A stretch of 64,000 nt of DNA from Nocardioides yefusunii (lineage in GTDB: Bacteria; Actinomycetota; Actinomycetes; Propionibacteriales; Nocardioidaceae). Under the pieces are notes generated by a model that saw nothing but the letters and a program-made list of their open reading frames with translations, did no database searches and was not told the DNA's origin. Both the position numbers and the translations under genes were made by a program. The stretch covers positions 1,302,001 to 1,366,000 of the forward strand of contig NZ_CP034929.1 in the NCBI RefSeq assembly GCF_004014875.1, in the 5' to 3' direction. Shown here one piece after another: positions 1 to 64,000 of this stretch (position 1 is the stretch's first letter; the number at the start of each line of letters is the position of its first letter).

Positions 1-348
1 GCCGAGCGCGAGAAGCTCAGCGTTCGCGAGATCGGCCGCTGGTACGGCGCCCGCACCGAGGGCAACATGATCGGTTCGGCCTCCGACATCGCCGACACGA
101 TGGAGCAGTGGATGGCCGCCGGTGCCGCCGACGGCTTCATGATCCAGGCCTCCCACGTCCCGGCCGCCTTCGAGGACTTCGCCAACGAGGTCGTCCCCGA
201 GCTGCAGCGACGCGGCATCTTCCGCACCGCCTACGAGGGCACCACCCTGCGCGAGAACCTCGGCCTGAACCGTCCCGAGCGTGGCGAGTGGCGCAACCGC
301 GCCGCCTCCGCGCTCACCGCGAAGGCTGCAGCCAAGGACGGCGAGTGA
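1..348 (+). CDS. LLM-class flavin-dependent monooxygenase, C-terminal part (5' truncated by window)
   Basis: Open from base 1 in frame 1 to a TGA ending at 348; about 115 residues remain. The segment with IQASHVP, then ELQRRGIFRTAYEG and TLRENLGL, is the typical C-terminal end of the NtaA/SnaA/DszA group of bacterial luciferase-like monooxygenases. These use FMNH2 supplied by a separate reductase to oxidise small organic substrates, often S- or N-containing ones. The substrate cannot be told from this piece. It lies 4 bp before the sulfurtransferase gene and is probably in one operon with it and the GntR regulator. The start and the catalytic N-terminal part are outside the window. Confidence 0.85.
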   Translation, partial: AEREKLSVREIGRWYGARTEGNMIGSASDIADTMEQWMAAGAADGFMIQASHVPAAFEDFANEVVPELQRRGIFRTAYEGTTLRENLGLNRPERGEWRNRAASALTAKAAAKDGE

Positions 349-352
349 ACTG

Positions 353-1927
353 ATGGGCTCGGTCCACGAGTCCCCGCTGGTCTCCGCCGACTGGCTCCTG
401 AACCACCTGCAGGACGCTGACGTGGTGGTCCTCGACGCGAGCATCACCCGCGGCGAGGACGCCACCGGCGCCACCGTCTTCAGCGACGGATCGGCGACGG
501 TGCGCGCCGCCCGGATCGCAGGCGCGGTCTTCGCCGACCTGTTCCGCGTCTGGTCCGACCCCGAGGGGGAGTACGGCTTCACCCGGCCGAGCGCCGAGCA
601 GGTGCAGGCCGCGGCGCGTGCCGCCGGGATCTCGCCCGACTCCACCGTCGTCGTCTACGACCAGCTCAGCGGGGCCTACGCCGCGCGGCTCTGGTTCGTG
701 CTGCGCTCATGGGGCTTCACCGGAGTGAAGCTGCTCGACGGTGGCTTCGCGGCATGGACCGCAGCCGGTGGCCCGGTGGAGTCCGGCGACCTCGTGCTCC
801 CGACGCCCGGGTCAGGGTTCGCCCCCGTCGACGCCGGTCTCTTCGCCGATCTCGACGAGGTCCGTGCGATTGCTCTCGGCGACCGTGCTGAGGCGGCCCG
901 GCTGGTCTGCGCGCTGCGTCGTCCCGAGTTCGAGGGCGACCCCGCGCGTGAACGCTCGGGCCACATCCCCGGCAGCGTCAACGTCCCCTACCCGGACCTG
1001 CTCAACGAGGACGGCACCGTCTCCGTCGAGCGCACCCGCGCGCTCGCCGCTGCACGGGACCTCGACTCCGACGTCCCGGTGCTGGCCTACTGCGGCGGTG
1101 GCGTGAACGCGTCAGGCCTCGCGGTCGCCTTCGCGGAGGCCGGGCTGCCGTTGCCGCGTGTCTACGACGCCTCGATGAACGAGTGGCGTGCCCATATCGA
1201 GTTGCCCGTCGTCCTCGGTCCCAGCCCGGTGCAGCCGGCACCGGCTCGGGAGGTGTTGGTGGTCTTCGACATCGACGGCACGTTGCTGCACTCCGACGGT
1301 GCTCACAACGAGCTGATCACCGTCGTCCAGGCGCGTCACGGTCTGGACGCCACGATCAAGCCGTTCGGCACCTACACGCACTACACCGACTGGTGTGTGA
1401 TCGACGAGGTCCACACCGCGACGCACGGCACCCCGGCTCCGGCCGAGCTGCTGGCCCGTCTCGACGACGAGTACGCCGCAGCACTCGACGCCCATCTGGC
1501 CACCACCGAGGTGGCCGAGGTCGCGGGTGCCCGGGCCCTGCTCGCCGAACTCGACGCGATGGCGGGCGTCCACGTGGCGTTCGCGACCGGGTCGCTGCGC
1601 GGCATGGCGCGGCGCAAGCTCGGACTGGTCGGCGTCGACGCGGACTCCGCTGTGCTGTCGACGTCGCTGGAGCACTACAGCCGTGAGGAGATCGTCCGCG
1701 GGGCGATTGAGGAGACCGTGCGTCGGGTCGGTCACGACCGTCTCAACGTGGTGATCCTCGGTGACGGTGCCTGGGACGAGAAGACCGCGCTTGGTCTGGG
1801 GATCCCGTTCGTCGGGCTGGCCACGGGAGCGTGCAGCTTCGACCACGACGCCGTGCTGGTCCTGGTGGACTTCGCCGACGTCACGGCCAAGGACCTCGTG
1901 GACCTGGCGCGGCGCTGGCCGCGCTGA
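353..1927 (+). CDS. Rhodanese-type sulfurtransferase fused to a HAD-family hydrolase
   Basis: 524 residues starting at ATG 353. The first ~280 residues form two rhodanese domains. The second carries the active-site loop AYCGGGVNAS with Cys247, closer to the mercaptopyruvate sulfurtransferase loop (CGSGVTA) than to the CRKGVTA loop of thiosulfate sulfurtransferases. From about residue 300 a HAD domain begins: VVFDIDGTLL (nucleophile Asp near 306), FATGS as motif II, and GDGAWD as the motif IV Mg-binding loop. The likely roles are sulfur transfer from a thiol donor and phosphate-ester hydrolysis; substrates are unknown. Both domains look catalytically complete. The gene follows a monooxygenase gene by 4 bp, suggesting a shared pathway, possibly organosulfur or organic-acid metabolism. 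Confidence 0.85.
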   Translation: MGSVHESPLVSADWLLNHLQDADVVVLDASITRGEDATGATVFSDGSATVRAARIAGAVFADLFRVWSDPEGEYGFTRPSAEQVQAAARAAGISPDSTVVVYDQLSGAYAARLWFVLRSWGFTGVKLLDGGFAAWTAAGGPVESGDLVLPTPGSGFAPVDAGLFADLDEVRAIALGDRAEAARLVCALRRPEFEGDPARERSGHIPGSVNVPYPDLLNEDGTVSVERTRALAAARDLDSDVPVLAYCGGGVNASGLAVAFAEAGLPLPRVYDASMNEWRAHIELPVVLGPSPVQPAPAREVLVVFDIDGTLLHSDGAHNELITVVQARHGLDATIKPFGTYTHYTDWCVIDEVHTATHGTPAPAELLARLDDEYAAALDAHLATTEVAEVAGARALLAELDAMAGVHVAFATGSLRGMARRKLGLVGVDADSAVLSTSLEHYSREEIVRGAIEETVRRVGHDRLNVVILGDGAWDEKTALGLGIPFVGLATGACSFDHDAVLVLVDFADVTAKDLVDLARRWPR

Positions 1928-2049
1928 CGACTGCGCTGTACCGACACGGAGCCGCCCCGGGACAGCACGTACCGGTTTATCGGGGTGGCTCTGGAACACT
2001 ACGACGAATTCATCCACCACCTGCCGACGTGCGGGGGAGAGGAGACCAG

Positions 2050-2706
2050 ATGGCAAGCGTGCGCGACGTCGTCCACGACGCCCTGCTGGCCCGCCTGCTC
2101 GCCGGGCACTACACCCACGAGGACTCCCTCGTTCCGCAGGCCCTGAGCGAGGAGTTCGAGGTCTCCCGCACCCCGGTGCGGGAAGCCCTGGGGCTCCTCG
2201 AGCGGGACGGTCTGCTGGTCTCCACCTCGCGCGGATTCATGATCCGCAAGCGTCCCGACGAGGAGATGCTGGAGATCTTCGAGGTCCGCGGGATCCTCGA
2301 GTCCAACGCCGCGCACGCAGCGGCCACCCGGGCCACCGCCATTGACCGGGCCCGGCTTGCCGAACTCTCCGAGCGCGCGCACGCCACCTGTGATCCCAAG
2401 GAGAAGCGTCGGCTCTTCAACCTTTTCCACGACTGCATGCTCGACGCCGCACACAACGCGACGGTCTCCTCGCTGGTCACCACTCTGAGTGCGCAGATCA
2501 AGCTCTCCGCGCCGTGGAAGACCGACGAGTCCGACGAGGGGCTGGCTCGTTCCCTCGCCGAGCACGACGCGATCCTCGAGGCGATCCTCGCCGGTGACGC
2601 CGACCTCGCGCGGGCCCGGATGCTGGAGCACCTGGCTCACGACCGGGACAACCGGATCAGTCAGCTCGTCGCCCAGGTGCATGCCCAGACCAACGCTGCA
2701 GGCTGA
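2050..2706 (+). CDS. GntR/FadR-type transcriptional regulator
   Basis: 218 residues, start ATG 2050 behind a strong GGGGAGAGGAG ribosome site. The N-terminal ~70 residues are a winged helix with the GntR signature VSRTPVREALGLLERDGLL, and the remaining helical part is a FadR/FCD-type ligand domain with the usual metal-binding pattern (R-G-I-L-E near the start, later Asp/His residues such as FHDCML and EHDAIL). FCD regulators typically respond to small organic acids. It follows the monooxygenase and sulfurtransferase-HAD genes on the same strand (122 bp gap) and is probably their local regulator; no operator could be assigned. Confidence 0.88.
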   Translation: MASVRDVVHDALLARLLAGHYTHEDSLVPQALSEEFEVSRTPVREALGLLERDGLLVSTSRGFMIRKRPDEEMLEIFEVRGILESNAAHAAATRATAIDRARLAELSERAHATCDPKEKRRLFNLFHDCMLDAAHNATVSSLVTTLSAQIKLSAPWKTDESDEGLARSLAEHDAILEAILAGDADLARARMLEHLAHDRDNRISQLVAQVHAQTNAAG

Positions 2707-2712
2707 GGGGTC

Positions 2713-2741
2713 GACAGGACGACGTCACGCGTCGTTCTGTC
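2713..2741. terminator. Bidirectional hairpin terminator
   Basis: A 12-bp stem (2713-2724 with 2730-2741, one G-U pair) and a 5-nt loop lie between the convergent GntR gene (ends 2706) and the tocopherol-cyclase-like gene (stop codon in the loop). There is no clear T tract, as is common in actinobacteria. Confidence 0.6.
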
Positions 2742-3807
2742 CGGGCGCCGCGTCGACGGCGTCAGGCCCCCACCCGCGTCGGATCACCTCGGCGCGCGCC
2801 CGTGCGATCGACCCGTGCTCCAGCGCAGCCACGGCTGAGGTGCCCTCCCAGACCAGGTTCCGGTCGCGACGTACACGGACCGTCATGCTTGCTCCCAGGT
2901 GTTCGATCGCGCCGGGCACGTTGCGTCGTTCGGCGGGCAACGGGACCGGCAGCACGTGGGCGTCGCCCAGATGTCCGGTCCCCTCGATCTCGATGCTCCA
3001 GCGGGCGCTGCGACCCCGCAACGACCACCGTTCGTCGCTGACATCGGCGTGCACCGGTGAGACCACGGGGTCTCCGAGACGGACCAAGGTGCCGTCGGGC
3101 AGGAGCACCACGACCGCGGTGACGGTGGTGCGCAGCGGACCGGCGCTCACCTCACCTCCGGCGAAGGCCACACAGACACGTGGCTCGTCGAACCCGTGCG
3201 CCTGCCCCCACCACCACGCGTCGGGGAACCCGCCCTTGCCCCAGTTCTTCTCCGCGTACACCTGCCACCCGTCGAGCTCCCAGGTCTCCTCGCCGACCGT
3301 GGCGGTGCCTGTGGCACGCCCACCGAGCAGCCACGGGTGCCAGTACTGGTTGAGCCCCGGCACGCTCTGGAAGACGCTCGAACCGCCGAGGGAGCGCCGC
3401 GGCCACGGGACGGATGCGGCGATCCGGACGTCGAGCCGCGCATCAGGCGCGAGGTCGACCCGCACGCGGTCCGGCGTCGCGATGAAGGCATCCCCGGCCT
3501 CGACGCCGAGCCTGCGCGGGTCGGCGTGAGCGGTGGGGTGGACGGTGGTGCGGAGGAATCCGTTGGGGTGCGAGGCCAGCCCGAGCGTCGCCCAGGTGCC
3601 GTTGGCGGCCCGGTTGACGCCGTTGAGAGCGATCAACGTCCGGGAAGACGAAGGATCGGTGAAGCGCCAGAAGTAACCCTCCATCGCCACTCCGTGAGCG
3701 GGCAGAGGGTCGCTCCACGGCAGGTCTGCGCCGCTGGCCCGGTACCTTCTGCGCACGCTGCCGATCGAGGAGGAGAGAGCTCGGGGGAGGAAGGGAGAAG
3801 AGGCCAT
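2725..3807 (-). CDS. Tocopherol cyclase-family protein
   Basis: 360 residues, start ATG 3807. The diagnostic stretch YAEKNWGKGGFPDAWWWGQA (mid-protein, about residues 205-224), preceded by W-E-L-D-G-W-Q, is the hallmark of the tocopherol cyclase family (VTE1-like). Plant and cyanobacterial members close the chromanol ring of tocopherol. Actinobacterial homologues have no established function and this window has no other tocopherol genes. No signal peptide or membrane helix is evident. It is divergent from the small DUF3099-like membrane protein gene. The family is clear; the reaction is not. Confidence 0.8.
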   Translation of the reverse strand: MASSPFLPRALSSSIGSVRRRYRASGADLPWSDPLPAHGVAMEGYFWRFTDPSSSRTLIALNGVNRAANGTWATLGLASHPNGFLRTTVHPTAHADPRRLGVEAGDAFIATPDRVRVDLAPDARLDVRIAASVPWPRRSLGGSSVFQSVPGLNQYWHPWLLGGRATGTATVGEETWELDGWQVYAEKNWGKGGFPDAWWWGQAHGFDEPRVCVAFAGGEVSAGPLRTTVTAVVVLLPDGTLVRLGDPVVSPVHADVSDERWSLRGRSARWSIEIEGTGHLGDAHVLPVPLPAERRNVPGAIEHLGASMTVRVRRDRNLVWEGTSAVAALEHGSIARARAEVIRRGWGPDAVDAAPGQNDA

Positions 3808-3876
3808 CCCTGAGCATGGCAGAACCGGTCAGCCGATGGGAGTGCGCCGAAGAGGAAGAAGTGGTGCACTGGAGAG

Positions 3877-4119
3877 GTGGAGCACCACGTCCGTGAGGAC
3901 GAGAACGGTCGCGACGACGCACGGGAGACGAAGGACGCGCGCCTGCACCGCCGCATGCGCCGTTACCTGTGGCTGATGGGCACCTGCATCGTGCTGATCG
4001 TCCTGGCCTGGAACGTGGTGCGGTTCTTCTCGATCACCGCGGCCGTGGTGATGTCGATGATCGCTGCGGTGATCCCACCGATCGCCGTGATCGTGGCGAA
4101 CAACGGTGAGGACCGCTGA
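3877..4119 (+). CDS. Small DUF3099-type membrane protein
   Basis: 80 residues from GTG 3877, preceded by GGAGAG. A charged N-terminus ending in RLHRRMRRY is followed by two membrane helices (about residues 30-50 and 53-75) containing WNVVRFFS and VMSMIAAVIPPIAVIVAN. This pattern matches the actinobacterial DUF3099 family of unknown function. It converges with the conserved hypothetical gene at 4129. Confidence 0.7.
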   Translation: MEHHVREDENGRDDARETKDARLHRRMRRYLWLMGTCIVLIVLAWNVVRFFSITAAVVMSMIAAVIPPIAVIVANNGEDR

Positions 4120-4128
4120 CGGTTCGGC

Positions 4129-4596
4129 TCAGTAGTCCGAGGCGTTGCGCACCGACTCGAAGGCGCTGATGCCCATGTGGCCGGCCTTGGCACGCAGCGG
4201 GAACGTCGCCACGGGACGACGCTCCATCTTTGCGGCCGGAGGGTTGCGACGACCGGTGACGGCGTGCACGCGGTTCGCGGTCACGACGTAGCGCGGCTCC
4301 TCGGCACCGGCCGGGCTGACGTCGATCAGCAGCCACAGGCCGTCGGGGGCGAAGGAGAGCGCACCCTTCTTCGCGTCCTCGCGCGTCAGGGCGACGTCGT
4401 AGTTCTGCATCTGCAGGGAGAAGTCGACCGCACGCGGCTGGCCCTTGCGGGTACCGCGCATCTTCTGGATCGCCTCGATGAACGCACGTTCCTCGCGCGT
4501 GATGACGCCGGCCTTCACCCAAGGAGCCTTCGGTGACCCGGGGCCGACCTCAGGACGCTCGTTGCCGCCGCTGACCCAGACATCGCCCCAACTCAT
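4129..4596 (-). CDS. Conserved hypothetical protein
   Basis: 155 residues, start ATG 4596 with a GGGAGG ribosome site. Not recognised as a named family. The protein is soluble, without signal or membrane segments, and has a mixed alpha/beta composition. Residues 35-60 are basic (ITREERAFIEAIQKMRGTRK), and the middle part (FAPDGLWLLIDVSP) looks like beta strands. It is 86 bp from the divergent helicase gene hrpB. Codon usage matches the neighbours, so the frame is believable. Confidence 0.6.
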   Translation of the reverse strand: MSWGDVWVSGGNERPEVGPGSPKAPWVKAGVITREERAFIEAIQKMRGTRKGQPRAVDFSLQMQNYDVALTREDAKKGALSFAPDGLWLLIDVSPAGAEEPRYVVTANRVHAVTGRRNPPAAKMERRPVATFPLRAKAGHMGISAFESVRNASDY

Positions 4597-4681
4597 GGGG
4601 GCATCCTCCCACGGGGACGCCGCGGAACCGTTGTTCGCGCACGCTGCAGCACCGGCGTGCGGCGTCGGGCAGACTTGTCCG

Positions 4682-7225
4682 GTGTCCGACCCCCTGCCCG
4701 ACCCCCCGCTTGATCCGCTGCGCACCCTGCTCGCCTCCCCGCCCGACCTCCCGGTTGCGTCCGGGCTGGACGAGCTCGCCGACGCACTCCGCCTCGACGG
4801 GGTCGCGGTGCTGCAGGCGCCCCCGGGCAGCGGCAAGACGACGCTGGTCCCGCCGGCGGTCGCGTGTGCCGTCACCGGGAGGGTGGTCGTCACCCAGCCG
4901 AGCCGGATCGCGGTCCGGGCCGCAGCCCGACGTCTCGCCGGGCTCCTGGGTGAGCCGGTGGGGGAGAGCGTCGGGTACTCGGTGCGCGGCGAACGCCGTA
5001 CCGGGCCGGCGACCCGGATCGAGGTCGTCACCACCGGCCTGCTGCTGCGTCGCCTCCAGCACGACCCAGGACTCTCCGGCGTCGGTGCCGTGGTCCTCGA
5101 CGAGGTCCACGAACGCCACCTCGACGCCGACCTGACCCTCGCGCTGCTTGTCGACGTCCGAGCCAACCTGCGCGACGACCTCGTCCTGGTCGCGATGTCG
5201 GCGACGATCGAAGCCGAGCGCACCGCCGCGCTGCTCGCCTCCGGCCCCGCCTCGGCACCCGTCGTCACCGTCCCCGGTGCGCTCCACCCGGTCGAGGAGG
5301 TCTGGTGCCCGCTCCCTGCCGGCCAGCGCCGCACCGACGAGCGCGGCATCACTCCCGCTTTTCACGACCATGTCGCCGCGACCGTGCGACGTGCGTTGGC
5401 CGACCACCCCGGCGACGTCCTCGTCTTCGTCCCGGGCGTCGCCGAGGTGGACGCCGTCATCCGACGTCTGGGCGGTCTGGACGCTGACGTCCACCCGCTC
5501 CACGGCCGACTCCCCGGCGCCGAGCAGGACCGAGCACTCACCGCAGGGCCTCGACGTCGCGTCGTCGTCTCCACCGCGGTCGCTGAATCCTCGCTGACCG
5601 TGCCCGGGGTCCGCGTCGTCGTCGACGCCGGGTTCTCCCGCGAACCCCGCACCGACCACCGTCGCGGCCTCGCCTCCCTCGTCACCGTCACGGTCAGCCG
5701 TGCCTCGGCGCAGCAACGCGCCGGCCGCGCCGGACGACTCGGGCCGGGTGTCGTGCTGCGCTGCTGGTCCCAGACCGAACATGCCCACCTCGCACCCCAC
5801 CCCGAGCCGGAGATCGCGACCGCCGACCTGACGTCGTTCGCCCTCGAAGTGGCCTGTTGGGGCAGCGACTCAGTGGACGAACTCGCCCTGCTCGACCAGC
5901 CCCCGGCGCACGCCCTCACCGTTGCCCGCACCGTGCTCACCGAACTCGGTGCGCTCACCGACGACGGAAGGACGACACCACGGGGGCGCGCCATGGCCGG
6001 TGTCCCGGTCGACCCACGCCTGGCCCGGGCACTGCTCGACGGGGCTTCACTGGTCGGTGCCCGGCGTGCCGCCGAAGTGGTGGCCCTGCTGTCGGAGGAC
6101 GTCCGTGCTCCGGGCGGCGACCTGGTGGCAGCGCTGCGCCAGATGCGCTCGCAGGACCGTTCGGGCTCCTGGCGGGCGCAGGTGAAGCGCCTCGAAGCGA
6201 TCGCCCGCGAACATGAGGGGCCGGGAGCGCAGTCGTTGACCGACGACGTTGCCGTCGGACTCGTCGTCGCTCTGGCTCATCCCGACCGGATCGCACGGAA
6301 GCGTCCCGGGTCATCGACGTACCTGATGACCTCAGGCACCGGAGCCGCGCTCGACGCCCGCGACGACGGCGCGCTCACCGGCCTCGAATGGTTGGCCGTC
6401 GCCGACGCCGACCGACGAGCCGGGCAGCGTGAAGCCCGGATCAGGGCTGCCGCGCCCCTGACCGAAGATCTCGCGCTCGAAGCTGCCGGATCGCTCTGGG
6501 ACGAGAGTGACGAGGTCGTCTGGGCCGAGGGTCGCGTCCTCGCCCGGCGCCGCACGATGCTCGGCGCGATCGAACTCTCCTCGGCACGGCTCAGCGACCC
6601 GCCTGCCGACGCCGTGGCCGACGCGATCCGTGGCGCCATCGCCGCCGAAGGAATCGACCTCCTCGCGTGGTCGGAGTCAGCGGTAGCGCTCCGGGACCGC
6701 CTCGACTTCCTGCACCGGGCACTGGGCGACCCGTGGCCCGACGTCAGCGACGCCGCCCTCACCGCGAACCTCGACGCATGGCTGGGGGCGCAGCTGGCGC
6801 GCGTGCGTTCTGCCGCCGACCTGCGCCGCATCGACATCACGTCCGCGCTGCGGGCGCTGCTGCCGTGGCAGGTCGCGTCCAGACTCGACGAGCTCGCCCC
6901 CGAGCGGGTCGAGGTGCCCAGCGGATCGGTGGTGCGCATCGACTACTCCGTCGAACAGCCCGTCCTCGCCGTCCGTCTGCAGGAGGTCTTCGGCTGGAAG
7001 GACGTCCCGAAACTGGCCGACGGACGGGTCCCGCTGCTGTTGCACCTGCTCTCCCCGGCACGCCGTCCGGCCGCCGTCACCGCCGACCTCAACTCCTTCT
7101 GGAGCAACGGTTACCCGGGTGTGCGCGCCGACCTCCGCGGGCGCTACCCGAAGCACTCCTGGCCTGAGGACCCCCGCACTGCCGAGGCCACGGCGCGGGT
7201 CAAGAACCCCCGCCCGCGCGGCTGA
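4682..7225 (+). CDS. hrpB: ATP-dependent DEAH-box helicase HrpB
   Basis: 847 residues, start GTG 4682. N-terminal RecA-like domains carry Walker A GSGKTT (residues 49-54), DEVH (140-143), the SAT motif VAMSATIEA and QQRAGRAGR as motif VI. The helicase-associated middle part is followed by the HrpB-specific C-terminus ending in FWSNGYPGVRADLRGRYPKH and WPEDP, which separates HrpB from HrpA. It is a nucleic-acid-dependent NTPase, probably acting on RNA; its cellular role is poorly defined. Length fits the family (about 820-850). No Shine-Dalgarno is seen; a CAGACT hexamer lies 6 nt before the GTG, so the message may be leaderless. Confidence 0.92.
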   Translation: MSDPLPDPPLDPLRTLLASPPDLPVASGLDELADALRLDGVAVLQAPPGSGKTTLVPPAVACAVTGRVVVTQPSRIAVRAAARRLAGLLGEPVGESVGYSVRGERRTGPATRIEVVTTGLLLRRLQHDPGLSGVGAVVLDEVHERHLDADLTLALLVDVRANLRDDLVLVAMSATIEAERTAALLASGPASAPVVTVPGALHPVEEVWCPLPAGQRRTDERGITPAFHDHVAATVRRALADHPGDVLVFVPGVAEVDAVIRRLGGLDADVHPLHGRLPGAEQDRALTAGPRRRVVVSTAVAESSLTVPGVRVVVDAGFSREPRTDHRRGLASLVTVTVSRASAQQRAGRAGRLGPGVVLRCWSQTEHAHLAPHPEPEIATADLTSFALEVACWGSDSVDELALLDQPPAHALTVARTVLTELGALTDDGRTTPRGRAMAGVPVDPRLARALLDGASLVGARRAAEVVALLSEDVRAPGGDLVAALRQMRSQDRSGSWRAQVKRLEAIAREHEGPGAQSLTDDVAVGLVVALAHPDRIARKRPGSSTYLMTSGTGAALDARDDGALTGLEWLAVADADRRAGQREARIRAAAPLTEDLALEAAGSLWDESDEVVWAEGRVLARRRTMLGAIELSSARLSDPPADAVADAIRGAIAAEGIDLLAWSESAVALRDRLDFLHRALGDPWPDVSDAALTANLDAWLGAQLARVRSAADLRRIDITSALRALLPWQVASRLDELAPERVEVPSGSVVRIDYSVEQPVLAVRLQEVFGWKDVPKLADGRVPLLLHLLSPARRPAAVTADLNSFWSNGYPGVRADLRGRYPKHSWPEDPRTAEATARVKNPRPRG

Positions 7226-7285
7226 CACCTCAGCGGTCGTCTCACCGGTGATCGCGTAAGTACCACCGTCTGGGCCGCGGCCCCG

Positions 7286-7291
7286 TAGGTT
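7286..7291 (+). promoter_or_regulatory. -10 box TAGGTT for a leaderless transcript
   Basis: TAGGTT ends 6 nt before ATG 7298 and no Shine-Dalgarno is present, so transcription probably starts at the start codon. Confidence 0.5.
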
Positions 7292-7297
7292 CAGACC

Positions 7298-7807
7298 ATG
7301 ACCCAGACCGAAGTGCGCGAGACCATGTACGTCACCAACGCTCACGGCAAGGTCCACGTCCGCCCGTGCCCGCACCTGAACGCCAGCTCCACGCTGACCG
7401 AGGCGACGGCCGAACAGGTCGAGGCCAACGGCCTCTGTGTCCACTGCGCCCGCGAGATCAACGGTGAGGGCCGCACCTACTTCACCGACCTCACCGCTGC
7501 ACTCAGCGACTTCGGTCACGGCACCGACGAGGCACGCCGCCTCATCGACGAGGCACTCTCCGGCGTCGAGCACGACGTCGTGTGGGTTCCCGCCAGCAGC
7601 GCCTACGTCGCTCTCGGCGCCGAGGGTGAAGGCGTCGCCTGGATCGGGAAGGGATCGGTGTCCACGAAGGTGGGCGGCACCACCGAACTCCCGTGGTTCC
7701 GGCCGGTCGCCGCCACCACGGTCGTCAAGGAGGACCTGTACGGCGAGGTGTGCGAGATCCACTTCGTCGTGCGCTCGCTCAACGGCGAGTGCGACATCTG
7801 CGACTGA
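7298..7807 (+). CDS. Hypothetical Cys-rich protein
   Basis: 169 residues, start ATG 7298. No named family recognised. The N-terminal third holds C-P-H-L-N followed about 25 residues later by LCVHC, and the protein ends in GECDICD, so four or five cysteines could form a small zinc site. The centre (about 50-150) looks like a compact alpha/beta fold with WVPASSAYVALG and VVKEDLYGEVCEIHFVV. It sits 39 bp before the SNF2-like ATPase gene on the same strand. A nucleic-acid-binding partner role is possible but only inferred from the cysteines and the neighbour. Confidence 0.6.
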   Translation: MTQTEVRETMYVTNAHGKVHVRPCPHLNASSTLTEATAEQVEANGLCVHCAREINGEGRTYFTDLTAALSDFGHGTDEARRLIDEALSGVEHDVVWVPASSAYVALGAEGEGVAWIGKGSVSTKVGGTTELPWFRPVAATTVVKEDLYGEVCEIHFVVRSLNGECDICD

Positions 7808-7834
7808 GTCGCACTGCAGTGGTGGCCGTCCGGG

Positions 7835-7840
7835 TACCGT
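7835..7840 (+). promoter_or_regulatory. -10 box TACCGT for a leaderless transcript
   Basis: TACCGT lies exactly 6 nt before GTG 7847 with no ribosome site between them. Confidence 0.45.
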
Positions 7841-7846
7841 CCGGGA

Positions 7847-9577
7847 GTGGCCACCACTCGTCGTTCCAGCTCGCGCCGCAAGAGTTCGTCGTCCCGCCGA
7901 GGGAGGACGACGCCCGACCGTCCGTTGCCCGTACTCGGGCCGGGGGAGCGGTACTGGGTGCTCGACGTCCCCTACGGCACGCAGGTGGACGGCGCGACGT
8001 GGCACTCGGCGGTCAAGAACCACCTGTACGTCGGATGTTCACTGCCGGCTCACCTCGCGCCGTACTCGCCGGGGCCGTACACGCTGGGGCGCTTCGTCGA
8101 GAACACCCTCAACCCCGACGCCCCCACACCGAACCCTGAACCGACCGATGCCCTCGAGCCGCGCCGGATCCAGTTCGAGGCCGCCGACGCGATTGCCGAA
8201 CGGGCTGCGTCGGGCGGACGGATGTTCCTGCTCGCCGACGAGCCGGGCGTCGGGAAAACGATCTCCGCCGTCCTCGGAGCCTGCGCCGTCGGTGACCTGC
8301 GTGGCGCGGAACGGGTGCTCGTGGTCGCGGACCGTCCGGCCGCGATCACCATCGGGCACTGGTGCCGCACCGTCACCGCCCTCGGCGACGGTGGCCTCGA
8401 CTGGGTGGTTATCACCTGGGACCGCCTGGAGAAGGTCGTCGACCACGACTGGGACGTGATCATCGCCGACGAGGCGCATGCGCTGCGCCGCACGTCGACG
8501 AAGCGCTGGAAGCACTGGGCGAAGGTCTCCGGGCACGGCTTGCCGCACGACCAGGCTCCGTTCGTCATCGCCACGACTGCGACCCCGGGGCACACGCCGT
8601 TGGAACTGCCCTACCTCGCGCCCGCCTACGCGCAGGTCCACGACGAACCCATGAAGGAATGGACCTCGGCCACCAAGGCCGACGCCACGTTCGCCTCTGC
8701 CCTCGAACGCCACGGCGTCGAGGTGGAGCACGGCCGCTACGGCGCCACCTGGACCACCGATCCGCGTCGTCGCGCCGAAGACCTGAGCCGGGTGCGGGGG
8801 TGGCTCGCCGAGGCCGAACCGGCGGCGATGCTGCACCGTGCCGCTCCGTGGGGACCGGTGCCGATCTCCGGGATGCCGGTGACGCTGACGCCTGCCGAGC
8901 GCGCTGCCTACGAGGCCGAGTGGGGCGAGTTCTGCCGTGAGATGGACCTGGCCCGGCGGGGACGCAACACCGCCAAGGGCCGTGCCGCGCTGCTCCGGTT
9001 CCGGCAGAAGGCCGGCCTGATCCGGGTCGACGCGACGGTCGCGTGGATCGCGCAGCAGGTCGCAGCCGAACGTCAGGTGGCCTGCTCGGTCGAGTTCGTC
9101 ACCACCGCCGCGGACCCGATCGCCGAGCGTCTGCGCGAGGCCGGGATCGAGGTCGCCAGCATCTACGGCCGCGACCGTTTCGACGTCGAGGCCGAACGCC
9201 TGCGTTTCCAGACCGGCGAGGCCAAGGTCTGCGTCTTCACCACCGTCGCCTCGATCAGTCTGCACGCCGGCGAGACCCTGCCCGACGGACGACAGGCGTC
9301 GCTCACCCCGCGGGTGGGAGTCTTCCACCAGGCCCGGTTCTCCGGGATCGCCGGACGTCAGGTGACCGGCCGTACCCACCGCGACCACCAGGTCTCCCCG
9401 TGGCACATCGCCTACGCCGAGGACACCGTTGAGGAGCAGGTCGGCAAGGTGATGGTCGAACGCATCGCGGCGGCATCCGACACCGTCGGCAGCGACACCG
9501 CCGGGCTGACCGACGTCGCGCAGTTGCTCGGGGCCGACTGGCTCCCTGCGACGGCCCTCACCGAGGCAGGGAACTGA
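7847..9577 (+). CDS. SNF2-like DEAD/DEAH-box ATPase
   Basis: 576 residues, start GTG 7847. An Arg/Ser-rich basic tail (residues 2-22, likely nucleic-acid contacting) precedes two helicase domains: LLADEPGVGKT (Walker A 134-138), IIADEAH (DEAH 208-211), IATTATPGH as motif III near 241-249, and RQVTGRTHR as motif VI near 500. The order and the G-V-G-K-T box suit superfamily 2 SNF2-type translocases, which move on duplex DNA rather than unwind it. The C-terminal half has a reduced second RecA domain. No nuclease, methylase or specificity gene lies beside it, so a complete restriction system is not supported. The upstream Cys-rich gene may be a partner. Confidence 0.75.
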   Translation: MATTRRSSSRRKSSSSRRGRTTPDRPLPVLGPGERYWVLDVPYGTQVDGATWHSAVKNHLYVGCSLPAHLAPYSPGPYTLGRFVENTLNPDAPTPNPEPTDALEPRRIQFEAADAIAERAASGGRMFLLADEPGVGKTISAVLGACAVGDLRGAERVLVVADRPAAITIGHWCRTVTALGDGGLDWVVITWDRLEKVVDHDWDVIIADEAHALRRTSTKRWKHWAKVSGHGLPHDQAPFVIATTATPGHTPLELPYLAPAYAQVHDEPMKEWTSATKADATFASALERHGVEVEHGRYGATWTTDPRRRAEDLSRVRGWLAEAEPAAMLHRAAPWGPVPISGMPVTLTPAERAAYEAEWGEFCREMDLARRGRNTAKGRAALLRFRQKAGLIRVDATVAWIAQQVAAERQVACSVEFVTTAADPIAERLREAGIEVASIYGRDRFDVEAERLRFQTGEAKVCVFTTVASISLHAGETLPDGRQASLTPRVGVFHQARFSGIAGRQVTGRTHRDHQVSPWHIAYAEDTVEEQVGKVMVERIAAASDTVGSDTAGLTDVAQLLGADWLPATALTEAGN

Positions 9578-9610
9578 GGCCGGGTGTGACCGGGGCGTGA
9601 TGATTCCGGT

Positions 9611-10967
9611 TCAGGGGACCACGGTGACCCTGGCGGGTGAGGTGGCCCACGGGGACGCGTTGCCGTTGCCCAACTGGCCATCACTACCCACCCCCCAGGC
9701 ATAGGTGAGCCGGTCATCGGTGATGGCGTAGGTGTTGAAGGCTCCTGCCGCCAGCGTGACCACGCGGCTCGAGGGGAGCATGGCGCCGAGGTTCACGGAC
9801 ACCGGGATTGCGCGGGAATCGGTGGTGCCCTCGCCGAGTTGTCCGAGGTCGTTCCGGCCCCAGGCGTACAGGCGTCCGTCCGAGCCCAAGGCCACGGAGT
9901 GGTGGCTCCCAGCCGCGACGTCGATGATCCGGACACCCCCCGGGAGCGCACCCGCAAGGACCCTGGTCGGCTCCAGAACCGGGTCGCCGGTGGCGCCGTT
10001 CCCGACCTCTCCCCACGAGTTGGTGCCCCAGGCGTAGACGAATCCGTCGCTGTCCAGGGCGAGGGTGTGGTTCGCTCCTGCAGCGACGGCGACGAGGGCG
10101 ACAGTCGTCGGGATCGCGCCGTGCGAGATGGCCAGGGGGCGCCCACGCGGGCCGGAGGGCTCCCCGCGCCGACCTGTCCGGCGGTGTTGCGTCCCCAGGC
10201 GTACGCCCAACCGTCACTGCCGAGGGCGATGTTGTGGTTCGCCCCGAGACCAGGGCGCGGACGGTGACACCGGCAGGGATCTCTCCGCGGTCGAGCTCCG
10301 TCGGGGTCAGGATCTGGGACCCCAGAGCGGTCGGGCCCACCTGCCCGAAGGAGTTGCCGCCCCAGCCGTAGAGCCGACCGGTGGAGCTCAGTGCGATGGT
10401 GTGTTCGTTGCCGCCGGCACCGCCGGACCGACCCCACGCGTAGAGGCGTCCGTCCGCCACGGCCACGATATGACGTCCGCTGCCGCCTGCGGCCAAGGCG
10501 GTGAAGGGACGGTAGGTGACGGTCCACACGGCGCTCGCGCCACCGTGGCTGGCGGTGAGGACGGTCTGTGCGCCGAGGTCGGGGCGGGCGCCGGGTACTG
10601 CACGCAGCACGGTCGAGGCTTGTCCGCCCGAGGTGGTCAGGACGGTGGGGGACACGACTTCCAGCCATGAGTCGTCGGTGAGGCTGAACGTCACGGTGGC
10701 TCCGTTCAGCGGGGACCCGTCGCGGCGCAGGACGGCGATGACCTGACGGGATGCAGCGGTGTCCTCGGAGAAGTCGGATGCCCCAGGTGAGAGCGGCGTC
10801 AGGGACAGTGCGCCCGAGGTGGCGAACGCTGGCGCAGCGGCGGTGATGACCAGAGCGGGCATCGACCACGCTGCGGTGGTCACGGCGGAACGCCGCGTCA
10901 GTCCGCGTCCCGATGCGTCGGACGACGCCCCGGGGGCAAGTGTGTTGTCGGTGTCGTCGTGGGTCAT
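9611..10967 (-). pseudogene. Tat-exported RCC1-repeat protein with two frameshifts
   Basis: Reading from ATG 10967 gives a twin-arginine signal (LTRRSAVTTAAWSM, ending APAFA), an Ig-like domain with GSPLNGATVTFSLTDD, then RCC1 propeller repeats (LYAWGR, LYGWGG, YAWGRN). The repeats continue across all three minus frames. Frame change 1 falls at a C4 run (10242-10245) and frame change 2 at a G5 run (10135-10139). Adding one base to each run restores one continuous propeller to the TGA at 9611-9613. Intact, it would be a secreted beta-propeller protein of about 450 residues, likely for binding. Either the gene is decayed or the runs are sequencing errors. Confidence 0.8.
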
Positions 10968-11226
10968 GGCGTGCTCCGGGGCTCTGGCTCGTCGGAGGCC
11001 GGCATCGCCTGCATGGGGGATCAGTCAGAAGTTACACATTGTCCAGCCGGCATGTCCTGAGTCTTTCGAAGTGCTCTCGAGGTGTGCGTCGTGACGGTCA
11101 CGCGAATTCTGCGCGAGGGATGACGTTGACCGACGGGCAGTGAGCCCGAGAAGAATGTGCCGATGATGCAGCGTCCGACTTGTTCGGAAGCGTTCTCCGC
11201 ACATTCTTCGGCCGACATGAGGGCAG

Positions 11227-11617
11227 GCGAACAGGCCGGCCTGTAAGCCGGGTTCTGTCCCACTTGCGTGGGGGCGACCATCCATCTACGACGCCAGTTG
11301 CCTGACGCCTCGTGCGGTCTACCCGTGCACTCGGGCGAGCAGCCCTCGAACGTGCACGCACCGTCCTTGCGGACGGCTTCTTGACCTTGCTCCTGGTGGG
11401 GTTTACCTAGCTGATCCAGTCACCTGGACCACTGGTGGTCTCTTGCACCACCGTTTCACCCTTACCTCCCCGGAGGGAGGCGGTCTATTTTCTGTGGCAC
11501 TGTCCCGCGGGTTGCCCCGGGTGGCTGTTAGCCACCACCTTGCCCTGTGGAGCCCGGACTTTCCTCGGCCCCGAGAGTTGCCCCTCGAGAACGCGGTCGC
11601 CCGGCCGGCCTGTTCGC
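11227..11617 (-). ncRNA. rnpB: RNase P RNA (catalytic subunit), type A
   Basis: On the minus strand the RNA opens with gcgaacaggccggcc (11617 down), whose complement at 11227-11241 closes helix P1. The universal core follows: gaggaaagtccgggctcc near the 5' end, cagggcaaggtggtggctaa, then acagtgccacagaaaat, and at the 3' side acagaacccggcttac. The length of about 391 nt matches actinobacterial type-A RNase P RNAs. It removes 5' leaders from tRNA precursors. Ends are set by the P1 pairing and may be off by a few bases. Confidence 0.95.
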
Positions 11618-11624
11618 GAGCCCC

Positions 11625-11630
11625 ACTCTA
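11625..11630 (-). promoter_or_regulatory. Candidate -10 box of rnpB
   Basis: TAGAGT on the minus strand lies 7 nt upstream of the predicted RNA 5' end at 11617, the right spacing for a -10 element. No convincing -35 was seen. Confidence 0.5.
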
Positions 11631-11642
11631 TGCCTCTGGCCT

Positions 11643-11661
11643 CCGCCGTGCACGACGGCGG
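11643..11661 (-). terminator. Hairpin terminator after lipoprotein gene
   Basis: A 7-bp perfect stem (11643-11649 with 11655-11661) and 5-nt loop lie between the end of the lipoprotein gene (11678) and rnpB, separating the two transcripts. Confidence 0.45.
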
Positions 11662-11677
11662 GTGGGGCAGCGGTGAC

Positions 11678-12634
11678 TCAGGAGCTCTGTTCCTCGACGG
11701 TGGAGCACTCGGAGGTGAGCCGCTCCCTGAACAGGCGCCCCAGGTGGTCGTCCTCGAAGGAGCAGGAGCCGCGATCCAGCCAGGCGGCGAAGGCGGACTC
11801 CCGAGAGACGTGCGCGTAGGCCGGAGCGACGCCTCCCAGAACGTCGAGCTGCTCCAGGGTGATGTCGAGGACCCGTGCGTCGGGGGTGCTGGCGGCGAAG
11901 GTCAGCTGGGTGACGTCGCCGTCGGTGGCGACGACGCCGTCCTTGCCTGCCAGCGCAGCCAGGGCAAGGAACTGGGCACGCTCCTCGGCGTCGGGGAAGG
12001 CTGCGGCACCGGTCAGGGTCCAGGCCTGTGACTGGGAGGTGGTTGCCGACCACCGCGCGTCGGGGAAGGTCGTGGCGTAGGCCTCCTCTGCATCGGTCAG
12101 GGCGGCGACGACCTCGGCGGCCCCACCGTCGACGGTCATCTCGGTGAACCCGAGGGCGAGTGCGGGGGAGGCGAGGTCAGGGGTCTTCGCGTCGATGGTC
12201 GTGCGCACCGCGGCTGCCTCCAGAACCTCGGTGGCGGCATCGAGACGGGCCACGGCCTCGTCCGCTCCCACCTCCTCCGGTCGCGTCTCGAGGGTGATCT
12301 GGTCGTCCCCGAGGCTGACGGAGATCTCGCCGAGCCAGCGCTGGTCCGTGCCGGAGTACTCGGCGTGGACGGCGCGAACGAGTTCCTTGGCGTCGTCCAG
12401 GGTGGCGTCATCGGTCAGGGTCACGGCATATCCGTGCAGATCCTCAGAAGATCCCTGGTCGGCGGGGACGTAGGAGCGCTGGACGTCGCCGACCAGGGGG
12501 CGGTCCGCGATCCGCTTCTCGACCGCGAGGTTGAGCTCCTGGCCGTCGTCGACGGCGGAGCACGCGGTGAGAGCCCCAGAGGCCGCGACGGCGAGAGCAA
12601 GGGTGGCGAGCTGGAAGGTCGTGGTGATTCGCAT
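11678..12634 (-). CDS. Secreted lipoprotein of unknown function
   Basis: 318 residues from ATG 12634, chosen because it gives a compact signal peptide (MRITTTFQLATLALAV) ending in the lipobox LTAC; an in-frame ATG 12 codons earlier would put an unneeded basic tail before the signal. The mature protein is acidic and soluble with no recognised catalytic motif. It has repeated alpha/beta stretches (YAVTLTDDATLDDAKELVRAV) suggestive of small BON- or ACT-sized subdomains, but no family can be assigned. It is divergent from the carotenoid operon and shares its 240-bp intergenic region. Confidence 0.7.
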   Translation of the reverse strand: MRITTTFQLATLALAVAASGALTACSAVDDGQELNLAVEKRIADRPLVGDVQRSYVPADQGSSEDLHGYAVTLTDDATLDDAKELVRAVHAEYSGTDQRWLGEISVSLGDDQITLETRPEEVGADEAVARLDAATEVLEAAAVRTTIDAKTPDLASPALALGFTEMTVDGGAAEVVAALTDAEEAYATTFPDARWSATTSQSQAWTLTGAAAFPDAEERAQFLALAALAGKDGVVATDGDVTQLTFAASTPDARVLDITLEQLDVLGGVAPAYAHVSRESAFAAWLDRGSCSFEDDHLGRLFRERLTSECSTVEEQSS

Positions 12635-12729
12635 GGGTCGAGCATGGCGTCCCATGGGCGGCGTGGGCATGGGCTCCAGTACTCATTCGGCATGCGCAGG
12701 GGCACCCGCATGTGGTCCAGACCAGAGCA

Positions 12730-12762
12730 AAACCTTGTGCAAACCTTTGTCAAACCTTTGAC
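12730..12762 (+). repeat. Three 11-bp tandem repeats, candidate operator of the carotenoid operon
   Basis: AAACCTTGTGC, AAACCTTTGTC and AAACCTTTGAC lie head to tail, with no gap, at 12730-12740, 12741-12751 and 12752-12762. The third repeat runs into the likely -35 hexamer. Eleven-bp direct repeats overlapping a -35 are the known operator layout of CarH/LitR-type MerR regulators (B12-dependent light sensors of carotenoid genes). Assignment to that family is inference; no such regulator gene is in the window. Confidence 0.6.
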
Positions 12763-12785
12763 GAAGCATGAACACGCTGGATAAC
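12758..12785 (+). promoter_or_regulatory. Likely promoter of the carotenoid operon
   Basis: TTGACG (12758-12763), 16-bp spacer, GATAAC (12780-12785). The start would be near 12792, giving a leader of about 84 nt before idi. The -35 is contained in and just after the third tandem repeat, so a bound regulator would block polymerase. Confidence 0.5.
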
Positions 12786-12875
12786 GTCTCGGTGAACAAG
12801 GTCACGAGACGCTGTTCACACGCCGTTCGTCCGGTTGTACTGGGCGCCACACGCACGAGCCACCCAGGAGTGCGC

Positions 12876-13472
12876 ATGCATCCCCACCCCGCCGACCTCG
12901 TCGTCCTGCTGGACGCTGAACGACGTCCTGCCGGCACCGCGCCCCGTGAGAGCGTCCACGGCACGTCCACGCCCCTGCACCTGGCGTACTCCTGCTGGGT
13001 GATCGGACCCGACGGCCGTTTCCTGCTCACCCGCCGGGCACTGTCGAAGCGCTCCTGGCCCGGCGTGTGGACGAACTCGTTCTGCGGACACCCGCGCCCG
13101 GGGGAGGAACTCGCCGCTGCCGTCGTCCGGGGGAGTCGTACCGAACTCGGAGTCACCGTCACTGAGGTGAAGCCTCTGCTGCCCGACTTCGCCTACTGCG
13201 CCGTCGACGCCGCCGGGATCGTCGAGAACGAGGTCTGCCCTGTCTTCCTCGCTCGCCTCGACGCGGACGAAGCCGCCGAGCTGGCACCCCACCCCGACGA
13301 GGTCGCCGAGCACGTCTGGGTGAGCCTCGCCGACCTGCGCTCTGCCCTCGACGTGGCGCCGTGGTCCCTGAGCCCGTGGTTCCGCAAGCAGGCAGCACTC
13401 CTCGACGACGCCACCTGGGCTGCGCTCGAGTCCGACCGCGGCAACGCCGCCAGCGAAGGAGCAGCAGCATGA
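12876..13472 (+). CDS. idi: Isopentenyl-diphosphate delta-isomerase, type I
   Basis: 198 residues, start ATG 12876 behind AGGAG. A Nudix-fold enzyme that interconverts IPP and DMAPP. The active-site Cys70 is in NSFCGHPRPGE and the catalytic glutamate is Glu119 in ENEVCPVF, as in E. coli Idi; the metal-binding His/Glu set around SCWV and the Nudix helix is present. First gene of the carotenoid operon, it feeds DMAPP to CrtE. Its TGA overlaps the crtE ATG (ATGA). Confidence 0.93.
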   Translation: MHPHPADLVVLLDAERRPAGTAPRESVHGTSTPLHLAYSCWVIGPDGRFLLTRRALSKRSWPGVWTNSFCGHPRPGEELAAAVVRGSRTELGVTVTEVKPLLPDFAYCAVDAAGIVENEVCPVFLARLDADEAAELAPHPDEVAEHVWVSLADLRSALDVAPWSLSPWFRKQAALLDDATWAALESDRGNAASEGAAA

Positions 13473-14539
13473 GCCTCCAGGGCCAGATCGACGACCTCAC
13501 CCTCCCGGCCGCCTCCGCGCCCTACCTCCTCGGGGGCCTCGGACTGGACCGTTCCATGCTCGGGATCGCGTTGCGCTCCGCCACCGAAGGGGGCAAACGC
13601 TTCCGTCCCTGGCTCTTCACCACCGCTCACGCAGCACTGGCCAGCGACGCCTCACCTCAGGTCGAGACCGACGTTCTGGACCGCATCGGCGCCGCGATCG
13701 AGTTGATGCACACCGCATTCGTCGTCCACGACGACGTGATCGACAACGACGACACGCGCCGCGGTCGCACCAGCGTCCCCGGATGGTTCCGCGGCTCCAC
13801 CACCAGCCCTTCGCCCGAGTACCCCCGCGCCGGGGCGATCCTCACCGGGGACCTCGCTCTCGCCGCAGCGATCCGCGGGATCGCGACCTGTGGTGCTTCG
13901 CCGGCCGTCACCACAGCACTCCTCGACCTCTTCGACGCGACCCTGCGTGACTCCGCCGTCGGTGAGCTCGCCGACGTCCGGTTCACCCTCAACGGCCACC
14001 TGCCCACCAGCGACGACGCACTGGCCGTGGCCGAGCTCAAGACTGCCGCGTACTCGTTCGTGCTCCCGCTGCGCGCGGCCGCGATCGTTGCCGGGGCGAA
14101 CGACGACGTGGTCGAGCAGATCGGCCAGCTGGGGCGCCACCTCGGCATCGCCTTCCAGCTCCGCGACGACCTTCTCGGCACCTTTGCGGCCGACACGCTC
14201 GGCAAGGACCCCGACGGTGACCTCCGCGAGGGCAAGCGCACCCCGCTCGTCGTGCACGCCGCCGCGAGCGCTCACTGGTCCCGGATCGAGCCGCACCTCG
14301 GCGACCCCGACCTCACCCCGGCCCACGCCGACGACGTCCGCCGCGCACTCGTCGCGGCCGGGTCGGTGCAGCACGTTGAAGGCTTGGTGGCCCGCCACCT
14401 GCGTCTCGCGCGGCGGCACTCAGCCCGGCTCGGTCTCACCGAGACCGTGGTCGACCCGCTCACCGCCACCTGGCAGCCCGTCCCCGTCGACGCCCGGATC
14501 GCCGCGTCCGGCAGCATTTCCACTGCAGGAGTGGCATGA
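13469..14539 (+). CDS. crtE: Geranylgeranyl diphosphate synthase
   Basis: 356 residues from ATG 13469, overlapping idi by 4 nt. A trans-polyprenyl synthase with GGKRFRP near residue 41, first Asp-rich motif HDDVIDNDDTRRGR (87-100) and second motif QLRDDLLGTFAD (about 231-242), then KDPDGDLREGK. It condenses IPP with allylic diphosphates to C20 GGPP for phytoene synthesis; it may also supply the C5 units used by the elongase. Product length is inferred from operon context. The stop overlaps the crtB start. Confidence 0.92.
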   Translation: MSLQGQIDDLTLPAASAPYLLGGLGLDRSMLGIALRSATEGGKRFRPWLFTTAHAALASDASPQVETDVLDRIGAAIELMHTAFVVHDDVIDNDDTRRGRTSVPGWFRGSTTSPSPEYPRAGAILTGDLALAAAIRGIATCGASPAVTTALLDLFDATLRDSAVGELADVRFTLNGHLPTSDDALAVAELKTAAYSFVLPLRAAAIVAGANDDVVEQIGQLGRHLGIAFQLRDDLLGTFAADTLGKDPDGDLREGKRTPLVVHAAASAHWSRIEPHLGDPDLTPAHADDVRRALVAAGSVQHVEGLVARHLRLARRHSARLGLTETVVDPLTATWQPVPVDARIAASGSISTAGVA

Positions 14540-15435
14540 ACATCACCTTCGGTCGACCCCGCTCCGTCCCTGCTGCACAGAGCCCGTACCAGCTCTACGA
14601 CGAGGTGGCCGAGGCCGCCGCCGACGTCGTGATCCGCCGTTACTCGACGTCGTTCGGGGTCGCGTCACGACTGCTCGCCGCGCCGGTGCGCACCCACGTC
14701 CGCAACATCTACGCACTCGTCCGGGTCGCCGACGAGATCGTCGACGCCCCGCGTCCTGGCGGTGACGACGCTGCCCGCGCCGCCTTGCTGGAGGAGTTGC
14801 ACGCCGAGACCCTGCGTGCGCTCGACACCGGTCACTCGGCCAACTTGGTGGTCCATGCCTTCGCGCGCACCGCCCGCACGGCTGGGATCAACGCCACCTT
14901 GATCGCCCCGTTCTTCGCCTCGATGGCGATGGACCTGCACCGCACCGTCCACGACCAGGCCTCGTTCGACGCCTACGTCCACGGCTCGGCCGAGGTGATC
15001 GGGCTGATGTGCCTGCGCGTCTTCCTGCTCGAACACGCCACCCCCGAGGCAGAGTACGACCGGCTGTACGACGGCGCGAAGGCCCTCGGAGCCGCGTTCC
15101 AGAAGGTCAACTTCTTGCGCGACCTCGCCGCCGACCACGACACCTTGGGACGCAGCTACTTCCCGGGCCTCGACGTCGACGCCTTCGACACCGCCACCCG
15201 TGACCGGCTGCTCGACGACATTGACGCGGACCTCGCCGTCGCCGCCGCGGCTCTGGGGCAGCTGCCCGCCTCCAGCCGCCGTGCCGTGCGGGCCGCCCAC
15301 GCCCTCTTCGCGGATCTGGCCCACCGCCTGCGCCGCACCTCGCCCCACGCCATCCGCACCCGACGCGTCCGGGTCCCGTCCCCGCGCAAGGTCCAGTTGG
15401 TCGCGCTCGCGTTCGCCGCCCGGGGCGACGCATGA
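14536..15435 (+). CDS. crtB: Phytoene synthase
   Basis: 299 residues from ATG 14536 (ATGA overlap with crtE). Squalene/phytoene synthase fold: RRYSTSF near residue 35, first Asp-rich motif RVADEIVD (63-70), and second NFLRDLAADHDTLGRSYFP (about 192-210). Joins two GGPP to 15-cis-phytoene, the committed carotenoid step. Length and motif order are normal. The gene overlaps crtI by 4 nt, so translation of the operon is coupled. Confidence 0.93.
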   Translation: MNITFGRPRSVPAAQSPYQLYDEVAEAAADVVIRRYSTSFGVASRLLAAPVRTHVRNIYALVRVADEIVDAPRPGGDDAARAALLEELHAETLRALDTGHSANLVVHAFARTARTAGINATLIAPFFASMAMDLHRTVHDQASFDAYVHGSAEVIGLMCLRVFLLEHATPEAEYDRLYDGAKALGAAFQKVNFLRDLAADHDTLGRSYFPGLDVDAFDTATRDRLLDDIDADLAVAAAALGQLPASSRRAVRAAHALFADLAHRLRRTSPHAIRTRRVRVPSPRKVQLVALAFAARGDA

Positions 15436-17126
15436 GCCGCCGCACCACCCCGCTGCGCCGTCCCCGCCACGACGTCACCGGCGCCCGCAGCGCCGTGGTC
15501 ATCGGTGGGGGAGTCGCGGGCCTCGCCACCGCCGCCCTGCTCGCCGCGGACGGACTCGAGGTCGAACTCCTCGAACAGCGCGACGAACTCGGCGGCCGGG
15601 CAGGCTCCTGGGAGAAGGACGGGTTCCGTTTCGACACCGGCCCGTCGTGGTACCTGATGCCCGAGGTGTTCGATCACTTCTACAAGTTGCTCGGCACCAG
15701 CGCCGCCGAACAGTTGGACCTCACCGTCCTCGACCCCGGCTACCGGGTCTACTACCAGGACCACGACGCCCCGCTGGAGACCCGCGTGTCCCGAGGTGAC
15801 AACGTCGCGGTCTTCGACGCCGTGGAGCCCGGCGCCGGGGCAGCACTGGAGAAGTATCTCGATGCAGCCGAGGAGACCTACCGGCTCGCGATCGAGCACT
15901 TCCTCTACACGTCCTTCGAGCACGTCGGTGACGTCGTCAACGCTGACGTCCTGCGGCATGCGAAGACGCTCGCGCCGATGCTGCTGCGCAGCTTGAAGTC
16001 GTACGTCGGGTCGCAGTTCTCCGACGAGCGGCTGCGCCAGGTCCTGGGCTACCCGGCCGTCTTCCTGGGCGGGGCGCCCGAACGGATCCCCGCTCTGTAC
16101 AGCCTGATGAGTCGGATGGACCTCGACGACGGCGTCCTCTACCCCCAGGGCGGATTCGCCGCGTTCGTCGACACCCTCGTCGCGCTCGCTCAAGCCAACG
16201 GCGTCGTCATCCAGACCGGTGCCACCGCGACGGCCATCACCACCACGGCCGGGGAGAACGGCTCCGCGACGCCTTCGGTGACGGGTGTGCGCTGGACCGA
16301 CGACAGCGGCCGACAGGTCTGGAGCCCCGCCGATCTCGTCGTCGGAGCCGCCGATCTCCACCACGTCGAGACGCAGCTCCTCCCTGCGGCGTTGCAGAGC
16401 TACCCGGCCTCCTACTGGGAGAAGCAGGACCCGGGCCCCGGGGCGGTCCTGCTCTACCTCGGCGTGCAGGGCGAGCTCCCCGAACTGACCCATCACACGA
16501 TGTTCTTCACCACCGACTGGCAGACCAACTTCGACGGCGTCCTGGGCGACCGTCGCGGCCGCAACAAGTATGTCCCCACTCCTGCGTCCTCCTATGTCTG
16601 CAAGCCCAGCGCCACCGACGCCGGTGTCGCGCCCGAGGGTCACGAGAACGTCTTCGTCCTCGTCCCTGTGCCCGCCGACGTCACCCTGGGACGCGGCGGT
16701 GAAGACGGTGCCGGTGACCCGGAGGTCGAGAAGATCGCCGACGCTGCGATCGCCCAGATCGCCGAGTGGGCCGGCGTCCCAGACCTCGCCGAGCGGATCG
16801 TGGTGCGCCGCACCGTCGGTCCTGGGGACTTCGCCGCGGACCTGAACGCCTGGTCCGGGACGATGCTCGGCCCCGGACACCGGCTGTCGCAGAGCGCCTT
16901 CTTCCGGACGAAGAACGCATCCAGGAAGGTCGACGGCCTTCTCTACGCCGGCTGCAGCACTCTGCCCGGCATCGGACTGCCCATGTGCCTGATCAGCGCC
17001 GAACTGGTGCTCAAGCGGGTCCGTGGCGACCGTCGCGGAGGAGCCCTGCCCGAGCCGTTCGCCCATTGCCCTGAGATGCCGAGCCGGGGGACGGACGTTC
17101 CCGAGAACGCCGGGGTGGAGGCGTGA
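15432..17126 (+). CDS. crtI: Phytoene desaturase
   Basis: 564 residues from ATG 15432. The N-terminal FAD-binding dinucleotide fold reads VVIGGGVAGLATAALLAADG (about 18-37), followed by LGGRAGSW and FDTGPSWYLMPEVF. Near the C-terminus the FAD-binding segment YAGCSTLPGIGLPMCLISAE is present. It converts phytoene to lycopene in four desaturation steps. It is somewhat longer than many CrtI proteins (about 500-550) owing to a short C-terminal tail. Overlaps crtYe (GTGA). Confidence 0.93.
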   Translation: MSRRTTPLRRPRHDVTGARSAVVIGGGVAGLATAALLAADGLEVELLEQRDELGGRAGSWEKDGFRFDTGPSWYLMPEVFDHFYKLLGTSAAEQLDLTVLDPGYRVYYQDHDAPLETRVSRGDNVAVFDAVEPGAGAALEKYLDAAEETYRLAIEHFLYTSFEHVGDVVNADVLRHAKTLAPMLLRSLKSYVGSQFSDERLRQVLGYPAVFLGGAPERIPALYSLMSRMDLDDGVLYPQGGFAAFVDTLVALAQANGVVIQTGATATAITTTAGENGSATPSVTGVRWTDDSGRQVWSPADLVVGAADLHHVETQLLPAALQSYPASYWEKQDPGPGAVLLYLGVQGELPELTHHTMFFTTDWQTNFDGVLGDRRGRNKYVPTPASSYVCKPSATDAGVAPEGHENVFVLVPVPADVTLGRGGEDGAGDPEVEKIADAAIAQIAEWAGVPDLAERIVVRRTVGPGDFAADLNAWSGTMLGPGHRLSQSAFFRTKNASRKVDGLLYAGCSTLPGIGLPMCLISAELVLKRVRGDRRGGALPEPFAHCPEMPSRGTDVPENAGVEA

Positions 17127-17476
17127 GTCTGCTCTACCTCACGTTCCTGCTCGTCTCCCTGGTCTGCATGGGGACGATCGACGCCCGGTTCAAGCTCTTC
17201 CTCTTCCGACGTCCGCGGGTGGCGCTGCCGGTCGTCGTCGCCGGGTTCGTGCTCTTCGTGGTCTGGGACCTGGTCGCGATCGCCACCGACATGTACGCCA
17301 AGGGCGAGTCCCGCGCCATGACCGGGATCGACGTCGCCCCGCACCTCCCGATCGAGGAACTGGTCTTCATCACCTTCCTGACCTACATCACCGGCGTCAT
17401 CCACTTCGGCTTCCTGCGTCTTCTCGACGTCGGCCTGCTTCCGCGGGCCGTGGCAGAGGGGCAGGGGAAGCGATGA
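17123..17476 (+). CDS. crtYe: Lycopene cyclase-domain protein, subunit 1 (C50 carotenoid cyclase)
   Basis: 117 residues from GTG 17123. Three predicted membrane helices and the lycopene cyclase domain signature: YLTFLLVSLVCMG, D-A-R-F-K-L, VVWDLVAIATD, then LPIEELVFITFLTYITG with the conserved Pro-Glu-Glu-type pair. Heterodimeric cyclases of this kind close the ends of flavuxanthin-like C50 carotenoids. The order B-I-Ye-Yf-Eb is the same as in the Corynebacterium glutamicum decaprenoxanthin cluster, which is the reason for the symbol. Whether the rings are epsilon, beta or gamma cannot be read from sequence. Confidence 0.82.
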   Translation: MSLLYLTFLLVSLVCMGTIDARFKLFLFRRPRVALPVVVAGFVLFVVWDLVAIATDMYAKGESRAMTGIDVAPHLPIEELVFITFLTYITGVIHFGFLRLLDVGLLPRAVAEGQGKR

Positions 17477-17808
17477 CCTACGCCGGACTCGTCGCCCTGT
17501 TCCTGGCCGCCTCCGCCGTCCCGTTCGTCGCCGCTGTGCTGCTGCGACGCCCGGGGCGACGGTGGTGGGCCGCCCAAGGGCTCACCCTGCTGGCCCTGGG
17601 GGTTCTCACGGCCGTCTTCGACTCCCTCATGATCGCTGCCGACCTGTTCCGTTACGAGGAGAGCCACCTGTCGGGCCTCCACGTCTGGTTGGCTCCTGTC
17701 GAGGACTTCGCCTGGCCCCTGGCCGCGGTGATGGTGGTTCCGTCGCTGACGCTGCTCCTCGACCGCACCGCGGGGGACCTTCCCGCACGTTCCCAGGAGG
17801 ACGCATGA
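17473..17808 (+). CDS. crtYf: Lycopene cyclase-domain protein, subunit 2 (C50 carotenoid cyclase)
   Basis: 111 residues from ATG 17473, overlapping crtYe by 4 nt. Three membrane helices; contains FDSLMIAADLFRY and HVWLAPVEDFAWPLAAVM, matching the second half-cyclase with its P-x-E-D acid pair. It should pair with the upstream protein in the membrane to form one active cyclase. The ATG that follows (17805) overlaps its stop, so the elongase is coupled to it. Confidence 0.8.
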   Translation: MTYAGLVALFLAASAVPFVAAVLLRRPGRRWWAAQGLTLLALGVLTAVFDSLMIAADLFRYEESHLSGLHVWLAPVEDFAWPLAAVMVVPSLTLLLDRTAGDLPARSQEDA

Positions 17809-18740
17809 CCAGCACGACCACCGCTCTGGAGGCTTCCGTGACGCGGCAGCGTGGCATCTGGAGCACGGTGGGGACGGTGCTGGGGTCGTCGCGTCCGTTG
17901 TCCTGGGTCAACACCGCGTTCCCGTTCGGTGCCGCCTACCTGCTCGTCGGAGGAGAGGTGGACATCGCCTTCTGGGTCGGCGTCGTCTTCTTCCTGGTCC
18001 CCTACAACCTCGCGATGTACGGGATCAACGACGTCTTCGACTACGAGTCCGACCTGCGCAACCCGCGCAAGGGAGGCGTCGAGGGCGTCGTCCTGGACCG
18101 TTCGATCCACCGGGTGACGTTGTGGTCAGCCGCATTGAGCTGCCTGCCGTTCGTCGTCGTCCTGCTCGCGCTGGGTGGGTTCACCTCCGCTCTGGTGCTG
18201 GCCGTGAGCCTCTTCGCGGTGGTGGCGTACTCGATGGCCGGACTGCGGTTCAAGGAGAAGCCGTTCCTGGACTCGGTCACCTCCGCGACCCACTTCGTCA
18301 GCCCGGCTGCCTACGGCCTCGTGCTGGCCGCTGACCGCGGCGTCGCAGCGGACTGGTCGCTGGGCGTGTGGGGTGCGTTGGTCGGGTTCTTCCTGTGGGG
18401 CATGGGCTCGCACGCCTTTGGCGCCGTCCAGGACGTGCGCGCCGACCGTGAGGGCGGACTCGCCTCGATCGGCACTGTGATGGGGGCGCGCACCACCGTC
18501 TGGTTCGCGCTCGGGTGCTACGTCGTGGGCGGTCTGGCGTTGCTGGCGATGCCGTGGCCCGGGACGCTGGCCGCGGTGCTGGTGCTGCCCTACGTCGCCA
18601 ACGTGGTGCCCTACCTGGGCATCACCGACGGCGACTGCGAGCGCGCCAATGACGGCTGGAAGCGTTTCCTCTGGCTCAACTTCCTGGCCGGCTTCCTGGC
18701 CACGCAGCTGATGATCGTCTCGGCGATGGGCTGGCTCTGA
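17805..18740 (+). CDS. crtEb: Lycopene elongase, UbiA-family prenyltransferase
   Basis: 311 residues from ATG 17805. A membrane prenyltransferase with about eight helices. The first Asp-rich motif is YGINDVFDYESD (N75, D76, D79, D83) and the second is VQDVRADREGG. In C50 carotenoid pathways this enzyme adds two C5 units to lycopene, giving flavuxanthin-like C50 products that the YeYf pair then cyclises. Last gene of the operon; the strand then changes. Confidence 0.88.
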   Translation: MTSTTTALEASVTRQRGIWSTVGTVLGSSRPLSWVNTAFPFGAAYLLVGGEVDIAFWVGVVFFLVPYNLAMYGINDVFDYESDLRNPRKGGVEGVVLDRSIHRVTLWSAALSCLPFVVVLLALGGFTSALVLAVSLFAVVAYSMAGLRFKEKPFLDSVTSATHFVSPAAYGLVLAADRGVAADWSLGVWGALVGFFLWGMGSHAFGAVQDVRADREGGLASIGTVMGARTTVWFALGCYVVGGLALLAMPWPGTLAAVLVLPYVANVVPYLGITDGDCERANDGWKRFLWLNFLAGFLATQLMIVSAMGWL

Positions 18741-18757
18741 GCCGTCACCGCTGATGA

Positions 18758-18772
18758 GACGGGGCGCCCGTC
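18758..18772. terminator. Weak hairpin between convergent genes
   Basis: Six-bp stem GACGGG/CCCGTC with a 3-nt loop, between the end of crtEb and the stop of the VOC gene (which it overlaps). Short, no T tract. Confidence 0.3.
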
Positions 18773-19121
18773 AGTGCGTCGCCCAGACCGCCAGTTCGTT
18801 GCCGGCCGGGTCGGAGAAGTGGAACCGACGTCCACCGGGGAACGTGTACGGCTCGGCCGGCTTGCCACCCGCGGCTGAGACCTCGGCGTGGGTCGCGTCG
18901 AGGTCGTCGGAGTAGATGATCACCAGCGGAGACCCGACGCCGGGCGTGCCGGCAGCGTCGAGGCCGCCGATCTCTCCTGACGAGTCGGGGCAGGCGATCC
19001 CGGCGTACCCGGGTCCGTAGTCGACGAACGTCCACCCGAAGACGTCGCCGTAGAAGCGCTTGGACGCCTCCAGATCGGGGGCGGCCAGTTCCACGTAGTC
19101 GATGCGGTGGTGGCGAGACAT
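18771..19121 (-). CDS. VOC (glyoxalase/bleomycin-resistance-like) family protein
   Basis: 116 residues from ATG 19121. One VOC module: IDYVELAAPDLEASKRFYGDVFGW at the start (in two pieces: strand plus helix), DAAGTPG, and the end GGRRFHFSDPAGNELAVW typical of the family. Members bind a metal and act on small molecules (dioxygenases, lyases) or bind drugs. Substrate unknown. A TAGCGT box 7 nt upstream and no ribosome site suggest a leaderless message. Confidence 0.8.
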   Translation of the reverse strand: MSRHHRIDYVELAAPDLEASKRFYGDVFGWTFVDYGPGYAGIACPDSSGEIGGLDAAGTPGVGSPLVIIYSDDLDATHAEVSAAGGKPAEPYTFPGGRRFHFSDPAGNELAVWATH

Positions 19122-19128
19122 GCCCACG

Positions 19129-19134
19129 ACGCTA
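19129..19134 (-). promoter_or_regulatory. -10 box TAGCGT for a leaderless transcript
   Basis: Seven nt upstream of ATG 19121 on the minus strand; no Shine-Dalgarno. Confidence 0.45.
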
Positions 19135-19277
19135 GCGACCGTTCCCTGACGTGCCGTGCGTCGTCGGCACTCCGTCGAGCCTTTCATGCGTGTGGAAGTA
19201 CCACTGGGGCGGACAGGAAGCATCTGGGCGTTCGCTCCCTTGCGGAGCACGCCTTGCCTGCACCAATGGAGGTGTCA

Positions 19278-19289
19278 GAACGTTCGTTA
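19278..19289. promoter_or_regulatory. Candidate TetR operator, copy 1
   Basis: GAACGTTCGTTA, a near-perfect dyad with the core AACG-NN-CGTT, 168 bp before the acyl-CoA dehydrogenase start at 19457. It lies in an unusually AT-rich 335-bp intergenic stretch (19122-19456) that otherwise holds no gene. Confidence 0.5.
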
Positions 19290-19376
19290 GATTGAAAATG
19301 AGGTCGATTGATTCACGATTCACCCTGCGAGGCGGGCTTAGGCGCAAGAATCGTTCGATCGATTTTCTTCATTGCC

Positions 19377-19388
19377 TAACGATCGTTA
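19377..19388. promoter_or_regulatory. Candidate TetR operator, copy 2
   Basis: Perfect palindrome TAACGATCGTTA centred 75 bp before ATG 19457 and overlapping a possible -10 (TATGTA). A degenerate related sequence, ATCGTTCGATCGAT, lies just upstream near 19350. Confidence 0.6.
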
Positions 19389-19456
19389 TGTAACACTGTC
19401 GCTCGACAGGCCACGGTGATGCGACCACGCGTCACCTCGATCCGAGGGACTCTGCC

Positions 19457-20623
19457 ATGCCCATCAGCCCTACTCAGACCGCCTCGCCCGAGGAGCTTTC
19501 CGCGCTGCGCGACGCCGTGCGCGCCGTGAGCCAGAAGTACGGCCACGACTACTTCGTGACCAGCAGCGGGGACGGGAGCAACGCCCGTGCGTTCTGGGGC
19601 GAACTGGGAAGCATCGGCGCGCTCGGCGTCGCGATTCCCGAGGAGTTCGGTGGCGGCGGCCAAGGGCTCGAAGCGCTCGCCGTCGTGGCTGAGGAGATTG
19701 CTGCCAACGGCCTACCGATGATGCTCATCGCACTCTCGCCCGCGGTGTGTGCCACGATGCTCGCCGACCACGGCAGCGCGGCTCAGCAGCAGGAATGGCT
19801 TCCCGACCTGGCAACGGGGGAGAAGATCCTCGCCTTCGCGATCACCGAACCCGACGCCGGGTCCAACACCCACAACATCACCACCAAGGCCGTCTTCGAG
19901 GACGGTCAATGGGTGATCACGGGTCAGAAGTACTACGTCTCCCATGTCGACAACAGCGATGCTCTGGTCGTCATCGCCCAGGCCGAAGGTGGTCCGGATG
20001 GGCTCCCCGCCGGCCCCAAGGCCTTTCTGGTGCCTTCGGACGCGCCCGGCCTGACCCGCACCGAGATCCCGGTGGAGATCACCTCGCCCGAGAGCCAGTA
20101 CTCGCTCTTCTTCGACCGAGTCCAGGTCGCTGGCGACGCCATCGTGGGCGGCGAGAAGGGCCTCGGTGTTCTCTTCAGCGGGCTCAACCCTGAGCGCATC
20201 CTCAGTGCCGCACTCCTCAATGGCATCAGCCGCTACGCCATCGACAAGGCTGTCGCCTACGCCCGTGAACGCTCGGTGTGGGGCCAGCCGATCGGTGCAC
20301 ACCAAGCCATCGCCCACCCCCTCGCTCGCGCCGAGACGCGACTCGCGGCCGCGCGCTTGCTCACCCTCGAGTCGGCCCGCGCCGCCGATCGCGGTGAACC
20401 CGGCGGAGTTGCAGCAGCGATGGCGAAGGTGGAGGCGTCCGAGACCGCCGCGATGGCACTCGACGCCGCGATCCAGACCCACGGCGGCAACGGCATGGCG
20501 CGTGAGTACGGGCTCAGCACCTTGTCCGGCCTCGTGCGCTTGTTCCGCATTGCTCCGGTCAGCACCGAGATGATGCTCAACCACATCTCGCACAAGGCCC
20601 TGAAGCTTCCCCGGTCCTACTGA
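19457..20623 (+). CDS. Acyl-CoA dehydrogenase family protein
   Basis: 388 residues, start ATG 19457 behind GAGGG. Typical three-domain flavoprotein: FAD/substrate loop FAITEPDAGSNTHN (about 127-140), beta-domain GQWVITGQKYYVS, and helix G segment LNPERILSAA, whose Glu is the likely catalytic base by analogy with isovaleryl-CoA dehydrogenase. The C-terminal QTHGGNGMAREYG contacts FAD. It makes a 2,3-double bond in an acyl-CoA; the acyl group is unknown. First gene of a two-gene unit (TGATG coupling to the crotonase) behind two TetR-type operators. Confidence 0.9.
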   Translation: MPISPTQTASPEELSALRDAVRAVSQKYGHDYFVTSSGDGSNARAFWGELGSIGALGVAIPEEFGGGGQGLEALAVVAEEIAANGLPMMLIALSPAVCATMLADHGSAAQQQEWLPDLATGEKILAFAITEPDAGSNTHNITTKAVFEDGQWVITGQKYYVSHVDNSDALVVIAQAEGGPDGLPAGPKAFLVPSDAPGLTRTEIPVEITSPESQYSLFFDRVQVAGDAIVGGEKGLGVLFSGLNPERILSAALLNGISRYAIDKAVAYARERSVWGQPIGAHQAIAHPLARAETRLAAARLLTLESARAADRGEPGGVAAAMAKVEASETAAMALDAAIQTHGGNGMAREYGLSTLSGLVRLFRIAPVSTEMMLNHISHKALKLPRSY

Positions 20624-21327
20624 TGACCGCCTCGTCCTCGGATCGCGGTTGCACGGTCACCACTCACGACCGTCTGGTCCATCTGCGGTGGGACGGCACC
20701 CGAGCCAACGCGCTCGGGGCCGACCGGTACGACGTCCTCGTCGAGACCCTGCAGAGGCTCGACGAGGGGCACGTCCTGCTCGTCACTGCCGCAGGGCGTC
20801 ACTTCAGTGCCGGTCAGGACCTCGAGGAGTGGAATCACGGGTTGAGTGCCGGCATGACCGCCCAGATCCTGCGCCGCGGGACCGATGCCGTCCTCGGGCT
20901 CCTGGAGACGCCGGCGACCGTCGTCGTGGGCGTCAACGGTGCCGCTGTCGGCGGTGGCGCTCTCGTGGCGGCCGCCGCCGATCTGGTGGTGCTGGCCGAC
21001 GACGCACGGCTGCGCGTGCCCGAACTCGAACTGGGCATGCCGTTGGGCGCCTCTGTCCTGGCCAGGCTGGTCGGCAACCCCGCTGCCCGACGTCTGAGCC
21101 TCACCGGCGCGTGGTGCCCGGCCCGGGAGGTCGCTGTGCACGGAGGTGTCGAGGTCGTGGAGCCGCCATCGGTTCTGGAACGTGCCACCGAACTGGCACG
21201 TCGATGCCTTGACCAGGACCCGGTTGCCCGGGCCGCAGCCCGAAACTTGTTCGGTGACGGCGAGCGTCGTCGCGTCGCCGCGCTCTATCGAGCCGAGGTC
21301 GAGGCCACCCTGCGCCTGTTCAGCTGA
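20623..21327 (+). CDS. Enoyl-CoA hydratase/isomerase (crotonase) family protein
   Basis: 234 residues from ATG 20623, overlapping the dehydrogenase stop by one base. Crotonase fold: oxyanion loop HFSAGQDLEEW (about 65-75) and VNGAAVGGGALVAAAAD. The first catalytic glutamate of hydratases (G-x-G-x-E-L) is replaced: the sequence reads GGGALVA, placing Leu there. The second (PELELG) is kept. It may therefore catalyse isomerisation, hydrolysis or C-C cleavage instead of hydration. It is probably co-regulated with the island by the TetR operators. Confidence 0.85.
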   Translation: MTASSSDRGCTVTTHDRLVHLRWDGTRANALGADRYDVLVETLQRLDEGHVLLVTAAGRHFSAGQDLEEWNHGLSAGMTAQILRRGTDAVLGLLETPATVVVGVNGAAVGGGALVAAAADLVVLADDARLRVPELELGMPLGASVLARLVGNPAARRLSLTGAWCPAREVAVHGGVEVVEPPSVLERATELARRCLDQDPVARAAARNLFGDGERRRVAALYRAEVEATLRLFS

Positions 21328-21340
21328 AGGCTGCGCCGGA

Positions 21341-22510
21341 TCAGGTCCTGACGGCCGTGTGGCGCACCAGAGCCGTCAGGCCGACGGTCAGTGCACCAGC
21401 ACCCAGCAGGGCGAAGGCCACCGACGTCGACGCCACCAGCGGCGCGGCGAGGAATGCGGACAGGCCCAGCGTCGTGAACGGGACCAGCAGCCATGCTGCG
21501 TAGAGCTCGGCCCGGCGCTCCGGGGGAGCCCACGAGGACATCGCCGCTGCGGAGCCCAGAAGGGTGGCACCCGTTCCGGCTCCCAGTACCACCACCGCCA
21601 CGAGCGCGAGCACGGGTGAGCCGACGAAACTGCCGACGGCGAGCAACGCCCACCCCGTCACGGCGACCATGCCACCGCCGACCATGGCGCGCCGCGGGGG
21701 CCAGGAGCCGCCTGCCATCTGGGCCACGGCGATCGAGAACAGCAGCACCGAGACGAACACTCCGTTGAGAGTGCTGCCCTGCCAGCCCACCGAACGAGCC
21801 ACCTCGGGGCTGAACGCCCCCATGAGCCCGGTGCACAGGTTGGTGATCGCCACGGCCGCCGCACTCGCCACGAACGGGCGCGCGAGTTCGCGGGGTACCC
21901 GGACGCGGCGCACCAGTGGGGCACCCGGGGTGCGTGGCGTCCTGGGGGAGAACGCGGCGAGCACCATCGGCACCAGCACCATCAGCGCAACCACCCAGTA
22001 CGGGGAGCGCAGCGGGTTCGGCATCTGGTCGGCCACCAGTCCTGCGACCAAGGGACCGAAGGCGACTCCGAGGCTCACTGATGCGGTGTTGAACTGCGAG
22101 CCTGCCTCGACGCCCTTCGGGTGGAGCTCCATCAGGGCGGACGCGGCCGCGGTGGAGACCAGGGCGACACCGAGGCCCTGAATGAACCGGCCGACCACCA
22201 TCACGCCCAAGGAGGGTGCGACGGAGAGCAGCATCAGACCCGTGATCAACACCGTTCCGCCGAACAGGATGGTGCGGCGTCTCCCGATGACGTCGGAGAG
22301 TCCGCCGAGCAGAGTCAGGCAGAAGACCACGCCGGCGGGGTAACCGGCGAAGATCAGCGACACTCCGCCGCTGCCGATGTCGAAGAGCTCCTGGTAGTCG
22401 GGATACAGAGGGGTGGGCGTGAAACTGGCCAGCATGATGACGCCGGGCGCGATTGCTCCGGCGCTGAGCAGGGCTCGCGTGCCACGGGGGGACGTCGAGG
22501 AGGGCCTCAT
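21341..22510 (-). CDS. Major facilitator superfamily transporter
   Basis: 389 residues from ATG 22510 (ATGA overlap with the VOC gene upstream). About twelve membrane helices; the MFS loop 2-3 signature is present as GGLSDVIGRRRTILFG (about 67-82). The helices near 130-150 hold QFNTASVSLGVAFGPLVAGL, as in drug-efflux/sugar-type carriers. Likely a proton-coupled exporter or importer for an island substrate or product. Last gene of the minus-strand trio ACAD-VOC-MFS. Confidence 0.85.
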   Translation of the reverse strand: MRPSSTSPRGTRALLSAGAIAPGVIMLASFTPTPLYPDYQELFDIGSGGVSLIFAGYPAGVVFCLTLLGGLSDVIGRRRTILFGGTVLITGLMLLSVAPSLGVMVVGRFIQGLGVALVSTAAASALMELHPKGVEAGSQFNTASVSLGVAFGPLVAGLVADQMPNPLRSPYWVVALMVLVPMVLAAFSPRTPRTPGAPLVRRVRVPRELARPFVASAAAVAITNLCTGLMGAFSPEVARSVGWQGSTLNGVFVSVLLFSIAVAQMAGGSWPPRRAMVGGGMVAVTGWALLAVGSFVGSPVLALVAVVVLGAGTGATLLGSAAAMSSWAPPERRAELYAAWLLVPFTTLGLSAFLAAPLVASTSVAFALLGAGALTVGLTALVRHTAVRT

Positions 22511-23409
22511 CGGCGCTGGTGCAGGTCGAAGACCGCTCCGTAGGCGGAGACCAGACCCAGACGGGAGACGCCGTCGACGACGTGACGTCCGGTGACCCGT
22601 CCGTGGACGCCACCCGCCAGCTGTGCCTCGACCCGATCGAGGTCGTCGACCGCCACGCGTGCGATCACACGGTGCACGGGATCGGGGGAGCGTTCGGAGG
22701 TGATCGCCTCGCCGAACTCGAGACGAGCATTGGCGGACGTCGCGCCGCGGTAGAGCGCACCGATGAACCCTTCGCCGGGATCGAGAGCGAGCATGGCCTC
22801 CACGCCGGGGCCGTCGAAGCGGCCCACGAAGTACTCCTGGCCGCCCAGGATCTCGCGAGCGAAGGCGCGGGCGTCCTCGAACCGGTCGGTCATGAAGACG
22901 GCTGCCGCCACCTCGGAAATGTCCTCGGCCGGTGCCTGGTCCAGGACACATCGGGTGCCGCGGGGACGGTGCTGGACGAAGGCATGCAGGAGGCCTGAGT
23001 CATCTTGGATGAGCATCCGCTCACGCACGGGGATCGTGGTGCCGGGCAGCTCGTAGTGGACGGCCTCGGTCACGAACCTCCGGCCCGCGGTGGTGCACCG
23101 GTCCTCCACTGCCGCGGCGTCGCGCAGATAGAAGTCCAGTGCGTAGGGCCCGGCGCGGTCGGGGCGTCCAGCGGGGTCGGCGGGGGGTAGGCCGGGGGTG
23201 AGGGCGAGGCGAAGTGCGCCGCCCGATGCCCCCGGCTTGGTGAGTAACACCTCTTCGGTGACTGCAGCAGGGAGATCCCACAGCTCTGCCAGGTGGGGGC
23301 TGGCGGGGTGGCGGGAGGCAAGGGTGAAGCCCATGAGGTCGCGGTAGAGGTGCAGTGGCTCGTCCAGCGAAGCGACAGGGAGGACCAGCTCGTCGATGCC
23401 GTCGAACAT
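22507..23409 (-). CDS. Two-domain VOC family protein
   Basis: 300 residues from ATG 23409, 1 bp after the acyl-CoA dehydrogenase stop. Two VOC halves: residues 1-140 (FDGIDELVLPVASL, later LLHAFVQHRP) and 165-300 (VAAAVFMTDRFEDARAFARE, ending YGAVFDLHQ). The usual first-strand metal ligand His is missing in both halves (DELVLPV, AAAVFMT). It may be a metal-free binding protein, or use other ligands. Cotranscribed with an acyl-CoA dehydrogenase and a transporter, so a role in the same catabolic pathway is likely; reaction unknown. Confidence 0.7.
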   Translation of the reverse strand: MFDGIDELVLPVASLDEPLHLYRDLMGFTLASRHPASPHLAELWDLPAAVTEEVLLTKPGASGGALRLALTPGLPPADPAGRPDRAGPYALDFYLRDAAAVEDRCTTAGRRFVTEAVHYELPGTTIPVRERMLIQDDSGLLHAFVQHRPRGTRCVLDQAPAEDISEVAAAVFMTDRFEDARAFAREILGGQEYFVGRFDGPGVEAMLALDPGEGFIGALYRGATSANARLEFGEAITSERSPDPVHRVIARVAVDDLDRVEAQLAGGVHGRVTGRHVVDGVSRLGLVSAYGAVFDLHQRR

Positions 23410-23410
23410 C

Positions 23411-24577
23411 TCAGTAGCTCCTGGGGAGGCCGGCGTCCTCGGCCACGAGGTTGCGGATCATCTCGTTGCTGATCGGACTGAAGAGTTGGAGGCGGGCGTC
23501 ACGGAAGTACATCTGCATCGACGACTCCTCGGCCAGGCCCATGGCACCCATCACCCGCATGCAGCGGTCGACGATCCGGGCGGTGGTCTCGCTGGCGACG
23601 AGCTTGGCCATGCCGGCCGCGGTGATCGCCTCGTGCCCGCTCTCGATGCGGTCCACGACCTGGTCGACGAGGGCGCGGGCGGCCTGTAGTTCGGCCAGGC
23701 TGTCGGCGAGGGGATGGGCCACTGCCTGCAGCGAACCGATGGGCGCACCGAAGGCCTCGCGTTCCCCGGCGTAGGTGAGGGCTGCGTCGAGGGCTGCACG
23801 ACCGATGCCGAGGCTGATTGCTGCGGCCATGACGCGCTCGACGTCGAGTGCCTGCGAAAGCATGCGTAGGCCCTTGCCGCGTTCACCGACCAGGTGGGAC
23901 TCGGGAGCGACAGCGTCGTCGAGGAAGACTTCGCAGGTGCCGGCCGCACGCATTCCGGCCAGGTGGACGCGCCGGATCTGGACGCCGGGCTGGTCGACGA
24001 GGACTGTGATGAGGCTGAGCCCGCGGGCTCTGCGGCCCTCGGGGGCGGGATCGGTGCGCGCCAGGACGTGGATGACGTCGGCTTCCTGGGCGAGGGAGAT
24101 CCAGGTCTTCTGGCCGTCCAGATGCCACTGTCCGTCCCGGAGCTCGGCCCGGGTGCGCAGCGCGAGCAGGTCGGTGCCGACGCCTGGTTCGGAGAGGCCG
24201 AAGCTTCCGATGGACGCCCCTGACGCAACCCGGGGGAGCGCCTCCGAGATCGAACCGCAGGCGGGGTCGGCGAGCATCCGCATCGCCATGCCGCTGAGAA
24301 CGTGGTCGACGGAGAGGCTGGGTAGGCGCCGGGCGATCTCCTCGGTGACCGCCACCGCGTCGCCGACGGTGCCGCCGCTGCCGCCCAGTGCTTCGTCGGC
24401 GCCGATGCCGAGCAGTCCTGCGGCTCCGAGCGCCTCCCAGGTCGGCCTCGGAAAGGTGCCGGTCCGGTCGTGCTCCAGGGCCTCCTGCGGTGTCAGGTGG
24501 CGGTCGAGAATCTCGGTCACCAGGGCGCGCAGGGCAGCGCGGTCCTCGCTCTCGAGGAGGGGCCGGGTAGTCAGCAT
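23411..24577 (-). CDS. Acyl-CoA dehydrogenase family protein
   Basis: 388 residues from ATG 24577 with GGAGAA. Domain features: FGLSEPGVGTDLLALRT (FAD/substrate loop, about 130-146), GQWHLDGQKTWISLA, LDVERVMAAAISLGIGRAAL with the likely base Glu in VER, and AMGLAEESSMQMYFRDAR near the end. It is only a distant relative of the 19457 protein, so the two probably work at different steps. It leads the minus-strand trio and is divergent from the ABC importer operon, sharing the operator at 24637. Confidence 0.9.
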   Translation of the reverse strand: MLTTRPLLESEDRAALRALVTEILDRHLTPQEALEHDRTGTFPRPTWEALGAAGLLGIGADEALGGSGGTVGDAVAVTEEIARRLPSLSVDHVLSGMAMRMLADPACGSISEALPRVASGASIGSFGLSEPGVGTDLLALRTRAELRDGQWHLDGQKTWISLAQEADVIHVLARTDPAPEGRRARGLSLITVLVDQPGVQIRRVHLAGMRAAGTCEVFLDDAVAPESHLVGERGKGLRMLSQALDVERVMAAAISLGIGRAALDAALTYAGEREAFGAPIGSLQAVAHPLADSLAELQAARALVDQVVDRIESGHEAITAAGMAKLVASETTARIVDRCMRVMGAMGLAEESSMQMYFRDARLQLFSPISNEMIRNLVAEDAGLPRSY

Positions 24578-24636
24578 GGCAGTTCTCCGTCAACGCTCTG
24601 GATCGGGGAGGTTACGCGTCTGATGAACACGAAACA

Positions 24637-24648
24637 TAACGATCGTTC
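24637..24648. promoter_or_regulatory. Candidate TetR operator, copy 3
   Basis: TAACGATCGTTC, 60 bp upstream of the minus-strand acyl-CoA dehydrogenase start (24577) and 180 bp upstream of the ABC importer operon start (24828). It could control both directions. Confidence 0.55.
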
Positions 24649-24723
24649 GCCTTACACGCTAGGCAAAACGCGTCTGGGTGGTGCTCGATTCGCTGAGATT
24701 CAACAGAGATTCAAAAATCTTCC

Positions 24724-24735
24724 GAACAATTGTTC
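24724..24735. promoter_or_regulatory. Perfect 12-bp palindrome in the divergent promoter region
   Basis: GAACAATTGTTC, 93 bp before ATG 24828. It keeps the AAC-N4-GTT frame of the other operators, so it may be a weak copy. It also fits the GAAC-N4-GTTC core of actinobacterial LexA boxes, but lacks the outer bases. Confidence 0.35.
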
Positions 24736-24827
24736 TGAAACCGTTGTTCGTGTGGCCGGGCTCACATACGTTTACGTCCGACATATACGAGCGGCCTCCG
24801 GGCCGGAGCACTTGATTTGGAGTCGAC

Positions 24828-26444
24828 ATGCGTTCACGAGTGATGCGTCGCGTCGCAGGAGTGGCCACGATGGCCCTTGCTGCTTCGGCCCTGGTGGCCT
24901 GTGGTGGTTCCGGTGACACTGCCGCCGACAAGGGTGCCGACGGCACCCTGACCCTCGCGTGGAGTTCCACCCCGACCCAGCTCGACCCCAACGTCTACAC
25001 CGGCCTCAGCTGGGTGCACGCGGTCGACGGGTTCATGGAGAACCTGGTTGAGTACGACACCTCCAAGGCCTCCGACGACGCCGTCCTGGGCGTCGACGCC
25101 GTCAAGCCGGGTCTCGCGGAATCGTGGGAGATCAGCGAGGACGGCCTGCAGTACACCTTCAAGCTCCGCGAGGGCGTGAAGTCGCAGTACGGCAACGTGC
25201 TCAGCGCCGACGACGTCATGTGGTCCTTCGAGCGCATGTACTCCAACCCGGCAGCACTGTCCTCGGGTGTCCTGCTGAAGTCGGCCAACGTCGACCCGGA
25301 CGAGCCGGTCACCAAGATCGACGACCTCACCGTGCGGGTCAACCTGCTCAAGCCGTCCGCGATCGCGCTCTCCGTCCTGGCCTACCCGGTCGACGGCATC
25401 CTCGACTCCGTCGAGGCGAAGAAGCACGCCACCGCCGACGACGAGTGGGCCGGCAAGTGGCTCGCCAACAACTCCGCCTCCTTCGGTGCCTATAAGTTGA
25501 AGACGCTCGACCCGGGCAAGGAGATCCGTCTCGAGTACAACGAGAACTACTACGGCGAGAAGCCGGAGATCACCGAGATCATCGCCAAGGCCGTGCCGGA
25601 TGCGTCGGCCCGCGCCCAGCTGCTGATGTCGGGTGACGTCGACGCGATCACCGAGCCCCCGCTCGACCAGCTGAAGAAGATCGACGAGAGCGCCAACGCC
25701 GTCGTCTCGATCCAGCCCGACTCCAACCGTCACAACATCTCGTTCAACCTGGGCGACAAGAAGGTGGCCGACGCGCGCGTCCGCAAGGCGATCAGCCACG
25801 CGATCAACCGCGAGGAGATCGCAGCCTCCATCTACCAGGGCTACGCCGAGCCGGCCCACTCCCCGCAGGCCTCGGGCCTCCTCGCGGGCCAGCCCGAGAC
25901 CGGCAAGTACGACCCCGAACTCGCCAAGAAGCTGCTCGCCGAGGCAGGGTACGCATCCGGCCTCGACATCGAACTCTCCTTCTCGACGGCCCGCCCCGGC
26001 CCGTTCGCGGAGAACCTCGCCCGCCTCGTGCAGTCCGACCTCAAGGCCGTCGGCGTCAACGCCACCGTCAAGGCCGTCCCGTCGCCGGCCGACTTCGAGG
26101 CAGCCGTCGCCGAGCGCACCATGCCGGCCTACCTCTACACCGAGCGCCCGTCGCAGCCCGACCTCGGCTTCTCGCTGTTCCTCTACCTGCACAGCGGATC
26201 CGCGCTCAACAAGATCGGCTACGCCAACGACGAGTTCGACTCGATCATCAACAAGGTGCTGATCACCGAGGCCGGTCCCGCACGTGACGCCGCAATCGAC
26301 GAAGCGCTGCAGATCGTCGTCGACGAGGAGCCGATCATCTCGCTGGTCGAGGTCCCCGACCTCGTCGGCATGAGCGACGACCTCGAGGGCTACGTGTCGC
26401 TGCCCACCGGTGGCATGAAGTTCGACGAACTCAAGCGAGGCTGA
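24828..26444 (+). CDS. ABC transporter substrate-binding lipoprotein, family 5 (oligopeptide/nickel type)
   Basis: 538 residues from ATG 24828 with GGAG. Lipoprotein signal with ALVAC (Cys25). Family 5 features: LTLAWSSTPTQLDPNVYTGL at the start of the mature part, LAESWEISEDGLQYTFKLR, then VRKAISHAINREEI and FDELKRG at the end. Such proteins bind peptides but also sugars, bile acids, aromatic acids and other organics outside the membrane. Being followed by CoA-pathway genes, this one likely binds an organic carboxylate, ester or conjugate rather than a nutrient peptide (inference). First gene of an operon that runs to about 35754. Confidence 0.9.
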   Translation: MRSRVMRRVAGVATMALAASALVACGGSGDTAADKGADGTLTLAWSSTPTQLDPNVYTGLSWVHAVDGFMENLVEYDTSKASDDAVLGVDAVKPGLAESWEISEDGLQYTFKLREGVKSQYGNVLSADDVMWSFERMYSNPAALSSGVLLKSANVDPDEPVTKIDDLTVRVNLLKPSAIALSVLAYPVDGILDSVEAKKHATADDEWAGKWLANNSASFGAYKLKTLDPGKEIRLEYNENYYGEKPEITEIIAKAVPDASARAQLLMSGDVDAITEPPLDQLKKIDESANAVVSIQPDSNRHNISFNLGDKKVADARVRKAISHAINREEIAASIYQGYAEPAHSPQASGLLAGQPETGKYDPELAKKLLAEAGYASGLDIELSFSTARPGPFAENLARLVQSDLKAVGVNATVKAVPSPADFEAAVAERTMPAYLYTERPSQPDLGFSLFLYLHSGSALNKIGYANDEFDSIINKVLITEAGPARDAAIDEALQIVVDEEPIISLVEVPDLVGMSDDLEGYVSLPTGGMKFDELKRG

Positions 26445-26447
26445 CCC

Positions 26448-27512
26448 ATGGCCCTGGCTCCGGTGAAGGGCGCCGTACTGCGCACCCCGCGAGGGGTGAA
26501 CGCGCCGTGGCGCCTCGTCCTCGGACGCCTCGGGTTCCTCGTGGCCGCACTCTTCGGGGTGATGACGCTGTCCTTCCTCCTGGTCAGCGTCACCCCCGGA
26601 GATCCGGCCCGTCTGATCGCCGGCCCGTTGGCCAGCGACTCCCAGGTTGAGGCGATCGAGACCGAACTCGGTCTCGATCGCCCCCTGGGGGAGCGCTACG
26701 TCGACTACGTGTCCGGTCTGGTCAGGGGCGACCTGGGTGTCTCCTACTACTCCAAGCAGCCGATCGTCGACGAGATCGCCTCGAAGCTTCCCGCCACGCT
26801 CACCCTCGTCCTGCTGTCGGTCGTGCTCGCTGCGGTGATCGGTGTGCTCGTCGGTTCTGTCGGCGCCTACTTCCGTGGACGCTGGCCCGACTCCGTCGGC
26901 CGCCTCTTCACGGGCATCTTCCAAGCCGTCCCGGACTTCTTCCTCGGCCTGATCCTGATCTACCTCCTCTTCTTCGTGGCCGGCATCGCGCCGGCACCGG
27001 CCGGGCAGCTGGCCTTCTCCGAGAGCCCGCCGCCCAAGGTCACCGGCGCGATCCCGATCGACGCCCTGATCGCAGGCGACATGGCGCTCTTCGCCTCATC
27101 CCTGCAACACCTCGTGCTGCCGGTCCTGACTCTGGGACTCGTCTACGCGGCCTACTTCGCCAAGACCGCCCGCACCACCGTCGGCCGTGCCCTGAACTCT
27201 CAGCAGGTGCACTTCGCCCGCGCCATGGGGCTCAAGGAACGCACCGTCCTGCGGTACGCCTTCGTCGAGTCGCGCACCACCATCGTCACCTACGCAGGCG
27301 TCATCTTCGCCGCCCTGCTCGGTGGCGAAGCGATCGTCGAGAAGGTCTTCGCCTGGGACGGCATCGGCACCTGGGCGCTCAACGGAATCCTCCGCCTCGA
27401 CCTCCCGGTCGTCCAGGGCATGGTCCTCGTGGCCGGTGCCCTGACCCTGATCACCTACACGCTGCTCGACATCGTCGTCGGGCTCCTGGACCCGAGGATC
27501 AAGCATGCCTGA
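26448..27512 (+). CDS. ABC transporter permease, DppB/OppB type
   Basis: 354 residues from ATG 26448, 3 bp after the binding-protein stop. Six predicted membrane helices, first near residues 22-45 (LRLGFL region, FLLVSVTPGDPA). GLDRPLGERYVDYV and the EAA loop ALNSQQVHFARAMGLKE are diagnostic of DppB-like permeases. An N-terminal extension of about 20 residues precedes helix 1. Partner of the 27505 permease, which it overlaps by 8 nt. Confidence 0.92.
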   Translation: MALAPVKGAVLRTPRGVNAPWRLVLGRLGFLVAALFGVMTLSFLLVSVTPGDPARLIAGPLASDSQVEAIETELGLDRPLGERYVDYVSGLVRGDLGVSYYSKQPIVDEIASKLPATLTLVLLSVVLAAVIGVLVGSVGAYFRGRWPDSVGRLFTGIFQAVPDFFLGLILIYLLFFVAGIAPAPAGQLAFSESPPPKVTGAIPIDALIAGDMALFASSLQHLVLPVLTLGLVYAAYFAKTARTTVGRALNSQQVHFARAMGLKERTVLRYAFVESRTTIVTYAGVIFAALLGGEAIVEKVFAWDGIGTWALNGILRLDLPVVQGMVLVAGALTLITYTLLDIVVGLLDPRIKHA

Positions 27513-28353
27513 CGTCTTCGCGGCCCCGAAGGGGCGACAGCTACGCCGAATCGTCACCGAGAACAAGGGGGCGACCGTCGGGGTCACCTTCATCATCGGT
27601 CTGCTCCTGGCGAGCCTCTTCGCGCCCCTCCCGTACGACCCCACCGCCACGGACGGTTCTAGTTCCCTCCAGGGCCTCAGCGGCGCGCACTGGTTCGGCA
27701 CCGACGGCACCGGCGCGGACGTCTTTTCCCGCGTCATCGACGCCGCCCAGATCGACCTCTCGCTCGCCCTGGCCGGAACCCTGCTCTCCCTGGCGGTGGG
27801 TCTGCCCCTGGGGCTGATGGCGTCCGGCAAGGGCCGGGGGAGCGAATGGCTGGTCCGTGGCCTCGACGCCTTCCAGGCGTTCCCGCTGCTGATCCTCGCT
27901 CTGGCGCTCGTCTCCCTGTCGGGCAACCGCCTCTACATGGTGGTGGTGGCCATCGCCCTCATCAACGTTCCTCGCTACATCCGGCTCATGCGCAGCGAGA
28001 TCCTGTCGCTGCGCGAGAGCCGATTCATCGAGGCCGCGATCGCGATGGGGGCCAAGCCCAGCCGAATCACGTTCCGGCACCTGCTCCCCAACGTGTGGGG
28101 CATCGTGCTGGTGCAGACCTCGCTCACCATCGCCAACGCGATCGTCGTGATCGCCTCGCTCTCCTTCCTCGGCGTGGGCGTCGCGGCCCCGACTCCCTCG
28201 TGGGGCGGAATGATCCGCGACGGTGCCGGCAACATGGCGTCCGGGGAGTGGTGGATCGCAGGCTTCGCCGGCATCGCAGTGCTCCTCTGCGTGCTCGCCT
28301 TCAACCAGCTCGCCGACGCGATCGGTGACCGCACCGCGAGGACCTACCGATGA
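27505..28353 (+). CDS. ABC transporter permease, DppC/OppC type
   Basis: 282 residues from ATG 27505. Starts with a short cytoplasmic tail and helix 1 (VGVTFIIGLLLASLF), then the DppC signature HWFGTDGTGADVFSRVI (about 70-86) and the EAA loop SLRESRFIEAAIAMGAKPS. Forms the channel with the upstream permease. Overlaps the next gene by 4 nt. Confidence 0.92.
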   Translation: MPDVFAAPKGRQLRRIVTENKGATVGVTFIIGLLLASLFAPLPYDPTATDGSSSLQGLSGAHWFGTDGTGADVFSRVIDAAQIDLSLALAGTLLSLAVGLPLGLMASGKGRGSEWLVRGLDAFQAFPLLILALALVSLSGNRLYMVVVAIALINVPRYIRLMRSEILSLRESRFIEAAIAMGAKPSRITFRHLLPNVWGIVLVQTSLTIANAIVVIASLSFLGVGVAAPTPSWGGMIRDGAGNMASGEWWIAGFAGIAVLLCVLAFNQLADAIGDRTARTYR

Positions 28354-29201
28354 GTGAAACCACCTCCACCACCGTCCCCTCAGCGCCCGAGACGGTGCTC
28401 GACGTCCGCAACCTGGCCGTCTCCATCAGGACCCCCGACGGCGTCGTCAACCCCGTCAAGGGTGTCGACTTCTCGGTCCGCAAGGGCGAGATCGTCGGTG
28501 TGGTCGGCGAGTCCGGCTGCGGCAAGTCGACCACCATCAAGGGTGTGCTCAACCTGCTCGGTCCCAACAGCACGGTCACCGCCGACCGGATCGAGTTGGC
28601 CGGGCACGGAGACATCGCCGGCTACTCGAGCAAGCAGATGCAGAAGGTGCGTGGGCGCGCCGTCGGATTCGTCGCCCAGAACCCGTTCGGTTCGCTCAAC
28701 CCGATCTACACGATCGAACGCCAGTTCTTCGAGCTGCAGAAGGCGCACGGTACGAAGGTGCCGCGCAAGGAATCTCGCAAGATCGCCCTGGCGATGCTCG
28801 ACGGCGTCGGGATCGTGCGTCCCGAACGGGTGCTGGACGGGTACGCCCACCAGCTCTCGGGCGGCATGGCCCAGCGCGTCGTCATCGCGTTGGCCACTAC
28901 CTTGTCACCTCCGCTCCTCTTCGCCGACGAGCCCACCACCGGCCTCGACGCGACCGTTCAGGCGCAGATCCTCGACCTCATCTCGTCGAAGGTCCGCGAG
29001 GAGGGACGCTCGATGCTGCTGGTCACCCACGACCTCGGCGTCATCGCGCAGTACTGCCAGCGCGTCGTCGTCATGTACGGCGGTGAGGTGGTCGAGGAGG
29101 GCACCGTGCACGACGTCATGGTCACGCCGCAGCACCCCTACAGCCAGAAGCTCATCGGATCCGTTCCCAAGCCGGGGGAGAAGCTGAATGTCGCTCGTTG
29201 A
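28350..29201 (+). CDS. ABC transporter ATP-binding protein, DppD/OppD type
   Basis: 283 residues from ATG 28350. Walker A GESGCGKST (about 51-59), Q-loop VAQNPFGSLNP, signature LSGGMAQRVVIA, Walker B LLFADEPTTGLD, H-loop THDLGV. Two ATPases per importer are normal in this family. The C-terminal oligopeptide-transporter extension is short here, ending soon after PHPYSQKL-like QHPYSQKLIGS. Overlaps the next ATPase gene by 14 nt. Confidence 0.92.
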   Translation: MSETTSTTVPSAPETVLDVRNLAVSIRTPDGVVNPVKGVDFSVRKGEIVGVVGESGCGKSTTIKGVLNLLGPNSTVTADRIELAGHGDIAGYSSKQMQKVRGRAVGFVAQNPFGSLNPIYTIERQFFELQKAHGTKVPRKESRKIALAMLDGVGIVRPERVLDGYAHQLSGGMAQRVVIALATTLSPPLLFADEPTTGLDATVQAQILDLISSKVREEGRSMLLVTHDLGVIAQYCQRVVVMYGGEVVEEGTVHDVMVTPQHPYSQKLIGSVPKPGEKLNVAR

Positions 29202-30030
29202 GATCTCCGAGGTCGTCAAGACCTTCGCCGCCCGCCAGCGCGGCGCCGAGCCCGTCCAGGCGCTCAAGGGCGTCAGCCTGAGCGTGGACGAAGGCGAGAC
29301 CGTTGCCGTCATCGGCGAATCGGGCTCGGGCAAGTCGACCCTGGGCAAGGCAGCCCTGCGTCTGCTCGACGTCGACTCCGGCACCATCACCGTCGCCGGT
29401 GACGAGATCGGTGCGCTGGACGCCAAGCGTCTGCGGGCCAAGCGCGCAGACATGCAGGTCGTCTTCCAAGAACCGTTCGAGTCGCTCAACCCGCGGCTCG
29501 CCATCGGTTCGATCATCGCGGAGCCGCTGCAGATCCACCGCCCCGACCTCAGTACCACCGAGATCCGCTCCCAGGTGGTCCAGATGCTCGACAAGGTGGG
29601 CCTGCCCGAGTCGTCCGCGACGCGTCTGCCCGGAGAACTCTCCGGTGGCCAGCAACAGCGCGTCGGCATCGCCCGCGCCGTCATCACCCGTCCCCGGTTC
29701 CTGGTGCTCGACGAGCCCACCAGCTCGCTCGACCTCTCCATCCGGGCACAGGTGCTGGCTCTGCTGGCCGAGCTGCAGGAGGAGTCGCGGATGGCGTACC
29801 TGTTCGTCTCCCACGACATGCACACCGTCGAGTGGATCAGCGACCGGATCGCGGTCATGTACCTCGGTGAGATCGTCGAGACGGCCCCCACCCGGCAGCT
29901 CTTCGACGCTCCCGGTCACGAGTACACCCGGACGCTGCTCTCGGCCCGGCTCTCCGCCGACCCCCGCGAACGTCACGCCTACAAGGCGTTCAGCGGCGAC
30001 ACCACTGTCCGTCAGGCGAGCACCGCGTGA
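29188..30030 (+). CDS. ABC transporter ATP-binding protein, DppF/OppF type
   Basis: 280 residues from ATG 29188. Walker A GESGSGKST, VFQEPFESLNPR (the usual D/N-P-x-x-S-L-N-P segment), LSGGQQQRVGIA, FLVLDEPTSSLD, SHDMHTV. Completes the five-part importer with 24828-29201. Overlaps the following cupin gene by 4 nt, so importer and catabolic genes are one translationally linked unit. Confidence 0.92.
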   Translation: MSLVEISEVVKTFAARQRGAEPVQALKGVSLSVDEGETVAVIGESGSGKSTLGKAALRLLDVDSGTITVAGDEIGALDAKRLRAKRADMQVVFQEPFESLNPRLAIGSIIAEPLQIHRPDLSTTEIRSQVVQMLDKVGLPESSATRLPGELSGGQQQRVGIARAVITRPRFLVLDEPTSSLDLSIRAQVLALLAELQEESRMAYLFVSHDMHTVEWISDRIAVMYLGEIVETAPTRQLFDAPGHEYTRTLLSARLSADPRERHAYKAFSGDTTVRQASTA

Positions 30031-30878
30031 ATGCCTCCGTCGTCGATACGGCAGCCCTGGAGTGGGTCAACGGTGCGGACGTGTTCGCCACGATGGATCC
30101 CGCATTCCGCGACAACATCGGCACCGACGAAGCCTCAGCGTTGGCGTTGCTGGCCACGTACCATGCCAAGTGTCTCTGGAAGGATGAGTCGACCGGACGC
30201 CGGATCGACCACATCCGGTGCGAAGCCGGCTACCGGGACCTGTCGGAGGCCTACCACGACTCCGTCGAGGAGTGCCTGGTGCTGGGCGGCTCGGTGGAGC
30301 TGACCGCGGAGGGCTGGTTCGAGCCGGGGGACTACTTCTGGCGTCCGCCGGGCTGGGTCCACTCCGCGCAGAGCCCCAGGGGCTTCGAGGCCGTCCTGAT
30401 GATGGAAGGTACCCAGCCGTGTGAGGGATCCCTCCACGTCAGCCGTGTGGTGCGACCCGACGCCGACGCCGGACAGCACGTCGCAGTGGCCGACCCCGTC
30501 GGTCCCCGCGGCTACGTCCGACGGGCGGAGTCACGCCACATGCCGTGGCGCGCCCACGACGATTCCGGGACACTGTTGGGTGCTGCAGGGCTTGAGTCCA
30601 AGGTGCTCAGCGACAACCCGGAGACCGGCACCGAGACCTCACTGGTGCGCTTCGTGGCCGGCACGGCGGCCACACCTCAGGCCGGCCCGCATGAACGATT
30701 CGTGGTGATCGTCGACGGCGAAGTCGTCCTCGACGACGGCCGTCGCCTCGGCGCAGGTTCGCTGCTCCGAGCGGCCGGTGGGGAAGAGCTGCCTGCCTTC
30801 GCTGCCCCCGACACAGTCGTGGCCATGGTCAAGACCTGCCCTGCACAGCACACCGCTGCGCCGCCCAAGGAGTTGTGA
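30027..30878 (+). CDS. Bicupin-like protein
   Basis: 283 residues from ATG 30027. Two cupin halves can be seen: about 50-135 (IRCEAGYRDLSEAYHDSVEE, then W-F-E-P-G-D-Y-F-W-R-P-P-G-W-V-H-S), and 200-275 (FVAGTAATPQAGPHERFVVIVDG, LGAGSLL). The first half keeps His/Glu residues that could hold a metal. It resembles anti-sigma-like or dioxygenase-type cupins but no named function is supported. Lies inside the ABC-catabolic operon, coupled at both ends. Confidence 0.65.
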   Translation: MNASVVDTAALEWVNGADVFATMDPAFRDNIGTDEASALALLATYHAKCLWKDESTGRRIDHIRCEAGYRDLSEAYHDSVEECLVLGGSVELTAEGWFEPGDYFWRPPGWVHSAQSPRGFEAVLMMEGTQPCEGSLHVSRVVRPDADAGQHVAVADPVGPRGYVRRAESRHMPWRAHDDSGTLLGAAGLESKVLSDNPETGTETSLVRFVAGTAATPQAGPHERFVVIVDGEVVLDDGRRLGAGSLLRAAGGEELPAFAAPDTVVAMVKTCPAQHTAAPPKEL

Positions 30879-31669
30879 TGAAGTCCGGGTACGTTGACGG
30901 CCCCTGGGGCCAGATCCACTACCGCAGCAGCGGAATCCGCGGCCCATGGGTGGTTCTCTTCCACGAGTCGCCGCTCTCCTCGGTCGTCTGGGAGAAGGTC
31001 ATGTCGCACCTCGGCGACGGCGTGCGCGTCATCGCCTTCGACACCCCCGGCTACGGGGCGTCGAATGCTCCGGCCGGGCCCGACACCGAGATCCCGGAGT
31101 ACGCGGCTGTGCTCGCAGCAGCCACCCTCGACCTCGGTGTCACCGACCCGGTCTTCTGCGGCCTCCACACCGGCGCATCGATCGCCATCGAGGCAGCACG
31201 GCTCTTCGGCGAACGTTGCCCGGGCGTCGTCCTCAGCGGCGTCGCCCTCTACGACGCCGAGGAACGCGCCGAACACCTGGCCAACTGGGCGCCCGACGTC
31301 GAGAAGACGATGCACGGCGATCAGTTCTCGTGGGCAGTCGAACGCTATCGACGCATCTGGCCCGGTCTCGACGAGGAGATGCTGCACCTGGCATCGCTCG
31401 AGGCGCTCCGCGTGCTACCGCGCTATCACTGGGGGTACCGCGCTGCGTTCCGCCACGACCCCGCCGAGTCACTGGCCGCCCTCGACGTCCCCGTACTGCT
31501 GCTCGACGCGGAGTTCGACCTGCTCGCCGACAAGGACGCCGTCGCACTGGCCACCGCGAAGGACGCTCGACTCGTCGTCCTGCCCGGGCTCCACGGCCAA
31601 CCACACCTGCGCGCGCCCGCTGAGTACGCCCAGCACCTGCGTACCTTCGTCGACAAGGTCGCCCGATGA
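30878..31669 (+). CDS. Alpha/beta hydrolase fold protein with non-standard nucleophile elbow
   Basis: 263 residues from ATG 30878 (an in-frame GTG at 30875 also fits). Oxyanion region VLFHESPLSS (about 26-35), FDTPGYGAS, and the expected Asp (LDAEFDLLAD) and His (GLHGQPHLRAP) loops are present. The elbow, normally G-x-S-x-G, reads G95-L-H-T-G99, so the serine is replaced by His97. It could be a lyase or a water-activating hydrolase without covalent intermediate. A few alpha/beta hydrolases have G-x-H-T-G elbows. Coupled to the next crotonase by ATGA. Confidence 0.8.
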   Translation: MKSGYVDGPWGQIHYRSSGIRGPWVVLFHESPLSSVVWEKVMSHLGDGVRVIAFDTPGYGASNAPAGPDTEIPEYAAVLAAATLDLGVTDPVFCGLHTGASIAIEAARLFGERCPGVVLSGVALYDAEERAEHLANWAPDVEKTMHGDQFSWAVERYRRIWPGLDEEMLHLASLEALRVLPRYHWGYRAAFRHDPAESLAALDVPVLLLDAEFDLLADKDAVALATAKDARLVVLPGLHGQPHLRAPAEYAQHLRTFVDKVAR

Positions 31670-32469
31670 CCGTGGTGCTGCGCGAGGTCCGTGACCAGGT
31701 CATGTACCTGACCCTCCACGGCCCCGAGACGCTCAACAGCATGACGCCCGAGGCGATGACCGGTTTCGAGGAAGCACTCGACGAGGCCGAGGCTGACACC
31801 TCGTTGCGAGCGGTGCTGATCACCGCGTCCGGCGAGCGCGCTTTCAGCGTGGGCATCGACATCACCTTTCTGGGGGAGTGCTTCGGGGATCCCCAAGGCG
31901 TCTTCCTGCCCTATCTGGACCGCTTCCACGCAGTCCTGCGGCGCATCGAACTGCTTCCGGTGCCGGTCGTGACGGCGGTCAACGGACTGGCTCGCGCCGG
32001 TGGCTTCGAGATCATCCTGGCCAGCGACCTCGTGGTGGTCGCGGAGGAAGCGAAGATCGGTGACATTCACCTGCAGTTCGGCGTGCCGCCCGGTGCCGGT
32101 GCCAGCCAGCGGGCCGCCCGCAAGCTGGGCGACCAGAAGGCCAAGGCGCTGATGCTCACGTCGAAGTGGCTCGACGCCGCCACCGCCGTGGCGTGGGGGC
32201 TCGCGTTGGAAGCCGTCCCGCGGACTCACCTCATGGCTGCTGCCGAGGCCCTCGTCGACACGCTGCGTGGCCTCTCCCGACCCGGAATCGCGGCCACCAA
32301 GCTGACCGTCGCGGCAGCTCAGGACCTTTCGCTGGCCGATGGTCTGGCTTACGAGCGGAAGATCTTCGCGAAGTTCCTCACGAGTGAGGGCGCAGCGGAG
32401 GGATATCTGGCCTTCGTGGAGAAACGTGAACCGAGATGGGAAGACGCTGATGTCAGCCACCTACGTTGA
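31666..32469 (+). CDS. Enoyl-CoA hydratase/isomerase (crotonase) family protein
   Basis: 267 residues from ATG 31666. Crotonase features: AFSVGIDITFL (CoA/oxyanion loop) and VNGLARAGGFEIILASD, which keeps the first catalytic Glu. The second position, usually P-E-x-x-L-G, reads GDIHLQFG, so that Glu is His. This is the mirror image of the loss seen in the 20623 crotonase. The reaction is thus uncertain: isomerase, decarboxylase or ring-opening are all possible. Overlaps the MaoC-like gene by 20 nt. Confidence 0.85.
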   Translation: MTVVLREVRDQVMYLTLHGPETLNSMTPEAMTGFEEALDEAEADTSLRAVLITASGERAFSVGIDITFLGECFGDPQGVFLPYLDRFHAVLRRIELLPVPVVTAVNGLARAGGFEIILASDLVVVAEEAKIGDIHLQFGVPPGAGASQRAARKLGDQKAKALMLTSKWLDAATAVAWGLALEAVPRTHLMAAAEALVDTLRGLSRPGIAATKLTVAAAQDLSLADGLAYERKIFAKFLTSEGAAEGYLAFVEKREPRWEDADVSHLR

Positions 32470-32869
32470 GACCGATTCCGTCCAGGTCGACGCCGACCTC
32501 GTGAGCACCGTCGTGGGGCGCGGTGGATACACCCACCCGCTCTTCGACGTCGCCACCCACGGCGAGTCCACACCGCTCCCCGGCCAGGGCGTCCTGCTGC
32601 TGGCCGGCGGACTCGTCGAACAGTCTGGCGTGCTCGACGACGCCGTCGCACTGCTGGAGATGAAGTCGGTCCGATTCACCCAGATGGTCCGCGCCGGCGA
32701 CACCCTGCGGGTCCGGGTGACGCCCGGCTCCCACCGTGCCACCAGCAGCGGCAAGCACGTCCAGGAGTTCGCCTGGCAGATCGTCGTCGTCGCGTCCCCT
32801 CACGGCGTCGACACGGTGGCCGAGGCGGACATCGTCATGTTGATGAACACACCCGTCCCAGGAGTCTGA
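32450..32869 (+). CDS. MaoC-like hotdog-fold dehydratase
   Basis: 139 residues from ATG 32450, inside the end of the previous gene. A single hotdog with GRGGYTHPLFD near residue 24, the region that holds the hydratase Asp/His in MaoC proteins. Later strands are MKSVRFTQMVRAGDTLRVRV and VQEFAWQIVVVA. Probably hydrates or dehydrates an enoyl/hydroxyacyl-CoA, which would supply the hydratase step that the odd crotonases may lack. The stop abuts the GTG of the ligase gene. Confidence 0.7.
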   Translation: MSATYVETDSVQVDADLVSTVVGRGGYTHPLFDVATHGESTPLPGQGVLLLAGGLVEQSGVLDDAVALLEMKSVRFTQMVRAGDTLRVRVTPGSHRATSSGKHVQEFAWQIVVVASPHGVDTVAEADIVMLMNTPVPGV

Positions 32870-34417
32870 GTGTCCCTGAAACTGAACATGGCCAACGGCG
32901 TGCGCGAGTTCGCTCGCTCCGCCCCGCACCGGATCGCCGCCGTCGAAGGCGACCGGAGCCTGAGTTTCGCAGCGATGGACGACCGGTCCAGCCGCCTCGC
33001 CCAGGGCGTCCTCGCGCTGGGCTGCGGACCGGAGAAGCCGGTCGCGGTGCTCGCCGGCAACCGGATCGAGTACTTCGAGATCATGACGGCCATGGCCAAG
33101 GCCGGTGTGCCCGTGGTGCCGCTCAACTCGCGCAACTCCAGCCTCGACAACGAGTTCATCGTCGCCCACTCGGGTGCACGGGTCCTGATCGTCGACCCGG
33201 CGCTCGCCCACAACGCCTCGACGTTCATCGAGTCGATGGACGCCGTGATCGCGTTCGCCGGGTCGGGCGCGGGCGACGTCGGTCGTGACTACGAACTGTT
33301 CCTCGACACCCAGCGTGCCGTCGACCCGAAGGCGCAGGTCGGTGACGACGACGTCTTCTGCATCACCTACACCTCAGGGACCACAGGCCGCCCCAAGGGC
33401 GTCGTCCTGACCCACAGGGGCCGACTCCTCACCGCCTACGGTGCCGCGATCGAGTACGGACTCGGGCCTGGCAAGCAGACCATGGCCGTGGCGCCGCTCT
33501 ACCACGGTGCCGGATTCTCGTTCGGCTTCGCCGGCCCCCAGTTGGGCGGTCAGGTGACGGTCCAGACGAAATGGGACCCCGAGGAGTTCCTGTCGCTGCT
33601 GCAGTCCTCGCGCACGTCGACGGTCTTCCTGGTTCCCACCCATGCGCAGCAGATCCGGCGGATCGTCGAGGAGCCCGCTGGTGCTTACGACCTGTCGGCG
33701 CTGGAGACCCTCTACTTCAACGCCGCCGCATTGCCGGTCGAGCTGAAGGAATGGGTGCACCAGGCGTTCCCCGGGGTGGGCATCCACGAGCTGTACGGCT
33801 CCACCGAGTGTTCCCTGGTGACCGACCTGCGCCCCGAGGACTCGATGCGCAAGGCCGGATCGGTGGGCCACCCGTGGTTCATGAACGAGGTCAAGCTCCT
33901 CGACGACGACCGCAACCCGGTCGCGCCGGGTGAACCCGGTGAACTGTGGGCTCGTTCGCCGATGCTGATGAAGGAGTACCTCAACAACCCCGAGGCGACC
34001 GCCGAGGCCACCGACGACGAAGGATTCATCAGTGTCGGTGACGTCGCCGTGGCCGACGAGGAGGGCTTCATCTCGATCGTGGACCGCAAGAAGGACATGA
34101 TCATCGCCGGAGGCGTGAACATCTTCCCGCGCGAGATCGAAGAGGTCATCGGACGTCACCCTTCGGTCGACGAGGTCGCCGTGGTCGGCGTCCCCGACGA
34201 GACATACGGCGAACGGATCGCCGCGTTCGTGGTGCCCACCGCCGGCGCAGTCGTGGACGTCGAGGCACTCCAGCAGCACGTCGCCGCTGGGGTCGCGAAG
34301 TTCAAGCTGCCCCGTGAGTGGCACACCCTCGACGCATTGCCCCGCAACGCCGGCGGAAAGGTGCTCAAGCGCGTCATCCAGGACGACTACGTCGCTGCCC
34401 GCATCGAGCCCGCCTGA
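32870..34417 (+). CDS. Acyl-CoA synthetase (AMP-forming ligase)
   Basis: 515 residues from GTG 32870. ANL-family motifs: TYTSGTTGRPKGVVLTH (P-loop, about 166-182), LYGSTECS (A5), DRKKDMIIAGGVNIFPREIEE split over about 400-420 (A8 hinge), and GGKVLKR with the adenylation Lys near 500. Activates a carboxylic acid with ATP and CoA; chain type cannot be read. Likely the entry step for the imported substrate or a downstream acid in the island pathway. Confidence 0.93.
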   Translation: MSLKLNMANGVREFARSAPHRIAAVEGDRSLSFAAMDDRSSRLAQGVLALGCGPEKPVAVLAGNRIEYFEIMTAMAKAGVPVVPLNSRNSSLDNEFIVAHSGARVLIVDPALAHNASTFIESMDAVIAFAGSGAGDVGRDYELFLDTQRAVDPKAQVGDDDVFCITYTSGTTGRPKGVVLTHRGRLLTAYGAAIEYGLGPGKQTMAVAPLYHGAGFSFGFAGPQLGGQVTVQTKWDPEEFLSLLQSSRTSTVFLVPTHAQQIRRIVEEPAGAYDLSALETLYFNAAALPVELKEWVHQAFPGVGIHELYGSTECSLVTDLRPEDSMRKAGSVGHPWFMNEVKLLDDDRNPVAPGEPGELWARSPMLMKEYLNNPEATAEATDDEGFISVGDVAVADEEGFISIVDRKKDMIIAGGVNIFPREIEEVIGRHPSVDEVAVVGVPDETYGERIAAFVVPTAGAVVDVEALQQHVAAGVAKFKLPREWHTLDALPRNAGGKVLKRVIQDDYVAARIEPA

Positions 34418-34453
34418 CCCGGAACATCCCCCCCGATCGCCAGGAGTACGCCG

Positions 34454-35020
34454 ATGGCACGCCCCACCTCGCTCGACCTGACCGACCTCTCCGACGCGGG
34501 CCAGCGGTGGCGTCGAGTCCCGATGGACGGTGCCAACGTCGGCATCGACGTCGTTCCGCTCGCCTCGCACCCCGACGACTTCGTGATCCTGGCGAGATTC
34601 CCCGCCGGGTTCGAACGTCCGGTGGCCGGGGGGTACAACGCCGCGGAGACCTTCCTGGTCCTCGACGGAGAGCTCCAGCTCAACGGGACGACCGTGCGTC
34701 GCGGGGACCTCACCCACGTCCCGGCAGAGATCGTGCGCAACGGCATGTCGACCGCCGGCGGTTGCACGGCGCTGGCCTGGTTCTCCGGTCCGGCGACGTT
34801 CCTCACGCCCGACGAACTCGGCGAGTGCACGTTGGCCGTCAGCACTGAACGCGTCGACGACACCACGCCGACCGGAGCCGTCCTGGCCACTCCCGAGGCC
34901 CACTGGACGTTGGCCGCAGGCGCTCAGGGAGAGTGCGTCGACGTGGGCCTCACCCGGTGGACCGTCGAGGCTGCCCCCGCCGTCGGTGAAGGTGCCTCGT
35001 TGGTGCGGACGCGGCGATGA
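34454..35020 (+). CDS. Cupin-domain protein
   Basis: 188 residues from ATG 34454 behind AGGAG. A cupin barrel around residues 45-110 (ILARFPAGFERPVAGGYNAA, ETFLVLDGELQLNG, RRGDLTHVPAEIV), followed by a second weaker beta-rich half. The normal His ligands of cupin motif 1 are mostly missing. Function unknown; the gene is coupled to the thioesterase by ATGA and shares the operon with the 30027 bicupin. Confidence 0.65.
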   Translation: MARPTSLDLTDLSDAGQRWRRVPMDGANVGIDVVPLASHPDDFVILARFPAGFERPVAGGYNAAETFLVLDGELQLNGTTVRRGDLTHVPAEIVRNGMSTAGGCTALAWFSGPATFLTPDELGECTLAVSTERVDDTTPTGAVLATPEAHWTLAAGAQGECVDVGLTRWTVEAAPAVGEGASLVRTRR

Positions 35021-35754
35021 TCGCGCCCCACGACTGGCGAGGTCAGGAAGGGCTCTACGGCGGCAAGGTCGTCGCGATGCTCGCCGACCTCCTCACCGCG
35101 ACCGACGTCGGTGACCGGCTGGCCCTGGCATCGGTGTGGGCCGAGTTCACCGGCGCTGTGGTTCCGGGGGAGACCGAGGGCACCGTCGAGGTGCTGCACC
35201 GGGGGCGCAGCACCGCTCTGGTGCGGGCGGCCCTGCGACAGGACGGCCGCGCCAAGGCCAGCGCTGTGGCCAAGTTCGCCGCCGCGGGCCAGGGCGACAA
35301 GCTCTCCCCCCGGACGTTGCCGCCGGCACCTCCGGCGGCCGACGTCGTCGACTACGACGCCCCGTGGGGCCACCTGCCCTACGACCCGAAGCTGCAGCTC
35401 AAGGTGATCGACCAGGAGACCCGCGACGGCGTCCTCACCACCCGTGCCTGGCTACGGGTGCGTCCCGGCCATGGTGACGACCTCGGGGAGGGCGGTGTCG
35501 AAGCGGTCCTTCTCGACCTGCTGCCGCCGGGCCTCTTCGCCCTGGAGGACAAGCCAGCCTTCGTCCCGACGGTCGACTTCGCCATGCACCTCAATCCTTC
35601 GCACCGGGCCGAGGCCGGACGGTGGTACTGGGGCGAGATGCGCACCGAGTGGTCCGACGGCGCGTTCTGCTGCGACACCGGCGAGATCCGTACCACTGAG
35701 GGGGCCTTCGTGGCGCGTGGTACCCAGAACCGGCGCGTCGTCGACGCGTTGTGA
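35017..35754 (+). CDS. Acyl-CoA thioesterase-like double-hotdog protein
   Basis: 245 residues from ATG 35017. Two hotdog halves: LYGGKVVAMLADLLTA with EVLHRGRSTALVRA, then LLDLLPPGLF, FVPTVDFAMHL and ARGTQNRRVV. The same blocks in the same order occur in the 50406 protein (GGRV, HRGRST, LLDVLPPG, FVPTVDFSMHL, RGTQNR), so the two are paralogues of a TesB-like thioesterase group. Expected to release CoA from an acyl-CoA. Last gene of the island operon, followed by a strong terminator. Confidence 0.78.
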   Translation: MIAPHDWRGQEGLYGGKVVAMLADLLTATDVGDRLALASVWAEFTGAVVPGETEGTVEVLHRGRSTALVRAALRQDGRAKASAVAKFAAAGQGDKLSPRTLPPAPPAADVVDYDAPWGHLPYDPKLQLKVIDQETRDGVLTTRAWLRVRPGHGDDLGEGGVEAVLLDLLPPGLFALEDKPAFVPTVDFAMHLNPSHRAEAGRWYWGEMRTEWSDGAFCCDTGEIRTTEGAFVARGTQNRRVVDAL

Positions 35755-35772
35755 CGGTGCCGGAGACCACGC

Positions 35773-35812
35773 GCATCTGCCCGGTCACCCCGAGGGGTGA
35801 CCGGGCAGATGC
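35773..35812. terminator. Strong bidirectional terminator
   Basis: A perfect 19-bp stem (35773-35791 with 35794-35812) between the convergent island operon and the tannase-family gene. The hairpin itself closes the operon; there is no T run. Confidence 0.85.
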
Positions 35813-35828
35813 CTTCAGACCTTGGGGA

Positions 35829-37688
35829 TCACTTCTTGATCCGGAACACCACAGAAGCGGGGGCGCTGGAACCGGTGTTGTTGACTGCCCGGACGGTGAC
35901 CTTGGCCCGGCCGCTGCGCAGCTTGGAGGTGGAGAACTTCATCGACCGCACCGACGAGCGGATGGTCCGGTTCGAGGTCACCTTGCCCTTCTGGGAGACG
36001 GTGATGCGGTAGCGGAGTACAGGAGCACCCTTCACCGCGGCCGGGGCACGCCAGGAGACCGTGCGGGTGCGAGCTCGCGTCTTGCCGTTGACCTTGACCT
36101 TGGAGACCTTGCCCGGGGCCTTCGCCACCGGCTCGGCGGGCCGGACAGGAGCGATGGGACGGGCCGTGGGGTCGAACGAACGCCACGTGGCCAGGTCGTT
36201 GATGTTGCCCTTGCCGCTCCAGCGCGGGACCAGCGGGAACGGGTACAGCGGCCGGGTGGCAGCCTTCGTGGCACCGGTCAGGTTCCGGGCAACGAACGCG
36301 TGCGGAGCCTTGCCGTTCTCCACCCAGTCGTGCAGTTCCAGGGTCGGGTCCAAGGGCAGAGCACTGTGGCCGAGGCCCGGAACGGTGTAGAAGCGCAGGA
36401 ACTCGTCGGTGGTGGCCTTGCCCATGTGGGCGACCAGACGTGCGTGGTAGTCGAGGGTGAAGGCTGGCACGACGGACTGGTCCGACCATCCCTGGAACAG
36501 GAGCAGCTTGCCGCCGGCGCGGTGGAAGGTGCTCAGATCGGTGTTGGTGGAGGTGTAGAACTGCTCCATGAAGCCCAAGCGGGCGGGGTCGGTGTCCCAG
36601 TCGAACTGGTCGGGAGTCCAGTCCTCCGGCAGGTCGTCCTCGAACGCGGCGTCACGGGTGAAGGACTTGCCGAACGACGTGTAGACGGACTCGGCAGCAC
36701 CGTCGGCCTGGATGTAGTTGTTGCGCCAGTTGAGCTCCGAACCCAGCTCGGGGCCACCCGGAGTGAGTGCCTTGCCACTGGAGTCGCGAGGTCCGTCGTA
36801 GATGAGCTGGGCCACGGCAGCCTTGGCGGGGCTCAGGCGGGACTGGGACGCCTTGAAATTACATGCGCGAGGGTCTTCGATCAGGCCGTCGGTGAGGCCG
36901 TCCTTCGGGTCGCAGTAGGCGATCACGTCAGCGTGCAGGATCTCCGCGTCCGCGTTGGTCATGATCGGCTCGCCCTGGGCGTCGAGGTTCGCACCCGCAC
37001 TCCACAACAGGTGCAGGGTGCCGATGGAGGTCTCGTTGCTGGCCGGGTAGAGCGCGATGATGCCGTCGTAGTCGTAGGGATAGCGCTGGGCGCCGACGAG
37101 AGCCTGACGGCCTCCCGTCGAACCGCCGTAGAAGTACGAGTGCGACGGGCGGGCTCCGTAGGCAGCTTTCGTGAGGTTCTTGGCGATCACGGTCGCCTCG
37201 TGCGTCGCGCGGTAGGAGAAGTCGATCTCCGCCTCGCGATTGTTGCGCGCCCATGCGAAGGAGAGCGAGCCGTAGGAGTGGGTCACCATGTCGGTGGTCG
37301 CCACGACGTGCCCGCGCGCCAGCCACGTCGGGTCGGGGCCGATCAGGGATCCGCAGGATCCGCCGCATCCACGGAAGTACATGCGGCCGTCGTGGCCGGC
37401 GGTGGGCAGATTGACACGGAACGTCGCCAGACCGCCTGCCTTGTTGGTGACGGTGCCGGTCACACGGCAGTGCTCCGGCATGGTGCCCGCGGCCGTGATG
37501 ATCTCGGCGGAGGTGATTCTGGCGCCGCTGACGGACGGGTCCTCGTGGGAGAGAAGTGCGACGCATGCGTCGCTCGACAGCGTGGTGGTGGCCGGCGTGG
37601 CGACGGCCGTGCTGGTGGCACTGAGAGCGAACGTACCGCTCAGGGCCAGGGTCAAGGACGTGAGTGGGGCGAGCCATCTTCGAGACAT
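35829..37688 (-). CDS. Secreted tannase/feruloyl-esterase family protein with C-terminal fibronectin-III-like domain
   Basis: 619 residues from ATG 37688 with AGGAGTTG. Signal peptide MSRRWLAPLTSLTLALSG, cleaved near AVA-TP. Alpha/beta hydrolase domain with nucleophile FYGGSTGGRQ (Ser190) and His in PGLGHSALP. Family members such as AoFaeB and MHETase have Cys next to both catalytic residues (C-S and H-C), forming a disulfide; here they read G-S and H-S, so that bridge is absent. Residues about 525-619 form an Fn3-like domain (GKVSKVKVNGKT, LRYRITVSQKGKV). Likely cleaves aromatic esters outside the cell. Confidence 0.82.
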   Translation of the reverse strand: MSRRWLAPLTSLTLALSGTFALSATSTAVATPATTTLSSDACVALLSHEDPSVSGARITSAEIITAAGTMPEHCRVTGTVTNKAGGLATFRVNLPTAGHDGRMYFRGCGGSCGSLIGPDPTWLARGHVVATTDMVTHSYGSLSFAWARNNREAEIDFSYRATHEATVIAKNLTKAAYGARPSHSYFYGGSTGGRQALVGAQRYPYDYDGIIALYPASNETSIGTLHLLWSAGANLDAQGEPIMTNADAEILHADVIAYCDPKDGLTDGLIEDPRACNFKASQSRLSPAKAAVAQLIYDGPRDSSGKALTPGGPELGSELNWRNNYIQADGAAESVYTSFGKSFTRDAAFEDDLPEDWTPDQFDWDTDPARLGFMEQFYTSTNTDLSTFHRAGGKLLLFQGWSDQSVVPAFTLDYHARLVAHMGKATTDEFLRFYTVPGLGHSALPLDPTLELHDWVENGKAPHAFVARNLTGATKAATRPLYPFPLVPRWSGKGNINDLATWRSFDPTARPIAPVRPAEPVAKAPGKVSKVKVNGKTRARTRTVSWRAPAAVKGAPVLRYRITVSQKGKVTSNRTIRSSVRSMKFSTSKLRSGRAKVTVRAVNNTGSSAPASVVFRIKK

Positions 37689-37765
37689 GTCAACTCCTGT
37701 CGCAGACCCCTCGGCGAGGGGAGGTGGCGTCACCCTAGGAACGCGCGGACCCGCCTGCGAAGTGC

Positions 37766-37779
37766 AAAGTACGGACTTT
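37766..37779. promoter_or_regulatory. Candidate operator between the esterase and GntR genes
   Basis: AAAGT-ACGG-ACTTT, an inverted repeat with 4-nt spacer, 78 bp upstream of the esterase start (37688) and 71 bp upstream of the GntR start (37850). It suits a GntR dimer controlling both. Confidence 0.4.
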
Positions 37780-37849
37780 CGTGGCGCCCAGCGAAGGGCG
37801 AGAATGAGTGGTCCGGCGGCCGTGTTCCGAGGGTTCTGGGAGCGATCGG

Positions 37850-38506
37850 ATGAGCCGCGTCGGGTGGCAGCCGCTCCGGGTCCGCAGCGTCGCGGACCAG
37901 GTGGCCGATGCGTTGCGCGGAGAACTCCGGGAACGCGCCCGTGTCGGGGCTCTCAAGCTCCCCCCGGAGACCGAACTTGCCGAGCAGCTGGGCATCAGCC
38001 GCGGATCTCTCCGACTGGCCCTGCGACGTCTCGCGGCCGAAGGCATTGTCGAGTCCCGTCGTGGGGCCCGCGGGGGGACGTTCGTGGTCGACACCAGCCC
38101 GGCCCGCGCAGCTGACCCGGATGCAGAAGCAGTCACGGTCGACGCGGCCATGGCCGGACGGATGGCCCTTGAGGTCTCGGCGGTGCGGGCCGCAGCCGTC
38201 GATCCACGGGTGGCCGACCGCTGGAACGAACTGGTCGACGACGAGCGCTACTCCTTCGAACGCAACCGCGCCTTCCACGAGAGCCTCCTGCGGGCCACCG
38301 GCGGTCCGTTGTGGACCCGTATGGCGGAACCGTGGTTCGAATGGGCCCTCGTCGTCCAGGCGCGCCATCCCGAACCGCCGTGCGGCACGAAAGTCCGCGA
38401 CGACCACCGGGAGATCGTCGACGCCGTCAGAGCCTGCGACGCCGACCTCGCCGGCGAGGCGATGATCCGGCACCTGAAATGGGTGGGGGAGACCTACCGG
38501 GGGTGA
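37850..38506 (+). CDS. GntR/FadR-type transcriptional regulator
   Basis: 218 residues from ATG 37850, preceded by GGGAG; a GTG at 37808 would add 14 residues. Winged helix with PETELAEQLGISRGSLRLAL (about 43-62) and LAAEGIVESRRGARGG, then an FCD-like helical domain (RNRAFHESLLRATGG, VRDDHREIVDAVRA with metal-type His/Asp). Divergent from the esterase gene and separated from it by a short inverted repeat. A local regulator of the esterase is the simplest reading. Confidence 0.87.
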   Translation: MSRVGWQPLRVRSVADQVADALRGELRERARVGALKLPPETELAEQLGISRGSLRLALRRLAAEGIVESRRGARGGTFVVDTSPARAADPDAEAVTVDAAMAGRMALEVSAVRAAAVDPRVADRWNELVDDERYSFERNRAFHESLLRATGGPLWTRMAEPWFEWALVVQARHPEPPCGTKVRDDHREIVDAVRACDADLAGEAMIRHLKWVGETYRG

Positions 38507-38513
38507 GGAACGC

Positions 38514-39167
38514 TCAGGCAGGCGTGAGGCCTGTCATCCGGCTCACGATCCACAGGATCTGGTCGGCCACCTCGTCGTGGGTGGCACCCGGGTGCGGCCG
38601 CACCCGGTTGGCGTTGTCACAGAGCGTCAGCACGGCGCGCGACAGGGGATAGGCGTTCTCCTCGCCGCCCAAGGACGCGATCAGCGACTCCACGTAGCCG
38701 TAGTACATGAGTCGGCCGACCCGGAAGGACTCCCGAGCCGATTCGTCGAGGGCGTCGTTCGTTCCCAGACCGCCGAAGGCGGCCTGCCATCCGAGACCGC
38801 GCGAGCCGTTCTCCAACTGCCATGACACGTGCCGGCGCACCAACGTCTCGAACTGCTCGCGGTGCGACATCTCCGGTGTCAGGGTCGCCGACAGATGGGC
38901 GAGGAACTCCTGCAGGATGTCACGCAGGCCCTCCTCCAGAATCTGCTGCTTCCCTTGGGGAAAGTGTCCGTACATGCTGCCGGCCTGGACGCCCACCTCA
39001 GCCGCGATGGCACGCATCGACGTGCCGCCGTACCCGAGCTGGGTGAAGAGAACCATCGCCTTCTGCACGATGGTGCGGCGGGTTCCCTCGGGGTCGGGAA
39101 GACGATTGTCGCGGACGTGAACGATCAGGCTCAGCAGGTGCGATTCCGGGGAGCGACGTTCGGGCAT
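38514..39167 (-). CDS. TetR-family transcriptional regulator, likely regulator of the catabolic island
   Basis: 217 residues from ATG 39167. N-terminal helix-turn-helix about residues 28-75: IVQKAMVLFTQLGYGGTSMR, IAAEVGVQAGSMYGHFP, QGKQQILEEGL. The C-terminal ~140 residues are a helical ligand domain without named signature. An exact -10 box lies 6 nt before the ATG, so the mRNA is probably leaderless. A dyad at 39214, of the same type as the three before island genes, lies 47 bp upstream of the start. Acyl-CoA or pathway-acid release of repression is the usual mode; this is inference. Confidence 0.88.
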   Translation of the reverse strand: MPERRSPESHLLSLIVHVRDNRLPDPEGTRRTIVQKAMVLFTQLGYGGTSMRAIAAEVGVQAGSMYGHFPQGKQQILEEGLRDILQEFLAHLSATLTPEMSHREQFETLVRRHVSWQLENGSRGLGWQAAFGGLGTNDALDESARESFRVGRLMYYGYVESLIASLGGEENAYPLSRAVLTLCDNANRVRPHPGATHDEVADQILWIVSRMTGLTPA

Positions 39168-39173
39168 GGGGAG

Positions 39174-39179
39174 ATTCTA
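39174..39179 (-). promoter_or_regulatory. -10 box TAGAAT for leaderless TetR transcript
   Basis: TAGAAT on the minus strand, 6 nt before ATG 39167. Confidence 0.6.
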
Positions 39180-39213
39180 GGGCCGAGAGGGCGCCTGTGT
39201 GACCACCTCGTCC

Positions 39214-39225
39214 GAACGACCGTTA
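39214..39225. promoter_or_regulatory. Candidate TetR operator, copy 4 (autoregulatory)
   Basis: GAACGACCGTTA, 47-58 bp upstream of the TetR start. Same KAACGNYCGTTM pattern as copies 1-3. Confidence 0.55.
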
Positions 39226-39256
39226 GCCGTCGGAGACGTTCGTCAGTACCGGTCTG

Positions 39257-40105
39257 TCAGGGGTTGGTCAGCACCTCGGCGCCGTCCTTGGTGACGAGCA
39301 GCGTGTGCTCGAACTGCGCTGAACGCTTCTTGTCCTTGGTGGTGACGGTCCAGCCGTCGGGCCACATGTCCCACTCGTGGGTGCCGAGGTTGAGCATCGG
39401 CTCGATCGTGAAGGTCATCCCGACCTCGATCGTGTCGGCGTAGTGGTCCTGGTCGTAGTGCGGGATCACGAGTCCGGAGTGGAACGACGTGCCGATGCCG
39501 TGGCCAGTGAAGTCACGCACGACTCCGTAGTTGAAGCGCTTGGCGTACGCCTCGATGACGCGACCGATCACGTTGATCTGGCGGCCCGGCTTCACGGCCT
39601 TGATCGCGCGGTCCAGCGAGATCTTGGTGCGCTCGACCAGCAGGCGCGACTCCTCGTCGGGTTCGCCGGCGAAGAACATCGCGTTGGTGTCGCCGTGGAC
39701 GCCGTGGATGAACGCGGTGATGTCGATGTTGACGATGTCGCCGTCCTCGAGGACGCGCGCGTCGGGGATGCCGTGGCAGATGACCTCGTTGACCGAGGAG
39801 CACAGCGACTTCGAGAAGCCGCGGTAGCCCAGCGTCGAGGGGTAGGCGCCGTGGTCGCAGAGGAACTCGTGACCGATCCGGTCGAGCTCGTCCGTGGTGA
39901 CGCCGGGAGCGACGGCCTTGCCCACCTCCTCGCGGGCCTGGGCGGCCAGCTTGCCGGCGATCCGCATCTTCTCGATCGTCTCGGCGTCCTTCACCTCGCG
40001 GCCGGTGAACTTGGCCGGGGCCGGCTTGTCGACGTACTCGGGGCGCTCGATGGCGGCCGGGACGGAACGACGGGGGGAGATGGCATGCGCGACGACGTGA
40101 CTCAC
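39257..40105 (-). CDS. map: Methionine aminopeptidase type Ic (MapB-like)
   Basis: 282 residues from GTG 40105, chosen because a TAGAAT -10 lies exactly 7 nt before it; the ATG at 40114 is within that -10 and spacer and would not be transcribed. The ~40-residue N-terminal extension with [12 protein letters not shown] is typical of M. tuberculosis MapB-type enzymes and may contact the ribosome. Metal ligands are Asp128 (NIDITAF), Asp139 (HGDTNAMF), His202 (GHGIG), Glu235 (TIEPM) and Glu266 (QFEHT), all intact. Removes initiator Met from nascent proteins; two divalent metals. Confidence 0.93.
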
Positions 40106-40112
40106 GCCTCCC

Positions 40113-40118
40113 ATTCTA
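40113..40118 (-). promoter_or_regulatory. -10 box TAGAAT of map
   Basis: Seven nt upstream of GTG 40105; a perfect TANNNT box that overlaps the alternative ATG. Confidence 0.55.
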
Positions 40119-40175
40119 GGGAGGTGTGCCCCGGACGCGGAGCCAGCGCACCGCCCGCGCTGGTGTCGGGCGCGG

Positions 40176-40181
40176 TAGCGT
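40176..40181 (+). promoter_or_regulatory. -10 box TAGCGT for a leaderless transcript
   Basis: Seven nt before ATG 40189, no ribosome site; divergent from the map promoter 58 bp away. Confidence 0.45.
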
Positions 40182-40188
40182 GCCGGTC

Positions 40189-40440
40189 ATGGGCATCTTC
40201 ACGCGCAAGCAGGAGTTCTGGTGGTGCTTCAAGCACGAGGCCGTCGAGCCCCGCAACGGCTGCAAGAACGCTGACCGTTTCGGCCCCTACGCGAGCGAGG
40301 CCGAGGCCGCGCGGGCCCTGGAGATCGTCGCCGAACGCAACGACGAGTGGGCCAACGACCCCAACTGGAACGACGACGCTCCCGGCGACGACGGCGCTGA
40401 GCAGCGCGGCAACGACGAAGGCCCCGACACCGCCCGGTGA
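40189..40440 (+). CDS. Small conserved actinobacterial protein
   Basis: 83 residues from ATG 40189. The core EFWWCFKHEAVEPRNGCKNAD, split by the conserved Cys pair, then RFGPYASEAEAARALEIVAERNDEW, is a pattern found in small proteins next to map in many actinobacteria (SPOR-like strand-helix). The C-terminus is acidic and disordered. Two conserved cysteines may bind a metal. Function unknown. It is sometimes misnamed methionine aminopeptidase because of its neighbour. Confidence 0.7.
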   Translation: MGIFTRKQEFWWCFKHEAVEPRNGCKNADRFGPYASEAEAARALEIVAERNDEWANDPNWNDDAPGDDGAEQRGNDEGPDTAR

Positions 40441-40485
40441 GGGTCGCCGTCGAGGCCTGTCGTCAGCGCTCAGCAGCGGCGCAGA

Positions 40486-41340
40486 TCAGAACTGGTGTTC
40501 CTCGCCCGGGAACGTACGGGCCTTGACGTCGTCGCGGTACGCCTTGGCGCCTTCGAGCAGGACGCCGTGCAGGTCCGCGTACTGCTTCACGAACCGGGGC
40601 ATCTTGCCGGTACGGATCCCGAACGCGTCGGTCCACACCAGCACCTGGCCGTCGCAGCCGTTGCCGGCACCGATGCCGATGGTCGGGATGGCGAGTTCTT
40701 CGGAGATCTCACGCGCGATGTCGGCCGGGACCATCTCCATCACGACCATGAACGCTCCGGCAGCCTGGACCGCGCGGGCGTCGGCCTTGAGGCGCTCCGC
40801 GGCGTCGCCGCGACCCTGCACGCGGTAGCCGCCCAGGGTGTGCTCGCTCTGCGGGGTGAAACCGATGTGGGCGATGACGGGGACTCCGCCCTGGACGCAC
40901 TTGGTGATGACCGGGGCCATCTCCTCGCCGCCTTCGAGCTTCACGCAGTGCGCGCCACCCTCCTTCATGAACCGCACGGCCGTCAGGTAACCCTGCTCGG
41001 GCGAGGCCTGGTACGAGCCGAACGGGAGGTCGCCGACCACCATCGCGCGCTTGGCGGACTTGGCCACCGCACGGGTCAACGGCAGCAGTTCGTCGACGGT
41101 GACCGGCAGTGAGGTCTCGTTGCCGAAGACGTTGTTGGACGCCGAGTCGCCGACGAGCAGCATCTCGATGCCGGCCTCGTCGAAGATCGCAGCGGTGTAC
41201 ATGTCATAGGCGGTGAGCATCGTGATCGGCTCGCCGCGCTCCTTCATCTCCCGCAGGTGATGGGTACGGATCTTCTTCACCGCCGAGGTGGGGGAGGGGG
41301 CGGCGGCGCCGGAGCCGTACGGGGCGGTCTCTTCGCTCAT
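40486..41340 (-). CDS. panB: 3-methyl-2-oxobutanoate hydroxymethyltransferase
   Basis: 284 residues from ATG 41340 with AGGAGAG. TIM-barrel class II aldolase-like enzyme of pantothenate synthesis that adds a hydroxymethyl group from methylene-tetrahydrofolate to alpha-ketoisovalerate. Seen: MLTAYDMYTA, LLVGDSASNNVFGNETSLP (Mg-binding Asp in VGDS), HCVKLEGGEE, and HIGFTPQSEH with the catalytic-region residues. Length is slightly above the usual 265-280 owing to an N-terminal tail (about 25 residues). Confidence 0.95.
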   Translation of the reverse strand: MSEETAPYGSGAAAPSPTSAVKKIRTHHLREMKERGEPITMLTAYDMYTAAIFDEAGIEMLLVGDSASNNVFGNETSLPVTVDELLPLTRAVAKSAKRAMVVGDLPFGSYQASPEQGYLTAVRFMKEGGAHCVKLEGGEEMAPVITKCVQGGVPVIAHIGFTPQSEHTLGGYRVQGRGDAAERLKADARAVQAAGAFMVVMEMVPADIAREISEELAIPTIGIGAGNGCDGQVLVWTDAFGIRTGKMPRFVKQYADLHGVLLEGAKAYRDDVKARTFPGEEHQF

Positions 41341-41469
41341 GGGGCTCTCCTGTGGAACAGATCTCGCAGCTCCCTGATGGAGTCCACGGACAGGATCAGG
41401 CTAACCGCTGAACACTCCGATCTGCGCTGTGGCGGCCGTCACTCCGCAGCCTTGACGTCGTTGCATGCC

Positions 41470-41475
41470 TAGACT
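41470..41475 (+). promoter_or_regulatory. -10 box TAGACT for leaderless nadE transcript
   Basis: Six nt before GTG 41482; no Shine-Dalgarno. Confidence 0.5.
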
Positions 41476-41481
41476 CGCTGC

Positions 41482-43566
<2,085 letters not shown>

Positions 43567-43718
43567 GCGTGGACCCGACCATGGCATGACGCACAGATGA
43601 CATTCATGTTTCGTGCATGTTTCCGCATTGCGGGCTTGCGGGGATTCCCCGCAGGAAGTGACCGAGATGTGGGGAGAAGGGTCAGACACACCTCGGTCGA
43701 TGGGTCATAGTTGGCCGC

Positions 43719-45056
43719 ATGGGCAAGCAGGAAGACTTCGTACTCCGGGTTCTCGAAGAGCGTGACGTCAGGTTCGTCAGGCTCTGGTTCACCGACGTCC
43801 TGGGCTTCCTGAAGTCGGTGGCGATCGCGCCGGCCGAGCTCGACAGTGCCTTCGACGAGGGCATCGGTTTCGACGGATCTGCGATCGAGGGCTTCGCCCG
43901 CGTCCAGGAGTCCGACATGCTCGCCGTCCCGGACCCGTCGACGTTCCAGATCCTGCCGTGGCGTGGCGACAGCCCGTCGACCGCACGCATGTTCTGCGAC
44001 ATCAAGATGCCCGACGGTTCGCCGTCGCTCGCTGACCCGCGCCACGTCCTCAAGCGCCAGCTCGCCAAGGCTGCGGAGAAGGGCTACGCCTTCTACACGC
44101 ACCCCGAGATCGAGTTCTACCTCTTCAAGGACAGCCCCGAGGCCGGCACCATGCCCGTCCCGGTGGACCGCAGCGGTTACTTCGACCACACCCCGCAGAA
44201 CACCGGCACTGACTTCCGTCGCCAGACCATCACGATGCTGGAGTCGATGGGCATCTCGGTGGAGTTCAGTCACCACGAGGCCGGCCCGGGCCAGCAGGAG
44301 ATCGACCTGCGCTACGCCGACGCCCTCACCACGGCCGACAACATCATGACGTTCCGCACCGTCGTGCGTGAGGTCGCGCTCGGCCAGGGCATGTGGGCCT
44401 CCTTCATGCCCAAGCCCTTCACCGACCAGCCCGGCTCGGGCATGCACACCCACCTGTCGCTCTTCGACGGCGACCGCAACGCCTTCTACGAGGAGGGCGC
44501 CGAGCACCAGCTGTCCGAGACCGGGCGCCGCTTCATCGCCGGTCTCATGCACCACGCGGCCGAGATCTCCGCGGTCACCAACCAGTGGGTCAACTCCTAC
44601 AAGCGTCTGATCGGTGGCGGTGAAGCCCCGCAGTACGTCTCGTGGGGCCACAACAACCGTTCCGCGATGATCCGGGTCCCGATGTACAAGCCCGGCAAGG
44701 ACCAGTCGGCGCGGATCGAGATCCGCACCATCGACCCCTCCTGCAACCCCTACCTCGCCTACGCGGTGATCCTGGCGGCCGGGATGAAGGGCGTCGAGGA
44801 GGGCTACGAGCTCCCTGCCGAGTCCGAGACCGACCTGGCCCGCCTCAGCGACAAGGAGCGTCGCGCCCTGGGCATCAAGGCGCTGCCGCGCAACCTCTTC
44901 GAGGCGATCCAGGTGGCGGAGAGCTCAGAGTTGGTCGCCGAGACCCTCGGTGAGCACACCTTCGACTTCTTCCTCCGCAACAAGCGTGCCGAGTGGGACG
45001 AGTACCGCACCCAGGTCTCCGCCTTCGAGCGCGACCGGATGCTCCCCGTCATCTGA
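43719..45056 (+). CDS. glnA2: Glutamine synthetase type I, GlnA2-like
   Basis: 445 residues from ATG 43719. Beta-grasp N-terminus (FVRLWFTDVLG, IGFDGSAIEGFARVQESDM), metal/ATP segments EIEFYLF and HHEAGPGQQEIDLRYADAL, PKPFTDQPGSGMHTHLS, and NNRSAMIRVP. Length (445) and lack of the extra loop of the ~475-residue GSI-beta form place it with GlnA2 proteins, which are not adenylylated. Streptomyces homologues of this group act on polyamines (gamma-glutamylation), so the substrate may not be ammonia. CATAGT lies 7 nt upstream, so it may be leaderless. Confidence 0.92.
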   Translation: MGKQEDFVLRVLEERDVRFVRLWFTDVLGFLKSVAIAPAELDSAFDEGIGFDGSAIEGFARVQESDMLAVPDPSTFQILPWRGDSPSTARMFCDIKMPDGSPSLADPRHVLKRQLAKAAEKGYAFYTHPEIEFYLFKDSPEAGTMPVPVDRSGYFDHTPQNTGTDFRRQTITMLESMGISVEFSHHEAGPGQQEIDLRYADALTTADNIMTFRTVVREVALGQGMWASFMPKPFTDQPGSGMHTHLSLFDGDRNAFYEEGAEHQLSETGRRFIAGLMHHAAEISAVTNQWVNSYKRLIGGGEAPQYVSWGHNNRSAMIRVPMYKPGKDQSARIEIRTIDPSCNPYLAYAVILAAGMKGVEEGYELPAESETDLARLSDKERRALGIKALPRNLFEAIQVAESSELVAETLGEHTFDFFLRNKRAEWDEYRTQVSAFERDRMLPVI

Positions 45057-45068
45057 GAAAGGGCTGAC

Positions 45069-45857
45069 ATGGCCAGCGAGTACGACGGATCACCGGTCCA
45101 CCTCGAGCCGCTCGCCAGTGAGCGTCTTCGACCGGTGTCGGTGCGCCGCAAGAAGGTCAGTACCGAGATCCGGGTGGACGCCACCCGTGTCTCGGGCCCG
45201 ATCCGGGTGATCCTGGAGCCCCTGCTCTGGATCGCCTTCGCGGTCGGCTTCCTGTGGCTGCTGATCGCCTTCGACCCGGCGCTCAGGTCCTCGGCCGTGG
45301 GCGGACCGGTCGTCTACGAGTACGCGCTGCCGCTGGCCGTCCTGGTCAGTGTCCTGCTGCTCGTCGCCACCGTCAGCGCGCTGGTCTGGCTGCCCACCTC
45401 CACCTCGGCGGTGCGGTCTCGCACGGCGTTCGCCGGACTGGGATTGCTGGGCTCGGCCTGGCTCTTCACCCAGCTCAACCCGGTCGAGGCGCACGACCTC
45501 GAGAACACCTCACGCTTCTGCTTCGCGGTCGGTGCCATCCTCATTGGCGTCTGCTGCGTCCCGTGGCCCACGCGACCGGCCCCGCGCGTGGCACGCGTCA
45601 GCGCCCTGCGGGCCGGGGTCGCCGTGGTGGTCGCCGTGGTCTTCGCCGCCGTCTGCTACCAGGTCTGGCAGTCCGCTGCGGACGGCCTGGTGGGCACGGA
45701 CCCGGAGGGCCAGGACGGCTGGTCCAGGCTGTTGCCCTACCTCGGTGCGATGGTGCTGCTGCTGGCCGGCGCCCGCCACCTCCTGGTGCGTCCCGAGCGT
45801 GTGAGCGACGCTGACGAGTACGAGGAGACCGAGGAACCGGTCCCCGCTCCTCAGTGA
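45069..45857 (+). CDS. Hypothetical membrane protein
   Basis: 262 residues from ATG 45069 with AAAGGG, 12 bp after glnA2. Cytoplasmic basic start (VSVRRKKVSTEIR) followed by about six membrane helices (near 47-65, 80-102, 112-130, 145-160, 175-195, 215-232) and an acidic tail. No family motif recognised. Probably cotranscribed with glnA2; the pair is closed by a strong hairpin. Confidence 0.7.
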   Translation: MASEYDGSPVHLEPLASERLRPVSVRRKKVSTEIRVDATRVSGPIRVILEPLLWIAFAVGFLWLLIAFDPALRSSAVGGPVVYEYALPLAVLVSVLLLVATVSALVWLPTSTSAVRSRTAFAGLGLLGSAWLFTQLNPVEAHDLENTSRFCFAVGAILIGVCCVPWPTRPAPRVARVSALRAGVAVVVAVVFAAVCYQVWQSAADGLVGTDPEGQDGWSRLLPYLGAMVLLLAGARHLLVRPERVSDADEYEETEEPVPAPQ

Positions 45858-45888
45858 CACCGGCCGGTCGACGACCGGCCACCTCTGC

Positions 45889-45929
45889 ACGACGAAGGGC
45901 CCGACCGTGGAGGTCGGGCCCTTCGTCGT
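45889..45929. terminator. Strong bidirectional terminator
   Basis: A perfect 18-bp stem (45889-45906 with 45912-45929) and 5-nt loop between convergent genes ending at 45857 and 45967. Confidence 0.85.
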
Positions 45930-45966
45930 GGTGCATGGGTGCGCGAAGGCGGATCGGTGTGGCCGA

Positions 45967-47163
45967 TCAGCCCCGTGATCCGTCGGAGAACGCCGCGTGG
46001 GCCTGGTCGACCCGGTCGAGCAGTCGCGTCAGCTCTGGGTCCGCGAGCGCCTTGGCGCGCTGCTTGTCGCCGAGGGAAGCGATGGCCGCACGGCTGTGGG
46101 TCACCTCGGCGTAGAGGCGCTCACGTTCGCCGACGTCGCTGGCGTCCGCGTCGTCGAGGTAGGCCTTGGCCACCCGGTGGGCATTGGCGGTGACCGCGTG
46201 GGCCTTGCCCGACGGGCTGAGGAGGGAGGCCAGAACGGTGATCGCCAGGATGCCGATGATGACGCTCAGCGAGAGCGCGATCGAGACCTCGATGACGTGC
46301 ACGGGCTCGCCGTCGTTGATGAACGGCAGGGTGTTCTCGTGCAGGGCGTGCAGGATCAGCTTGACGCCGATGAACGCCAGGATCGCCGCCAGACCGTAGG
46401 ACAGGTAGACGAGACGGTCGAGGAGTCCGTCGATCAGGAAGAACAGCTGACGCAGGCCCAGCAGCGAGAACGCGGTCGCGGTGAAGACGATGAACGTGTG
46501 CTGGGTGAGTCCGAAGATCGCCGGGATCGAGTCGAGGGCGAACAGGATGTCGGTGCCGCCGATGGCCACCATGACCAGCAGCATCGGCGTCATGACCTTC
46601 TTGCCGTTCTCGATCGTGAACAGCTTGTCGCCGTCGTACTTGTCCGAGGTGTGCAGGAAGCGCTTCGCGATCCGGATGATGAAGTTGTCGGCTCCGTCCT
46701 CCTCGTCGTCCTCGCCCTTGAGCAGGTTGCCGGCTGTGAGCAGCAGGATCAGGCCGAAGAGGTAGAAGATCCAGGCGAACTGGTTGATCAGTGCGGCGCC
46801 CACGAGGATGAAGGCGGTGCGGGCGATCAGGGCGAACACGATGCCGAAGAGCAGCACCTTCTGCTGGTCCTCACGCGGAACCTTGAAGCTCGACATGATG
46901 ATCAGGAACACGAACAGGTTGTCGACGCTGAGTGCCTTCTCCGTGATGTACCCGGCGAAGTACTCACCGCCCCACTGGGCGCCGCCGAAGGCGAACACCA
47001 GCAGTCCGAAGATCACCGCGAACCCGACGTAGAGCGCGGACCAGATGGCGGCCTCGCGCAGGGTGGGCACGTGGGCCTGACGGACGTGGAAGAAGAAGTC
47101 GAAGGCCAGCAGGCCGATGATTCCGACGATCGTGAGGCCCCACACGTAGGCGGGAACGTCCAT
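45967..47163 (-). CDS. TerC/Alx-family integral membrane protein
   Basis: 398 residues from ATG 47163 behind CCAGGAGAAA. About eight to nine membrane helices; the TerC core holds YFAGYITEKALSVDNLFVF (about 68-86) and VAIGGTDILFALDSIPAIFG, with conserved acidic residues in the membrane (E-K-A-L-S-V-D-N and T-D-x-x-F-A-x-D-S) that in Alx/TerC proteins are linked to manganese export and metal stress. A hydrophilic C-terminal tail of about 75 residues follows. No manganese riboswitch could be recognised upstream. Confidence 0.88.
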   Translation of the reverse strand: MDVPAYVWGLTIVGIIGLLAFDFFFHVRQAHVPTLREAAIWSALYVGFAVIFGLLVFAFGGAQWGGEYFAGYITEKALSVDNLFVFLIIMSSFKVPREDQQKVLLFGIVFALIARTAFILVGAALINQFAWIFYLFGLILLLTAGNLLKGEDDEEDGADNFIIRIAKRFLHTSDKYDGDKLFTIENGKKVMTPMLLVMVAIGGTDILFALDSIPAIFGLTQHTFIVFTATAFSLLGLRQLFFLIDGLLDRLVYLSYGLAAILAFIGVKLILHALHENTLPFINDGEPVHVIEVSIALSLSVIIGILAITVLASLLSPSGKAHAVTANAHRVAKAYLDDADASDVGERERLYAEVTHSRAAIASLGDKQRAKALADPELTRLLDRVDQAHAAFSDGSRG

Positions 47164-47392
47164 GTATTTCTCCTGGGATGAGGTGTGCCGGCGGCGGTGA
47201 GGCGGCCGCGCCCGGAGCCGGCATGGCGTGACCCCTGTCAGTGTGGCACGGCGCTCATCGTCATCCGAGGGAGTGACACAGCCGATACTCCTGCGGTTCG
47301 CCGATGGTTCACCCTGCGTTCATGTCGCGCCCGGCGGGAAGGGTCTCCTGCGGTGTGCCGGCGCGGGAATCATCTCGAAAAGGGGTATTGCA

Positions 47393-47408
47393 TGTGACTC
47401 ACGTCACG
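47393..47408. promoter_or_regulatory. Candidate CRP/GlxR-type cAMP-receptor site
   Basis: TGTGA-CTCACG-TCACG matches the TGTGA-N6-TCACA consensus at 9 of 10 defined bases and lies 54 bp before the secreted lipase start. This 298-bp divergent intergenic stretch (47164-47461) shows no other gene. Confidence 0.5.
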
Positions 47409-47461
47409 GGTTGGGTGGTGCTGGTGCCGCCAACGGGGTCGGCTGACGGAGGGAGACAGAA

Positions 47462-48697
47462 GTGAACGCATCACTCAGGAAGAGACGTCCCGGAGGTGTC
47501 CTGCGATGCGCGGCGGCCGCGCTGCCGGTGCTGTTGGCCACGGCCCTGCTGGTTCCGACAGCCAGCGCGGTCAAGCTCAAGAACCCTGCGTTCTACGAGA
47601 CTCCGGCGGTGCTGCCTGCCGCCGACGGTGCGCTGATCCGTTCGGAGCCGATGGAGTTCGCTCTCGACCCGCTCAAGGTCCACACGGTGCGGTACACGGC
47701 CGAACGGATCCTGTACTCCTCGCGCGCCCGCACGGGCAAGCAGATCGCGGTCTCCGGCACCGTGATCGTGCCCAAGACCGCATGGAAGGGGCCGGGGCGC
47801 CGTCCCGTCATCGGGTACGCGCCAGGAACGCAGGGGATCGGCGACGTCTGTGCACCGTCGCGGAAGTTCACCGGCGGACTGGAGTACGAGGGCCTCTTCA
47901 TCATCGGGATGCTGGCCAAGGGCTGGGCGATCGCGATGACCGACTACGAGGGTCTGGGCACCGAGGGCATGCACACCTACGCCGACCGAGTCGCTGAGGG
48001 GCGCGCAGTGATCGACGGCGTGCGTGCTGCGCAGGCGCTGCCCGGTGACGACGTCGACGCCACGAGCCCGGTGGCCTTCTACGGCTACAGCCAGGGTGGT
48101 CAGGCTGCCGCGTCGGCCGCCGAGCTCGCCGGCACCTACGGCAAGGGGCTCGACGTCAAGGGCACCGTGGCCGGCGCTGCGCCGTCGGATCTCACGTACC
48201 TGCCCGGCGCGATCGACGGCTCGCTGTTCTCGATCTTCGGGTGGTTCGCGATCCACGGGCTCACCGCCTCCTACGACATCGACATGACGCCGTACCTCAA
48301 CGCCGAGGGGCGCCAGGTCTACGACGACATGAAGGAGAACTGCGTCATGCACCTCTTCAACGGTGCCTTCAAGAAGTCGAGCCGTTACACCGTCGACGGG
48401 GCCGGGCTGGCAGAACTGATCACCCGTGAGCCGTTCCGCACCGTCATCGACGACCAGCGCGTCGGGAGGATCAAGCCCAGCGCCCCGGTGCTGGTGACGC
48501 ACAGCTACTTCGACGACGTGGTGCCGATCAAGGTGGGCCAGCAGCTCGTCAAGGACTGGTGCGGCAAGGGCGCCACAGTGAAGTTCTCGCCCAACCTCAG
48601 CCCGCTGCACGTCGGTGGAATGCTCAACAACGCCACCGAGGTGTACGCCTACCTCGACGCGAGGTTCGCCGGGAAGAAGGCACCGACCTCCTGCTGA
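47462..48697 (+). CDS. Secreted lipase (LIP family, alpha/beta hydrolase)
   Basis: 411 residues from GTG 47462 with GGAGGGAG. Signal peptide to about residue 36 (ending TASA). The GxSxG elbow is FYGYSQGGQAA (Ser210) and the Asp/His loops lie in HSYFDDVVP and PLHVGGM. TGKQIAVSGTVIVPK and APGTQGIGD mark the secretory-lipase (CAL-A-like) family. Acts outside the cell on triacylglycerols or other esters. The mature protein carries two Cys pairs. Candidate catabolite control by the upstream CRP-like site. Confidence 0.87.
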   Translation: MNASLRKRRPGGVLRCAAAALPVLLATALLVPTASAVKLKNPAFYETPAVLPAADGALIRSEPMEFALDPLKVHTVRYTAERILYSSRARTGKQIAVSGTVIVPKTAWKGPGRRPVIGYAPGTQGIGDVCAPSRKFTGGLEYEGLFIIGMLAKGWAIAMTDYEGLGTEGMHTYADRVAEGRAVIDGVRAAQALPGDDVDATSPVAFYGYSQGGQAAASAAELAGTYGKGLDVKGTVAGAAPSDLTYLPGAIDGSLFSIFGWFAIHGLTASYDIDMTPYLNAEGRQVYDDMKENCVMHLFNGAFKKSSRYTVDGAGLAELITREPFRTVIDDQRVGRIKPSAPVLVTHSYFDDVVPIKVGQQLVKDWCGKGATVKFSPNLSPLHVGGMLNNATEVYAYLDARFAGKKAPTSC

Positions 48698-48702
48698 GGC
48701 AC

Positions 48703-48777
48703 CTCCGGAGTCCTGTGTCGGGTGGGTCACAGCGCACGCATAGGATGCGCCGTGACTCCGGGCACGGGACTCCGGAG
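48703..48777. repeat. 11-bp inverted repeat flanking a probable promoter
   Basis: CTCCGGAGTCC (48703-48713) and its exact complement GGACTCCGGAG (48767-48777), 53 bp apart. Between them lies a TAGGAT -10-like hexamer with short arms GCGCA and TGCGC on either side. The pair could act as a terminator of the lipase gene or as an operator for the next gene. Confidence 0.4.
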
Positions 48778-48794
48778 CGCACCCGAGGAGCAGC

Positions 48795-49505
48795 ATGCGC
48801 ATCATCGCCGGAATGGCCGCCGCGGTCGTCACGACAACCCTGCTGGTCGCTCCGCAGAGCGCCCACGCCGCGAAGGTCACCAAGCCCAAGGTCACGGCCG
48901 AGTGCAAGGCCGCCTCGGCGGACCGCACCGTCCCGCTCAGCGGCGCGAAGTTCGGCCGCTGTGTCCTGGGAGGCACCTTCTCGTCGAAGACGTTCACCGT
49001 GAAGACCAAGACGTCGTCCTTCACCGAGAAGACCACCTACAAGCACGGCAAGTCCATGTCGCTGGACTCGAGCGTCTTCGGGATGCGCATCGTGATCATC
49101 GGCAAGAAGACCTACCTGCGTCCCGACAAGAAGTCGCCGTGGATCCAGGGCAAGGCCAAGGGCAACGCCGATCAGCGTGAGGTGCACGGCATGGGCGTCG
49201 AGATCCGCCGGACCGCGAAGCGTTCCAGCCAGCAGGCCGTCTATCGGTGGGGCAGCGACTGGAACTTCACCGGCAAGACCAAGACGGTCAAGGGCGTCAA
49301 GCAGTGGCAGTACGTCGGGGCCCCCGAACTCACCTCCGTCTTTGGGGAGGTCGACGCGGTCACCAACACCGTGTGGGTCGACAAGTACTTCCGCCCGATC
49401 ACCGACGTCCTCAGGATCACGCTCGACGGAGAGTCGGAGACCATCCGATCGACGTACTCCGGCTACGGCAAGAAGGTCACCATCACCGCCCCGAAGGTGA
49501 AGTGA
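48795..49505 (+). CDS. Secreted protein, LppX/LolA-like candidate
   Basis: 236 residues from ATG 48795 behind GAGGAGC. Sec signal MRIIAGMAAAVVTTTLLVAP cleaved near AHA. The mature part is Lys-rich with many beta strands (FSSKTFTVKTKTSSFTEK, LDSSVFGMRIVIIGKKTYLR), ending in RSTYSGYGKKVTITAP, which resembles the end of LppX/LprG-type lipid-carrier folds. There is no lipobox. The likeness is visual only; a lipid- or cell-wall-binding role is inference. Confidence 0.6.
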   Translation: MRIIAGMAAAVVTTTLLVAPQSAHAAKVTKPKVTAECKAASADRTVPLSGAKFGRCVLGGTFSSKTFTVKTKTSSFTEKTTYKHGKSMSLDSSVFGMRIVIIGKKTYLRPDKKSPWIQGKAKGNADQREVHGMGVEIRRTAKRSSQQAVYRWGSDWNFTGKTKTVKGVKQWQYVGAPELTSVFGEVDAVTNTVWVDKYFRPITDVLRITLDGESETIRSTYSGYGKKVTITAPKVK

Positions 49506-49512
49506 CGTCCGC

Positions 49513-50361
49513 ATGACGACGCCCGATGCTTCGTGGTGCTACCGCCGCACCAGCAGCGAGCACATCGACGGGGCCCAGGGCGGTGACGACGTCGAGCTCT
49601 TCGAGGCCAGCACTCGCACCTCGAGTGCCTGGGGGCCGCACATGCAGCACGGTGGCCCGGTCACCGGTCTGCTCGTGCGCGCTCTGGAACACGCCGGTGA
49701 CCCGACGGGGCGTCGAATCAGCCGTGTCACCACCGAACTCTTCGGCATGGTCCCGGTCGGCACCGTCCGGGTGACGGGGCGTGTCGTACGTCCGGGGCGT
49801 CGGGTCGAGTTGCTCGAGTCGACGATGGAGGCCCCCGACGGGGACGGCTGGAAACTGGTGGCCACCGCCCGGGCGTGGCGGTACCGCGTCGCCGACACCA
49901 CGGACGTGGCCCGTCCGGCCGATCCTGCCCGCGACCTCCCGGCCAGCGACGCCGCACGGCTGAGCGAGCACCCGCTGTCGTTCGCCTGGTGGGAGGGCGG
50001 CTTCGTCGATGCCCTGCGCTGGAAACTCGACGCCGATCAGCAGTCCGGGGCCGCGACCCTGGCCTGGGGACGCCTCGACGTCGCGCTGGTGGAGGGGGAG
50101 GAGACCACGCCGTTGCAGGCGATGGTCTCGTTCGCCGACACCGCCAACGGCGTCGGTGCCCGACTCGACCCGGCCCAGTTCACCTTCCTCAACACCGAGA
50201 TGACGCTGCACCTCTTCGCGCCGCCGTCAGGGGAGTGGTTCGGGATCGAGGCCGAGAGTTCGGTCGGACCCGACGGCGCCGGCATGAGCGCCGGTGTGCT
50301 CCACTCTCCGCACGGTCCGATCGGGCGCGTCACCCAGGCGCTCCTCGTCGAACGCCGCTGA
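49513..50361 (+). CDS. Acyl-CoA thioesterase-like double-hotdog protein
   Basis: 282 residues from ATG 49513; ribosome site weak. Hotdog features in the first half: WGPHMQHGGPVTGLLVRALE (about 37-56), RRISRVTTELFGMVPVG, and in the second PLQAMVSFADTANGVGA and FLNTEMTLHLF. This fits the TesB-like 4HBT_3 type. It is 45 bp before a second thioesterase gene; as a tandem pair they may act on different chain types or as a heteromer. Confidence 0.78.
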   Translation: MTTPDASWCYRRTSSEHIDGAQGGDDVELFEASTRTSSAWGPHMQHGGPVTGLLVRALEHAGDPTGRRISRVTTELFGMVPVGTVRVTGRVVRPGRRVELLESTMEAPDGDGWKLVATARAWRYRVADTTDVARPADPARDLPASDAARLSEHPLSFAWWEGGFVDALRWKLDADQQSGAATLAWGRLDVALVEGEETTPLQAMVSFADTANGVGARLDPAQFTFLNTEMTLHLFAPPSGEWFGIEAESSVGPDGAGMSAGVLHSPHGPIGRVTQALLVERR

Positions 50362-50405
50362 ACGTCCGTCCCCCTCGCCCCACCGGATCCACCCACGGAG
50401 CACCT

Positions 50406-51218
50406 GTGTCGCACACCCCCCAGACTGCTGCCCATCTGTCGGCACAGCCCGTCACCGACGTCGTCGCAGTGAACTTCGCCCCCGACTGGGCAGGAGTGCG
50501 CGGCGTCTACGGAGGCCGCGTCATCGCTGCAGCGGCCGAGGCCGCCCGCGAGGTCGCAGCCACCGAGGGTCTGCGGATGGGATCGGTGCACGTCGAGTTC
50601 ACCGGCGGCGGCGTCGTCGGTGACGCCGAACTGCACCGCACGCTGGTCCACCGGGGACGTTCCACAGCCACCGTCCACGTCGAGTGCTGGCAGGAGCAGG
50701 GCACGCCCGAGGCACCGAAGCGTCGTCGTGTGGTGGGTGCCGTGGTGAAGTTCCTCGCGCCCGGCACCAGCCGCGTCTTCGGCAACTCCACCCTCCCCGC
50801 GGGCCCTGACCCCGAGGAGTGCGAGGAGTTCGACGCACCCTGGGGCGAGATGGCCTACGACCACCACTTCGGCTTCCGCCTGATCTCCCACGCGCTGGAG
50901 GACGGCGTCCCCACCAGTCGTGCCTGGGTGCGGATCCAGCCCGGAACCGGTCTCGGTCCGCACGGCACGTTGGCGGCACTGCTCGACGTCCTGCCGCCGG
51001 GCATGTTCATGCGTGAGCCCTACCCACAGTTCGTGCCCACGGTCGACTTCTCCATGCACCTCGACGCCGACGCAGTGGTCGAGGAGGGGGAGTGGCTCTA
51101 CGGCGTCATGCGCTCGGACTGGGCCGACGACACGTTCTACGTCGACACCGCGACCCTGCACCGCGCCGACGGCCGGTTCGTGGCCCGGGGTACCCAGAAT
51201 CGCCACATCGTTCGCTGA
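50406..51218 (+). CDS. Acyl-CoA thioesterase-like double-hotdog protein
   Basis: 270 residues from GTG 50406 with GGAG. Blocks GVRGVYGGRVIAAAAEA, HRGRSTATVHVE, DAPWGEMAYD, LLDVLPPGMF, FVPTVDFSMHLD and ARGTQNRHIV run through the protein in the same order as in the island thioesterase at 35017. The N-terminus is about 20 residues longer. Likely cleaves acyl-CoA in the cytoplasm. Clear paralogue inside one window. Confidence 0.78.
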   Translation: MSHTPQTAAHLSAQPVTDVVAVNFAPDWAGVRGVYGGRVIAAAAEAAREVAATEGLRMGSVHVEFTGGGVVGDAELHRTLVHRGRSTATVHVECWQEQGTPEAPKRRRVVGAVVKFLAPGTSRVFGNSTLPAGPDPEECEEFDAPWGEMAYDHHFGFRLISHALEDGVPTSRAWVRIQPGTGLGPHGTLAALLDVLPPGMFMREPYPQFVPTVDFSMHLDADAVVEEGEWLYGVMRSDWADDTFYVDTATLHRADGRFVARGTQNRHIVR

Positions 51219-51320
51219 CCCGGTGCGTTGGCCGGGACGGCTCGGACGTCGTCCACCCAGGAGGGTGAAGCTCGGGCTCGGGCCGTTGCCAGGCCGGTCC
51301 AGCCGGGCCACCATGACGAC

Positions 51321-52178
51321 ATGGCAGACACGCGCAGCGGACCCCGTGACGACGTTGACGACCGTTCGGAGGCCCGTCCCCGGGCGCGGCGCAACGATCT
51401 GCCGCGGCTGGTGACGGTGAGCGTCTCGGCGGTGCTCTGCGTCGTGGGCTCGATGTGGGGATCGGGCGTCTTCGGCGGCCCATCGGTGCCCGAAGCGGCT
51501 GACGGCGCCCTGCGCGCCGACTCCACCCTGATCGCCCCCGGCGGACCGGCCTTCTCGATCTGGGGGCTCATCTACTTCGGCCTGGTGGCGTATGCGGTGT
51601 GGCAGTGGCTCCCCGGTCAACGTCGCGCTGCGCGTCACCGTCGGGTCGGGTGGCTGGTCGCGGCCTCGATGATCCTCAACGCGGTCTGGCTGCTGACGGT
51701 GCGTGAAGACCTGCTGTGGTTCAGCGTCGGCGTCATCGTGGTGCTCGCCATCGTCCTGGCCACCGCGCTGCGCAGCCTGCGACTGGCCCGGGTCACCGGC
51801 CTGGCGGACCAGGTCATCACCGACGGGACCCTGGGCGTCTACCTGGGCTGGGTGACGGTCGCGACGTGCGCGAACGTCGCAGCGACCCTCGTCGACGGGG
51901 GCGCCGACGCGGTCGGTGACGCCTCGGAGTGGATCACGGTGGCGGTCCTCGCCGTCGCGGTGCTGCTCGCCGCCGTCCTCGCGCTCAGCACCGGGGGCAA
52001 CCTCGGGATCGGTCTCGCGGTCTGCTGGGGACTGGCATGGGTCGGTGCCGAGCGTCTGGACGGCGAGCCCGCCTCCGACCTCGTGGGCTGGGCCGCCGTC
52101 GCGGCTGCGCTGCTCGCCCTGGTGGTCACCGTCGTGGTGCGTACGCGCACCTCAGGGGACCGACTGCGCGTGGTCTGA
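51321..52178 (+). CDS. Multi-spanning membrane protein, TspO-like
   Basis: 285 residues from ATG 51321. After a ~30-residue basic tail come about eight helices. The second loop and helix AFSIWGLIYFGLVAYAVWQW and the later LNAVWLLTVREDL resemble tryptophan-rich TspO/MBR-related proteins, though this protein is longer than classical five-helix TspO. No ligand motif is visible. A CACCAT hexamer lies 6 nt upstream, so the message may be leaderless. Confidence 0.6.
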   Translation: MADTRSGPRDDVDDRSEARPRARRNDLPRLVTVSVSAVLCVVGSMWGSGVFGGPSVPEAADGALRADSTLIAPGGPAFSIWGLIYFGLVAYAVWQWLPGQRRAARHRRVGWLVAASMILNAVWLLTVREDLLWFSVGVIVVLAIVLATALRSLRLARVTGLADQVITDGTLGVYLGWVTVATCANVAATLVDGGADAVGDASEWITVAVLAVAVLLAAVLALSTGGNLGIGLAVCWGLAWVGAERLDGEPASDLVGWAAVAAALLALVVTVVVRTRTSGDRLRVV

Positions 52179-52200
52179 ACGGCAGCCAGACTGGGTGGAG

Positions 52201-53304
52201 TCAGAGGGAGCTGCGTGAGGCCGGCTGGCCGGTCAGCACCCGCACGGCCAGATCGGTGGTCGCGGGGAAGTTGAGGTGCCCCACGACGTGCTCGACCCGA
52301 GCCACGTCCAACGGCAGCAGCCCCGGGGTTCCGGGGACGTCCGGGGTGAGTCCGAGGTCGAGATCGTCGCGACCGCTCATCATCGTCACGTTGAACTCGT
52401 AGCGTTCCCGGGCACCGGGCGCCATCAGCTTGTTCAGCATCGCCCGGCCGATCTTGCGGCCACCGGTCTCGGCGGCCCAGTCGTCCATCGTCGCCACGAC
52501 GTTCGCGCCGCCGCAGTGGTCGATGTCGCTCCACACCGCCTGCATCGACCCCATCAGGTCGAGCAGCACCGGGGCGGTCTTCTCGCCGATCCCGGGCACG
52601 CCGGGGAGGTTGTCGGAGGCGTCGCCGCGCAGGGCCGCGAACTCCAGGTAGTTCTCCGCCGCGACCCCGTACATCGCCTTCAACGACCGCGGCGTCAGCA
52701 GGGGAGAGGCGTTGATGCCGCCGTTGATCAGACGCAGTACCGAGGTGTGGTCACTGATGTGGGCGAACGAGTCACGGTCCGACGTCACGATGACGCAGTC
52801 CCAGTCGTGGGCGACCGCCCACGTCGCGGCGGAGGCGTTGACGTCGTCGGCCTCCAGACCGGGCGGGGTCAGGGTCGCCATCCCCAGGGCGTCCAGCAGC
52901 GCCCCGGCCCGCTCCAACTGCTCGACCAGGTCGGGGTCCTTCTGGGCGCGCCCCGCCTTGTAGTCGGGATAGAACTCGGTGCGCAACGACCGGGCGCGGT
53001 CGTCGATGCCGAAGATCACCGCGTCGGGAGCGAACTGGTCGATCGACTCGATGATCTGTCGCAGCATCCCGTGCAACGCCCACGCCGGACGTCCGGCCCG
53101 GTCCGTGTGCTGGGTGTGTGCCCGGGCGTGGTGGTTGCGGTGCAGCAACGACGGCGCGTCGACGGCCAGCAGCAGCCGGCGTCCACCCTGGGGGCCGGAG
53201 GTCCAGTCGGTGGAGGGCGTCACCACGACACCACGCGGCGGTGCGGGTGCCGGGTGGTCCGGGGCGGAGGTGTGTGATGTGCTGGTCATGGCGTCGTCGG
53301 CCAT
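52201..53304 (-). CDS. 5'-3' exonuclease (PolA N-domain-like)
   Basis: 367 residues from ATG 53304; a second ATG at 53289 is equally possible. After a Pro/Ser-rich tail of about 45 residues comes the FEN-like fold: LLLAVDAPSLLHR (first metal Asp), EFYPDYKAGR arch, LEADDVNASAAT and VIVTSDRDSFA (metal Asp cluster), then the helix-hairpin-helix LPGVPGIGEKTAPVLL. It has no polymerase domain. Cleaves 5' flaps or RNA primers; actinobacteria often carry such a stand-alone copy. Divergent from gabD by 50 bp. Confidence 0.88.
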   Translation of the reverse strand: MADDAMTSTSHTSAPDHPAPAPPRGVVVTPSTDWTSGPQGGRRLLLAVDAPSLLHRNHHARAHTQHTDRAGRPAWALHGMLRQIIESIDQFAPDAVIFGIDDRARSLRTEFYPDYKAGRAQKDPDLVEQLERAGALLDALGMATLTPPGLEADDVNASAATWAVAHDWDCVIVTSDRDSFAHISDHTSVLRLINGGINASPLLTPRSLKAMYGVAAENYLEFAALRGDASDNLPGVPGIGEKTAPVLLDLMGSMQAVWSDIDHCGGANVVATMDDWAAETGGRKIGRAMLNKLMAPGARERYEFNVTMMSGRDDLDLGLTPDVPGTPGLLPLDVARVEHVVGHLNFPATTDLAVRVLTGQPASRSSL

Positions 53305-53354
53305 CGTACGGCCCGCCGAGTCCGACACCACCGCAGCAGACGGCAGGAGCACTC

Positions 53355-54860
53355 ATGTCCCCCCACAGCACACGCCCGGGCACGCCGCACGGCACTCCCG
53401 TCACTGTTCCCGGTTCCTGGCATCCACGCGGTGCGGTGTTCGTGGCGGGGCAGTGGCGCGACGGCCACGGCGGGGACGTGGTGGTCGACGACCCCGCGAC
53501 CGCCCAGGTGCTCGCCACCCTCAAGGGTGCTGACGCCGCCGACGTGACCGCTGCCGCCGACGCCGCCCAGGCCGCCGGTGCAGCATGGGCGGCCACCGCG
53601 CCTCGTCGTCGTTCGGAGATCCTGCGGGCCGTCTTCGAGGCGATGCACGCCCGCAGCGACGAGATCGCCGAGCTGATCACGGCCGAGAACGGCAAGTCGT
53701 TGGCCGACTCCCTGGCCGAGGTCACCTACGCCGCAGAGTTCTTCCGCTGGTTCTCCGAGGAAGCGGTCCGCACCCACGGCGGCTTCGGCGTCGCCCCGGC
53801 CGGTGGCACCCGCACCCTGGTGCAGTCCCGTCCGGTCGGTGTCGCAGCCCTCGTCACGCCCTGGAACTTCCCCGCCGCGATGGTGACCCGCAAGATCGCG
53901 CCCGCGCTCGCCGCGGGCTGCACCGTCGTCGTGAAGCCCCCGGCCGAGACCCCGCTGACCTCGCTCTTCATCGCCGAACTCATCGACGACGTGCTCCGTG
54001 ACGCCGGCATGGAAGCAGGGATCGTCAACGTCGTACCGTCCGACGACTCCGCGATGGTCGGAACGACGCTGCTCGCCCACCCCGACGTCCGCAAGATCTC
54101 CTTCACCGGATCCACCCGCGTGGGGCGGATCCTGCTCGCCCAGGCCGCCGAACGGATCGTGAACTCCTCGATGGAGCTCGGCGGCAACGCCCCCTTCGTG
54201 GTCACCGACACTGCCGACGTCGACGCTGCCGTCGCCGGCGCGATGATCGCCAAGTTCCGCAACGGCGGCCAGGCCTGCACGGCCGCCAACCGGTTCCACG
54301 TCCACCGCGACGTGCACGACGAGTTCGTGGAGAAGTTCGCCGCTCGGATCGCGGCGCTCAACGTCGGGCCGGGAGCTTCCGGCGCCGAGATCGGTCCGAT
54401 GGTCTCGGCCAAGGCCCGCGACTCCATCGCGGAGGTCGTCGACGCAGCCGTCGCCGACGGTGCTCGGATCCACACCACCGCGCCGGTGCCCGAGGGCGCC
54501 GGGTACTGGTACCCGCCGACGCTGCTGACCGGCGTGAGCCCCGATGCCGCGATCGTCCAGCACGAACTCTTCGGCCCCGTCGCGCCGGTGATCGTCTTCG
54601 ATGACGTCGAGGAGATGATCGCCCACGCCAACAGCACCGAGATGGGGCTGGCTGGCTACGTCTACGACCGTGACCTAGCACGCGCGATGCGGATCGCCGA
54701 ACGTCTCGAGATCGGGATGATCGGCATCAACCGCGGACTCGTCTCCGACCCCGCCGCCCCGTTCGGCGGCACCAAGCAGTCGGGTCTGGGACGCGAAGGC
54801 GCCCGCGAGGGCATGGACGCGTTCCTCGAGACCCAGTACCTCTCGATCGCCTGGGAATGA
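53355..54860 (+). CDS. gabD: Succinate-semialdehyde dehydrogenase, NAD(P)+
   Basis: 501 residues from ATG 53355 with AGGAG. ALDH fold: TPWNFPAAM (Asn near 170), KISFTGSTRVGR, Glu274 in MELGGNAPF, and catalytic Cys308 in GGQACTAANRF. FGGTKQSGLGREGAREG near the end is typical of GabD-type enzymes. Oxidises succinic semialdehyde to succinate at the end of GABA, putrescine or 4-hydroxybutyrate breakdown; relaxed aldehyde use is possible. Confidence 0.85.
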   Translation: MSPHSTRPGTPHGTPVTVPGSWHPRGAVFVAGQWRDGHGGDVVVDDPATAQVLATLKGADAADVTAAADAAQAAGAAWAATAPRRRSEILRAVFEAMHARSDEIAELITAENGKSLADSLAEVTYAAEFFRWFSEEAVRTHGGFGVAPAGGTRTLVQSRPVGVAALVTPWNFPAAMVTRKIAPALAAGCTVVVKPPAETPLTSLFIAELIDDVLRDAGMEAGIVNVVPSDDSAMVGTTLLAHPDVRKISFTGSTRVGRILLAQAAERIVNSSMELGGNAPFVVTDTADVDAAVAGAMIAKFRNGGQACTAANRFHVHRDVHDEFVEKFAARIAALNVGPGASGAEIGPMVSAKARDSIAEVVDAAVADGARIHTTAPVPEGAGYWYPPTLLTGVSPDAAIVQHELFGPVAPVIVFDDVEEMIAHANSTEMGLAGYVYDRDLARAMRIAERLEIGMIGINRGLVSDPAAPFGGTKQSGLGREGAREGMDAFLETQYLSIAWE

Positions 54861-54865
54861 CCGGG

Positions 54866-54887
54866 CTGGAGTGAAGCTGGAGTGAAA
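54866..54887 (+). repeat. 11-bp tandem duplication of a ribosome-binding region
   Basis: CTGGAGTGAAG is repeated back to back (54866-54876, 54877-54887, one mismatch at the end). Each copy has a GGAG. The second copy serves GTG 54891. Confidence 0.6.
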
Positions 54888-54890
54888 GCA

Positions 54891-55568
54891 GTGAAGATCG
54901 CCCTCATCGGTGCCACCGGCCGCGTCGGCGCCGAGACGCTCAGCGCCGCCGTCCTGGACGGTCACGACGTCCACGCGCTGGTCCGTCGTCCTGAAGCCGT
55001 GCCGCGCCACCCCGGAGTGAGCGTCGCTGCGGTCAACCTCCGCGACCCCGACGTGCTCGCGATCGAGTTCGCCGGGTGCGACGCGATCGCGGTGGCGCTG
55101 CGTTCCGAACCCGCGCGCCGCGACCTGCTCAGCGAGACCCTGCCCGTGATCGCCGACGCTGCCCGCACCGCCGGGGTGCGTCGCGTCGTCCAGGTGGGGG
55201 AGTTCGGTGCGGGGGAGACCGCCCGTGTCGCCTCCTGGCGCGCACGCAGCATCTACGCCTCCCTCGACCGGGCCCGGCTCACCGACCATGCCCGCGCCCT
55301 CGAAGTCACTGACCGCACCGGCCTGGAATGGACGACGCTGCTGCCGGTGAAGCTGCGTGAGGGGGCACCGCACCAGGTGTTCGCAGTGATGCCGTGGGAG
55401 GACGTCGCCCGCGTCCCCGGCCTGCCGATGCTGCCCTACGCCAACGTCGCCCGCGTCGTCGTCGACCTGGCGACCCGAGCAGAGCACGTGCCGGGACCGT
55501 TGCTGGTCACCACTGCTGCCGGGGTGCGCCTGACCTCGGCCGCCGCGCGGACGGTGACACTGGCCTAG
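54891..55568 (+). CDS. NAD(P)-binding (NmrA/SDR-like) epimerase-family protein
   Basis: 225 residues from GTG 54891, chosen because the protein then starts MKIALIGATGRVG, the family norm, with a GGAG 8 nt upstream; GTG 54882 would add three residues. Rossmann motif G-A-T-G-R-V-G at 8-14, then VHALVRRPEAV and VRRVVQVGEFGAG. The usual Y-x-x-x-K of classical SDRs is absent, so an atypical reductase or a redox-sensing NmrA-like role is likely. Follows gabD on the same strand. Confidence 0.8.
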   Translation: MKIALIGATGRVGAETLSAAVLDGHDVHALVRRPEAVPRHPGVSVAAVNLRDPDVLAIEFAGCDAIAVALRSEPARRDLLSETLPVIADAARTAGVRRVVQVGEFGAGETARVASWRARSIYASLDRARLTDHARALEVTDRTGLEWTTLLPVKLREGAPHQVFAVMPWEDVARVPGLPMLPYANVARVVVDLATRAEHVPGPLLVTTAAGVRLTSAAARTVTLA

Positions 55569-55585
55569 CGCAGCCGGGGCGGAGA

Positions 55586-55601
55586 TCCTCCCGTGGGAGG
55601 A
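55586..55601 (+). terminator. Short hairpin terminator
   Basis: Seven-bp perfect stem TCCTCCC/GGGAGGA with a 2-nt apex, 18 bp after the epimerase-like gene and before the histidine kinase promoter. Confidence 0.4.
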
Positions 55602-55624
55602 CGACGCAGCAGCAGTCACCCGCC

Positions 55625-55630
55625 TACGAT
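55625..55630 (+). promoter_or_regulatory. -10 box TACGAT for leaderless kinase transcript
   Basis: Six nt before GTG 55637. Confidence 0.45.
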
Positions 55631-55636
55631 TCACCG

Positions 55637-56797
55637 GTGGAGACCCGTAGCCCCTGGACGATGAGTCCCCGCGCCAGCGCCTGGTTCGACCGGGCACTGG
55701 CGGCACTGTTGACGCTCCTGGTCCTGGCCTCGGCGGCGGGTGCGGACTCCTTCGCGCTGGTGGCCGTGGTCCTGTGCGGACAGACGGTGCCGCTGCTGTG
55801 GCGCCGCTCGCGCCCCGGGGCGGTGCTGTTGGCGGTCGGCGTCGCGATGTTCGCCCAGGCGGTGCTGCTGTCCGACTTCGTGGTGGCGCCCACCCAGGTG
55901 GCCGCCCCGATCGTCGCCTACTCCGCAGCGCGGTGGGGCAGCACTGCGGTCCGCTACGGCGCCGTGGCGATGACGCTCTTCGGGTCAGGGGTGGCCGGCG
56001 TCGTCTGGACGCTGCCCCATCCGGACCTGCGCACGGTGGTGTTCATCGCGGCCCTGTGCGCGGCGACCACGCTCGCTGCGTGGGCCATCGGCCTGGCCGG
56101 GAGCCAACGGGACCGCTACCTCGCAGGTCTGAAGGACCGCGCCGACCAGCTCCAGCGCGTCGCCGATCGTGACGTCGCCCTCGCTGCTCAGGACGAACGC
56201 GCCCGGATCGCCCGCGAGATGCACGACGTCGTGGCCCACGGGCTCTCCGTCATCGTCGTCCAGGCGGACGGCGCCCGCTACGCCGCCGCGAAGAACCCCG
56301 ACGTCGCCGTCTCCACCCTGGAGACCATCGCCTCCACCGGACGCGAGTCGCTCCAGGAGATGCGCCGCCTGCTCGGCGTGCTCCGCACCGGTGACTCCGG
56401 GGTCCGCCCCCAACCGACCCTGGCCGACGTGCCGCACCTCGTCTCCGAGGCCGCTGCGGCCGGGACCGAGGTGACTGCCGAGATCCCCGATGTCCTCCCG
56501 CACGTCCCCGACGGCGTCGGACTGGCCGCCTACCGGTGCGTCCAGGAGGCGCTCACCAACGTCCGTAAGCACGCCGGGCCGGAGGCGAAGGTTCACGTCA
56601 GGCTCGCTGTGCAGGGCGGAGCCCTCTGCGTCGACGTCACCGACGACGGCCGAGGGGCCAGCGCGCGGCCCGCCCAGCCTTCAGGCGGGCTGGGGCTGAT
56701 GGGCATGCGCGAACGCGTCGGTGTCCACGGCGGTGAGGTGGTCTCCGGGCCACGCGTGGGTGGCGGCTGGCACGTCGGTGCGAGGATTCCTCTGTGA
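55637..56797 (+). CDS. Sensor histidine kinase, NarL/DesK type
   Basis: 386 residues from GTG 55637. N-terminal ~150 residues form about five membrane helices with hardly any outer domain. HisKA_3 dimerisation helix with His196 in RIAREMHDVVAHGLS, then the ATPase domain with ALTNVRKHAG (N box), DDGRGAS (G1) and GGLGLMGMRERV (G2). Overlaps the response regulator by 4 nt. The intramembrane sensor and the ABC exporter downstream suggest detection of envelope or antibiotic stress. Confidence 0.93.
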   Translation: METRSPWTMSPRASAWFDRALAALLTLLVLASAAGADSFALVAVVLCGQTVPLLWRRSRPGAVLLAVGVAMFAQAVLLSDFVVAPTQVAAPIVAYSAARWGSTAVRYGAVAMTLFGSGVAGVVWTLPHPDLRTVVFIAALCAATTLAAWAIGLAGSQRDRYLAGLKDRADQLQRVADRDVALAAQDERARIAREMHDVVAHGLSVIVVQADGARYAAAKNPDVAVSTLETIASTGRESLQEMRRLLGVLRTGDSGVRPQPTLADVPHLVSEAAAAGTEVTAEIPDVLPHVPDGVGLAAYRCVQEALTNVRKHAGPEAKVHVRLAVQGGALCVDVTDDGRGASARPAQPSGGLGLMGMRERVGVHGGEVVSGPRVGGGWHVGARIPL

Positions 56798-57516
56798 GCA
56801 GCTTCGTCGACCCGTCCCCCGAATCCGTCTCCGACGCCCCGATCAGGGTCTTCCTCGTCGACGACCAGGAGATGGTCCGGGCCGGGTTCCGGATGCTCGT
56901 CGACTCCCAGGACGACATGGACGTCGTCGGCGACGCCGGCGACGGCGCAGTCGCCCTGGAACAACTCGCCGTGACGCGCGCCGACGTCGTGCTGATGGAC
57001 GTCCGGATGCCCCGCATGGACGGCGTGGAGGCGACCCGGCGTCTGTTGGAGCGCCCCGACGCACCGCGCGTGGTGGTGCTGACCACCTTCGACCTCGACG
57101 AGTACGCCTTCGCCGCCATCCGTGCCGGGGCCTCCGCGTTCCTGCTCAAGGACGCCACCCCGCCTGACCTGCTCGGGGCGATCCGGGCCGTCCACGGAGG
57201 TGACTCGGTGGTGGCCCCCAGCACCACCCGTCGCCTGCTCGACCACTTCGCGTCCCTGCCGGAGGAGGTCGGGAGCGGCGGGGGAGAGGGCACGGGGCAG
57301 CCGGACACGTCCCGGTTGGCCGACCTCACCGAACGCGAACTCGACGTCCTGCGGCTGGTCGCCGCGGGCCGTTCCAACACCGAGATCGCCTCCGACCTCG
57401 TTGTCGCGGAGACCACGGTCAAGACCCACGTCGGACGTCTGCTCGCCAAGACCGGGTCCCGCGACCGGGTGCAACTGGTCGTGCTGGCCTACGAGACCGG
57501 GCTCGTCGTCCCGTGA
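56794..57516 (+). CDS. Response regulator, NarL/LuxR family
   Basis: 240 residues from GTG 56794. Receiver domain with acidic pair LVDDQEMVRAGF, phospho-acceptor Asp69 in VLMDVRMPRMDG, Thr in VLTTFD and Lys in LLKDA. A Gly-rich linker (about 160-172) leads to a LuxR HTH (LTERELDVLRLVAAGRSN, then VVAETTVKTHVGRLLAK). Partner of the kinase it overlaps. Likely activates the ABC exporter genes that follow after 107 bp. Confidence 0.93.
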   Translation: MSSFVDPSPESVSDAPIRVFLVDDQEMVRAGFRMLVDSQDDMDVVGDAGDGAVALEQLAVTRADVVLMDVRMPRMDGVEATRRLLERPDAPRVVVLTTFDLDEYAFAAIRAGASAFLLKDATPPDLLGAIRAVHGGDSVVAPSTTRRLLDHFASLPEEVGSGGGEGTGQPDTSRLADLTERELDVLRLVAAGRSNTEIASDLVVAETTVKTHVGRLLAKTGSRDRVQLVVLAYETGLVVP

Positions 57517-57623
57517 GGTGACGCGGGAGTGCCCCGCGTCATCCTCAGGTAGGACACGGACCGGCCGCAGGTGGGGTCCGTGGGTGGATGTGTGAGGCGG
57601 TGAAAGACGGAATTCTGGTCACC

Positions 57624-58385
57624 ATGACCACCACTCAGCTCGACCAGCACCAGCCCGGATCGGTCGTCGCGGCCCGCGCGACCGGCCTCACCAAGACCTA
57701 CGGCCACGGGGAGTCGGCCGTCCACGCCCTGCGCGACGTGGACCTCGCCCTCCTCGAGGGCCGGTTCACCGCCATCATGGGGCCCTCGGGTTCGGGCAAG
57801 TCGACACTGATGCACTGCCTGGCCGGCCTCGACGCCGCCACCGCGGGCACCGTCGAGGTCGCGGGACGCGAACTCTCCGGGCTCGACGACACCGCGCTGA
57901 CCCTGTTCCGCCGCGAACACATCGGGTTCGTCTTCCAGGCGTTCAACCTGCTCCCGATGCTGACGGCCCGTCAGAACATCCTGCTGCCGCTGGAGCTGTC
58001 CGGCGTCAAGGTCGACCGTGACCACTTCGACGAGGTCACCGCGATGCTCGGGATCACCGATCGCCTCGGGCACCTGCCCAGCGAACTGTCCGGTGGTCAG
58101 CAGCAGCGTGTGGCGATCGCGCGCGCCCTGGTGGCCCAGCCCGACGTCGTCTTCGCCGACGAACCGACCGGAAACCTCGATTCCGACTCCAGCGCAGAGG
58201 TGCTCGGCCACCTGCGTCGCTCGGTCAAGGAACGCGGCATGACGGTTGTGATGGTCACCCATGAGCTCGAGGCCGCTGCCTACGCCGACGACGTCGTCGT
58301 CATCCGTGACGGCCGGGTGGACGCCCACCTGATCGAACCGTCGCAGGACCAGCTCGTCGCCGTGCTGCGACGCAAGGTGGCGTGA
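57624..58385 (+). CDS. ABC transporter ATP-binding protein, MacB/LolD type
   Basis: 253 residues from ATG 57624; an in-frame ATG at 57588 would add 12 residues. An AATTCT hexamer sits 7 nt before 57624, consistent with a leaderless start. Walker A GPSGSGKST (about 53-61), FVFQAFNLLPMLTARQNI, LSGGQQQRVAIARAL, VVFADEPTGNLD, THELEAA. Typical partner of FtsX-like permeases in exporters of peptides or lipids. Its stop overlaps the permease ATG. Confidence 0.92.
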   Translation: MTTTQLDQHQPGSVVAARATGLTKTYGHGESAVHALRDVDLALLEGRFTAIMGPSGSGKSTLMHCLAGLDAATAGTVEVAGRELSGLDDTALTLFRREHIGFVFQAFNLLPMLTARQNILLPLELSGVKVDRDHFDEVTAMLGITDRLGHLPSELSGGQQQRVAIARALVAQPDVVFADEPTGNLDSDSSAEVLGHLRRSVKERGMTVVMVTHELEAAAYADDVVVIRDGRVDAHLIEPSQDQLVAVLRRKVA

Positions 58386-60862
58386 TGCGTACCGTCCTGC
58401 TCGCCTCCCTGAGGCACAACCGGCGCCGCTACGTCGCCTCCGCCATCGCCGTCGTCCTCGGTGTGGCGTTCATCGTGGCCACCAACGGCCTTGCCGGTGC
58501 GCTGGGCGCGGGCATGACCAAGGACGTCGCCGTCCCCTACACCGGTGCTGACGTCGTGGTCACCCTCGAGGGTTCCGGCCAGGACCGCGCGACGTTCCTG
58601 GCCCGGGCCGCGCGTGAGGGTGCCGTCGTCACCCCACAGATCACCAGGTGGATCACCGCCGAACACGACGACGAGGCAGTCGACCTCGTGGTCGGGGCCG
58701 TCGCCGACGACGCCTCCATGCAGTGGCAGGAGATCCGCGAGGGCCGGATGCCCCAGCGCGACGGCGAGGCCTTGATCGGCGAGAAGCGTGCCGTCGAGAC
58801 CGGCCTCACCGTCGGCGACCGGATCACGCTCCCTCAGAGCGACGACGCTGCACCGCTCACCGTCGAGGTCGTCGGCATCTCGGGTGACATCACGATGGGT
58901 TACACCAACTTCTTCGTGCGTGCCGGGGATGCCGAACGAGCCGGTCTGGAGCCGTGGACGATGCTCGTGGGCGGTGAGACCGCGTGGATCGACGACGTCG
59001 ACCTCGCGCTGAGCCAGATCAGCGCCCAACAGCAGATCCTCGACGACCAGACGTCGGTCACCCAGGGCGTCGACGTCATCGCGATCCTGGTGAGTCTGTT
59101 CGCCGCCATCGCCCTGATGGTCGCGATCCTCGTCATCACGAACACGTTCGCGATCCTCTTCGCCCAGCGGGCCCGCGACTTCGCGCTCCTGCGCTGCGTC
59201 GGCGTCACCGCCAAGCAGCTGCGCCGATCGGTCCGGGTCGAGGCGCTGGTCCTGGGTGTCGTCGCCTCCGTGCTCGGTGTGGCGCTCGGTGTCGCTCTCG
59301 CCTTCGGCATCGCCGCGCTGGCCGGGAACTGGGTGGACGTCCTGGGCACCGCCAGCTTCAGTACGGCATGGCTGGTCGCTGCGACGGTGATCGGAGTCGG
59401 TGTCACCCTGGCCGCTGCCTGGCTGCCCACCCGAGCCGTCACCCGGATCTCCCCGCTCGCCGCGCTGCGCCCCACCGAGGGCGTGAACGCGAAGAGCCGC
59501 GCCGGAGTGCTGCGCCTGCTCCTGGGCGCCGTCGTGGTCCTGGCTGGTGGCGCAGTGCTGGCGTGGAGTGTGCTGGAGGCCGACAAGGGATCCGACGCCG
59601 TCGACGCCAACGTCGTGCTGCTGGTGATGCTGGCCGGAGGCAGCGTCGCGTTCGTCGGCGTCCTGCTGCTGGGGCCCTGGCTGGTGCCCGGCCTGGTGCG
59701 TCTCGTGGGCCGTGTCGTCACCCGACGCGGTTCCGCCGGCGCCGTCACCCGTCTGGCCACGTCCAACACGGTCCGCAACCCCCGCCGCACGGCGACCACC
59801 GCTGCGTCGCTGATGGTGGGGGTCACCCTCACCACCGCGGTGCTGGCCGGACTCAACTCGGTGCGCGTCACACTCAACACCGAGATGGAGGGCTCCTACC
59901 CGCTGGACGTGGCGGTCCTGGCCACCCCCGGCGACCGCGACCTCGCCGGCGACTCCGGACGATCCCTGCTGACGGCTCTCGGCGCCCAGGACGAGATCGA
60001 CGACGCGGTCCTCGTCGACGGCGCCCTGGTCACCCTCGGGACGACGGAGATCCGCGCTCTGGCCGTGACCGGCCAGGAGGGTCCCCTGCGCAACCACGAC
60101 GACCAGTTCAACGGCGCTGACGTCCTCGTCGACGGTCAGGCGTACACCAGCCTGATGGACGACGACGTCGAGTACGAGGGCAACGGTGTGAAGGCCACCC
60201 TGACCGGCCCGCGGGGAAGCGTCGACGTCCTGGTGCGAGCCAACGACGCCTACGGGGCCGAGAGCGCAGCCGTGCGTCCCGACGTGCTCAGCACGGTGGC
60301 CGATCTGACTCCCACTGCCGTCTTCGCACGAGCAGCTGACGGCGCAGCGGCCACCGACGTCCAGACCGCCGTGTCCCGAGCTGGCGTCGAGGCAGGAATG
60401 GCAGTCAGTCAGAGCGGAGGCCACGCCGACCGCAGCTACTTCGACTCCCAGTTCACCGTGATCGCGGCAGCCGTCGTCGGCCTCCTCAGCGTCGCCGTGG
60501 TGATCGCCCTGATCGGCATCGGCAACACCCTGGGTCTCTCGGTCCTGGAGCGGACCCGCGAGAACTCGCTGCTGCGGGCGATGGGCTACACGAAGGCCCA
60601 GATGCGTCGCACGCTCGCCTGGGAAGGCGTCCTGGTGGCAACTGTCGCCACCCTCCTGGGCATCGTCATCGGGCTGACGTTCGCGTGGGTGGGGGTCAAG
60701 GTCCTCCTCGGCGGATTCCCGATCGCGAGTGAGTTCAGCGTCCCGGTGATCCAGATCGTCGTGATCGTCGCTGTCGCCCTGGCCGCAGGAGTACTGGCCA
60801 GCGTGGTGCCGAGCCGCAAGGCGGCCCGGATCAGCCCGGCGGCAGGGCTCACCCTCACCTGA
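58385..60862 (+). CDS. FtsX-like ABC permease
   Basis: 825 residues from ATG 58385 (TGATG coupling with the ATPase; a GTG at 58382 is possible). Helix 1 near residues 15-38, a periplasmic-type domain to about 220, first FtsX domain about 228-360 (IAILVSLFAAIALMVAILVI, then ARDFALLRCVGVT), a middle pair of helices about 375-440, a second outer domain, and a second FtsX domain about 690-815 (NTLGLSVLERTRENSLLRAMG). A two-fold FtsX exporter, as in antimicrobial-peptide or lipoprotein-release systems of actinobacteria. Confidence 0.92.
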   Translation: MRTVLLASLRHNRRRYVASAIAVVLGVAFIVATNGLAGALGAGMTKDVAVPYTGADVVVTLEGSGQDRATFLARAAREGAVVTPQITRWITAEHDDEAVDLVVGAVADDASMQWQEIREGRMPQRDGEALIGEKRAVETGLTVGDRITLPQSDDAAPLTVEVVGISGDITMGYTNFFVRAGDAERAGLEPWTMLVGGETAWIDDVDLALSQISAQQQILDDQTSVTQGVDVIAILVSLFAAIALMVAILVITNTFAILFAQRARDFALLRCVGVTAKQLRRSVRVEALVLGVVASVLGVALGVALAFGIAALAGNWVDVLGTASFSTAWLVAATVIGVGVTLAAAWLPTRAVTRISPLAALRPTEGVNAKSRAGVLRLLLGAVVVLAGGAVLAWSVLEADKGSDAVDANVVLLVMLAGGSVAFVGVLLLGPWLVPGLVRLVGRVVTRRGSAGAVTRLATSNTVRNPRRTATTAASLMVGVTLTTAVLAGLNSVRVTLNTEMEGSYPLDVAVLATPGDRDLAGDSGRSLLTALGAQDEIDDAVLVDGALVTLGTTEIRALAVTGQEGPLRNHDDQFNGADVLVDGQAYTSLMDDDVEYEGNGVKATLTGPRGSVDVLVRANDAYGAESAAVRPDVLSTVADLTPTAVFARAADGAAATDVQTAVSRAGVEAGMAVSQSGGHADRSYFDSQFTVIAAAVVGLLSVAVVIALIGIGNTLGLSVLERTRENSLLRAMGYTKAQMRRTLAWEGVLVATVATLLGIVIGLTFAWVGVKVLLGGFPIASEFSVPVIQIVVIVAVALAAGVLASVVPSRKAARISPAAGLTLT

Positions 60863-60899
60863 GCCCGGATCCTGGTGCTTCGTCGTACACCGGCGCTGT

Positions 60900-60946
60900 G
60901 AACGTCGTCGGGTCGCCCCTGGGAACGGGGCGGCCCGACGACGTTC
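60900..60946. terminator. Strong bidirectional terminator
   Basis: A 20-bp stem (60900-60919 with 60927-60946, one G-U pair) and 7-nt loop between the convergent FtsX permease and DUF421-type genes. Confidence 0.85.
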
Positions 60947-60958
60947 CAGCGCGTCTGC

Positions 60959-61414
60959 CTAGTGCTGGGTGCCCGAGGCGAGGATGAACGAGAACCCGCC
61001 GTCTGCCTCCAAGACGAGCAGTCGCACGTCGGCGAGGTCGGCGACGCCCTCGGCACGGGCTGCTTCGTGCAGGTCGTCGAGGGTGACGCGCTCACGTCGC
61101 ATGGCGTCCCGGTCGGGCACGCCGTCGCGGAGAAGCACCGTCGCTCGCCCGTTGAGCAGAGGCCGCAGCCGCGGGAAGTGCAGCGACGCCCACGCCAGAG
61201 CGGCGTTCAGACAGACCAACGTGGCGATCGCGACGCCCGCGCCGGTCAGGGAGGTGTCCTCGGAAGTGATCGCACCAGCCATCAGGTCCCCGACGACGAA
61301 GATGACCACCAGGTCGACCGGTGACATCTGGGCGAGTTCACGCTTGCCCAACGCCCGCAACGCGAGCATCACCAGCACGAACGCGGCCAGGGTGTGCAAC
61401 ACCGTGCTGGTCAC
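60959..61414 (-). CDS. DUF421 (YetF-like) membrane protein
   Basis: 151 residues from GTG 61414, overlapping the stop of the gene before it by 4 nt. Two to three N-terminal helices with LRALGKRELAQMSPVDLVVIF (about 19-39, a YetF hallmark split as R-x-x-G-K-R and S-x-x-D-L), then a small cytoplasmic domain with GRATVLLRDGVPDRDAMRRE. The B. subtilis relative YetF is of uncertain function, tied to stress. Last gene of a three-gene minus-strand group. Confidence 0.82.
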   Translation of the reverse strand: MTSTVLHTLAAFVLVMLALRALGKRELAQMSPVDLVVIFVVGDLMAGAITSEDTSLTGAGVAIATLVCLNAALAWASLHFPRLRPLLNGRATVLLRDGVPDRDAMRRERVTLDDLHEAARAEGVADLADVRLLVLEADGGFSFILASGTQH

Positions 61415-61974
61415 GGCAGCACCCACACCGTCGTCTCGAGGGAGGCGTCCGGTGCACGTTCGGGGAGTGCGTCGGGGATCCTGCTCCAGACCCAGGCAGA
61501 GACCGTCTCTCGGACCCGGCCGGCATTGCGGTCCACCGGCACCCGACCGCTCACCGTCGCGGCCGTCCCGGCCGGGAAGGTGAGTGCCCAGCCGTCGGCG
61601 CTCGCGTGCTCGGCCACGGGCCGGGGACGCACCGCTGTCGGACCGATGACGTCGACGAGGTCGCGGGGCAGGAACACCTGCACCCACCCGTCGGTGTCTG
61701 CGTCGCCGGGGACCTCGACCCGGAGTTCGGACTCGGTGCCCGCACGGACGAAGGCCTCGTGGGCCAGCTGCACCTCGCCAGCAGCGAGCGGGGCAACGGG
61801 TTCGGCCTCGGGCCACAGCGAGAGGGCACAGGCCAGCACCGTGACGGCGGCGAAGAATCCCAGCGCCACGGTCCGCCAGAGCCGCAGTCCGCGGCCATTG
61901 CGCGAGTCGTCGTCCCGGTCAGCGGTCGCCTCGAGATCGGCGACGGTGCTGGAGGACGAAGATTCCTGGTTCAC
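61411..61974 (-). CDS. Single-span membrane protein with extracellular domain
   Basis: 187 residues from GTG 61974. A Ser-rich cytoplasmic tail, one membrane helix (about 33-54, TVALGFFAAVTVLACALSLW), and a beta-rich outer part of about 130 residues (VQVFLPRDLVDVIGP, WALTFPAGTAATVSG). No named family. Between the 81-residue membrane protein and the DUF421 gene, probably one operon; envelope role is inferred only from topology. Confidence 0.65.
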   Translation of the reverse strand: MNQESSSSSTVADLEATADRDDDSRNGRGLRLWRTVALGFFAAVTVLACALSLWPEAEPVAPLAAGEVQLAHEAFVRAGTESELRVEVPGDADTDGWVQVFLPRDLVDVIGPTAVRPRPVAEHASADGWALTFPAGTAATVSGRVPVDRNAGRVRETVSAWVWSRIPDALPERAPDASLETTVWVLP

Positions 61975-61987
61975 GCAGGCGACACGA

Positions 61988-62233
61988 TCAGTTCTTGACC
62001 ACGCCGATCAGCAGCATCGCGGCCAGCACCAGCAGCATCACGATGATGAAGCCCGCGATCAGGAGGGGCTTGCCCTTCGAACCGGTCGGGTCCGCGGACG
62101 CCAAGCCGTCGTGGACGGACTCGTGGGCGTGCCGCAACCCGTCAGTCTTCTCGCCGGAGTAGTCGTGCAGACCTGAGGTGTCACCGTGGGCGGCCTGACT
62201 CGTGTCGCGGTGGTCGGGGGAGTTGTCGCTCAT
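61988..62233 (-). CDS. Small single-span membrane protein
   Basis: 81 residues from ATG 62233 with AGGAG. A His/Asp-rich hydrophilic N-terminus (HRDTSQAAHGDTSGLHDY) of about 55 residues is followed by one C-terminal helix (LLIAGFIIVMLLVLAAMLLIG). This tail-anchored layout resembles small actinobacterial stress proteins such as the DUF6480 group, but the match is not certain. First gene of the minus-strand trio. Confidence 0.65.
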   Translation of the reverse strand: MSDNSPDHRDTSQAAHGDTSGLHDYSGEKTDGLRHAHESVHDGLASADPTGSKGKPLLIAGFIIVMLLVLAAMLLIGVVKN

Positions 62234-62329
62234 CTGGGGCTCCTGGGGGAGGTCCGTGCCGGAATGGTTCCGGTTGTCTCTCCACCATGCCCCTCCCGGC
62301 TCAGGTCCACAAGGAGTGCGGGTGAGCGG

Positions 62330-62959
62330 TCATCGGCGGTTGGCGTCACGCTGCATCGGCGGGCAGTTCCCACCGGGCGTGGTCACCAGCTCGAAGTGCC
62401 AGCCCTCGTTCGCGAAGGTGCGGCACAACCCGTAGTCGGCGCCGTGGTCGTGGAGCCACGCCGCAGCCGGTGGGGGACCGACGTCGACGGCGTCGCCAGT
62501 GACGTGGCGTGAGGTCTTTGGTGTCGCGGCCCACCGCAGGGCCTCGGTGAGGGAGCCGTGGGTGGCGACGGCCTCGTCGAGGAGGCGTTGCTGGTGGGCG
62601 GCGCTACGCCACCCCGAGTTGAGCCTCAGTCCGATCCCGGACGTGGCGGCGTCCCCGGCAGCCAGCCGGACAGCGCCCAGCAGATCAGGGTCGAGGCGGT
62701 CCACGGCGTCCCGGCCCGACTCGAAGGAGGAGTGCAGCCCTTCGACCTGCATCCCCTCCAGAGTGATCGGGTTCCGAGTCGAGTCCTCGCCTGATGAGGG
62801 CCACGACGCGGCCATCGCGACCCCGGCCGTGACAGCGGTGAGGACGAGGCCGACCAGGGACCGACGCCGGCGGCGGTTCGGGGTACCCGGGACCGGGGTC
62901 GAGTTCGAGGTCGAGATCGGGGTCGGGGTGTCAACGGGGAAGAGCAGCGTGGCGGTCAT
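62330..62959 (-). CDS. VanY-like D-Ala-D-Ala carboxypeptidase (M15B)
   Basis: 209 residues from ATG 62959. A basic run (RRRRR near 29-33) and one helix (about 34-52) anchor it in the membrane with the catalytic domain outside. Zinc motif SRHVTGDAVD (His152, Asp159) and EGWHFE (Glu185 as base, His188) are complete; LRLNSGWRSAAHQQRL is the substrate-side loop. Cleaves the terminal D-Ala of peptidoglycan stem peptides or endopeptide bonds. A GACGCT box 6 nt before the ATG hints at a leaderless start. Confidence 0.85.
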   Translation of the reverse strand: MTATLLFPVDTPTPISTSNSTPVPGTPNRRRRRSLVGLVLTAVTAGVAMAASWPSSGEDSTRNPITLEGMQVEGLHSSFESGRDAVDRLDPDLLGAVRLAAGDAATSGIGLRLNSGWRSAAHQQRLLDEAVATHGSLTEALRWAATPKTSRHVTGDAVDVGPPPAAAWLHDHGADYGLCRTFANEGWHFELVTTPGGNCPPMQRDANRR

Positions 62960-63159
62960 GGGACCAGCGTCGTCGTCGGGCCGGGGGCCGCACCTCCCCC
63001 TCAGGTGCCGTGCGGGTGGACGCAAGGTGGAACCTCGCAGCCCGTCGAGTGGTACCGGTGTGCCGCACGGCGGCCCGGCTCGTACTCTGGCCCGGAGGTC
63101 CACGGCACGACGAGGTGGCCCGGACCAGCAGCACACGCAGTGAGAGGGAACCCTTTTCG

Positions 63160-64000
63160 ATGACCGTCCCCGCCCACCAGTCGCTCCCCGTTCCCGTCCG
63201 CGGGCAGGAACCCGAACCGACCCCGGCCGCCGTCGTCGCTCGCCTGAGCACCGACCGCAAGATCCGGATGCTGTCGGGACGCGACTTCTGGAACACCGAG
63301 TCCGGTCCCGGATTCGCGTCGGTGCTGTTCAGCGACGGTCCGCACGGGCTGCGCAAGCAGGTCGCCAGCGGTGACCACCTCGGACTCGGCGGTTCGGTCC
63401 CGGCGACCTGTTTCCCCACTGCCTCGGCGCTCGGTGCCACGTGGGACCCGCACCTGGTCGAGGAGATCGGGGTCGCGATCGGTCGTGAGGCAGCCGCTCA
63501 GGGCGTCGGCGTCGTGCTCGGGCCGGGTCTGAACATCAAGCGTCACCCCGGCGGTGGCCGCAACTTCGAGTACTTCTCCGAGGACCCGCTTCTGTCGGGC
63601 CACCTGGCCGCCGCAATGGTGCGTGGTCTGCAGTCGCAGGGGGTGGGTGCGTGTCTGAAGCACTTCGCCGCCAACAACCAGGAGTTCCACCGGATGCGTG
63701 TCGACACCCTCGTCGACGAGCGCACCCTGCGGGAGATCTATCTGACCGGCTTCGAGATCGCCGTGCGCGGCGCCAAGCCGTGGAGCGTCATGAGCTCCTA
63801 CAACCAGCTCAACGGCGAGTACACCGGTGCTTCGAAGCACCTGCTCACCGACGTCCTGCGCACCGAGTGGGGCTTCGACGGCGTCGTCATGACCGACTGG
63901 CTCGGCGTCACCGACCGTCCGGCCGCGCTCAAGGCAGGGCTCGACCTCGAGATGCCGTCGAGCAACGGAGCCTGGGACGCACGAACCAAGGCCGCGCTCG
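63160..64000 (+). CDS. Beta-glucosidase-like glycoside hydrolase family 3, N-terminal part (3' truncated by window)
   Basis: Open from ATG 63160 (GAGAGGGA upstream) to the last base; 280 residues visible. GH3 barrel motifs: GFASVLFSDGPHGLRKQ, LGPGLNIKRHPGGGRNFEYF, SEDPLLSGHLAAA, CLKHFAANNQE (Lys near 167, with the conserved KH), and VVMTDWLG with the nucleophile Asp246. No signal peptide, so probably cytoplasmic. Hydrolyses beta-glucosides or related sugars; the C-terminal domains are beyond the window. Confidence 0.93.
   Translation, partial: MTVPAHQSLPVPVRGQEPEPTPAAVVARLSTDRKIRMLSGRDFWNTESGPGFASVLFSDGPHGLRKQVASGDHLGLGGSVPATCFPTASALGATWDPHLVEEIGVAIGREAAAQGVGVVLGPGLNIKRHPGGGRNFEYFSEDPLLSGHLAAAMVRGLQSQGVGACLKHFAANNQEFHRMRVDTLVDERTLREIYLTGFEIAVRGAKPWSVMSSYNQLNGEYTGASKHLLTDVLRTEWGFDGVVMTDWLGVTDRPAALKAGLDLEMPSSNGAWDARTKAAL

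Follow-up and report, generated by a model that had tools for sequence, protein, structure and literature searches.

The TetR repressor PaaR, whose effector is phenylacetyl-CoA, and the mycobacterial repressor BkaR are the described systems nearest to the locus analysed here. In the available portions of the papers, PaaR of Thermus thermophilus HB8 (TTHA0973) is a repressor of phenylacetate catabolism that recognizes the pseudopalindrome CNAACGNNCGTTNG (PMC6651687, PMC9493321); its sites are found in promoters of catabolic genes, among them the promoter of the operon that encodes it, and later selection work gave a different consensus, AACnAACGTTnGTT (PMC6651687). BkaR (Rv2506 / MSMEG_4718), in the accessible text of its description, is a TetR repressor of branched-chain keto-acid genes that binds as a dimer to the operator GTTA(N)T(N4)A(N)TAAC, is autoregulated and has two operators in one divergent promoter (PMC3920632).

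The window, meaning the whole stretch of 64,000 nucleotides analysed here, carries a catabolic island with a TetR gene and four dyads of the core AACG-NN-CGTT. Against the PaaR operator as given in those portions, the core is the same at all four sites, while the outer C and G are both present only at 39214 and on one side at 19278, 19377 and 24637. PaaR controls paa genes, and no phenylacetyl-CoA epoxidase gene was found among the island genes scanned, so we do not assign the regulator to PaaR. BkaR offers the likeness of an actinobacterial TetR repressor of adjoining acyl-CoA genes (PMC3920632), and the modelled fold of our regulator matches its structure (6yj2). However, the GTTA and TAAC ends of the BkaR operator, as quoted in that text, occur together at none of the four island sites, and although BkaR is linked to acyl-CoA carboxylase or branched-chain keto-acid genes, no carboxylase gene of any kind was found among the island genes scanned. 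The BkaR-type operator in this genome marks genes of leucine type, not the island.

The island and its TetR protein

The island is a movable gene block, probably for the uptake and breakdown of an acid. On the plus strand, acyl-CoA dehydrogenase 1 (ACAD1, 19457..20623) and an enoyl-CoA hydratase (ECH1, 20623..21327) likely form an operon; on the minus strand, acyl-CoA dehydrogenase 2 (ACAD2, 23411..24577) likely does so with a glyoxalase/VOC-fold protein (22507..23409) and an MFS transporter (21341..22510). All five were assigned by Pfam, and the MFS transporter was matched by tblastn in the islands of all seven relatives compared, partially in G178. Diverging from ACAD2, a putative 12-gene operon on the plus strand begins with the five genes of an ABC importer of the peptide/nickel class (24828..30030): a binding protein (24828-26444), permeases (26448-27512 and 27505-28353) and ATPases (28350-29201 and 29188-30030). 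Its remainder (30027..35754) encodes a cupin (30027-30878), an alpha/beta hydrolase (30875-31669), another enoyl-CoA hydratase (31666-32469), a MaoC-like protein slightly below the Pfam cut-off (32339-32869), an acyl-CoA ligase (32870-34417), a protein without a Pfam match that is cupin-like by eye (34454-35020) and an acyl-CoA thioesterase (35017-35754). A GntR/FCD regulator (37808..38506, plus strand) has 32-36% identity by BLAST to the island GntR proteins of the relatives.

The TetR gene (38514..39167, minus strand), at the edge of the island, encodes a protein of 217 aa, P0002, the proposed binder of the dyads. It matches TetR_N (Pfam PF00440) at E=2.9e-12 and 46.6 bits against a cut-off of 24, which places it in the TetR family, and it reaches the cut-off of none of the 17 listed NCBIfam models. 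Its structure model is all-helical (mean pLDDT 84.5) and, with its PDB matches, has the fold of the family. The closest solved structures are TetR-type regulators, with DarR first and AibR, KstR2, BkaR and FasR among them; since the best match, DarR, is a c-di-AMP regulator, the ligand cannot be read from the fold. AibR (5k7z, isovaleryl-CoA), KstR2 (4w97) and FasR (6o6n, C20-CoA) are acyl-CoA-responsive, but they share just 17-20% identity with P0002 and use other operators. Orthologues of P0002 are found in the syntenic islands of two relatives, G129 (78%) and G062 (N. gilvus; 59%). P0002-like TetR proteins also occur in G023 and as a second copy in G129 (39-43%); both were compared with P0002, and their targets were not found. 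There are presumably further TetR proteins in this genome.

Dyad sites in the window and across the genome

The preliminary description had placed three dyads at promoters of the island and a fourth 5' of the TetR gene, and had joined them into a single autoregulated regulon. The letters and coordinates of all four were confirmed, and so were their positions relative to the genes. At the ACAD1 promoter, GAACGTTCGTTA (19278..19289) is the distal site and TAACGATCGTTA (19377..19388) the proximal one, 68 nt from the ACAD1 start at 19457. Between ACAD2 and the importer gene, TAACGATCGTTC (24637..24648) lies 59 nt from the ACAD2 start (24577, minus strand) and 179 nt from the importer start (24828, plus strand), and GAACGACCGTTA (39214..39225) lies 46 nt 5' of the TetR start at 39167. 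Scanning the window with KAACGNYCGTTM gave seven strand matches, which are these four sites, against a mean of 0.10 and a maximum of 2 in 100 shuffles. The three promoter gaps (335, 250 and 89 bp) hold four exact KAACGNNCGTTM matches, whereas none of 20,000 Markov-simulated sets held more than one. Chance does not account for the four sites, which are genuine. A fifth AACGNNCGTT core in the window, GAACGCACGTTC at 4481 (L004), fits at the K and M ends, fails at the Y of the preliminary description and falls within a likely reading frame.

A matrix built from the relatives' four sites, scanned over the 64 kb window, ranks 19377, 24637 and 19278 first, second and third and 39214 fifth. The fourth rank goes to a related dyad absent from the preliminary description, GAACAATTGTTC (24724..24735), of the form AACA-NN-TGTT, located 87 bp from the 24637 site and 92 nt 5' of the importer start. 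It has counterparts with one mismatch in G129 and G062, at 88 and 89 bp, and nothing under two mismatches was found in the five islands lacking this TetR gene. We predict it as a possible weaker TetR site.

The site before the TetR gene is the weakest of the four, and its score of 16.1 is hardly higher than the 15.9 of an in-frame match (L010). It is exact in this genome (G000) and has two mismatches in G062, a level that chance allows; in G129, no site within two mismatches precedes tetR. The claim of autoregulation thus keeps its exact site here and loses the backing of conservation. Promoter consensus scans gave a single match before tetR, where the dyad lies just upstream of promoter-like hexamers at 39203-39174, and none at either catabolic promoter.

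Across the genome (3.32 Mb), KAACGNNCGTTM has 12 exact matches, and the reversed pattern used as a control has 6. The island promoters hold four of these; of the eight elsewhere, six are inside likely reading frames (L002, L004, L009, L010, L011 and L012), one is in a hairpin that by eye is long and perfect (L003), and one is about 35 nt 5' of the start codon (ATG) of an enoyl-CoA hydratase gene (L001). With one mismatch allowed there are 212 matches against 126 for the control. Four from the roughly one hundred listed first were inspected, of which two are in reading frames, one is the mccB site described below, and one (L119) is intergenic, in the gap between an HpcH/HpaI-aldolase-like gene and a GNAT gene.

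The same core recurs in this genome in GTTAACGATCGCTAAC before mccB (L148, 10898) and, upstream of an enoyl-CoA hydratase (L149, 10189), in GTGAACGATCGTTAAC. The island matrix gives 16.1-29.8 to the window's island sites and 6.9-11.0 to four leucine-type sites, and a leucine matrix gives 1.9-16.0 to the island sites and 30.3-32.7 to the four leucine-type sites, the last being scored in-sample. G088, which is without this TetR, has a leucine-type dyad before its hydratase; the 40 kb surrounding its island are free of AACGNNCGTT. The hydratase was matched in 203 of 214 genomes, and the best 30 loci were inspected: four, whose genomes encode a TetR like P0002, have a site with 0-1 mismatch close upstream and form one clade (99/97), and the other 26 have no such site, one of them (L099) having a one-mismatch match at about -83. 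The enoyl-CoA hydratase at genome position 262190 was considered as an extra target of the island regulon and rejected, on the grounds of the single clade, the other outer bases and G088. The hydratase with the upstream core is predicted to belong to the leucine-catabolism (BkaR-like) regulon and not to that of the island. Judged by these sequences, AACG-NN-CGTT is by itself non-diagnostic; the leucine regulon has it within a longer dyad. The core alone defines no single regulon here, and it is the outer bases that separate island from leucine-type sites.

Comparison of eight islands

We compared the window's island with those of seven relatives; three of the eight have this TetR gene and five do not. 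At the ACAD2/importer promoter the motif is exact in all three TetR-bearing islands, with the 24637 core conserved in the G000/G062/G129 alignment, and in all five TetR-less islands the best match has 2-3 mismatches to the looser KAACRNNYGTTM. At the ACAD1 promoter the TetR-bearing islands have 0, 0 and 1 mismatch (the 19377 counterpart is exact in G129 and one mismatch off in G062), against 2-3 in the four TetR-less islands scanned there. No TetR-less island has the motif within one mismatch at either promoter (five scanned at ACAD2/importer, four at ACAD1). When a matrix is made from the window's sites, the expected promoters of G062 and G129 score 19.0-25.4, and no position in the five island stretches without TetR exceeds 13.9. 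The proposed tie between the dyads and the TetR gene therefore holds at the ACAD2/importer promoter (three of three islands with the gene, none of five without) but not for the core taken alone.

Island and TetR gene are syntenic in G062 and G129. In G129, MAP adjoins UbiA with no island between them, so the TetR gene goes with the island. The TetR-bearing islands form one clade (support 100/100), and the contrast between islands with and without the gene therefore represents one evolutionary event. Exact matches outside the island were inspected in part (4 of 6 in G062, 3 of 5 in G129 and 9 of 13 in G023), and several of those in the relatives fall outside the frames kept by the reading-frame filter. 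One in G129 (L109) has island-type flanks and stands before an FAD-binding gene; given this match, the regulon may be wider in G129.

A second palindrome, TATGTCNGACATA, is present with 0-2 mismatches 5' of the importer gene in all eight islands, the five TetR-less ones included. The copy in the window, TACGTCCGACATA (24773..24785), is one mismatch off and is proposed to be the site through which a GntR protein controls the importer operon. Copies with three mismatches are expected five times per window by chance, so the two-mismatch copy in G262 is weak. We predict that TATGTCNGACATA is probably an older operator of GntR type. An orthologue of the island GntR gene is found in seven of the eight islands, and some GntR gene lies in or beside every one. 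Behind the ligase gene, where its place is, this genome lacks the orthologue. Elsewhere in the genome, at position 1631061, a closer GntR relative (41%, E=5.2e-47) could still serve the palindrome here. The idea of a single regulon is accordingly supported by the common dyads and weakened by this second palindrome and its GntR gene.

Control of the island

We consider it quite likely that the TetR protein is the local repressor of the island through these dyads, and that a single event brought in both the regulator and its operators. P0002 probably binds the dyads, to judge from their co-occurrence. A different division is rather doubtful, in which TetR would govern only the ACAD operons, the importer/ligase operon would answer to a GntR-type regulator via TATGTCNGACATA, and the site before tetR would be non-functional. 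It draws on the presence of the palindrome in all eight islands and of the GntR orthologue in seven, on the relative at 1631061, on the 24637 site being closer to ACAD2 than to the importer gene, and on the lack of a G129 site within two mismatches before tetR. Against it, the dyad AACAWWTGTT 92 nt before the importer gene is confined to TetR-bearing islands, and here the post-ligase place has no GntR orthologue and the palindrome has one mismatch.

That the sites belong to a leucine-catabolism regulator, a BkaR-like TetR whose operators have the core in common, is improbable: the mccB and hydratase sites and the BkaR operator bring it to mind, but the outer bases differ, the two matrices separate both types of site, and G088 has the leucine-type dyad at its hydratase with no AACGNNCGTT around its island. 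Still less probable is binding of the dyads by the island GntR protein, because five islands have GntR without dyads and a different palindrome accompanies it, even if all eight have a GntR gene within or next to them. The LexA/SOS box consensus is GAAC-N4-GTTC. The 24724 dyad reads so, and GAACGNNCGTTC repeats in G023 resemble SOS boxes, yet GAAC and GTTC flank none of the four reported sites and the genes are catabolic, which makes LexA hard to credit. Chance palindromes, suggested by the six of 12 genome matches within likely reading frames, are a practically negligible explanation in view of the shuffles, the Markov simulation, the matrix ranks and the fact that two relatives conserve the sites at both promoters.

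With P0002 as the repressor, a dimer would bind dyads of the form KAACG-NN-CGTTM, having G or T further outward and then mostly G. It would occupy two sites at the promoter of the ACAD1-ECH1 operon, and the strong 24637 and weaker 24724 sites at the divergent promoter between ACAD2-VOC-MFS and the importer/acyl-CoA-ligase operon; in this genome it perhaps also binds upstream of its own gene. A CoA thioester from the island's acyl-CoA ligase would be the likely inducer, its binding releasing the repressor. Within each operator pair the distance is 78-99 bp, or 7.4-9.4 helical turns whose fractional part is similar, which hints that two bound dimers may loop the DNA between them.

By the time regulator and operators arrived, the island's importer operon would already have carried an operator of GntR type. 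We suggest, tentatively, that a takeover may have been caught part-way: a GntR/TATGTCNGACATA island would have gained TetR and its paired operators, and here, with GntR gone from its place, the old operator would be decaying while TetR gains an operator of its own. Control of this kind is ordinary, and what the case shows is a new regulator laid over an older one. Because some of the eight related islands have the regulator and others lack it, one can follow the gain of regulator and operators and the loss of the older regulator. For a still uncharacterised Nocardioides island of uptake and degradation genes, the comparison also yields a regulator-operator pair that can be tested.

Dyads and genes of the catabolic island

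The catabolic genes all lie within 19457-35754. They comprise an acyl-CoA dehydrogenase/hydratase pair (ACAD1), a divergent acyl-CoA dehydrogenase/VOC/MFS set (ACAD2) and a 12-gene importer set, and by their spacing they would form three operons. The 12-gene set opens with a peptide/nickel-class ABC importer, followed by a hydrolase, a hydratase, a MaoC-like protein, an acyl-CoA ligase and a thioesterase. Between the island and its regulators is a gene of the tannase/feruloyl-esterase family that carries an fn3 domain at its C-terminus (35829-37733), for which no counterpart was hit in the island stretches of seven relatives; the long plus-strand frame opposite it (35751-37853) looks spurious. 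Then come the GntR gene (37808-38506) and, next to it, the TetR gene (38514-39167, minus strand; protein P0002), with a methionine aminopeptidase beyond.

The four dyads of the preliminary description are all present in the window sequence: 19278 and 19377 at the ACAD1 promoter, 24637 between ACAD2 and the importer gene, and 39214 upstream of the TetR gene. Scanned with the pattern as first written, the window gives 7 strand hits; in 100 shuffles the mean was 0.10 and the highest count 2. Together the three promoter gaps span 674 bp and hold four exact copies of KAACGNNCGTTM, and each of 20,000 simulated sets held at most one. Over the whole genome (one contig, 3,321,975 bases) there are 12 exact copies versus 6 of the reversed control pattern. 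Six of the eight beyond the island's four fall within likely reading frames, one lies in a hairpin seen by eye, and one is about 35 nt upstream of an enoyl-CoA hydratase. Equally good exact matches are thus not scattered over promoters; with one mismatch the count is 212, versus 126 for the control.

A fifth dyad, GAACAATTGTTC at 24724, is 87 bp from 24637, and has one-mismatch counterparts at 88 bp in G129 and 89 bp in G062, two related genomes. The ACAD1 promoters of the window's genome and G129 also carry paired sites, at 99 and 78 bp, the second G129 site having 2 mismatches. In helical turns these spacings amount to 7.43-9.43, the fractional parts being 0.29-0.48. Because three of the five are homologous, they give only a hint of DNA looping.

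Co-occurrence of the dyads with the TetR gene

Matches to P0002 (E<=1e-30) occur in 4 of 215 genus genomes, its own included, and the same 4 are found among 341 of the family. Identities are 78% in G129 (plus a second protein at 43%), 59% in G062 and 39% in G023. The island is syntenic in G062 and G129, with the TetR gene at its end in both. In G129 the aminopeptidase adjoins the prenyltransferase/carotenoid genes (L060 1399-4725, the empty counterpart of the window's island place) and the island is ~37 kb away, so the TetR gene travels with the island. Six of 214 genus genomes have the importer binding protein, as do 6 of 391 genomes of the order; of the latter, two are new and belong to another genus. 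In all there are eight islands, three with the TetR and five without a TetR match in the DNA read.

In the intergenic region ahead of the importer gene, all three TetR-bearing islands have an exact KAACGNNCGTTM, whereas the best site in the five others has 2 mismatches (G178, where the divergent neighbor is a VOC gene, and G257) or 3, even to the looser KAACRNNYGTTM. Upstream of ACAD1 the corresponding numbers are 0, 0 and 1 versus 2-3 in the four TetR-less islands scanned; G257, whose best match to ACAD1 was just 34-36% identical, was not among them. Simple counting gives a perfect split of 3 versus 5 a probability of 1/56, but the three TetR-bearing islands form one clade (100/100), and the contrast therefore counts as one joint gain. 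With a matrix made from four sites of relatives, the five highest scores in the window fall, in descending order, on 19377, 24637, 19278, 24724 and 39214 (from 29.8 down to 16.1), and the next score is 12.2; the relatives' sites had been chosen by the same core, so that the independent part is the flanks, together with the placing of 24724. Conversely, a matrix from the window's sites gives 19.0-25.4 at the right promoters of G062 and G129; no score in the five TetR-less stretches exceeds 13.9.

Several other features of the relatives were observed. A second P0002-like TetR is encoded near a homologue of window 41401-43689 in G129 (L059 ~9344-10006) and G023 (L039 ~9760), with a similar recognition helix (MQAASIYGHFP vs VQAGSMYGHFP). 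G062 has an additional gene, Asp/Glu racemase-like by eye, between the TetR-type site and ACAD1 (L038 ~13030-13905). G262 has a second importer binding-protein gene near its island, with thioesterase and cupin-like genes (contig 1, 3144977-3146578). Outside the G129 island, CACACTAACGCTCGTTAGGCC matches exactly and has flanks of the island type; it lies upstream of a FAD-binding_2 gene (L109 2018, genome 2362517), which is a possible further target there.

A second palindrome and look-alike dyads

The preliminary description had proposed a single autoregulated regulon of about 16 genes. The size was near, at 18 with the TetR gene counted; "autoregulated" and "single" must be read with the site at 39214 and with a second palindrome. 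By the relatives' matrix 39214 scores 16.1, and two other exact genomic matches, both in reading frames, score 15.9 (L010) and 13.3 (L012). The site at 39214 thus does not stand out, and on these scores autoregulation is tentative, somewhat short of an even chance. Promoter-like hexamers at 39174-39203 reach to 7 nt upstream of the TetR ATG and would give a leaderless transcript.

The second palindrome, TATGTCNGACATA, occurs with 0-2 mismatches upstream of the importer gene in 8/8 islands, and in G088 also upstream of a cupin-thioesterase-ACAD1 group. GntR operators of the GT-N-AC type are known, and TATGTCNGACATA is probably a GntR operator. An island GntR is present in 7/8 islands (54-82% identity among relatives). 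The window GntR shares 32-36% identity with it by BLAST, and 41% over the HMMER alignment (E=6.6e-22); at another place in the window's genome, 1631061, there is a stronger match (41%, E=5.2e-47).

A longer dyad resembles the island sites. The hydratase site at genome 262190, GGTGAACGATCGTTAACC, was left out of the island regulon, its longer dyad being BkaR-like and present upstream of the hydratase of G088, which is without the TetR. The same dyad precedes a carboxyltransferase gene (by Pfam) and biotin-carboxylase- and HMG-CoA-lyase-like genes (by eye) in the window's genome (L148 10898-15658, genome 160897-165657), an operon of leucine catabolism by content; in G129 it is flanked by an acyl-CoA dehydrogenase gene on one side and a biotin-carboxylase-like gene on the other. 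Its letters agree with the GTTA...TAAC frame reported for mycobacterial BkaR. GTTAACGNNCGYTAAC (or GTGAACG...) is common to the L148 operon and a widespread enoyl-CoA hydratase at L149 10189, and the two probably belong to a BkaR-like regulon. G023 has seven repeats of the type TCGAACGNNCGTTCAT (L101-L104 and L106-L108, with L101 in a variant form), which may be SOS boxes or belong to a different regulon.

The TetR protein and its proposed targets

The structure model of P0002 has the usual TetR fold. Its best solved match is DarR; the acyl-CoA-responsive AibR and FasR, as well as KstR2, are among the listed structural neighbors, all at low identity. Thermus PaaR is reported to bind CNAACGNNCGTTNG. 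The inducer would be a CoA thioester, judging from the gene content of the island. P0002 quite probably binds the dyads, acting as a repressor of the two acyl-CoA dehydrogenase promoters at the least, and, with somewhat less assurance, its control is likely to extend to the importer operon.
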